From a virus: 32,876 nucleotides of DNA. The DNA lies in the IMG/VR virus record IMGVR_UViG_3300028044_000039, positions 1-32,876 of that record, one strand, 5' to 3'. Below, one piece after another: positions 1 through 32,876 of this stretch (position 1 is its first letter; every line of letters starts with the position of its first letter). Made by a program: the position numbers and the translations under genes. Below the pieces are notes generated by a model. The model made no database searches. It was given only the letters and a program-made list of their open reading frames with translations, and was not told the origin of the DNA.

Positions 1-3000
1 TCAATTTATAATGTAGAAAAGGCAATTATAAATGGTAGTACTTATTATAAAATTTCTATTTCAAAAGGAACTACAGTTGGTAAGTTTCTTCAAGTAGGAA
101 AAACTTTTATTACAAAAACATCTGGTGCTGGATCTACTATTATCAACATTGATAGTACAGTAGGATTTGGTACAACAGGAAATCTAAATTATGAAGATCT
201 TCAATTTTCGTATACTGATAAAAATTATACTCAGTTCCTTGGGGTTTCTGGTATTACGACAACTGTAGGTATTGGTTCAACTGTTTTTGCTTCTGGATTT
301 CAAACATACTCGTATGAAGATGGAGATTTAAATACTCCAGTTTATTTAAACATTGTAGGAACAATTAGCAATTTCAATGGATCTGCAATAAATCAGCAAG
401 AAGGAAGTAATATCAATGTAAAAACTTTAGGTATTGAACAAAAAGACATTAGATTTACTTCATGGATTTACAATATTCCAACAAAATATATTGTTAACAA
501 TATTATTTCATTGGGTTCCAATGTATATGAATTTGTATTTTTCTCGGATCATATTCTGTACGTTGGTGATATTCTTGATATTGTGGATGAAGATAATAAT
601 ATTATTGTAGGAACTTTACTCCAAATCATTAATAATAAAACAATCCAAGTCAACTGCTCTGCTTTAAATTTATCTAAAAAACATTTTATTAGAAGACAAC
701 TAAAAACAAATAAAGATTACACTGCAGATGTTCAAAACGTTTATTCTGCTGGTGCTGATGTATACGTCGCATCAAATAGTATTCCACACTGGACTATAAA
801 TCCTCAAAAGAGAATTAGAAACTTTACTACATCTGGAGTTGCAACAAGTACACAAATTTTAATTACAGATCATCATTTCAATGATGGTGAACTTGTAGTA
901 TACAAACCATCAAGCACAAATGGTGCTGTATCTGGATTGAGCACTAATCAATCTTATTATATTCGTAAAATAGACGATAATACGGTTTCACTTGCATATT
1001 CACTAGAGAATGCTCGTAGAGGTCAACATATCACTATTTTTGGATCTAGTGATTTATCTGGAATTACCACACATTCTTTAACTCCAAGTAATGTTGGGTT
1101 TTCTACAATTGGAGCACAAAAATTACTCAGAAAGTTTTTAGTTCCTGAGTATAGTGAGACTAAAATTGAGACAATTCCAGGTGGAGTTGGATTATTTGAC
1201 AACGGAGTAGAGATTTATTCTTATAAATCAACTGATCAAGTTTTCTATGGTCCAATTCAATCAGTTAGTGTTTTAAATGAAGGATCGGACTTTGATGTAA
1301 TCAATCCAACTAGACTTTCTGTTTATCAAGATGGGCATACTGGTGCAGGTTCATCTGTTATTGCACACGTATCAGGAACCATTAAAGAAATTCTTGTCGA
1401 TACTGAAGGATTAGATTATACAAGCACTCCAACTGTTTATATTAGTGGTGGTAATGGTTCTGCAGTAGCAGAAGCAAAAATGAAGTTGGTTGCTCATCAA
1501 GTAGATTTTGATAGCACTAGCACTGGTGGTATTGTAGATACTGTTACTGATAAAATTACCTTCCCAGAAGCACATGGATTTAAACATGGTGAAGAAATTG
1601 TTTACAACACTCGTGGAACAACTCCTATTGGTCTTGGAACAACTCCAGGAACACTTATTAACGGTTCTTCATATTTCGTCATCAAAAATAACGACTATAC
1701 TATTTCATTAGCAGAAACAAGACAGAAATCTCTTGTTGGTATTGCAACTCTTGATATTACTTCCAATGGTCAAGGACTTCATGCTTTTTCAACTAAAGAA
1801 AGAAGACTAAAAGTTGATAAAGTTTATGTTATTGAAAATGGCACATTTTCCAATAAAGAAAATACGACAACTCCTGTTGGTATCAATACATTCACGGATG
1901 TAATCACAATTAGTAATCATGGATATACTTCTGGTGAAGAACTAAAGTATTCAACAACAGAATTATCAGTTGGTGGATTAAACACAACCTCCAGATATTA
2001 TGCTATAAAAGTCGATAACAACCAATTTAGAGTATCAATTTCTACTAGCCTAACAAATTACATTGGACTAACTAGTATTGGATCTGGATATCATATCTTC
2101 AATTATCCACCAATTACAATCACTCTAAATGGTCCTCAAGGTATTACAACGGCAAATGCTACTGTTACTCCAATTGTAAGAGGATCTATATCTGATGTTC
2201 ATGTAAAAGTTGGTGGGGATGATTTTGGATCGACAATCATCAATGATAATTATAGACCAGAAATAAGAATTATTGAAGGATCTAACGCATCACTAAGACC
2301 ATTGATTGTAAATGGTAGACTTGATAGTGTTATTGTAAAAAGTGGTGGTTCAAATTATTTTAGTATTCCAGACATCATTATTGATGGTGATGGTTTTGGT
2401 GCAAAGGCAAAGGCAAATATATCTAATGGTCAAATTATAAGCGTTGATGTTATTGATCAGGGTGCTGGATATACAACCAATGGAACAACAATTACTGCAT
2501 CGACACCTGGACAAGGAGCAATATTCTCGTCCAATTTAAAAAAATGGACAGTTAATAAAGTTGAAAAATATGCAAAAATTGGTGACGTAAGTTCTGATGA
2601 TGGTTTCTATGAAACTGTAAGAAATACTAAACTTGGTAATCCATATGTTAATTACTACGTCCCAAGAATTCTGAGAACTTTCTTGGGAGATAATGGATCT
2701 CAACATTCTCCAATTTTAGGATATGCATATGATGGAAGTCCAATTTACGGACCATATGCATTTGCAAATTATACTGGAACTGGAGCACTAAAATATCTAC
2801 AACCAAGTTATGCAAAGATTTCTGGTGCAAGAGTTAATGGTCCAAATATTTCACAATATCCAGCTGGATTTTTTGTTGAAGACTTTACATATGTTCAAGG
2901 TACTGGAGATTTAGATGAATATAATGGTCGCTTTGCAATTACGCCAGAATATCCAAATGGTGTTTATGCATACTATACAACAGTCTCATCCTCTGTTGTA

Positions 3001-6000
3001 AATGACAATGGTAGTCCTTTCAATGGAGTAAGACAACCAGTATTTCCATATGTAATTGGTAATTATTACAACTTCACTCCAAACATTTTCAACTACGATT
3101 ATAATTCTACACAAGATATTGATCCTATTACTCTAAACTTAGTAAGAAACACTGATGCTTATAAGATCAATGATGGGTATGAATTTATTTCAAATTCAAA
3201 TAAGAATACAACTACACAATCTAAGATTTCTAAAATAAAATCTGGAAGCGTAGAACGGATTGATGTAATAGAAAGTGGTTTAGATTATACTGTTGGAGAT
3301 AGAATTGTATTTGATAATTCAAATACTTCTGGATTTGGTGCTATCGCAAAAATATCAAAAATTGTTGGTGTTGCAGTAACAGACATAACTTCATCAATAA
3401 CAACTTTGAGTAATATTGATCTAGTATGCAACAATAGATCAGTAACTGCAATTTCAACAACCCCACATAATCTATCAGATGGTTCTTATGTAAGTATTGT
3501 TGGAATATCTTCTACATCATTTAATAATATAACGGGAACGTTTAGGATCGATGTAAAAGGTGTAACATCTGGTCTAGCAACTTCTATGCTAGCAACTGGA
3601 CTTACAACTAGTGTTCAAATAATAGATCTTGCATCAAAGTTTTCTGTAAATGACATTATAAAAATTGATAGTGAGCAATTCCTAATTATGGGAATTGATA
3701 AAGCAAATAATAAATTAAATCTACAAAGAAGATATAATGGAACAACAGGTGCTGCACATACAAATCGTTCAGAAATTGTTAATCTTGAAAGAGAATTTAC
3801 TTACGAACTTGATAAGGTAGTTTCTCTGTCAACTCCTAAAAATGAAACAGTATTTTTTGATGCATCATCCTCTGTTGGTGTTGGATTGACTTATGGTGTT
3901 GGTATTGGAACAACAATTTCTTACATTGGAGCGGGAAATAGTCAGAAATCGATCTTTATACCTACTAGAAGTATTTTCTTACCAAACAATCCTCTGCTTC
4001 ATGGTGAGGAAGTTTTCTACAGTCCTGGTGCTGGTACTTCTTTGACATATTCATTGAATGGTAGTACAACATCTCCGATGCCATCAAAGATGTATGTACA
4101 GAAACTTACAAAAGATTTGATTGCACTTACAAATGTAAAGACTGGTATCAATTCTGATTTATCACGAGTTTTCTTCAATGCAAACATTGGAATTGGCAAT
4201 AGTCATTCTTTTACAACTAGGAGAAATATTGTATCGTGTAGTGTAAAAACAGTAAATGTTGTTGTATCTACTGCATCTTCTCATCGATTAAGACCAGATG
4301 ATGTCATTGATATGACAGTTGTTTCCACTGCTACAAGTTCAGTGTCTGCAATATATGATCCTATTACTCGATTTGTAAGTATTGGTTCATCCATCAACCC
4401 TAGAATTAATATTGTTACCGGAGATTACTTAGAATTTGATGTTTCTAATGCAAGTTTACTAAACACTAAACTTGAATTTTTCTTAGATCAAAGTTACAAT
4501 AAAACATTTGTTGGATCTGGTGTATCTGCATTAGAAATTACAAATCAATTTGCACCAGGAATTACATCCGCAAAAACAACAATACATTTTACAGAACAGG
4601 TTCCTTCAATATTATACTACAAATTTACTTCTCAAACTCCTTCCAAAATTGTTGAAATTAATAAAGATATTAATGAATATTCAAAAATAGTTGTTCATAA
4701 TAGTAAATTTACTGGAACACATTCACTAACAACAACAACAAATCAAACATTTACATATAATATATTTGAAATACCAGAAAGAGTAGGTTATACCAGCGCA
4801 TCATATATCAATTACACAACAAATTCTACTAATACAAAGGGGTCTATTGCAAAAATTGATATTTTGGATGGTGGAAAAAATTATAAATCTACACCTAAAG
4901 TATCTGCATCGTCCACAACAGGATCTTCTGCAACACTGAGGACATATGGATCAAATATTGGTTCTATTGATATTGTTCAAATTTTAGATTTTGGATATGA
5001 CTATCTATCAGATAAAACACTACAACCACAAGCAGCAGTTCCTCAAGTTATTACACTTAAAGATAATTATAGTGTTGACACTGTTGCAATTACTTCTACT
5101 GGGTCAAAATATCTGTCTGCACCAAATCTAATTGTTTATAATAGAAAATCTGATATTGTCAATACTGAATCAAGTATTGTTGCTTCTCTATCTGGAAATA
5201 GTGTTGGAGCTGTAAGAATTATCAATGCTGGAGGAAATCTCAAGAGCACTGATAATGATCTTATTGCAGTCAATAATACTAATGGTGTTGGAATTATTAG
5301 TGCTACGTATTCTATACCAAATGTAACACTGAAATTACAAACACCATCTTCAGGATTTACTACATCCAATCCACTACCATTTACCATTGGAGATCAAGTA
5401 TTTGTTGAAAATATTGGGGTTTCTACTGGTAAAGGATATAACTCCGCACAGTATGATTATCGCTATTGGACAATTACTGGAGTAAACACTGCATTTGGAC
5501 TAGTCAATCAAGCCACAATTTCTTATGCAGTAGATGAAAATCCTGGTGTTCATGATGGATTATTATACGGAAGTGTATCTAACGTAAAGGATCTTGCTAC
5601 ATTTAGTTTGACACTAAAAGAAGGTGATTTTTATAATGGTGAAGAAGTCTATACTAAAACGTCATCAGCAAAAGTTATTGCTGGAAATGGTTCCGTAACA
5701 GATGTATTGAGAATTGATAGTCTTGTTGGTCTCAATACTGGTGATTTGTTGAAAGGTAGAATTTCAGGTGCTTCTGGAATCATTGAAAGTATGCAGAGTT
5801 ACTCTGGATACTTTGATGTTAATTCAACTATTTCAAAAGATTTTGGATGGGAAAGAGATACTGGAAAACTAAATGAATTTTTTCAAAGAATTCATGATAG
5901 TGATTACTATCAACAATTTGCATACTCCCTAAAGAGTAAAGTTGGTATCAGTAGTTGGAGTGAACCAGTTGATAGTTTGGCACACATTGCAGGTTTCAAA

Positions 6001-7383
6001 AAACACTCAGATTTACTTGTCCCATCAGATAGTCTTGCTGGACTCGGTAGTACTAGTGTCTCAACTGGAATTGGATCTCAAGCGAGTACAATTATATTGG
6101 TCAATTCAGACGCTACAAAATTATATTGTAAACATAATTGGGATCTTGTTTATGAAAAAACAAATAGTGATGCAACAATCAGCGATAAAATTGTATTCAA
6201 TTCAAATAGATTTGGTAGTTCTCTAATTTGTAAGTCTAACAGAGTACTTGAAATTGATGACATTAGCCCACAATTTTATTCAGATCCCGATATAAGTAGA
6301 TCTATAGAACTTGATAGTTTTGACTTCAATCAAGCATCTGCAATTAAATATTATGCACAAGTCGTACTTGATACTTCGTTAGGAATTGTTTTTAACGAAA
6401 CACAATACACAGAATTTGTCGTTTCTCATAACGGCACGATATCGTTTAACAACCAATACTCGGATTTATCTGATGCATTTGATTTAGGTGATTTTAGTAC
6501 TTCAATTTCTGGAACAACTGTATCAGTTCTATTCTCACCATACAATACAACATTTACTTACGACATAACTTTCTACAAAGAAAAAATTGAACCAAGTGTT
6601 GGTGTTGGAACTACTTCATTTGGACATATTCAGAAAATAGGTATTGCTTCTTTCATAGCAGCATCTGGATCTCCAACACAACAAATTATTCAATCCATTA
6701 ATGCAAACGAATTCAAAAGTGGTAGTGTAATTATTTCTGTTATAGGAGTAAATCAAAAAAATATTGTTGAAGCATCTTTCCTAGGAATAGGATCTACTGC
6801 TCAATATGTTGAGTTTGGTAAGATGGGCAGTGGAGTTGGACTTGGAACATTTAGTGTAGATATGACAGCAACAAATACACTTCATCTAAAGTGGTTACCT
6901 GCCGCTGGAGTTGGTGTAACGGTTGCTATGCTATCTACCCTAGTTGGTGTTGCAACTACAGTTTCTAGCGGTATTCCAGGCACATCCCGTGAAGTTGGAG
7001 ATGCTTCTTTAAATTGTACTAGAACTACAATTTCTTCTTCGGCATCCCCATCAGCAGAAACTATATCAATTATTTCTTCCAACAATTATGTTTCTGTAAA
7101 ATACCTTGTTGAAATTCATAATACAACGGATAATGTATATTCATTCTTCCATGTTGCAGCAAACATTTATGGTGATGTGATAAATTATATAAAATATAAT
7201 AATCTTTCAACTTCAGTTGATCTTACAAGAGATATACAAAATACTGATATGGTTGTTTCAGGATCTAATGGATTATTGAGATTTACTCCAAGAACAAATA
7301 AAGCATACATTGTAAGAACATCTGAAATTATGATTGATAACCCAGATGACGTAGCATCTGATGTTGTTATAACCCTTCCATAA
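1..7383 (+). CDS. Giant virion structural protein, gene 7 position (5' end outside window)
   Basis: The frame is open from base 1, so the TTG at 511 is internal and the true start lies upstream; 2460 codons are visible. Residues below count from base 1. The chain is beta-rich and built from repeated modules: several HGx-xGE-type units (about 280-700 and 1325-1405), several GxxYxxxP-type units (about 420-500, 725-845, 1080-1125, 1615-1765) and one unit ending in RRYNGT (about 1200-1265). Residues 909-920 (YAYDGSPIYGPY) match the YHYH-type motif. A conserved segment HDSDYYQQFAYSLKSK lies near 1965-1980. It lies two genes upstream of gp8, where T4 has gene 7 (wedge initiator, about 1030 residues), so a baseplate-wedge role is inferred. 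No enzyme motif is seen. It could instead be a side-fibre or whisker-type protein. Structural identity is sure; the gp7 equivalence is not. Confidence 0.8.
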   Translation, partial: SIYNVEKAIINGSTYYKISISKGTTVGKFLQVGKTFITKTSGAGSTIINIDSTVGFGTTGNLNYEDLQFSYTDKNYTQFLGVSGITTTVGIGSTVFASGFQTYSYEDGDLNTPVYLNIVGTISNFNGSAINQQEGSNINVKTLGIEQKDIRFTSWIYNIPTKYIVNNIISLGSNVYEFVFFSDHILYVGDILDIVDEDNNIIVGTLLQIINNKTIQVNCSALNLSKKHFIRRQLKTNKDYTADVQNVYSAGADVYVASNSIPHWTINPQKRIRNFTTSGVATSTQILITDHHFNDGELVVYKPSSTNGAVSGLSTNQSYYIRKIDDNTVSLAYSLENARRGQHITIFGSSDLSGITTHSLTPSNVGFSTIGAQKLLRKFLVPEYSETKIETIPGGVGLFDNGVEIYSYKSTDQVFYGPIQSVSVLNEGSDFDVINPTRLSVYQDGHTGAGSSVIAHVSGTIKEILVDTEGLDYTSTPTVYISGGNGSAVAEAKMKLVAHQVDFDSTSTGGIVDTVTDKITFPEAHGFKHGEEIVYNTRGTTPIGLGTTPGTLINGSSYFVIKNNDYTISLAETRQKSLVGIATLDITSNGQGLHAFSTKERRLKVDKVYVIENGTFSNKENTTTPVGINTFTDVITISNHGYTSGEELKYSTTELSVGGLNTTSRYYAIKVDNNQFRVSISTSLTNYIGLTSIGSGYHIFNYPPITITLNGPQGITTANATVTPIVRGSISDVHVKVGGDDFGSTIINDNYRPEIRIIEGSNASLRPLIVNGRLDSVIVKSGGSNYFSIPDIIIDGDGFGAKAKANISNGQIISVDVIDQGAGYTTNGTTITASTPGQGAIFSSNLKKWTVNKVEKYAKIGDVSSDDGFYETVRNTKLGNPYVNYYVPRILRTFLGDNGSQHSPILGYAYDGSPIYGPYAFANYTGTGALKYLQPSYAKISGARVNGPNISQYPAGFFVEDFTYVQGTGDLDEYNGRFAITPEYPNGVYAYYTTVSSSVVNDNGSPFNGVRQPVFPYVIGNYYNFTPNIFNYDYNSTQDIDPITLNLVRNTDAYKINDGYEFISNSNKNTTTQSKISKIKSGSVERIDVIESGLDYTVGDRIVFDNSNTSGFGAIAKISKIVGVAVTDITSSITTLSNIDLVCNNRSVTAISTTPHNLSDGSYVSIVGISSTSFNNITGTFRIDVKGVTSGLATSMLATGLTTSVQIIDLASKFSVNDIIKIDSEQFLIMGIDKANNKLNLQRRYNGTTGAAHTNRSEIVNLEREFTYELDKVVSLSTPKNETVFFDASSSVGVGLTYGVGIGTTISYIGAGNSQKSIFIPTRSIFLPNNPLLHGEEVFYSPGAGTSLTYSLNGSTTSPMPSKMYVQKLTKDLIALTNVKTGINSDLSRVFFNANIGIGNSHSFTTRRNIVSCSVKTVNVVVSTASSHRLRPDDVIDMTVVSTATSSVSAIYDPITRFVSIGSSINPRINIVTGDYLEFDVSNASLLNTKLEFFLDQSYNKTFVGSGVSALEITNQFAPGITSAKTTIHFTEQVPSILYYKFTSQTPSKIVEINKDINEYSKIVVHNSKFTGTHSLTTTTNQTFTYNIFEIPERVGYTSASYINYTTNSTNTKGSIAKIDILDGGKNYKSTPKVSASSTTGSSATLRTYGSNIGSIDIVQILDFGYDYLSDKTLQPQAAVPQVITLKDNYSVDTVAITSTGSKYLSAPNLIVYNRKSDIVNTESSIVASLSGNSVGAVRIINAGGNLKSTDNDLIAVNNTNGVGIISATYSIPNVTLKLQTPSSGFTTSNPLPFTIGDQVFVENIGVSTGKGYNSAQYDYRYWTITGVNTAFGLVNQATISYAVDENPGVHDGLLYGSVSNVKDLATFSLTLKEGDFYNGEEVYTKTSSAKVIAGNGSVTDVLRIDSLVGLNTGDLLKGRISGASGIIESMQSYSGYFDVNSTISKDFGWERDTGKLNEFFQRIHDSDYYQQFAYSLKSKVGISSWSEPVDSLAHIAGFKKHSDLLVPSDSLAGLGSTSVSTGIGSQASTIILVNSDATKLYCKHNWDLVYEKTNSDATISDKIVFNSNRFGSSLICKSNRVLEIDDISPQFYSDPDISRSIELDSFDFNQASAIKYYAQVVLDTSLGIVFNETQYTEFVVSHNGTISFNNQYSDLSDAFDLGDFSTSISGTTVSVLFSPYNTTFTYDITFYKEKIEPSVGVGTTSFGHIQKIGIASFIAASGSPTQQIIQSINANEFKSGSVIISVIGVNQKNIVEASFLGIGSTAQYVEFGKMGSGVGLGTFSVDMTATNTLHLKWLPAAGVGVTVAMLSTLVGVATTVSSGIPGTSREVGDASLNCTRTTISSSASPSAETISIISSNNYVSVKYLVEIHNTTDNVYSFFHVAANIYGDVINYIKYNNLSTSVDLTRDIQNTDMVVSGSNGLLRFTPRTNKAYIVRTSEIMIDNPDDVASDVVITLP

Positions 7384-7386
7384 ATA
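7379..7386 (+). promoter_or_regulatory. T4-type late promoter, CATAAATA
   Basis: One mismatch to the T4 late element TATAAATA. It contains the TAA stop of the upstream giant gene (7381-7383) and lies 12 bases before the ATG at 7399, which would give a very short leader. Its place in a 15-base gap is the main support; the motif alone is weak in AT-rich DNA. Confidence 0.5.
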
Positions 7387-7398
7387 CTCTAAAAAGAC

Positions 7399-10300
7399 AT
7401 GGGATTTGAGTTAGGATCTGTAAATAAAAAATATAATTCAGCAACGGAAACCTTTAGGTATTCGTTCAATTTGACGCACGAAGGAGATCCTATTTTTCAT
7501 AAAACATTTGACGGATCTAATACTTCTAAAGTTTTACTTAGTGCAGATACTTTTGTTATCAGCAATCATTTTTTTGTAACTGGAGAACCGCTTTATTATA
7601 ATGCTGGTCCAGGAAATTCTGCTATTGGTATTGATCACACTAGCACTGGCGTAGGTGGTGCTACAACTTTACCACAAAAAGTATTTGCAATAAAAATTAG
7701 CGAAAATAAATTCAAGGTTGCAGCTGCAGCAACTCTTGCAATTTCTGGAAATGCTATAGGTCTTACCACGGTTGGAGTAGGAACAACTCATACATTTACA
7801 GCAGAAAAACAAAATATCAAATGTATTATTGCTCTCGATAATGTAATTCAATCTCCAATTTATAAAAGAATAGGTTCTGCAACAACCCTATCATCAATAA
7901 ACAATAGAATTATTCAAGTCAATGATATAAGTTTATTCAAGAATTATGATTTGATCCAAATCAATGATGAAATTATGAGGATCCAAATTGTAGGTTTCAA
8001 TGCTAGTCCTAATGAAATGTTGGTTGATAGATCATGGATGGGAACATCTGTAGGAAGTCATTCTGTGGGAGACAATATTCAACTTGTATTTGGTGACTAT
8101 AATATCAATAAAGATATAATCACATTTGCAGATGTTCCTTTTGGTGGTATTCGATATACTGTTGGATTTTCATCATCTAATGTAAATTTGATAACAACAA
8201 GTTTTACTGCTTTAGATGATATTTTTACAACAGGATCTAGAGTTCTTTTACGAAGTTTAACACCGCCAGCACCATTAGTTTCAAATGAAAATTATTTCTT
8301 AATAAAACAATCTGCCAACAACTATTCATTTGCATCAAGTTTAGACGACGCAATCACAGGAATTGCAATTAGTCTTACTAACACTGGTATTGGTACACAC
8401 AATCTTGTTTATATTGATGTCACTAATGGAAGTTCTTTTCAAGGAAGATCTTTTATCCGATCTAATTATGAAGGAAATATTGTTATTGATGATATCTCAC
8501 AAAACTTTACTGGAATAGCAAAAACATTTACTATAAAAAGTTCTGGTGTAAATACAACTGGCATTACAAGCGATTTTGGTGTAATATTAGTCAATAATAT
8601 TTTTCAAAAACCAGAAGTAGACTATCAATTTTTAGGTGGAGCGTCAACAGGAATTACTTCAATAAGATTTACTGGTAATAGCAATGCAGTTGTAGAAGCA
8701 TATAGCACATCTGATGTAAATGCTAATAAATTGCCAAGAAAAGGTCTTATTGTTTCTTTAGCAAATTCTGAAGGTTATGGATATCAACCAAGGTATGTCG
8801 GAACAGGAACCGCAGTGGTCTCTGGATTTGGAACAATCACAGTTGCACTGGGATACTCTGGCAGCGGATACAGAAACGGTCAAACTACTTATAGAATTCA
8901 TGTCAATGGCGGAAATCCTACGACTGGAGCTGCTGGCACGTTCACTGTCCTAAATGGAAACATTGATAAGATTTTTATTAATACTCCAGGTGCAGGTTAC
9001 ACTTCAACAAATGTTCCTGCAATTTCTTTTGATGCTCCAATTTCATATGATGATATTCAATTGATTAGTTCTTCAACAGGTATAGGTGCTTCTGCATCTA
9101 TTGTTGTTGGATCTGGATTAAGTATAACATCATTCCAACTAAACAATATTGGATACGGATTTACTGTTGGAGAACAACTAAGAATTGCTGGAATTCCAAC
9201 TGTTACTAGTATTGGATCTACTTTTGCAAATTCAATCTTTACAGTGGTTGAAACTAGAGATGATGAATTCGCTGGGTGGGTTCTTGGAAAATTACAAGTA
9301 CTTGATGATTTTTCTTCAGAATTTGATAGCACTCAAACAACATTTACTATTACTGAAAATGGAATTCCTCTAAGTATTGAAAAAACTGTAGGAGCACCAA
9401 TCAATTTAGCAGATGTTTTATTGATATTTATTAATGATGTTCTTCAAAAACCAGAAGAATCTTATACTTTTGAAGGTGGAACTCAAATAACGTTTACAGA
9501 ACCACCCGTTGCAGGATCTTCTTTACAGATACTATTTTATAGAGGAACAGATGCTGATATTGATACTACAACAGCACTCGATACTATAAAAATTGGTGAT
9601 GGTGTAACAATTCTTAAAAATCCAAATCAAATTATTCCTGTTGAACAAAATGAAAGAATTGTCAGAGCAATAGTTTCTAGAGATACATTACAAACCAACA
9701 ATTATAATAAACAAGGAATTAGTCAATCAACATCTCCACTAAGACCTGTTGTTTGGTGTCAACAGCAAGAAGATTTGTTTGTTGATGGTATCAAAGTGAG
9801 TAAAGCAAGAGTTGAGTATGCTGCAAAAATTAAACCAACTGCAAGAATTATCAAAAATGTTAGCACGTCTGATAGTGTTTTCTATGCTGATGGAGGTAGT
9901 TTAGTATTCAGTAAAACAGAAGATCCAAATACAACATCATTTGATATTCAAATTATTGATAGTGATAAAGACAATACCGGATTTGGAACAACATCATTCA
10001 TTAAACCTATAGAAACAGTTTCATCAGTTTCTATTTCTGGTGATGAAGGTATTATTACTGGAATTGGAACTACCAGTCAGGGATTGCAGTTCAATTTCTT
10101 TATTCCTCTAAATTCACCACTAAGAGATGCATCTTTTGGTAACACATTAGTAACTGGCATTTCAACTGGTGACTATTTTATAGTATCTAGATCCAATATT
10201 GGAAATGGAGTAACTGCTTTATCCCAAGATAGATCAAGTACTGTTGGTATCGCAACTCAACTCTTAGATGGCATCTACCAAGTAAGTCATATCAGTCCAG

Positions 10301-10536
10301 TTGGAACTGGTTTATCTATGAGAGTTCATGTCAATATCACAACTGGTCATGGACTGAACTTTAGTGGTTTAGGATCTGGTGGCGGTAATTTCTATGGTGA
10401 ATACAGTTGGTCTAAATTTACATCATCAAGAGCAACTGGTCTTGCATTTACTTGCAATCCTCTAAATGGACTTACTGGAATATCAACTGCGCCACAAATT
10501 ATTAGAACTACAAACTTATCTTTAGATTACTCATAA
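7399..10536 (+). CDS. Large baseplate/fibre-like virion structural protein
   Basis: This 1045-residue beta-rich protein is not recognised as a whole, but its parts recur in this locus. Residues about 55-135 and 265-335 are HGx-xGE-type modules. Residues about 155-235 are a module of the type that ends the gp15 homologue (a QINDEIMRI strand, then a WMGT turn). Residues about 395-435 and 675-715 are modules with the core FINDVLQKPEESY, as in the fibre proteins at 20062 and 23074. Residues about 475-595 contain GxGY units. A segment RPVVWCQQQEDLF (about 777-789) resembles one I recall from large structural proteins of marine T4-like phages. The ATG follows a late-promoter motif by 12 bases with no Shine-Dalgarno sequence. 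Between a gp7-like gene and gp8, a baseplate or fibre-attachment role is inferred; it could be a split part of a gp7 equivalent. Confidence 0.75.
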   Translation: MGFELGSVNKKYNSATETFRYSFNLTHEGDPIFHKTFDGSNTSKVLLSADTFVISNHFFVTGEPLYYNAGPGNSAIGIDHTSTGVGGATTLPQKVFAIKISENKFKVAAAATLAISGNAIGLTTVGVGTTHTFTAEKQNIKCIIALDNVIQSPIYKRIGSATTLSSINNRIIQVNDISLFKNYDLIQINDEIMRIQIVGFNASPNEMLVDRSWMGTSVGSHSVGDNIQLVFGDYNINKDIITFADVPFGGIRYTVGFSSSNVNLITTSFTALDDIFTTGSRVLLRSLTPPAPLVSNENYFLIKQSANNYSFASSLDDAITGIAISLTNTGIGTHNLVYIDVTNGSSFQGRSFIRSNYEGNIVIDDISQNFTGIAKTFTIKSSGVNTTGITSDFGVILVNNIFQKPEVDYQFLGGASTGITSIRFTGNSNAVVEAYSTSDVNANKLPRKGLIVSLANSEGYGYQPRYVGTGTAVVSGFGTITVALGYSGSGYRNGQTTYRIHVNGGNPTTGAAGTFTVLNGNIDKIFINTPGAGYTSTNVPAISFDAPISYDDIQLISSSTGIGASASIVVGSGLSITSFQLNNIGYGFTVGEQLRIAGIPTVTSIGSTFANSIFTVVETRDDEFAGWVLGKLQVLDDFSSEFDSTQTTFTITENGIPLSIEKTVGAPINLADVLLIFINDVLQKPEESYTFEGGTQITFTEPPVAGSSLQILFYRGTDADIDTTTALDTIKIGDGVTILKNPNQIIPVEQNERIVRAIVSRDTLQTNNYNKQGISQSTSPLRPVVWCQQQEDLFVDGIKVSKARVEYAAKIKPTARIIKNVSTSDSVFYADGGSLVFSKTEDPNTTSFDIQIIDSDKDNTGFGTTSFIKPIETVSSVSISGDEGIITGIGTTSQGLQFNFFIPLNSPLRDASFGNTLVTGISTGDYFIVSRSNIGNGVTALSQDRSSTVGIATQLLDGIYQVSHISPVGTGLSMRVHVNITTGHGLNFSGLGSGGGNFYGEYSWSKFTSSRATGLAFTCNPLNGLTGISTAPQIIRTTNLSLDYS

Positions 10537-10539
10537 ATA
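10532..10539 (+). promoter_or_regulatory. T4-type late promoter, CATAAATA
   Basis: Same octamer as at 7379 and again containing the upstream stop (TAA, 10534-10536). It lies 21 bases before the gp8 ATG at 10561, in a 24-base gap. The same arrangement at two successive gene ends supports it as a real element. Confidence 0.5.
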
Positions 10540-10560
10540 AAACAAAAAGTCTAGAAAATA

Positions 10561-12099
10561 ATGCCAGCGGTCATTACTGATCAGATCAGAGTATTGAATT
10601 CATCAAATTTTGTCAGTGGTATTTCAACTTCTGATAATAGTTATTACGTGTTTATTGGTTTACCAAATGCAACTGAAGTAAGTGCAGATTGGAATACTAA
10701 TACGCCATATCCAATTGATGGTTTTGATCAATATAACGATATTTACGATACTCTAATTTCTGCTAAAAAAATTACATCAAGTGATGTTCTAAAAGTTATT
10801 AGAAAAATTTCTTGGACATCAGGTATAATTTATGAAATGTACCGTCACGATTACAGTATAAACAGAACTTCACCCCAAACTGGTGCAACTAGTTTGTACA
10901 GGTCAAATTTTTATGCAATGAACTCTGACTACAGAGTTTATGAGTGCATTTATAATGGTGCTGCTCCTTCTAATAGTGGAAACGGAATTATTTCTCTTGA
11001 AGAACCAACACATACTGATCTTCAACCAAGATTAGAAAGTGATGGGTATATTTGGAAATATCTATTTTCTATCAAACCAAGTGATATTATTAAGTTTGAT
11101 AGTGTTGACTATATTTCTGTTCCTGCTAACTGGAAAACAAACTCCGCTGTTGCTGATGTTAGAAACGCTGCAGTTGATGGAAGAATTGAAGTTATTACTA
11201 TCGAAAGTGTAAGTTCTGCTTCATATCAATACAGTGGAACAAAAAATAATGTACCAATTAAAGGTGATGGTCAAGATGGATTGGCATCAGTTACTTTTAT
11301 TGATGGAAAACCAACAACTGTAACAGTAACTAATGGTGGGACTGGATATACTTTTTCTACACTAGATCTTGATAGTGTTGTTACTGGATCTGGTGCAAGT
11401 TTTTCTGTAATTATTCCTCCTCCAGGTGGACATGGTGCAGATATTGATAAAGAACTTGGTGCCAATAGAGTTCTAATTTATTCAAGAATTGAAAATAGTG
11501 ATGTAACAAATCCAGATTTTCCAACGGGAAATCAGTTTGCAAGAATTGGTCTAATCAAAAATCCTTTGGTCAATGGAACTTCAAATTTATTGACAGCATC
11601 TTCTGCATCTGGTGTATATGGTCTTCGTTTGACTGGTGCTGCTACAACAACAATGAGTGTATCTGTTGATGGGCAAGTCAGACAAACAATTGGTGTTGGA
11701 TCAACTGCGGTTGGGAAAATTATTTCATATGATCCTGTTACAAAAATTTTAAAATATTGGCAAGATAGAGATCTTGCTACTGACAGTTCAACTGGATCAA
11801 AACCAACCTACGGATACCGTCTAAATAAGTTTACAAGTTCTCCAGGAACAGGCGGAGGTGTAAACGTAGTTGTAACAACAACTACTGGCACTGAAACCGT
11901 AGGTATTGAAACAACATTTACTGGAGTTTCAACAACGGTCAACTCAAGAACTTATTACTTTGGACAAACATTTAATAATGGTCTTGCACAACCAGAAATT
12001 AAAAAATATTCTGGAGAAATCATTTACGTTGATAATAGACCAGAAGTAACAAGAGCTACAAACCAAAGAGAAGATATTAAAATTGTATTAGAGTTCTGA
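10561..12099 (+). CDS. gp8: Baseplate wedge protein gp8
   Basis: Homologue of T4 gp8, which forms a dimer in each baseplate wedge and contacts gp7 and gp10. The conserved block DGYIWKYLF (161-169), followed within 30 residues by a YISVP strand, matches the T4 protein region DGYVWEYLFEIPPD. The N terminus (residues 10-60) also has the T4 pattern of a short leading strand, a YYVFIG strand and a Pro/Asp-rich loop. The protein is 512 residues against 334 in T4. Part of the extra length is a GxGY module at about 252-285 (T261-G-Y-T264), of the kind repeated in gp14 and the giant protein upstream. The ATG lies 21 bases after a late-promoter motif. The next gene starts 4 bases after this stop with no promoter between, so the two are probably co-transcribed. 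Confidence 0.9.
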   Translation: MPAVITDQIRVLNSSNFVSGISTSDNSYYVFIGLPNATEVSADWNTNTPYPIDGFDQYNDIYDTLISAKKITSSDVLKVIRKISWTSGIIYEMYRHDYSINRTSPQTGATSLYRSNFYAMNSDYRVYECIYNGAAPSNSGNGIISLEEPTHTDLQPRLESDGYIWKYLFSIKPSDIIKFDSVDYISVPANWKTNSAVADVRNAAVDGRIEVITIESVSSASYQYSGTKNNVPIKGDGQDGLASVTFIDGKPTTVTVTNGGTGYTFSTLDLDSVVTGSGASFSVIIPPPGGHGADIDKELGANRVLIYSRIENSDVTNPDFPTGNQFARIGLIKNPLVNGTSNLLTASSASGVYGLRLTGAATTTMSVSVDGQVRQTIGVGSTAVGKIISYDPVTKILKYWQDRDLATDSSTGSKPTYGYRLNKFTSSPGTGGGVNVVVTTTTGTETVGIETTFTGVSTTVNSRTYYFGQTFNNGLAQPEIKKYSGEIIYVDNRPEVTRATNQREDIKIVLEF

Positions 12100-12103
12100 T
12101 CAG

Positions 12104-15100
12104 ATGCCACAAAACACTAACCTCAACACAAATCCATATTATGATGACTTTGATCAAGCGAAGAATTATAATAAAATTCTTTTCAAACCTGGTGTTCCAA
12201 TTCAAGCAAGAGAATTAACAACTCTACAGTCAATTCTTCAAGATCAGGTTGAGAAGTTTGGCAAGCATTTCTTCAAAGAAGGATCAGTAGTAATTCCTGG
12301 ATCTATTGCCTATGATGACAGATATTATGCAGTAAAAGTAGAACCAACTTTCTTTGGTGTTCCAGTTGAAAGATACTATGATCAATTAGTTGGATTAACA
12401 ATTCAGGGAAAAACTTCAGGTATTACTGCAGTAGTAAAAAAAGTTTTATCTAAAAATCAATCTATTGAAGGAGTTACAACATTATATGTAAAATATCAGA
12501 AATCATCAGAACAAGATTATAGTACAGATCAGTTTCTTGATGGTGAAAATCTTGTAACTCTTACTACTTTTACTTACGGATCAACAACAATTGCGGCTGG
12601 ATCTGATTTTTCAACATGCATTCTTACAAAGGCTACTGCAACTGGATATTCTTTTTCTGTAACTGAAGGTGTATTTTTTGCAAGAGGTGCATTTATTGCA
12701 GTAAATGACGAAATAATTATTCTCGATCAGTATTCAAACACTCCATCATATAGAGTTGGATTTTTTGTAAATGAAGAGATTATCAGTGCTGTTGAGGATT
12801 CTTCATTATCTGATAATGCTCAAGGTTATTCAAACTACACTGCTCCTGGAGCAGATAGATTGAAAATTAGTTTGTCGTTAATTAAAAAAAACTTAGACGA
12901 CTATCAAGATGAAAACTTCATTGAACTATTCAGAGTAAAGAATGGTGAAGTAAAAAAAATTATTAATAAAACTGTTTATAGTGAGATTGCTAAAGAACTA
13001 GCAAGAAGAACTTATGACGAAAGTGGAGATTATTATGTTAATCAATTTGATCTTCAAGCAAAAGAAAGTTTAAACGACAGATACTCAACATTTGGTGTGT
13101 TTTTTCCAGAAGAAAACACCGATCAAGGAAATAAACCATCCAAAGACTTACTTGAAATTCAAATTGGTTCAGGAAAGGCATATGTTAAAGGTTACGAAGT
13201 AGAAACTATTGGAACAACTTTTTTAGATGTAGAAAAACCAAGAGAAACTACAACTGTTTTAGGTGCTGGAATTCCATTCCAAGCAGGCAATCTTCTCAGA
13301 GTAAATAATGTTTATGGTGGTGCAAGTGTTGGTCTTGCAACAACAGGATATGTAGATCTCCGTAGTCATAGACTTGGATCTAATAAATCTGCCACTGCAG
13401 GACAAAGTGTTGGTAGAGCAAGAATATATGACTATAAGTGTACAAATGCAGATTATTCCAATAATGCCTCACAGTTTGACTTATATCTCTACGACATTCA
13501 AACTGACACAGAAATTACCCTAAACCAGACACTATCACTTAGTGCTCCTGCTTTAATTGAAGGTAAAAATTCTGGCGCTAAAGGATATCTAAGATCTATA
13601 TCTGGAAATATTCTAACTCTTCACCAAACTTCTGGTAATTTTATTGTTGATGAAGCAATCCTTGTAAATGAAATTGAAAATGGAAGAGTAATTACCAAAG
13701 TATTAGAATTTGATATTACTGATGTTAGATCTGTAAGATCTGAGGTTGGTATTACAACATTCAGTGTTGATACTGTTTTAGAACCAAAAATTAATTTTGG
13801 CGCTAAACCATTTACAATTACATCTGGATCAGGTGGTGTTTCAACTGTTACAAGTTCTACAAGCGGTTGGACTGTAGGTATCAAAACTGGTGATATTGTT
13901 TCATACGCTAGAACTGATGTATCTGGATCTGTTTTTAATAGAGTAAAAACTATTACACCAACAGCACAGAGTTTGACTGTTGAAGCAGTAACCAATGTTG
14001 TTGGTGTAGCTACTGGAACATTACCACCTGGTGCTGTTAGTTTTTCTGGACTTCTTGTTGTTGCACCAAAAATCAGAAATTCAAGTTCTGGTTTTATGTA
14101 CGCAGAGTTTCCAAATAAAAATATTGAAAGTGTAGATCTAACGACATCAGATATTTTTATTAGAAAAGAATACAGAGACAGAAGTTCATCATCTTTAGGA
14201 TCATTAGATTTACCATCTTTAGCAGGAACAGATTTTGTTTATGCTCCATTTGATGAGGAAAGGTATTCAATTTTCTATATGGATGGAACAGTTGAACCAT
14301 TAACTCAAGATCAATTCCAACTAACTAATGGTGGAAAAGGTGCAACTATTTTTGGTTTATCTAAAGTAAATCAAACTGGTGTAGTTGCTGTAACAACTCA
14401 ACAAAAATCAAAAGTTACATCCAAAAACAAAGTTTTAAACCGTTCAGCATCAGTTACTGTTTCTGGATCAAAATATAATTACTCAGGAATTTCAACTGGA
14501 GTTAGTGATGGTTTAATTTATACTAACGCATACGGTAAGCGTGTTCAAGATAAAGAAATTTCTTTAGATGTTGCTGATGTTGTCAATGTTCATGCAGTAT
14601 TTCAGTCATCAACAAATGGTGCTCCAACAGTTCCAAGTTTAGTTCTTTCGTCACTAAATGGTCCAAATGGAACAAATCAAGATCTGATTAATAGTGAAAT
14701 TTTAATTGGCAATACTTCCGGTGCTTCAGCATTAGTTCTTGGTAAAACAGCAACTAATCAAATTTATTATATTACTAAAAATAATCAAAGTTTTCTTGAA
14801 ACTGAACAAGTTACATTCCAAGAAAGTGGAGTAACCGGTAATATTTCACAAATCAATCTAGGAGATCCAAATATCTTAGATAACTTTAGTTTTGATACAG
14901 GTCAACGACTTGAATATTATGATTTTGGTAGATTGATTAGAAAGTCTGGATCACAAGAACCTTCACGTCAACTAAAAGTATACTTTGATTATTTCACCAT
15001 CAATTCTAGTGATAATGGTGAAATTATTACAACTAACAGTTATCCTGATTATAATGAAAATATTCAAACTTTTAATAACATAAGAAATACTGATGTTATT

Positions 15101-18100
15101 GACTTTAGACCACGAGTAGCAGACTATAGTGGAACATTATCACCATTTGAATTTTCATCAAGAAACTTTGGTGGATCTGGACAAACTGTTCCAAATGTGA
15201 TTGTTTCTGATGAAAATATTGTTTTAGACTATAATTTCTATACGGGAAGAATTGATAGACTATTCCTCAATCAGGACAATACATTTACTATTGCAAAAGG
15301 TGTTTCTTCTCAACGTCCAGTTTTACCAGAAGCAATTAATGGGTCATTTGAACTTGCAACAATTACATACGCACCATATGTTTATAACGTAGATACTGAT
15401 ATAACAATTGAATTTAAAGCGAATAAGCGTTATACAATGCTTGATATTGGAAAACTTGAGAATAGAATTGCTGGTTTAGAATATTATACAAGCCTGTCCT
15501 TGCTTGAAGCAAAAACATCAAGTTTAGTTATTAAAGACCCAGATACAGGACTTGATAAATTTAAGTCTGGATTTGTTGTAGATAATTTCAGCACATTTGA
15601 TGTTGCAGATAAAACACTGCCTGTATTAAAGTATGATATTGAAAATAATGAAATGGTTGCAAGATCATATTATGATAGCATTGACCTTTTAGTTGGATCA
15701 CAATCTCTTATCGGTACAAATGGAGTATCAAATTTAAGTGTTGATGTACGTTATGTAAATGATCTTGGATCTACAAATATTAAGAAGTCAAAAAATATTG
15801 TAACTCTAGATTATTCTGAGGTAGAAGATTTTAAACAACCATTTGCAAGTAGAGCAGTAAATGTCAATCCATTTGATGTTGTTACTTGGCGTGGTAATAT
15901 GTCTCTTAATCCAACGCAAGATGTTTGGATTGAGAGAGAATATAAAACTATTGATGGTGGTTTTGGAACTACTGAAGTTATTACAACTTCAACTGCAATT
16001 CCAAATCTGAGAGCACAGAATATTGAATTCAAAGCATCGAGACTAAAACCAGCAACTAAGTTCTTTAGTTTCTTCTCAAGAACAGATATGTCTGATAATA
16101 GGACGTTGACTGTTCCTAAACTATTAGAAGTAACACCAGTTCAAGGATCTTTCCAAGTTGGAGAAACAGTTGTTGGAAGACTTCTTTCTAACCAAAATAC
16201 AACAACAAATCTAGAAATTAGATTTAGGCTTGCACAAGCAAACCATAAAGATGGTCCATATAATATACCAACAGCAGTTTACAATAATAATCCATATTCA
16301 AATGTTGGATTAAGTTCTTTCTACAGTGATACAACTGAAGTATTGAATATTGATACTGCATCACTAAATCAAAAATCTGATGAAAGATTTTTTGGTTCCC
16401 TTGTTCAAGGAATGAAACTTGTTGGTGAAACGAGTAAAGCAGAAGCAACTGTAAAAGAAATTCGTTTAATTAGTGATGCAAATGGTGTTCTGATTGGAAG
16501 TATTAACATTCCAAAAACAAATCTAAAATTTGCAAACGGAACAAATACTGTTGAAGTATCTGCGGAAAAAACCCCATCAAATATTCCTGGTGTGGTTGTA
16601 AGTAGAGCAGACGCAAACTTCTTCTCACAAGGAACATTACAAACACAAACAACTATTGTTCGTCGTCGTCCACCTCCCGCACCATCAGACCCATTAGCAC
16701 AATCATTCTTTGTTGAAGAAGATCCTGGTATTTTCTATACCTCAGTTGATCTTTATTTTGCAACAAAGAGTTCAATAATTCCTGTAGAACTTAGAATTGT
16801 AAATGTCGTAAATGGTTTTCCTTCTGGAACTATTATTGAAGGGTCTAGTGTTATCAAATATCCAAACGAAATTACAACTTCAAGTACAGGATCTTTAGAA
16901 ACAACATTTACATTTGATGCTCCAGTTTATCTACCAAAAGGCGAATATGCATTTGTAATTCTTGCTGATACCGATGCATATAATGTTTGGATTTCTCGTG
17001 TTGGAGAAGAAGATATTTCAACTGCAAACTTACCAGAAATTCAAAAAATTATTATCAATAAGCAACCATCATTAGGATCTTTATTCAAGTCACAAAATGC
17101 ATCTACTTGGGAAGCATCGCAACTTGAAGACCTAAAATATGTTGCACGTAAAGCAAAATTCAATACACAAAAGGGAACATTTAAGTTTTATAATCCAGAA
17201 CTAAGGACATATAATTCTAGAAATATCCTACAAGCAAATCCAATTGAAGTATTTGCTAAAAAAGTAACCCTTGGGTTATCTTCTGCGATTACATCTCCAT
17301 TTATTGTTGTTGGATCCCAAATTAAACAAGACAATAGAACTTCCAGTGGATTTGTAGAAAGTCTAGGTGGTGCTGTTGGACTTGCCAATACTGGATTAAG
17401 TGTTACTAATGTTGGTGTTGGATATTCTAATGGAATATTCCAAGGAGTAAACTTTACAACAGTTACTGGATCTGGATCTGGATCTACTGGTATCGTTACT
17501 GTCAGTGGTGGTGCTGTTTCTAGTGTATGTGTCACTGCTAGTGGTGGTGGATATGTAGTTGGTGATACGCTAACAGCTACGCTTGGTAGTAACACATTAG
17601 GTCAAAATTTAACCTTAACTGTAGGTGTTGTTACCTCAACAAATACTCTTGTTCTAACTAACGTAACTGGACAAGAGTTCAATACATCAGATCAAATTCA
17701 GTATGTACCAACTGCAGGTGCTGGTGTTGGTGTTGGATCAACTCTATTCTCTATTGTTCCTTCTACTGCTACAATCAACACAGATCAGTATGATGGAACA
17801 TATTTCAAAGTAAACCATAAGAACCATGGAATGCACGCTGATAACAATATTGTCACAATTACTGGAATTAGTGGTGATACTGTAGCGACTTCAATTCAAG
17901 TTGGATATGCAGTAAGTTCTATTGCTAATATCAGTGTCGCAAGTAGCACAAATTTCAATATGTTTGAAGGTGTTCAAGTTTCTTCATCAAATCCAGGATT
18001 TGCTTTAGTTGGTGACGAAATTATTGCATATATTGGTGTTGGCAACAATATTCTAACTGGTATCACAACCAGAGGAGTTGATGGAACAACAGCAAGAACT

Positions 18101-19090
18101 TATGAAGCAAATACACCAATTCAAAAATATGAATTTGCTGGTGTATCGTTAAGAAAAATTAATACCACACACAATCTTATCAATTCGTCAAATACAATTC
18201 AGGATAAAATAACCCTTGATCAATATCATGTAAAAATTTCAGGAGCAGAAGTATTCAACTCCAGTAAAATTGGTGGTGGATCAAATGCTAAGGCAACTCA
18301 AAATATTCAATTTGAAAGTATTGTTCCTCACATTGATTATAATCTTCCAAATGGAACAAGTATTAGTGCTCAGGTAAGAACAACATCTGGAACAAGTATT
18401 GATGGAAGTGAAGTATCATTCCAGGATAAAGGATATGAACCAGTTTCGCTAACAAATGAAACAACTTTTAACGATCCAAGAATAATTGCTTCTAGACCAA
18501 ATGAAGAAGCAAAACTTCTTGCTCTTCCTGGTGCTAAATCATTTACTTTTGAATTGGAATTGAGTACAACCAATGAAAATGTGTCTCCAAGTATAAACGC
18601 ATTTGAAAGTTTCGTTACTACTCAGTCTCATAGGGTAAACAGTCCAATTATAAATTATGCTACAGATAGAAGAGCAAATCTTCTTGTAGAGGATCCACAC
18701 GATCTTTCGTATCTAACTAAGATAATTGCTCTAGAAGCACCTGCAACTTCACTCAAGGTCCTTTTAGATGCTTATAGGCAAACATCAACAGATATTAGAA
18801 TTCTATACCGATTGTTTAGAGTTGATGGTTCTGAACTTGATAAAGTGTTTGAATTATTCCCTGGATACGATAATCTTGATGCTAACCAACAGGTTATCAA
18901 TATTAAAAATAATAGTGGAAGATCCGATAGGAATATTTCCGCAAGTCTCAATAATCAGTTTGTAGAATATATTTGGACGGCAAATAGTCTACCACAGTTT
19001 AGTGCATATCAAATTAAAATTGAATGTTCAACTACAAATCAAGCACAATCACCAAGGATTAGAAACTTTAGAGCAATTGCATTAGCGTGA
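12104..19090 (+). CDS. Very large tail/baseplate protein, DUF4815-like N terminus
   Basis: A 2328-residue structural protein. Its N terminus (NTNPYYDDFDQAKNYNKI, then FKPGVPIQARELTTLQSILQ) resembles the DUF4815 family found at the start of large phage tail proteins. Residues about 1105-1160 hold a helical segment (LDIGKLENRIAGLEYYTSLS). A basic, proline-rich hinge RRRPPPAPSDPLAQSFFVEE lies near 1518-1537; the PLAQSF block is typical of the family. Later parts carry a GGGY unit (about 1800-1830) and a module like the gp15 C terminus (about 1935-2010). The gene sits where T4 has genes 9 and 10, so it may connect fibres to the baseplate; this is inferred from position, as no clear gp9 or gp10 similarity is visible. 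It starts 4 bases after gp8 and overlaps the next gene by GTGA. Confidence 0.8.
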   Translation: MPQNTNLNTNPYYDDFDQAKNYNKILFKPGVPIQARELTTLQSILQDQVEKFGKHFFKEGSVVIPGSIAYDDRYYAVKVEPTFFGVPVERYYDQLVGLTIQGKTSGITAVVKKVLSKNQSIEGVTTLYVKYQKSSEQDYSTDQFLDGENLVTLTTFTYGSTTIAAGSDFSTCILTKATATGYSFSVTEGVFFARGAFIAVNDEIIILDQYSNTPSYRVGFFVNEEIISAVEDSSLSDNAQGYSNYTAPGADRLKISLSLIKKNLDDYQDENFIELFRVKNGEVKKIINKTVYSEIAKELARRTYDESGDYYVNQFDLQAKESLNDRYSTFGVFFPEENTDQGNKPSKDLLEIQIGSGKAYVKGYEVETIGTTFLDVEKPRETTTVLGAGIPFQAGNLLRVNNVYGGASVGLATTGYVDLRSHRLGSNKSATAGQSVGRARIYDYKCTNADYSNNASQFDLYLYDIQTDTEITLNQTLSLSAPALIEGKNSGAKGYLRSISGNILTLHQTSGNFIVDEAILVNEIENGRVITKVLEFDITDVRSVRSEVGITTFSVDTVLEPKINFGAKPFTITSGSGGVSTVTSSTSGWTVGIKTGDIVSYARTDVSGSVFNRVKTITPTAQSLTVEAVTNVVGVATGTLPPGAVSFSGLLVVAPKIRNSSSGFMYAEFPNKNIESVDLTTSDIFIRKEYRDRSSSSLGSLDLPSLAGTDFVYAPFDEERYSIFYMDGTVEPLTQDQFQLTNGGKGATIFGLSKVNQTGVVAVTTQQKSKVTSKNKVLNRSASVTVSGSKYNYSGISTGVSDGLIYTNAYGKRVQDKEISLDVADVVNVHAVFQSSTNGAPTVPSLVLSSLNGPNGTNQDLINSEILIGNTSGASALVLGKTATNQIYYITKNNQSFLETEQVTFQESGVTGNISQINLGDPNILDNFSFDTGQRLEYYDFGRLIRKSGSQEPSRQLKVYFDYFTINSSDNGEIITTNSYPDYNENIQTFNNIRNTDVIDFRPRVADYSGTLSPFEFSSRNFGGSGQTVPNVIVSDENIVLDYNFYTGRIDRLFLNQDNTFTIAKGVSSQRPVLPEAINGSFELATITYAPYVYNVDTDITIEFKANKRYTMLDIGKLENRIAGLEYYTSLSLLEAKTSSLVIKDPDTGLDKFKSGFVVDNFSTFDVADKTLPVLKYDIENNEMVARSYYDSIDLLVGSQSLIGTNGVSNLSVDVRYVNDLGSTNIKKSKNIVTLDYSEVEDFKQPFASRAVNVNPFDVVTWRGNMSLNPTQDVWIEREYKTIDGGFGTTEVITTSTAIPNLRAQNIEFKASRLKPATKFFSFFSRTDMSDNRTLTVPKLLEVTPVQGSFQVGETVVGRLLSNQNTTTNLEIRFRLAQANHKDGPYNIPTAVYNNNPYSNVGLSSFYSDTTEVLNIDTASLNQKSDERFFGSLVQGMKLVGETSKAEATVKEIRLISDANGVLIGSINIPKTNLKFANGTNTVEVSAEKTPSNIPGVVVSRADANFFSQGTLQTQTTIVRRRPPPAPSDPLAQSFFVEEDPGIFYTSVDLYFATKSSIIPVELRIVNVVNGFPSGTIIEGSSVIKYPNEITTSSTGSLETTFTFDAPVYLPKGEYAFVILADTDAYNVWISRVGEEDISTANLPEIQKIIINKQPSLGSLFKSQNASTWEASQLEDLKYVARKAKFNTQKGTFKFYNPELRTYNSRNILQANPIEVFAKKVTLGLSSAITSPFIVVGSQIKQDNRTSSGFVESLGGAVGLANTGLSVTNVGVGYSNGIFQGVNFTTVTGSGSGSTGIVTVSGGAVSSVCVTASGGGYVVGDTLTATLGSNTLGQNLTLTVGVVTSTNTLVLTNVTGQEFNTSDQIQYVPTAGAGVGVGSTLFSIVPSTATINTDQYDGTYFKVNHKNHGMHADNNIVTITGISGDTVATSIQVGYAVSSIANISVASSTNFNMFEGVQVSSSNPGFALVGDEIIAYIGVGNNILTGITTRGVDGTTARTYEANTPIQKYEFAGVSLRKINTTHNLINSSNTIQDKITLDQYHVKISGAEVFNSSKIGGGSNAKATQNIQFESIVPHIDYNLPNGTSISAQVRTTSGTSIDGSEVSFQDKGYEPVSLTNETTFNDPRIIASRPNEEAKLLALPGAKSFTFELELSTTNENVSPSINAFESFVTTQSHRVNSPIINYATDRRANLLVEDPHDLSYLTKIIALEAPATSLKVLLDAYRQTSTDIRILYRLFRVDGSELDKVFELFPGYDNLDANQQVINIKNNSGRSDRNISASLNNQFVEYIWTANSLPQFSAYQIKIECSTTNQAQSPRIRNFRAIALA

Positions 19091-19281
19091 CAAAACGAGC
19101 AAAAGTAGAGGATTATTCAAATCTTGAAAGAGATTTACATACACAAGCAATCATAAACATGGATATGGTTGCTTATGAAAAATATATCCATGAAAAAAAT
19201 ACTCGTTTACGTTATGAAACAGAACTCAAAGAACTAAGATCTGAGATTGAAGTTTTAAAGTCTCTTTTTCTCAATAAATAA
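19087..19281 (+). CDS. Small helical protein, translationally coupled
   Basis: A 64-residue hydrophilic protein that starts with GTG inside the sequence GTGA, sharing four bases with the stop of the giant tail gene. This points to translational coupling. Residues about 35-62 (LRYETELKELRSEIEVLKS) have heptad-spaced Leu/Ile/Val and many Glu/Lys, so a coiled coil is likely. No known family is recognised. Small helical proteins of this size sit beside fibre genes in other T4-like marine phages, and a role in fibre folding or as a minor structural part is a guess. The 61-residue protein at 22741 is similar in size and style but has no obvious sequence identity. Confidence 0.65.
   Translation: MTKRAKVEDYSNLERDLHTQAIINMDMVAYEKYIHEKNTRLRYETELKELRSEIEVLKSLFLNK
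19273..19280 (+). promoter_or_regulatory. T4-type late promoter, AATAAATA
   Basis: The octamer overlaps the stop codon at 19279-19281 and lies 21 bases before the ATG at 19302. One mismatch to TATAAATA. Support is positional, with the same spacing as before gp8. Confidence 0.45.
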
Positions 19282-19301
19282 TTCTAGTATGGTAGTATGA
19301 G

Positions 19302-19643
19302 ATGGCAGTTCCAACAATTAATTTAGTCTTTGAACAAGGATCTGATTTTTCAAAAACTTTTTCTTTAAAAAAATCTGATGGTTCTCCTTTAGATTTGACT
19401 GGATATAATTTTGATGCAAAAATGAGAAAGTGGAGTGGTTCTGCTGGTCATATTAGTTTTGCTACAACATATAATGCAAATCCATCTCAGGGTAAATTGA
19501 CATTATCATTGAATAATTCTCAAACTGGTATTATCACTGGTGGTAGATATAATTATGATATTTTGGTTATTAATACTAGTCAAAATAATGTAAAAACAAA
19601 AGTTATAACTGGTCAAATTACAGTAAACCCAACGGTTTCTTAA
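19302..19643 (+). CDS. Small Ig-like/BppU-N-like virion protein
   Basis: A 113-residue all-beta protein. It opens with VFEQGSDFSKTFSLKKSDG, then PLDLTGYNFDAKMRK and a closing strand TGQITVNPTV. This layout resembles the N-terminal Ig-like domain of phage upper-baseplate (BppU-type) proteins, in which a GxTF strand is followed by a DLTGY turn. The likely role is a small baseplate or fibre-attachment component. It is followed after one base by the next gene (TAA-A-ATG), so the two are probably translated together. The family call is from remembered motif pattern, not a search. Confidence 0.65.
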   Translation: MAVPTINLVFEQGSDFSKTFSLKKSDGSPLDLTGYNFDAKMRKWSGSAGHISFATTYNANPSQGKLTLSLNNSQTGIITGGRYNYDILVINTSQNNVKTKVITGQITVNPTVS

Positions 19644-19644
19644 A

Positions 19645-20019
19645 ATGACAGATATTATAGTTACTATTGAAGATAGTAACGCAGAAATTATATCTACTAT
19701 TGAAGATAGTAATGCAGATATTAATATTGGTATAGGAGAAATTCAAGTAGTTGTTACCTCAGCACAATCAAACGTGGCAAATTTAGCAGATATTTTAGAC
19801 GTAGATACAACAAATTTAAATGGATCTACTAACAAATATGTTATGGTTTATGATGCCACAACACAAAAATATGTGTTTGTAAATCCTGATACAGTAATAG
19901 ATGCATCTGTTGGAATAACAACAACAGATCCTACTCCTGTAGGAATGTCAACCGCAACAATAAATTATTTGGACGATGTGTTAGATAATAAAATAGATTT
20001 AGATGCAGGAGAATGGTAA
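19645..20019 (+). CDS. Small fibre-adaptor-like structural protein with N-terminal tandem repeat
   Basis: A 124-residue acidic protein. Two near-identical 11-residue units begin it (TIEDSNAEIIS and TIEDSNADINI). The middle has LADILDVDTTNLNGSTNKYV then VYDATTQKYVF, a pattern seen in fibre-linking proteins where a short helix or loop precedes a YD-xx-KYV hairpin. The C terminus is acidic (LDDVLDNKIDLDAGEW). It lies between a BppU-like protein and a long fibre protein, so it may be an adaptor or short whisker; this is inference. The start is ATG one base after the previous stop. A late-promoter-like CTAAATA follows its stop. Confidence 0.6.
   Translation: MTDIIVTIEDSNAEIISTIEDSNADINIGIGEIQVVVTSAQSNVANLADILDVDTTNLNGSTNKYVMVYDATTQKYVFVNPDTVIDASVGITTTDPTPVGMSTATINYLDDVLDNKIDLDAGEW
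19663..19728 (+). repeat. Two 33-bp tandem repeats
   Basis: Unit starts at 19663 and 19696. The first 27 bases of each differ only at single positions (actattgaagatagtaa, then C or T, and so on). They encode the two 11-residue TIEDSNA units at the N terminus of the 124-residue protein. A simple internal duplication. Confidence 0.75.
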
Positions 20020-20023
20020 ATAT

Positions 20024-20030
20024 CTAAATA
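20024..20030 (+). promoter_or_regulatory. Late-promoter-like CTAAATA
   Basis: CTAAATA lies 5 bases after a stop (20017-20019) and 31 bases before the ATG at 20062, in a 42-base gap. It lacks the full TATAAATA but recurs at 22686 and 22942 in the same setting, which suggests a late-promoter variant in this phage. Confidence 0.4.
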
Positions 20031-20061
20031 AACTTAGTTAACCATATTTCATATATATCAA

Positions 20062-22683
20062 ATGTCTGCTCCGGTAGTTCAGTTTAAAAGAGGTTTATTT
20101 AGTAATTTACCTGGTCTGAGAATAGGTGAACCCGGTTTCACTACTGACAAATATGATCTTTATGTGGGTATTGATAGTACAACAGAAAATAATAAATTCT
20201 TTGGTTCTCATCGTTATTGGACAAAGGAAACTACAACAGTAGGTTCTGGTGTAAATCTTGTTGAAGGTACTAATAATGGTGCCAATTCAATTACATTAAA
20301 AGCACCTGCATCCATTGGATCAGATGTAACTTATACATTTCCAAGTTCTGCTGTAGATCAAGGATATCTAAGAACAAACTCCAGTGGAACTCTTACTTGG
20401 GAAAGTGGAGTAAACACTTCTGGCGTTTCTACAATTGCATTTCTACAGGCAACCACTACAAACGTTTCCGCTGCAGCTACTGTAGGGACTGATCTATCGG
20501 TAAATAGAGACCTAACAGTATCTGGTGGCATTACAGGAAACTTAAATGCTACTGGAGTATCAACAGCATCTCATTTACAATCAACTACAGTTAATGTTTC
20601 CGCTGCAGCTACTGTAGGGACTGATCTATCGGTAAATAGAGACCTAACAGTATCTGGTGGCATTACAGGAAACTTAAATGCTACTGGAGTATCAACTGCT
20701 TCCTTCTTACAAGCAACCACTACAAACGTTTCCGCTGCAGCTACTGTAGGGACTGATCTATCGGTAAATAGAAACCTAACAGTATTAGGTGGCATTACAG
20801 GAAACTTAAATGCTACTGGAGTATCAACTGCTTCCTTCTTACAAGCAACCACAGTTAATGCAACTGGCATTATTACAGCATCATCTTTCCGTGGTGCAGA
20901 TTTCCGTGATACTGATGGGTCATTAGTTCCTCTAGTTGGTGTTCAAACTGGTGGTGGTCATAACGGTCTTGTAACAGCATTTAAGTTTACTGGAACAGGT
21001 TTAGAAAATTATCAAGTTATCAATGAAGTTGCAGTCATTACAATATCTGGTGTTGCAGCATCTACATATACAACTTCAGAACTTATAAGTGCAACACAAA
21101 ATCAGGCAGCATTTACAGTTTCTGCTGGTTATCAAGAAGGATTTGTTGATGTATATTTAAATGGTCTAAGACTAGTAACTAATACGGACTATACAGCAAC
21201 TGATGGATCACTTGTAAATTTAACAACAGGTGTTAATGCAGGTGATGAACTAGAAATTGTTACCTTCAAATCACTTGGTGATGTTGTTGCAGTCCAAAAC
21301 TTTAAGACTGCTGGAAATATCCTAATGACAGGATTTTCTACCTCAACTAAGGTATTTGAAGCTTTAGGTGGAGCAAAACTTGCTGGAATTACAACTACTT
21401 CACAACTTACAGCAACCACTACAAACGTTTCCGCTGCAGCTACTGTAGGGACTGATCTATCGGTAAATAGAAACCTAACAGTATCTGGTGGCATTACTGG
21501 TGCAGTAAATAACGCTGGTGTTGGTACTGTAGCATTTCTACAGGCAACCACTGCAAACGTTTCCGCTGCAGCTACTGTAGGGACTGATCTATCGGTAAAT
21601 AGAGACCTAACAGTATCTGGTGGCATTACAGGTAATATTAATGCCTCTGGTGTTTCTACAATCACTCAAATTCAAGCAACTACAGTAAACGCTGTGGGTG
21701 TTATTACTGCATCATCTTTCAGTGGTTCTGGTGCTGGTATTTCATCCAATACCATTCCAATTCTTGCCCTTGATATTGCTGGAGGCACTGCGCTTTCATC
21801 TTTAACACAGAATGATTTATTAATTATTGCAGATGAAGGTACTGGCAATATTAGAAAAATTACTGCGGATCAAATGTCGCAGTATGTTCTTGGTGGCGCT
21901 GGTGGTGCTACATTACCAGCGTTAAAAATCACAGGTCTTTCAACTTTTGTTGGTAACGTTAGTGCTGAAGAAAACTTAACGGTTGCTGGTGGTATTACTG
22001 GTAGATTAAATTCTGTTGGTGTTTCTACAATTTCGTTCTTACAATCAACTACAGTAAATATTTCTGCTGGTGCAACTGTAGGTGGAACTCTAAATGTAAG
22101 TACTGGTGCAAATATCACTGGTGGCGAAACAACGCTATCATCGGCAACAGTTAGTGATTTAACTTCAGGTCGTGTTGTTATTGCTGGTGCTGCAGGTGCT
22201 CTGACAGATAGTACAAATCTAACCTATAGTAATAATGGTTTGATTGTTGGTTCTGGCGGTGCAAATATTACTGGTATTTCTACATTCTCAAGTAACGTTA
22301 TTATTGGTGGTGATTTGGTTGTAAACGGAACAACAACACAAATCAATACTGTACAAACCACAGTAGAAGATACTTTACTTGAACTTCAAATGGTTGATGG
22401 ATCTGCTCCATCTTCTGACACCAACAAAGATGTTGGTTTAATCATGAATTACTATGATACCCAAGCAAGAAAAGCTGCTTTCTTCTGGGATGATAGTGCA
22501 TCATTATTTGTCCTTGCAGCAACCGTTTCAGAAAGTAGTGGTGTTGTTACACCATCAACATATGGTGGATTACAAATCGGTTCTCTTTATGTAAATGACT
22601 GTGCAGGTGCTTCTCAAGTAATTTCTTGCAGTGGAACTACAAGATCTCTTGAGAACATCTCAATAGATGGTGGTTCATTCTAA
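20062..22683 (+). CDS. Long fibre-like structural protein with 44-residue repeats
   Basis: An 873-residue protein. The N-terminal head (residues 1-40: VVQFKRG, then GLRIGEPGFTTDKYDLYVGI) is of the type that anchors marine T4-like phage fibres. From about residue 130 the chain is made of 44-residue units with core NVSAAATVGTDLSVNRDLTV and closing GGITGNLNATGVST; three lie in tandem (about 135-266) and two more at about 456-545, with a degraded copy near 635-690. This suits a thin trimeric beta-helical shaft. Residues about 340-410 contain an LNGLRLVTNTDY module shared with the protein at 23074. The C terminus (about 755-873: VNGTTTQINTVQTTVEDT, then a FFWDD strand) resembles the distal region of other cyanophage-type fibre proteins. 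No adhesin target can be read from it. It is followed by a strong terminator. Confidence 0.75.
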   Translation: MSAPVVQFKRGLFSNLPGLRIGEPGFTTDKYDLYVGIDSTTENNKFFGSHRYWTKETTTVGSGVNLVEGTNNGANSITLKAPASIGSDVTYTFPSSAVDQGYLRTNSSGTLTWESGVNTSGVSTIAFLQATTTNVSAAATVGTDLSVNRDLTVSGGITGNLNATGVSTASHLQSTTVNVSAAATVGTDLSVNRDLTVSGGITGNLNATGVSTASFLQATTTNVSAAATVGTDLSVNRNLTVLGGITGNLNATGVSTASFLQATTVNATGIITASSFRGADFRDTDGSLVPLVGVQTGGGHNGLVTAFKFTGTGLENYQVINEVAVITISGVAASTYTTSELISATQNQAAFTVSAGYQEGFVDVYLNGLRLVTNTDYTATDGSLVNLTTGVNAGDELEIVTFKSLGDVVAVQNFKTAGNILMTGFSTSTKVFEALGGAKLAGITTTSQLTATTTNVSAAATVGTDLSVNRNLTVSGGITGAVNNAGVGTVAFLQATTANVSAAATVGTDLSVNRDLTVSGGITGNINASGVSTITQIQATTVNAVGVITASSFSGSGAGISSNTIPILALDIAGGTALSSLTQNDLLIIADEGTGNIRKITADQMSQYVLGGAGGATLPALKITGLSTFVGNVSAEENLTVAGGITGRLNSVGVSTISFLQSTTVNISAGATVGGTLNVSTGANITGGETTLSSATVSDLTSGRVVIAGAAGALTDSTNLTYSNNGLIVGSGGANITGISTFSSNVIIGGDLVVNGTTTQINTVQTTVEDTLLELQMVDGSAPSSDTNKDVGLIMNYYDTQARKAAFFWDDSASLFVLAATVSESSGVVTPSTYGGLQIGSLYVNDCAGASQVISCSGTTRSLENISIDGGSF
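20464..20859 (+). repeat. Three tandem 132-bp repeats inside the fibre gene
   Basis: Units begin at 20464, 20596 and 20728, exactly 132 bases (44 codons) apart. The first 45 bases of each are identical (beginning gtttccgctgcagctactgt), including third codon positions. The rest differs by few substitutions. The third unit decays near 20860, where the shaft pattern changes. Confidence 0.9.
21427..21690 (+). repeat. Two further copies of the 132-bp fibre repeat
   Basis: Units begin at 21427 and 21559, again 132 bases apart, and carry the same invariant 45-base core as the three copies at 20464-20859. They are separated from those by about 570 bases of unrelated fibre sequence. Their downstream halves differ more than their cores. 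Confidence 0.88.
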
Positions 22684-22685
22684 AT

Positions 22686-22692
22686 CTAAATA
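22686..22692 (+). promoter_or_regulatory. Late-promoter-like CTAAATA before terminator
   Basis: CTAAATA two bases after the fibre gene's stop. It is the first of two late-promoter-like motifs in the 57-base gap before the ATG at 22741. Confidence 0.35.
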
Positions 22693-22698
22693 AAATCC

Positions 22699-22706
22699 AA
22701 TAAATA
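22699..22706 (+). promoter_or_regulatory. T4-type late promoter, AATAAATA, abutting terminator
   Basis: One mismatch to TATAAATA. Its last base touches the first base of the terminator hairpin at 22707. T4 late transcription begins about six bases after the octamer, here near 22712, inside the 5' stem. It could serve the 61-residue gene at 22741. Confidence 0.45.
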
Positions 22707-22734
22707 GGGGAAAGTTTAAAACTTCCCCTTTTTT
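22707..22734 (+). terminator. Rho-independent terminator after the fibre gene
   Basis: The stem GGGGAA/TTCCCC is extended by three pairs across a one-base bulge, with a three-base loop (22707-22728). It is followed by six T (22729-22734). This is the clearest terminator in the window. It ends six bases before the ATG at 22741. Confidence 0.85.
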
Positions 22735-22740
22735 ATTGCT

Positions 22741-22926
22741 ATGAATGAACAAGAACTAAAGTCATTAATTAATGTGTATCAAAGAAGATTGAATGAAGCA
22801 AATGCACAATCTATTGCGTTTGAAGTAAGAACATTAATTCAACAAGAACTGATCAATGACTTACAACGACAATTAGAAGAAGCACCAAAAAGGAGTACAA
22901 AAAAAGTTGATACTGCTGAATTTTAA
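22741..22926 (+). CDS. Small coiled-coil protein between the two fibre genes
   Basis: A 61-residue protein (MNEQELKSLINVYQRRLNEA, then a second helix with LIQQELINDLQRQLEEA, then a basic/acidic tail). The heptad-spaced hydrophobics and Gln/Glu/Arg-rich surface predict a coiled coil. Short proteins with an MNEQxLKxLINVYQxRL-type start occur in T4-like marine phages beside structural genes, but I know no function. The ATG stands six bases after a strong terminator and has no Shine-Dalgarno sequence, so expression probably depends on the late-promoter motif that overlaps the terminator or on readthrough. Confidence 0.7.
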   Translation: MNEQELKSLINVYQRRLNEANAQSIAFEVRTLIQQELINDLQRQLEEAPKRSTKKVDTAEF

Positions 22927-22940
22927 ATAAAAAATATCAA

Positions 22941-22948
22941 CCTAAATA
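22941..22948 (+). promoter_or_regulatory. Late-promoter-like CCTAAATA
   Basis: This lies 15 bases after the stop of the 61-residue gene and 125 bases before the ATG at 23074. It is in the longest gap of the window (22927-23073, 147 bases). If used, it would give a leader that includes the hairpin at 23042. A weaker TTTAAATA overlaps the stop at 22922-22929. Confidence 0.35.
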
Positions 22949-23041
22949 ATACCAACTTAGAGACAACATTCAATCTAAACAATCATTCGTAAAGAGAGTA
23001 TATACTATTTCTGACGGCGATTATATGAATGGAAAAAAGTC

Positions 23042-23069
23042 TCTGCTTTATAGCAGATTTTTTATTTTT
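23042..23069 (+). terminator. Hairpin with T-run just before the second fibre gene
   Basis: TCTGCT/AGCAGA is a perfect 6-base stem with a TTAT loop (23042-23057), followed by TTTTTT, A, TTTTT. A run of A before the stem could extend the pairing. It has terminator shape but ends five bases before the ATG at 23074, so it may instead act as a leader structure. Confidence 0.6.
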
Positions 23070-23073
23070 GTAA

Positions 23074-24273
23074 ATGGTAAGTCCTACAATCAAGTTTAAA
23101 AGATCAGCTGTGTCTGGGAAAATTCCCACGACATCGCAATTGGATCTTGGAGAATTATCAATCAATACATTTGGTGGTAAAATTTATATTAAACAAGACC
23201 AATCATCAGTTGGAGTTGGTACAACAGTTGTTGTTGTTAATCCTTGGAATGTTGGTACAGGAACAAATACATATAATACTTTCTTTACTGCTGGTAATGT
23301 TGGTATAGGTTCTACATTACCAACATCAAAACTAGATGTTGTAGGAGATGTTAAATTTAGCGGTGTTGTTACTGCAACAACTTTTATTGGTAAACTAACT
23401 GGAGATATTACTGGTAATATCAACTCATCAGGCGTTTCTACAGCAACATATTTAAAAGGAACAAACGTAAATGTTACTGGATTAGTCACTGCAACTACTT
23501 TTTATGGTAGCATTTATTCAACAGGAATATCAACAATTTCTGGGTTTAAGTTTCCTTCATCTGATGGAACTTCTGGTCAGTTTTTAAAAACTGACGGATT
23601 TGGAAATTTATCATTTGCCACCGCTTCTGGTGGATCCGAAAGTGTTGGTTCTGCTACAACAATTTCGGATGACTATATTACTGCAACGCAAGGACAAACA
23701 GTTTTTACGTGCAGTCAAAACTTTACTGGAAAATCTGTTCAAGTTTTTCTTAATGGCATAAAACTTAGAACAACTACAGATTTCACAATAACTGCACCAT
23801 CAACTGTTACGCTAGTTAGTGGTGCAACTGCTAATGATCGTGTCAATATTATAGTTTCCTTTGGAAATACTTTAGAAGAACAGATATTTACTGCAACGCA
23901 AGGACAAATAATAATTAATCCAAGCGGATCTTTTGCATCTGCTTCAAACATCAAAGTATATGTCAATGGTATCAAGTTACGAAAGACTATAGATTATGGA
24001 GCATCTTCATCTGTTGCATTTATAATTCCAACAACCGCTGGAGATGAAGTTGACTTGGTTTGCGATACTGCTGAAGATTATTTCACATCAATTCAAGGAC
24101 AAACAGTATTTACCCCAACAAGTGCTGATATTACTTCAAGCAATCTTCAAGTATTTTTAAATGGTTTTAGATTAGAAAACACACAAGATTATACAATTGG
24201 ATCCCCTGCTATTAACCTTGTTTCTGCATTGACAGATGGAGATGAAGTTGATGTCGTTATTACAAGAACATAA
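23074..24273 (+). CDS. Second fibre-like structural protein
   Basis: A 399-residue protein. Residues 1-40 (TIKFKRSAVSGKIPTTSQ, then LGELSINTFGGKIYIK) are a fibre-head motif related to the start of the protein at 20062. Residues about 75-150 have the VGIGSTLPTSKLDVVGDVKF block typical of trimeric fibre shafts, followed by ITGNINSSGVST-type units. Residues 200-399 are three tandem modules, each with QGQ, then VFLNGIKLRTTTDF-like and GDEVDV-like strands. It lies just before gp13, where T4 has gene 12 and wac (fibritin), so a short fibre or whisker role is possible, but no similarity to those proteins is visible. No Shine-Dalgarno sequence is seen. Confidence 0.72.
   Translation: MVSPTIKFKRSAVSGKIPTTSQLDLGELSINTFGGKIYIKQDQSSVGVGTTVVVVNPWNVGTGTNTYNTFFTAGNVGIGSTLPTSKLDVVGDVKFSGVVTATTFIGKLTGDITGNINSSGVSTATYLKGTNVNVTGLVTATTFYGSIYSTGISTISGFKFPSSDGTSGQFLKTDGFGNLSFATASGGSESVGSATTISDDYITATQGQTVFTCSQNFTGKSVQVFLNGIKLRTTTDFTITAPSTVTLVSGATANDRVNIIVSFGNTLEEQIFTATQGQIIINPSGSFASASNIKVYVNGIKLRKTIDYGASSSVAFIIPTTAGDEVDLVCDTAEDYFTSIQGQTVFTPTSADITSSNLQVFLNGFRLENTQDYTIGSPAINLVSALTDGDEVDVVITRT
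23674..24270 (+). repeat. Three tandem LNG-x-L protein modules
   Basis: Each unit encodes about 65 residues: an ATQGQ/SIQGQ start, a strand, the core VFLNGIKL, VYVNGIKL or VFLNGFRL, a D-(F/Y)-T turn and a closing GDEV strand. The DNA has diverged, so this is an old protein-level triplication. Single copies occur in the proteins at 20062 and 7399. Confidence 0.75.
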
Positions 24274-24279
24274 TAAATA
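24272..24279 (+). promoter_or_regulatory. T4-type late promoter, AATAAATA, before gp13
   Basis: This overlaps the stop at 24271-24273 and lies 19 bases before the gp13 ATG at 24299. It would drive the gp13-gp14-gp15-gp16 run, in which no further clear late promoter is seen. Confidence 0.5.
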
Positions 24280-24298
24280 GAAAAAAGTAGATATATCA

Positions 24299-25144
24299 AT
24301 GGCAAACCCTGCTTCTAGACAGGAATTAGTAAACTACGCAAAAAGACAACTTGGGTATCCTGTATTAGAGATTAATCTTGCCGATGAGCAAATTGAAGAT
24401 TTGATTGATGATGCTATTCAAATTTATCAAAATCGACATATGGATGGTGTCGAATTGATGTATTTGAAATTTAAAATTACTCAAAATTTTATCGATTCAA
24501 TTCAAGCAAGAGGATCAAATAAATCAATAGGAATTACTACATCAACAGGGACATCAAATATAACTGGCATAGGAACAACTACATTCTCCTTTGAAGAAAA
24601 TCAAAACTTTATTCAAGTTCCAGATGCAGTTATTGGAATTGAAAAAGTTTGGAAATTAGATAATCGTGCAATTAGCACGAATATGTTTAGTGTAAACTAT
24701 CAATTATTTTTGAATGATATTTATTGGTTTAGTTCTACTGAACTATTGAACTATACTATGACAAAAAGATATTTGGAAGATATAGATTTTATTCTACATC
24801 CAGATAAACAAATTAGGTTCAATAGAAGACAGAATAGATTATACCTAGACACAGATTATTCTAGTATGAAGGTTGATGATTATATTATTATTCAATGCTA
24901 TAGAGTTCTAAATCCAAATGAATTTACAAAAGTTTATAATGATCCATTTTTGAAGAAGTACTTTACTGCTTTGATGAAAAGACAATGGGGGCAAAACCTA
25001 ATCAAGTTTAGGGGAGTAAAACTTCCAGGTGGAATTGAGTTGAATGGTCGTGAAATTTATGAAGATGCCTTAGGAGAATTAGAAAAACTAGAAGAAAGAA
25101 TGACTTATGATTATGAACTTCCTCCATTAGATATGATCGGATAA
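24299..25144 (+). CDS. gp13: Neck protein gp13
   Basis: Homologue of T4 gp13, which forms the head-completion ring with gp14 below the portal and lets tails join heads. The N terminus (ASRQELVNYAKRQLGYPVLE, then INLADEQIEDLIDDAI) is the conserved helical start of the family in marine T4-like phages, followed by QIYQNRHMDGVELMYL. The middle has a YxxFLNDIYWF region, and the C terminus has a FTALMKRQWGQNLIKFRGV helix. At 281 residues it is near the T4 length (309). Residues about 78-100 form a Gly/Thr/Ser loop (GITTSTGTSN, then GIGTTTF). The stop overlaps the gp14 start by one base (TAATG), so translation is probably coupled, as suits partners in one ring. Confidence 0.9.
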   Translation: MANPASRQELVNYAKRQLGYPVLEINLADEQIEDLIDDAIQIYQNRHMDGVELMYLKFKITQNFIDSIQARGSNKSIGITTSTGTSNITGIGTTTFSFEENQNFIQVPDAVIGIEKVWKLDNRAISTNMFSVNYQLFLNDIYWFSSTELLNYTMTKRYLEDIDFILHPDKQIRFNRRQNRLYLDTDYSSMKVDDYIIIQCYRVLNPNEFTKVYNDPFLKKYFTALMKRQWGQNLIKFRGVKLPGGIELNGREIYEDALGELEKLEERMTYDYELPPLDMIG

Positions 25145-26526
25145 TGCTTAATCCATTTTTTACGCAAGGAACTAAATCAGAACAAACTCTTGTGCAAGAG
25201 TTGATGGATGAGCACATCAAAATTCATGGTATTGAATTTATTTACTTACCAAGAATTTTTGTAAATACCAAATCTATAATGCGTGAAGTTTCGACTTCAA
25301 AGTTTAATAAATCTTTTCCTATTGAAGGATATGTTCAGAGTTATGAAGGATTTGGTGATCCTGGAAGCATTTTAACAAAATTTGGTGTTAGAACAACTGC
25401 AGAAATGCAAATTGTTATTTCACAAAGAAGGTTTGAAGATAGCATTACTCCATTGCTAGAAAATGTAACTAATTTACCAAATAATCCATCTAGACCATTA
25501 GAAGGAGATTTATTATACTTCCCATTATCAGATACTCTTTTTGAAATCAAATTTGTTGATAATGATCAACCAGCATTTTTTCAATTACAAAAAAATTACA
25601 CATACCTTTTGAAGTGTGAAGCATTTGAATATGAAGATGAAATTATAGATACTCAAATTACTGAAATTGATAATGAATTTGGATCGTTTGGATATAATGC
25701 AATTCTTACTTTTGTTGGTATTGGATCAACTGCTGCTGCATTTACATCTCTAGTTAATGGTGGCGTTCATACGATTAATATCCTTAATGAAGGAACGGGA
25801 TATACTGCAGATCCCACAGTTAGAATTGCTCCTCCAGGTATAGGTAGAACAGCGCAAGCAGTTGCAATTACTACAGAAAATAGTAGTGGTACAAGATCAC
25901 TACAAGCGATTTATGTTACAAATACTGGATATGGATATACAACAATACCAAAAGTTCAAATTATTTCTACAGATGGAAATGGAACTGGTGCGGTTGCGGT
26001 AGTTGGAATTGGAACGACTGGTTCTGTTGGCGTCGTAACAATAACTACTAGTGGTAAAAACTATGTCTTACCACCAACAATTACATTTACTAATGCACCT
26101 TCTGGTGGAGTTACCGCTATTGGAACTGCAGTTCTTAATACGCAAAATAATCTATCAGCAATCAGAATTATTAATGCGGGTTATGGATATACGCAAGTAC
26201 CCACAATTACAGTATCTGCTGCAGGAACTATTGGTGTGGGAACATATATGTTTGGAGATATTATAAGGGGAGTTTCTACTGGTACAACTGCAATTACAGC
26301 ATCTTGGGATAAACCAACTCTAACAATGAGAGCACGTAGTTTGACTGGTAAATTTGCTCCAGGTGAAATGATCATTGGTGCAGGAACTACATTTGGTAGT
26401 GTTGCGTACATCCTAAATACAATCAACTATGATGATGACGATCCATTTGAGCAAAATCAAGAAATTCAATCCGCAGCAAGTACAATTCTTGATTTCTCTG
26501 AAAACAATCCATTTGGTGAGATATAA
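25144..26526 (+). CDS. gp14: Neck protein gp14, enlarged by four inserted repeats
   Basis: Homologue of T4 gp14, the second head-completion ring protein. Residues 1-185 hold the conserved family part: NPFFTQGTKSEQTLVQELMD, then EFIYLPRIFVN and the FPIEGYVQSYEGFGDPGSIL region. The C-terminal part (about 375-460), ending in DDDDPFEQNQEIQSAAS, also looks native. Between them, about 200-360 is a run of four beta units with Tyr at 220, 265, 307 and 349 in GxGYT, GYGYT, GKNYV and GYGYT. This makes the protein 460 residues against 256 in T4. The same unit occurs in the giant protein at 1-7383 and in gp8, so it looks like an acquired surface decoration. It starts inside TAATG with the gp13 stop. Confidence 0.9.
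   Translation: MLNPFFTQGTKSEQTLVQELMDEHIKIHGIEFIYLPRIFVNTKSIMREVSTSKFNKSFPIEGYVQSYEGFGDPGSILTKFGVRTTAEMQIVISQRRFEDSITPLLENVTNLPNNPSRPLEGDLLYFPLSDTLFEIKFVDNDQPAFFQLQKNYTYLLKCEAFEYEDEIIDTQITEIDNEFGSFGYNAILTFVGIGSTAAAFTSLVNGGVHTINILNEGTGYTADPTVRIAPPGIGRTAQAVAITTENSSGTRSLQAIYVTNTGYGYTTIPKVQIISTDGNGTGAVAVVGIGTTGSVGVVTITTSGKNYVLPPTITFTNAPSGGVTAIGTAVLNTQNNLSAIRIINAGYGYTQVPTITVSAAGTIGVGTYMFGDIIRGVSTGTTAITASWDKPTLTMRARSLTGKFAPGEMIIGAGTTFGSVAYILNTINYDDDDPFEQNQEIQSAASTILDFSENNPFGEI
25755..26240 (+). repeat. Four GxGYTxxP modules inserted in gp14
   Basis: The unit Tyr codons fall at 25801, 25936, 26062 and 26188, which are 135, 126 and 126 bases apart (45, 42 and 42 codons). Each unit reads roughly: hydrophobic strand, GxGYTxxPTV, then a Gly/Ala-rich strand. 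DNA identity is low; the repeat is visible at protein level. Confidence 0.8.
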
Positions 26527-26529
26527 TAA

Positions 26530-27570
26530 ATGTTAGGAGCATATTTCTATCACGAAATTATTAAAAAGACAGTTATTGCTTTTGGAACACTGTTCAATAA
26601 TATTGAAATTAAACACAAAGCAGATGACACAGATCAAACGCTGAGTATTATCAAAGTTCCAATTGCTTATGGACCAATTCAAAAATTCTTAGCAAGAGTT
26701 GAACAGCAACCAAACTTTGATAGAACTGTTGCTATTACATTACCAAGATTAGCATTTGAAATTATATCATATCGTTATGATCCTTCTAGAAAGGCATCTC
26801 CAATAACAAAATTTTGTGGAGTAGAGAATAATAAAATTAAAAAAGTATTCATGCCTGTTCCATATGATATTGGATTTAGGTTGAGTTTTGCATCTAAACT
26901 GCAAGATGATGCTCTACAAATTTTAGAGCAAATTCTACCATTCTTTCAACCATCATTTTCAGTTTCAGTAAAACTAATTGATGAAATTAACGAAGTAAGA
27001 GATATTCCATTTACATTAAATAATATTTCATTTAAAGATGAATATGAAGGATCTTTTGATAAAAGAAGATTTATTCAGTATGATTTAGATTTTACTGCAA
27101 AGACATATTTCTATAGCGAATTACCAACTGACGAAAGTGGTGGTATCATCAAACGAGTTCAGATTGATTATGCTTCTGCAATTAGAGCACCAAGAGAAAT
27201 TAGATATGTTGCAACTCCTGCTGCAACAAAAGATTATACTAATGATCAAACAACTGCATTGACAGCAACACTAGAAACTTCTAAGACATTAATGAAGGTT
27301 ACAAGTTCTGCTTCATTAGAAGTTAGAAAATATATTCAAGTCAATGAAGAGGTAATGCGAATTGAAGAGATTGATGGAACAAACATTATTGTATCCAGAG
27401 GACAATATGGTTCATCAATTCAAGAACATTACATTGGTGATAAAGTTGATCGCATTACAATTAATGATGACGCTTTGATTGATATTGATGATGACTTTGG
27501 TTTTAATGAAACTAGAACATTCTTCCAAGATTTTAAGTCATTTAGTTCAAGTCAAGGAAATGATGTATAA
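26530..27570 (+). CDS. gp15: Tail completion / sheath stabiliser protein gp15
   Basis: Homologue of T4 gp15, which caps the tail tube and sheath and forms the docking surface for the head. Conserved parts are the start (GAYFYHEIIKKTVIAFGTLF, then NNIEIK), the VPIAYGP strand and the segment DDALQILEQILPFFQP (T4 has DDMFQIVEQILPYFQP). The protein is 346 residues against 272 in T4. The extra length is a C-terminal module at about 250-320 (IQVNEEVMRIEEI, then VSRGQYGSS and an EHYIGD turn), also present in the proteins at 1-7383, 7399 and 12104. The ATG lies three bases after the gp14 stop. The TATAAT just upstream is inside the gp14 stop context and is not taken as a promoter. Confidence 0.92.
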   Translation: MLGAYFYHEIIKKTVIAFGTLFNNIEIKHKADDTDQTLSIIKVPIAYGPIQKFLARVEQQPNFDRTVAITLPRLAFEIISYRYDPSRKASPITKFCGVENNKIKKVFMPVPYDIGFRLSFASKLQDDALQILEQILPFFQPSFSVSVKLIDEINEVRDIPFTLNNISFKDEYEGSFDKRRFIQYDLDFTAKTYFYSELPTDESGGIIKRVQIDYASAIRAPREIRYVATPAATKDYTNDQTTALTATLETSKTLMKVTSSASLEVRKYIQVNEEVMRIEEIDGTNIIVSRGQYGSSIQEHYIGDKVDRITINDDALIDIDDDFGFNETRTFFQDFKSFSSSQGNDV

Positions 27571-27573
27571 TTT

Positions 27574-27981
27574 ATGGAAAAATCTTTCGATGCTATTGAT
27601 AAGGCGCTTGACATAAAAGCGGAGATAGTGGAGACTGTTAAAGAAAAACCACCAGTAGAAACTCCTGATGATCCACAAAAAGATTATGAATATAGTAGAA
27701 AACAATTATATACTCTTATTGAAAAAGGTCAAGAAGCAGTTAATGGAATACTTGAATTAGCTCAAGATAGTCAACACCCAAGGGCATTTGAAGTTGCAGG
27801 ACAATTGATCAAGTCTGTTGGTGACGTAACGGACAAGTTGCTTGAACTTCAAAAGAAAATGAAAGATATTGAAAAACCACAAAGTAATGGTCCAAAAACA
27901 GTTAATAATGCACTCTTTATTGGATCAACTGCAGATCTTCAAAAGATGTTAAAGCAAGGGTTTCTAAATAATGATAAGTAA
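27574..27981 (+). CDS. gp16: Small terminase subunit gp16
   Basis: Homologue of T4 gp16, the ring-forming terminase subunit that recognises DNA and stimulates gp17. The 135-residue length is near that of T4 (164). The core YEYSRKQLYTLIEKGQEAV, then GILELAQDSQHPRAFEVAGQ and LIKSVGDVTDKLLELQKKM, is the two-helix coiled-coil oligomerisation region conserved in T4-like phages. The C terminus has the family's NNALFIGSTADLQKMLK tail, thought to contact the large subunit. The ATG lies three bases after the gp15 stop. The partner gene gp17 is not adjacent: two other genes lie between them. Confidence 0.9.
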   Translation: MEKSFDAIDKALDIKAEIVETVKEKPPVETPDDPQKDYEYSRKQLYTLIEKGQEAVNGILELAQDSQHPRAFEVAGQLIKSVGDVTDKLLELQKKMKDIEKPQSNGPKTVNNALFIGSTADLQKMLKQGFLNNDK

Positions 27982-28017
27982 TACTTAGTTTTTATTGTGA
28001 AGGATCACGAAGTTTCA

Positions 28018-29511
28018 ATGGCGAGTAGTCAACTTGACAATGCTATTGCCAATGCTAAAAAACTAAAATCAAAACTTGGCAAGAAAGAAAAAGATATTCC
28101 TGCTTGGATTCAAGCAAAGATTACTGACACTGATCATAATATGGATGCTGCTGCAGCATACTCAGTTAAAGAAGATTTGAGAAAGTGGTTTGGAACGGGT
28201 GGTGAGGGTGGAGTAGGTGGTGGTGGATGGGATAAATATAATACAAAAGGTGAAAGAATTGGTAAATGTGCTCGTGAACCTGGTGAACCAAAACCAAAAT
28301 GTTTGTCTAAAGAAAAAGCATCTCAAATGGGTAAAAATGAGATTGCTACAGCAGTCAAAAGAAAACGTAAAGAAGATCCAGTAGCAGACCGTTCAGGAAA
28401 AGGAGGAAAACCAATCATGTCATCTAACAAAATTGATGAGCAATCGGAGCAAGAATATCAAAAATTTGATCGTAGAGTAAATACTGCAATGTCAGCAAAA
28501 ACTCCAGATTTAAAAATCAAATTATTAAAACTTGCTGGACAATCACATCCGGTCAAAACTGCAGAAGAGTTTATGGAAGCTTGTTGGAAAGGATATAAAC
28601 AAGTTGGATTAAAGAAGAAAGGAACAAGAACAGTTCCTAACTGTGTCCCTGAAGAAACAGAACTTGATGAAATGATTGCACTTGCTGCTCCAATTGTAAG
28701 GGGAATTTCAGCAATATCAAGAATTGCACAAGGTGTTGCAAAGGCAGGACAAGCAGTAAAATCTGGTATTGGAGTAGTTAAAACAGGAGTTCAGGCAGCA
28801 GGACAAACAGTAAAATCTGGTGTTGATACAGTTAAAACAGGAGTTCAGGATGTTATTAAAAACGTTCCGGGTGAAACAAATAAACAACCGTTTAATACAA
28901 AAAAACCAGGAGAACCAGAATGGAAAAAGGGACTAAAGAAATCTGGTGAAACTGCAAAGTCTGCAGTAAAAACTACAGTGAGTGGTTTTACTTCAATGTA
29001 TGAACCAAGAGAAGAATATATTATGGAAAAAAATGTTCCGACCAATCCTTCTCTATGGTCTAAAGCAAAATCCCAGGCAAGAGCAAAATTTGATGTATAT
29101 CCATCCGCTTATGCTAATGGATGGGCTGCCAAATGGTATAAATCCAAAGGTGGTGGATGGAAGACCTCTACAAAGGAAAGTTATGACACACAACAATTAC
29201 TTTCTTTTAGTGATTTTAGGCAGATCAGTAATGATAGCATCGGCAATGAGGAAGAAAAATTAAACGAAGTTGCTGCTTGGCAACGTAAAGAAGGAAAAAA
29301 TCAAAAAGGTGGTCTCAATGAAAAAGGTCGTAAATCATACGAACGTGAGAATCCTGGTAGTGATTTGAAAGCACCTCAACCAGAAGGTGGTTCACGTAGA
29401 AATTCTTTTTGTGCCAGAATGAAAGGTTTAAAGAAAAAACTTACTAGCAAGAAAACAGCAAACGACCCCAATAGCAGAGTGAATAAAAGTTTGAGAGCCT
29501 GGAACTGTTAG
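28018..29511 (+). CDS. Basic DUF5872/DUF6321-like protein between terminase subunits
   Basis: About 497 residues, very Lys-rich. The ATG at 28018 is chosen because AAGGA lies 13 bases upstream; an in-frame GTG at 27997 would add seven residues. Domains in order: YSVKEDLRKWFGTGGEGG and GGGGWDKYNTKGERIGKC (DUF5872-like, about 43-95); FMEACWKGYKQVGLKKKGTR and PNCVPEE (about 185-215); two 18-residue helical repeats (about 243-278); a second Trp/Lys segment ANGWAAKWYKSKGGGW (about 365-380); and a C-terminal DUF6321-like block (WQRKEGKNQKGGLNEKGRKS, then SFCARMKGLKKKLTSKKTAN, ending RAWNC). Family names are from memory of motif patterns. Function is unknown; a DNA-associated head or packaging role is a guess from charge and position. 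Confidence 0.75.
   Translation: MASSQLDNAIANAKKLKSKLGKKEKDIPAWIQAKITDTDHNMDAAAAYSVKEDLRKWFGTGGEGGVGGGGWDKYNTKGERIGKCAREPGEPKPKCLSKEKASQMGKNEIATAVKRKRKEDPVADRSGKGGKPIMSSNKIDEQSEQEYQKFDRRVNTAMSAKTPDLKIKLLKLAGQSHPVKTAEEFMEACWKGYKQVGLKKKGTRTVPNCVPEETELDEMIALAAPIVRGISAISRIAQGVAKAGQAVKSGIGVVKTGVQAAGQTVKSGVDTVKTGVQDVIKNVPGETNKQPFNTKKPGEPEWKKGLKKSGETAKSAVKTTVSGFTSMYEPREEYIMEKNVPTNPSLWSKAKSQARAKFDVYPSAYANGWAAKWYKSKGGGWKTSTKESYDTQQLLSFSDFRQISNDSIGNEEEKLNEVAAWQRKEGKNQKGGLNEKGRKSYERENPGSDLKAPQPEGGSRRNSFCARMKGLKKKLTSKKTANDPNSRVNKSLRAWNC
28744..28851 (+). repeat. Two 54-bp tandem repeats encoding helical units
   Basis: Unit starts are 28744 and 28798, both beginning gcaggacaa, then g or a, then cagtaaaatctgg. 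Each encodes 18 residues of the type AGQAVKSGIGVVKTGVQA, a small-residue amphipathic helix with Lys at regular spacing. Confidence 0.8.
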
Positions 29512-29555
29512 TTTTCATACCTTTTCATTAATAAAACAAAATAAAATGGTATAAA

Positions 29556-29972
29556 GTGTTGGAAAAAATTTGCACTAGATGTAAGAATTTAAAACCAAGA
29601 ACATCCGAATACTTCCCACTTCATAATAAATGTAAAGATGGTTTAGATAGTTGGTGTAGAGTTTGTAGAGCTACATATAGAAGTGAAATAAACTGGGGTA
29701 AGTTTAGGGGGCAACTTACAGACGATGAGGTGCGAAAATTAAAACAACAAACCAAATGCAATATATGTGGTAAAGAAGACACTGGTGGTACTAAAAACAA
29801 TAAGCATGTTGGTAAAACAAAATCTTTAGTTATGGATCATGACCACAATACAGGAAAATTTAGAGGAATGCTTTGCAATCACTGTAACAGAGGATTAGGT
29901 AATTTTTTCGATGATGTAAATATTTTGGAGAAATCTATTTCTTATTTAAAAATGGAACTACTAATACAATAG
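29556..29972 (+). CDS. Free-standing endonuclease VII-like HNH nuclease
   Basis: A 138-residue protein of the recombination endonuclease VII family. C6-x-x-C9 and C34-x-x-C37 form an extra N-terminal zinc-finger pair. C68-x-x-C71 and C107-x-x-C110 form the structural zinc site. D94-H95-D96-H97 and N111 supply the His-metal active site, and the run RGMLCNHCNRGLGNF is the family signature. It starts with GTG in a 44-base gap after the DUF6321-like gene; a nearby upstream ATG meets a stop after two codons. T4 endonuclease VII (gp49) resolves branched DNA before packaging but is longer and lies elsewhere. Small copies beside conserved genes are usually homing endonucleases. Either role is possible; homing is favoured by size and position next to gp17. 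Confidence 0.88.
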   Translation: MLEKICTRCKNLKPRTSEYFPLHNKCKDGLDSWCRVCRATYRSEINWGKFRGQLTDDEVRKLKQQTKCNICGKEDTGGTKNNKHVGKTKSLVMDHDHNTGKFRGMLCNHCNRGLGNFFDDVNILEKSISYLKMELLIQ

Positions 29973-29981
29973 AGATATATT

Positions 29982-31631
29982 ATGGCAGCTGATATCTATC
30001 TTGGTAATCCCAATTTAAAAAAAGCAAATACTGCAATTGAATTTACTGAAGAGCAAATTCTTGAGTTTCTTAGATGTAAACAAGATCCAGTATATTTTGC
30101 TAGAAATTATATTAAAATTGTTTCTCTTGATCATGGTCTAGTTCCTTTTGAGATGTATCCTTTCCAAGAGAAACTTATTAGGAACTTCCATGCTCACCGT
30201 TTCAATATTTGTAAGATGCCTCGTCAGACAGGTAAATCTACAACTTGTGTTTCTTATCTTCTACATTATGCTGTCTTCAATGATAATGTAAACATTGCAA
30301 TTCTAGCAAACAAAGCATCTACTGCTGGTGATTTACTAAGTAGACTTCAACTTGCTTATGAAAATCTTCCAAAATGGATGCAACAAGGTATTATTGCCTG
30401 GAACAAACGATCTATGGAGTTAGAAAATGGTTCAAAAATTATTGCTGCTTCTACTTCTGCCTCTGCTGTTCGTGGGGGATCTTACAATATTATATTTTTG
30501 GACGAATTTGCGTTCATTCCTAACCATATTGCTGACGAGTTCTTCGCTTCTGTCTATCCTACTATTTCATCTGGTCAATCTACAAAGGTAATTATTGTTT
30601 CTACCCCTCACGGTATGAATCACTTTTATCGGTTGTGGCATGATTCCGAAAGAGAGCGAAATGAATATATTCCAATAGAAGTTCATTGGTCAGAAGTTCC
30701 AGGTAGAGATACAAAATGGAAAGCATCTACAATTGCAAATACTTCAGAACAACAATTTAGGGTTGAATTTGAATGTGAATTTTTAGGATCAGTTGATACT
30801 TTGATTGCACCATCTAAACTAAAATCAATGGTTTATGATGATCCAGTAAAAACTAACGGAAGTCTGTATGTATATAATGAACCAGATAAAATTCGAGATT
30901 ATATTATTACTGTTGACGTTGCTCGTGGAGTATCAAAAGATTATTCAGCATTTATAGTATTTGATATTACTACGTTCCCATATAAAGTTGTAGCAAAATA
31001 TAGAAATAATGAAATTAAACCAATGCTATTTCCATCAGTCATTGAAGAAGTAGCAAGAGCATATAATAATGCATACATTTTATGTGAAGTTAATGATATT
31101 GGAGATCAAGTTGCTTCAATTTTAAATTTTGATCTTGAATATGAAAATATATTAATGTGTTCTATGCGTGGACGTGCTGGACAAATTGTTGGAACTGGAT
31201 TTTCCGGAAAGAAAACTCAACTTGGAGTAAAGATGAGTTCGACTACAAAAAAAGTAGGATGTTCAAATCTAAAAACTTTAATTGAAGATAACAAACTTAT
31301 TATAACAGATTATGAGACAATCAGTGAGTTAACTACATTCATTCAAAGAAAACAGTCATTTGAGGCTGAAGAAGGATGTAATGATGATTTGGCAATGTGT
31401 CTTGTAATATTCTCATGGTTAGTTGCTCAAGAGTATTTTAAAGAAATGACGGATCAGGATATTCGTAAAAGAATTTATGAAGATCAAAGAAATCAAATTG
31501 AACAAGATATGGCACCATTTGGGTTTGTTAGTGATGGGTTAGATATTTTTGATAATGAAATTGATAAAAATGGTGATGTGTGGAAAGTTGATGAATATGG
31601 AGACAAATCTTACATGTGGGAGTATGAGTGA
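29982..31631 (+). CDS. gp17: Large terminase subunit gp17
   Basis: The packaging ATPase and headful nuclease, 549 residues (T4: 610). N-terminal motor: Walker A MPRQTGKS (79-86, Lys85), Walker B IFLDE (171-175, Asp174 and catalytic Glu175), coupling motif STPHG (207-211). C-terminal RNase H-like nuclease: Asp312 in TVDVARG, Glu369 in CEVND (57 residues later, as in T4) and Asp468/Asp469 in NDDLAM. The C-terminal tail is acidic. No inserted modules are seen, unlike the exposed structural proteins. It starts nine bases after the nuclease gene's stop, with AGAGAT upstream as a weak ribosome site. It pairs with gp16 two genes upstream and docks on the portal protein, which is not in this window. 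Confidence 0.97.
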   Translation: MAADIYLGNPNLKKANTAIEFTEEQILEFLRCKQDPVYFARNYIKIVSLDHGLVPFEMYPFQEKLIRNFHAHRFNICKMPRQTGKSTTCVSYLLHYAVFNDNVNIAILANKASTAGDLLSRLQLAYENLPKWMQQGIIAWNKRSMELENGSKIIAASTSASAVRGGSYNIIFLDEFAFIPNHIADEFFASVYPTISSGQSTKVIIVSTPHGMNHFYRLWHDSERERNEYIPIEVHWSEVPGRDTKWKASTIANTSEQQFRVEFECEFLGSVDTLIAPSKLKSMVYDDPVKTNGSLYVYNEPDKIRDYIITVDVARGVSKDYSAFIVFDITTFPYKVVAKYRNNEIKPMLFPSVIEEVARAYNNAYILCEVNDIGDQVASILNFDLEYENILMCSMRGRAGQIVGTGFSGKKTQLGVKMSSTTKKVGCSNLKTLIEDNKLIITDYETISELTTFIQRKQSFEAEEGCNDDLAMCLVIFSWLVAQEYFKEMTDQDIRKRIYEDQRNQIEQDMAPFGFVSDGLDIFDNEIDKNGDVWKVDEYGDKSYMWEYE

Positions 31632-31642
31632 TTTTGAGAATT

Positions 31643-31650
31643 TATAAATA
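31643..31650 (+). promoter_or_regulatory. Perfect T4 late promoter TATAAATA before gp18
   Basis: The only exact TATAAATA among the gene-gap motifs listed here, 39 bases before the sheath ATG, in a 58-base gap. A high-copy protein such as the sheath would be expected to have a strong late promoter. Confidence 0.75.
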
Positions 31651-31677
31651 ATTTTAGATTAAAATTAGGGTTACTGT

Positions 31678-31683
31678 AGGGAG
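31678..31683 (+). promoter_or_regulatory. Ribosome binding site of gp18
   Basis: AGGGAG six bases before the ATG at 31690. It is one of the few clear Shine-Dalgarno sequences in the window, and it decides the gp18 start. Confidence 0.7.
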
Positions 31684-31689
31684 TATAGA

Positions 31690-32876
31690 ATGGCACTTCA
31701 GTTAGCATCTCCAGGTATTCGTGTAAGAGAGGTAGATCTAACCCGTGGCGGCGTAAATGCAACACTAAACGTCTCTGCAGGTATTGCTGCACCTTTTAAA
31801 AAGGGTCCTGTCAATGAAATAGTAAGAGTTACAAACGAAAAGGAATTAGTAGAAGTTTTTGGTGGTCCTGGTGTTGGTCTAACGGACTATCATTACGAAA
31901 GTTGGTACGCAGCATCAAACTTCTTATCGTATGGTGGTCAGTTAGATGTAGTTAGAGCAGGCGGTGGACAACTAACCAATGCAAACGCTGGTGTTGGTAT
32001 TGCATCAACAACATCTCTAAGTATTAATAATTTTGATGATTACAATAACAACCACACTTCAGATACTTCTTTTTACTGGGCAGCAAAGAACCCAGGAAAC
32101 TGGGCAGAAAATCTCAAAGTTTGTGTAATTGATGCGGCGGCAGATCAAAGAATTTCTGGAATTTCAACTACAGTTGTTGTAACTACTGGTATTACTACCG
32201 CTTTTCATGGAATTCAAGTTGGTTATGCAGTAACTCAAACATTGAGTGGTGTTTCAATTGGTATTGGTACAACTGCAGCGGCAAGCGGATATCTAAAGGG
32301 TGTTGTTACTGCAATCGGAGCAAGTTTTGTTGATGTAAAAGTTGTAACTTATGTATCTGGATTTGGAACTGAAACTGCAGTAGATTATCAATCTGGTTCT
32401 CTATATCAATTCACTACTGCTAACATTGGTTTCTCATCTTCTACCATAGGTGATGTTGGCATCATGACTGGTGGCAAATCACTAACTGATTGGTATGATC
32501 AACAGAACGTTTTAACGAGCGTTGCTGATGGTGGTTCTGATGCAGTAACAGTATCTTGGAGATCGGTTCTTGCAAAACCAGGAACTAACTCATATGTTGC
32601 TCAAAGAAACGGACGCAACGATGCACTAAATGTAGTTGTCATTGATGCTTCTGGTTCTGTAACAGGTGCTGTTGGATCAATTTTAGAAAAATTTGGTAAT
32701 CTTTCAAAAGCAAAAGATGCTGAAGTTTCTCCACAGAAGTCAATTTACTATGAAGATTATCTTGCAGTAAATTCTGAGTATATCTACGCTGGTCTATCTC
32801 CAGTGAATGCAACTGATACTTACTGGGGAACAAGATCACGTCCTAGTGGATTTAGTACTGGTGTTATTGCAATAAC
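31690..32876 (+). CDS. gp18: Tail sheath protein gp18 (3' end outside window)
   Basis: The contractile tail sheath subunit. 395 complete codons are visible and the frame is open to the last base. The start MALQLASPGIRVREVDLTRG is the conserved sheath N terminus, followed by AGIAAPFKKGPVNEIVRV and the FGGPGVG region, then YGGQLDVVRAGG. A WAAKNPGNWAENLKV segment (about 137-151) is also family-typical. The part about 160-240 is a beta-rich stretch with GIGTTAAASGY turns that may be a protruding domain. T4 gp18 has 659 residues, so roughly the first 60% may be present. It has its own perfect late promoter and ribosome site, which suits a protein needed in more than a hundred copies per tail. Confidence 0.95.
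   Translation, partial: MALQLASPGIRVREVDLTRGGVNATLNVSAGIAAPFKKGPVNEIVRVTNEKELVEVFGGPGVGLTDYHYESWYAASNFLSYGGQLDVVRAGGGQLTNANAGVGIASTTSLSINNFDDYNNNHTSDTSFYWAAKNPGNWAENLKVCVIDAAADQRISGISTTVVVTTGITTAFHGIQVGYAVTQTLSGVSIGIGTTAAASGYLKGVVTAIGASFVDVKVVTYVSGFGTETAVDYQSGSLYQFTTANIGFSSSTIGDVGIMTGGKSLTDWYDQQNVLTSVADGGSDAVTVSWRSVLAKPGTNSYVAQRNGRNDALNVVVIDASGSVTGAVGSILEKFGNLSKAKDAEVSPQKSIYYEDYLAVNSEYIYAGLSPVNATDTYWGTRSRPSGFSTGVIAI

Follow-up and report, generated by a model that had tools for sequence, protein, structure and literature searches.

The DNA analysed here (the window, 32,876 nucleotides of a virus record) carries on its plus strand the genes of several baseplate and neck proteins of a marine T4-like phage, in which a short beta module recurs (Table 1). 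The first ORF (ORF1, gp7a) is cut by the edge of the window, and the full ORF, of 2732 aa, was found in the identical contig G001. Both ORF1 and the ORF that starts at position 7399 (gp7b) match PHROG 2885, and parts of them match one single ORF in S-SM2, P-TIM68, P-SSM2 and S-SRM01, and two ORFs in B23. Because of these common matches and fused relatives, we consider them the halves of one gp7-type protein. The initial annotation spoke of at least five unrelated proteins sharing the module; five ORFs do carry it, but only four genes host it, of which three code for baseplate proteins and one for a neck protein. The name gp7 was taken from GenBank and PHROG; in a passage of PMC7029224, T4 gp7 is regarded as absent from these phages.

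Table 1. Module-bearing genes of the window and the module copies within them
Feature	Coordinates	Strand	Evidence
gp7-type giant baseplate wedge protein, first half (gp7a), several module pairs	1..7383	+	PHROG 2885, E=0
Module pair, gp7a aa 416-501	1246..1503	+	33.8 bits (control maximum 13.3, n=1616)
Possible degenerate pair, gp7a aa 683-761	2047..2283	+	11.0 bits, background level
Module pair, gp7a aa 771-852	2311..2556	+	50.9 bits
Weak GxxYxVGD-type unit, gp7a	3160..3453 (best defined 3241-3372)	+	13.5 bits, at the level of the control maximum (13.3)
Module pair, gp7a aa 1613-1683	4837..5049	+	27.1 bits
Module pair, gp7a aa 1689-1777	5065..5331	+	15.9 bits
gp7-type protein, second half (gp7b), 1045 aa	7399..10536	+	PHROG 2885, 1.5e-202; C-terminal part of fused gp7 ORFs
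Module pair, gp7b aa 478-552	8830..9054	+	21.6 bits (two-unit HMM), 17.5 bits (pooled unit HMM)
Possible further unit, gp7b	9043..9243	+	10.6 bits, background level
gp8 baseplate wedge protein, one inserted module pair	10561..12099	+	PF09215, 8.9e-13; PHROG 438
Module pair, gp8 aa 200-290	11158..11430	+	17.8 bits (two-unit HMM)
VrlC-type protein (DUF4815), one module pair	12104..19090	+	PF16075, 2.2e-54
Module pair, VrlC-type protein aa 1761-1847	17384..17644	+	16.2 bits (two-unit HMM)
gp14 neck protein (head closure), four-unit array	25144..26526	+	PF11649, 4.1e-24; PHROG 460
Four-unit array, gp14 aa 205-377	25756..26274	+	unit HMMs

The repeat unit has about 42 residues and comprises a long strand, a GxGYT-type turn, a short strand and a Gly/Ala-rich strand; a module pair spans some 80 residues, with six strands predicted. 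In motif scans (80 loci analysed from each, the best 160 of 237 stretches, with a motif that favours consensus-like units), the number of units was even in 135 of the 162 ORFs among the matches listed (P 9e-19) and, after dereplication, in 46 of 52 complete ones (P 5e-9), while the spacing of neighbouring units was mostly 36-44 residues. The pair of repeats, and not the single unit, is what is inherited. It had been proposed that structure prediction would show whether the copies fold as the same separate domain. The strand pattern came out as six strands for the gp8 pair (AF2; pLDDT was 80-91 in residues 21-90 of the piece modelled) and three per unit for the gp14 array (pLDDT 81-93 in ten-residue blocks, 201 to 360), and from parity and strands together we infer that two tandem units would fold jointly into one six-stranded beta domain. 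When both models were compared with BFVD by Foldseek, 12 proteins appeared in the top 50 matches of each. No PDB structure among the matches listed covers the gp14 array alone; the gp14 model gave matches to EF-Tu and initiation factors (Z 5.5-6.8, 63-77 aligned residues, range about 183-437), perhaps through a barrel that the model forms from residues flanking the array on both sides.

Profile HMM searches found the unit at every place where it had been reported, in some of them weakly. The test originally suggested, an HMM of the four gp14 units, succeeded in part: its top scores were 9.8 bits for the giant protein and 8.5 bits for gp8 (control maximum 5.8, n=816), but the 12104 protein had 1.5 bits and the 7399 protein did not match at all. 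This profile alone was rejected as too narrow. With gp14 units of several phages, those of the window included, the best score of the giant protein was 22.6 bits (highest control 11.4, second highest 7.5, n=1616). A pooled HMM of 47 member units, all from other phages, also detected the 7399 protein, at 17.5 bits against at most 7.2 in the controls (n=1616), and did not recover gp8 or the 12104 protein. A two-unit HMM, whose members are ORFs picked by motif in other viruses and in bacteria, with no window sequence among them, recovered all five ORFs (gp7a 50.9, gp14 41.9, gp7b 21.6, gp8 17.8 and the 12104 protein 16.2 bits), against a maximum of 13.3 bits in 1616 shuffled or reversed sequences. 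The margin over the best control was 4.5 bits for the gp8 pair and 2.9 bits for the VrlC pair, and none of the remaining 11 ORFs of the window scored above 0. It should be noted that the members of the pooled and two-unit HMMs were collected by searches starting from the gp14 units of the window. These results support the proposal that the copies in gp14, gp7, gp8 and the VrlC-type protein are one homologous module.

Comparisons with hhalign gave 96% for the VrlC pair against the gp8 pair, 78% for the pair profile against gp7b, 32-78% for gp7b against gp14 and 15-28% for gp7b against gp8; residues 760-860 of gp7b, a clean control segment, gave 0% with the module. Some comparisons failed: gp7a_458 and gp7a_1613 against VrlC (1-3%), gp7a_1613 against gp8 (7-9%), and gp7b against gp7a_458 (5-9%) and gp7a_1613 (2-6%). 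The assignment of gp7b leans mainly on the pooled unit HMM and the two-unit HMM. As for the weak unit of gp7a at 3160..3453, it gave 44-88% with gp14 and other gp7a segments, 86-87% with the VrlC pair and 15-34% with gp7b and gp8. The end of the gp7a pair at 2311..2556 overlaps the start of a YHYH match.

As had been pointed out, the T4 versions are much shorter (gp8 334 against 512 aa, gp14 256 against 460 aa). T4 gp8 has no counterpart of the pair at residues 200-290 of the window gp8, and the gp14s L024-L027, of 238-241 aa, lack the array and have a stopper core joined to a conserved tail by some 50 linker residues; the module is an extra segment with respect to both. The units of the window gp14 scored 39.5-49.1 bits each with an HMM that includes them and 22.1-34.0 bits with one that excludes them. 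Four units were present in 100 of 104 gp14s, a figure not informative on overall frequency, as the searches were seeded with unit-bearing gp14s. In the gp14 of S-SSM7, a lectin-like segment (PF13385, 26.6 bits, just below the cut-off) lies between units.

The module matched no model in the two general domain libraries searched: for the five module segments, the Pfam-A scan returned no model above the curated cut-off and NCBIfam none at E up to 10. A description was not found in open literature titles and abstract openings, where motif strings gave nothing or unrelated hits among the matches listed. Among the matches listed in bacterial genomes are a SusD protein as well as tail-tube and sheath proteins of phage type. 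In the tail-tube protein L403 the units, at 113-193, lie inside a Phage_TTP_11 match spanning 1-241, and there are inserts also in the sheath proteins L379 and L395, in SusD L363 and in the DUF2589 protein L370, so that the module is as promiscuous as had been suspected. Since several hosts among these matches (SusD, NosD-like, multicopper-oxidase-like) are not virion proteins, no single virion role fits all of them. The phage's own gp18 appears free of the module, with no score above 0 for the part in the window and none above 10 bits for the 734 aa in G001. Searches without profiles underestimate this spread: tblastn at E 1e-5 with the gp14 array as query returned 30 records, from cyanophages or marine samples, and with a Syn9 pair 66 records, the best 60 of which all match only residues 1-19.

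Another aspect to consider is whether recombination is carrying the module from one structural gene of this phage to another, as the initial annotation suggested. Its promiscuity across proteins and viruses speaks for such movement, and so do differences between genera: B23, P-TIM68, S-SM2 and P-SSM2 have pairs near the gp7 C-terminal end, where the window gp7b has none past aa 615, and the S-SSM7 gp14 has five or more units. However, the closest unit was the one at the same position in another phage for 103 of 122 units (6.1 expected at random) and one within the same phage for only 2 of 122; this test took positions from alignments and excluded G001, G003 and 15 segments whose length was not between 28 and 75 residues. 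Copies are not closer to each other than to their positional orthologues, which argues against recent mobility within this phage. At the DNA level the best cross-gene score between units, 31, fell within the codon-shuffled maxima (24-33), no sign of recent copying between genes, and four units were kept in 20 of 20 complete gp14s of near relatives (L001-L022). Active movement is therefore very improbable, and the claim is not sustained. Judging from these comparisons, the spread appears ancient and the copies old and fixed in place.

Convergence of low-complexity Gly/Thr/Ser-rich beta repeats, instead of descent from one module, is slightly less credible still. The units are indeed short, rich in these residues and of low identity, and a few shuffled sequences score 11-13 bits; against this, when ORFs were shuffled locally with their composition kept, 0 of 486 exceeded 9 bits, compared with 557 real units among the matches listed, the regular spacing mentioned above holds, and strands are predicted confidently in gp14 and gp8. 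A purely structural spacer or cement, in which the pairs would fill spaces among the subunits of baseplate and neck, stabilizing the virion without any binding role, deserves more attention, and we still judge it unlikely. In its favour, three of the four host genes belong to the baseplate and the fourth to the neck, and the positions are kept across genera, as an interface would lead one to expect. But the module also occurs in non-virion bacterial proteins, T4 gp8 and the gp14s L024-L027 do without it, and domain I of T4 gp18, if homologous, is described in a passage of PMC3004832 as having no inter-subunit contact.

The reading that we favour, at a probability of about 0.65, is that of an accessory two-repeat domain that many unrelated proteins have acquired, several of them as an insert, old and fixed in the T4-like lineage, and projecting as a knob. 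Given the positional orthology, the domain would have entered the gp7-type, gp8, VrlC-type and gp14 proteins before the compared cyanophage genera split, and would have stayed in place since then, some pairs being gained or lost. Each pair would fold by itself, replacing or extending a surface loop, and would project from baseplate and neck, where it may dock accessory fibres or whiskers or stick weakly to the host surface; gp18 domain I, which holds the retracted long tail fibres in T4, may serve as model for such docking. We read the module as an ancient, promiscuous insert, presumably at the surface, where it probably acts as a knob for docking or adhesion.

The baseplate and neck proteins of marine T4-like phages are very large, and the two-repeat add-on accounts for part of the excess length of gp8 and gp14 over T4. 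It also offers a testable candidate site for accessory fibre docking. Module segments of the window match several PHROG families in common and, with a Nostoc array, match PHROG 460, 438, 2885, 701, 19630, 708, 4406, 5342 and others; these are connector, baseplate, structural and fibre families, and the matches show the shared module inside them. Each is a whole-protein family, however, and none describes the module itself. The add-on causes cross-matches between families of different function, a possible source of wrong annotation.

Among known systems, phage Ig-like domains are likewise promiscuous accessory beta domains added to structural proteins, sheath included, and a passage of PMC9230969 proposes them as adhesion aids. 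They differ in sequence signature, whereas the module consists of two short repeats; Pfam scans of the window ORFs and module segments gave no Ig family, and an antibody chain matched ORF1 817-930 at E 0.33 only, but the fold matches listed for the gp14 and gp8 models do not separate the module from an Ig-like fold. A closer likeness is to domain I of T4 gp18 (residues 98-188; 3FO8, 3FOA), a six-stranded beta domain of similar size, also inserted in a virion protein. The best PDB matches of the gp8 pair model were T4-like sheath gp18 residues 98-190: five such structures, the only ones with Z of at least 4 among the matches listed, gave Z 4.0-5.5 with rmsd 2.8-3.1 over 73-75 aligned residues (the following match had Z 2.4), although the top value, 5.5 for 3FO8 over 73 residues, is below the 8 that the structure tool calls safe. 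The first half of domain I has GSNYAVGD, comparable to the GxGYxVGD units, and in hhalign it gave 95.0% with the VGD-type profile (12 clean controls, at most 25.7%), 77.3% with all units (controls at most 1.7%) and 32.6% with non-VGD units (controls at most 1.3%). In contrast, the match spans about 19 columns, the second half is unrecognisable by sequence (0.2-2.7% with module profiles), the general pair profile gave 6.9% with the domain, and domain I has an additional helix. Its GSNY turn contains G106, whose mutation, according to a passage of PMC3004832, inhibits fibre retraction in T4. If the link is true, T4 mutant data would extend to a domain present in many virion and some bacterial proteins. 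A tentative view, to which we give somewhat less than even odds, is an unnamed two-repeat beta superfamily of tailed-phage necks, baseplates, sheaths and tubes, of a cyanobacterial contractile injection system sheath and of bacterial surface proteins, with gp18 domain I as its one solved member and the GxxY turn, its signature, as a shared site at which fibres or host glycans dock.

The window, identical (100%) to bases 12417-45292 of the 172-kb IMG/VR contig G001, covers the structural gene block of a T4-type marine phage near the Kyanoviridae, with genes for a gp7-type protein, gp8, a VrlC-type protein, the fibre region, gp13, gp14, gp15, gp17 and gp18. Both ORF1 and ORF2 matched PHROG 2885, and parts of them matched single ORFs in S-SM2, P-TIM68, P-SSM2 and S-SRM01, and two ORFs in B23. 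They are two halves (gp7a and gp7b) of one gp7-type protein; the five proteins to which the initial annotation had assigned a common beta repeat of about 42-45 residues with a GxGYTxxPTV turn therefore correspond to four genes.

Features of the window and of two compared loci
Feature	Coordinates	Observation
ORF1 (gp7a)	1-7383	
YHYH domain, ORF1 aa 823-1000	2467-3000	PF14240, 3.1e-24; start falls inside the end of a module pair; described as a predicted metal-dependent hydrolase (PMC7824862)
ORF2 (gp7b)	7399-10536	
Tandem repeats, ORF7	20464-20860; 21408-21691	132-nt repeats; fibre-like protein with Mtd_N start; 873 aa vs 1447 aa in the homologue of record G003
gp14	25144-26526	
Repeat, ORF13	28744-28849	Two copies, 54 nt
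Recombination endonuclease VII-like ORF, between ORF13 and gp17	29556-29972	PF02945, 1.1e-16
Hexapeptide [VIL]G[VILF]G[ST]T	1-32876	14 occurrences vs 0.14 expected from shuffled proteins; ORF1, ORF2, ORF3, ORF4, ORF8, ORF10 and ORF16 (seven ORFs)
S-SSM7 gp14	L050 34704-36989	Concanavalin/lectin-like segment between units (PF13385, 26.6 bits, cut-off 27.6)
Nostoc locus	L379 1-8000	Sheath protein with six units

The check proposed with that annotation used an HMM built on the four units of gp14. Evaluated against 816 shuffled or reversed sequences (maximum 5.8 bits), it recovered the other copies in part: ORF1 (9.8, 7.8, 7.7 and 7.6 bits) and gp8 (8.5) exceeded the controls, but ORF4, the VrlC-type protein, reached 1.5 bits and ORF2 gave nothing. 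With gp14 units of several phages, ORF1 scored 22.6, 17.4 and 15.7 bits (two best of 1616 controls, 11.4 and 7.5) and the T4 region at most 0.9. An HMM in which 47 units of other phages were pooled gave 17.5 bits for ORF2 (control maximum 7.2) and missed gp8 and ORF4. A two-unit profile was built from viral and bacterial ORFs selected by motif, which supplied 130 pairs. Used as an HMM, it placed all five ORFs above every one of 1616 controls, by a small margin for gp8 (17.8 bits) and VrlC (16.2) against a control maximum of 13.3, which upholds the presence of the same module in all five.

In profile-profile comparisons, gp14 matched three gp7a segments at 91-98% and the weak GxxYxVGD-type unit gp7a_1081 at 44-80%, gp8 at 81-92%, VrlC at 78-92% and gp7b at 32-78%; VrlC matched gp8 at 96% and gp7b at 94%. 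The 13 control segments gave at most 7%, and some comparisons between module segments failed. The two-unit profile matched eight family segments at 69-99% and gp7b at 78% (13 controls, at most 0.4%). Several PHROG families were common to the matches of different window segments, for which no Pfam model exceeded its cut-off and NCBIfam gave no match.

A GG[ST]GYT[ST]APT-type DNA motif was searched in viral and cellular contigs, and 162 ORFs were found among the matches listed; 557 units exceeded 9 bits in real ORFs, compared with none in 486 shuffled ones. The number of units was even in 135 of these 162 ORFs (P 9e-19) and, among the matches listed, in 46 of 52 dereplicated complete ORFs (P 5e-9). 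Therefore, the tandem pair of about 80 residues, not the single unit, is the unit of inheritance. AlphaFold2 predicted three strands per unit in gp14 (52 sequences; block pLDDT 81-93 over residues 201-360) and six strands in the gp8 piece (46 sequences; pLDDT 80-91 over residues 21-90, mean 71.3). The best-50 BFVD lists of the two models (47 and 50 distinct entries, respectively) had 12 proteins in common, and the gp14 neck protein H8ZN75 (E 9e-5) was among the best 50 matches of the gp8 model. Two proteins of Sylvanvirus, a giant virus, also matched the module models in BFVD (A0A3G5AH46 and A0A3G5AH06; E 1.9e-6 in one list, 5.1e-3 in the other).

The gp8 module is an extra segment with respect to T4, since T4 residues 211 and 301 align with residues 188 and 479 of the window's protein; all nine non-T4 gp8 proteins of the set carry a pair scoring over 10 bits at this site, and T4 has none. 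The gp14 units, present in 10/10 non-T4 gp14s of the set, follow the stopper core and precede the conserved C-terminal tail. Four gp14 relatives (L024-L027) have core, a linker of about 50 residues and tail, and none of their ORFs examined has a unit scoring more than 6 bits. The VrlC pair was recognized by eye in eight of ten aligned proteins (not in Syn9 and HTVC008M), and exceeded 10 bits in only four of the ten, those of G001, G003, S-SRM01 and S-SSM7. In G001, three further proteins carry units, one of them a gp5-like hub lysozyme.

It had also been proposed that the module jumps between structural genes by recombination. As a current process, this does not fit the data. In a nearest-neighbour test on 122 units from 18 positions, 103 had their nearest neighbour at the equivalent position of a different phage, where chance would give 6.1; for 17 it lay in a different phage but at a different position or in another gene, and for only two in the same phage. 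DNA comparison between genes scored at most 31, within the codon-shuffled maxima (24-33, 20 rounds), and the number of gp14 units is constant, four in all 20 complete gp14s among L001-L022. Pair gain and loss between genera does exist: Syn9 and S-SSM7 gp14s have two and five units above 8 bits, and pairs occur near the gp7 end in B23, P-TIM68, S-SM2 and P-SSM2, with none past aa 615 of the window's gp7b. These observations fit an ancient spread followed by conservation in place.

The pair is also promiscuous beyond this phage. It lies within a SusD protein, and in a Pseudomonas tail-tube protein the units, at residues 113-193, lie inside the Phage_TTP_11 match (1-241); it precedes the sheath domain in an Ancylobacter protein, adjoins a DUF2589 match in Kordia, and stands outside the recognised domain in a beta-helix and a multicopper-oxidase-like protein. 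The Nostoc sheath gene neighbours a gp19-like tube gene, a Pvc16_N gene and one for an EAD8-domain protein, and by gene content this locus would be a contractile injection system. A viral ORF of 924 aa (L243), with at least ten units, looks by eye like a P22 gp10-type protein. Because the hosts include non-virion proteins, a general-purpose add-on is favoured over a module with a single function. The pair probably forms an exposed knob that docks accessory fibres or adheres weakly, as T4 gp18 domain I and the Ig-like inserts of phage proteins suggest by analogy; for the latter, PMC9230969 proposes a role in adhesion. The chief alternative to docking or adhesion is that the pair acts as cement.

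Among the PDB rows listed, only five T4-like sheath proteins matched the gp8 piece with Z of at least 4, over about residues 98-190, which is domain I of gp18 (3FO8: Z 5.5, rmsd 2.8, 73 aligned; next row outside the sheath group, 2.4). As described in PMC3004832, this domain is a protruding six-stranded barrel with a helix, inserted in domain II, makes no inter-subunit contacts, and binds both the baseplate and the long tail fibres in their retracted state, and G106S, S175F and A178V inhibit fibre retraction. These residues agree with the gp18 sequence once the initiator Met is removed, and G106 is the Gly of a GSNY turn, aligned with the first Gly of GxGY. In profile comparison, the first half of domain I gave 95% with VGD-type units (clean controls up to 26%) and 77% with the whole set of units (clean controls up to 1.7%); its second half gave at most 2.7% with the units, and the general pair profile matched domain I at 7%. 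Single segments gave 82-83% for gp7a_1081, 67-80% for VrlC, 39-43% for gp7b, 16-51% for gp14 units 3-4, 12-14% for gp8 and at most 2% for the remainder (controls: 11 non-gp7b, at most 14%; two gp7b, 1%). A link between the module and T4 gp18 domain I is probable.
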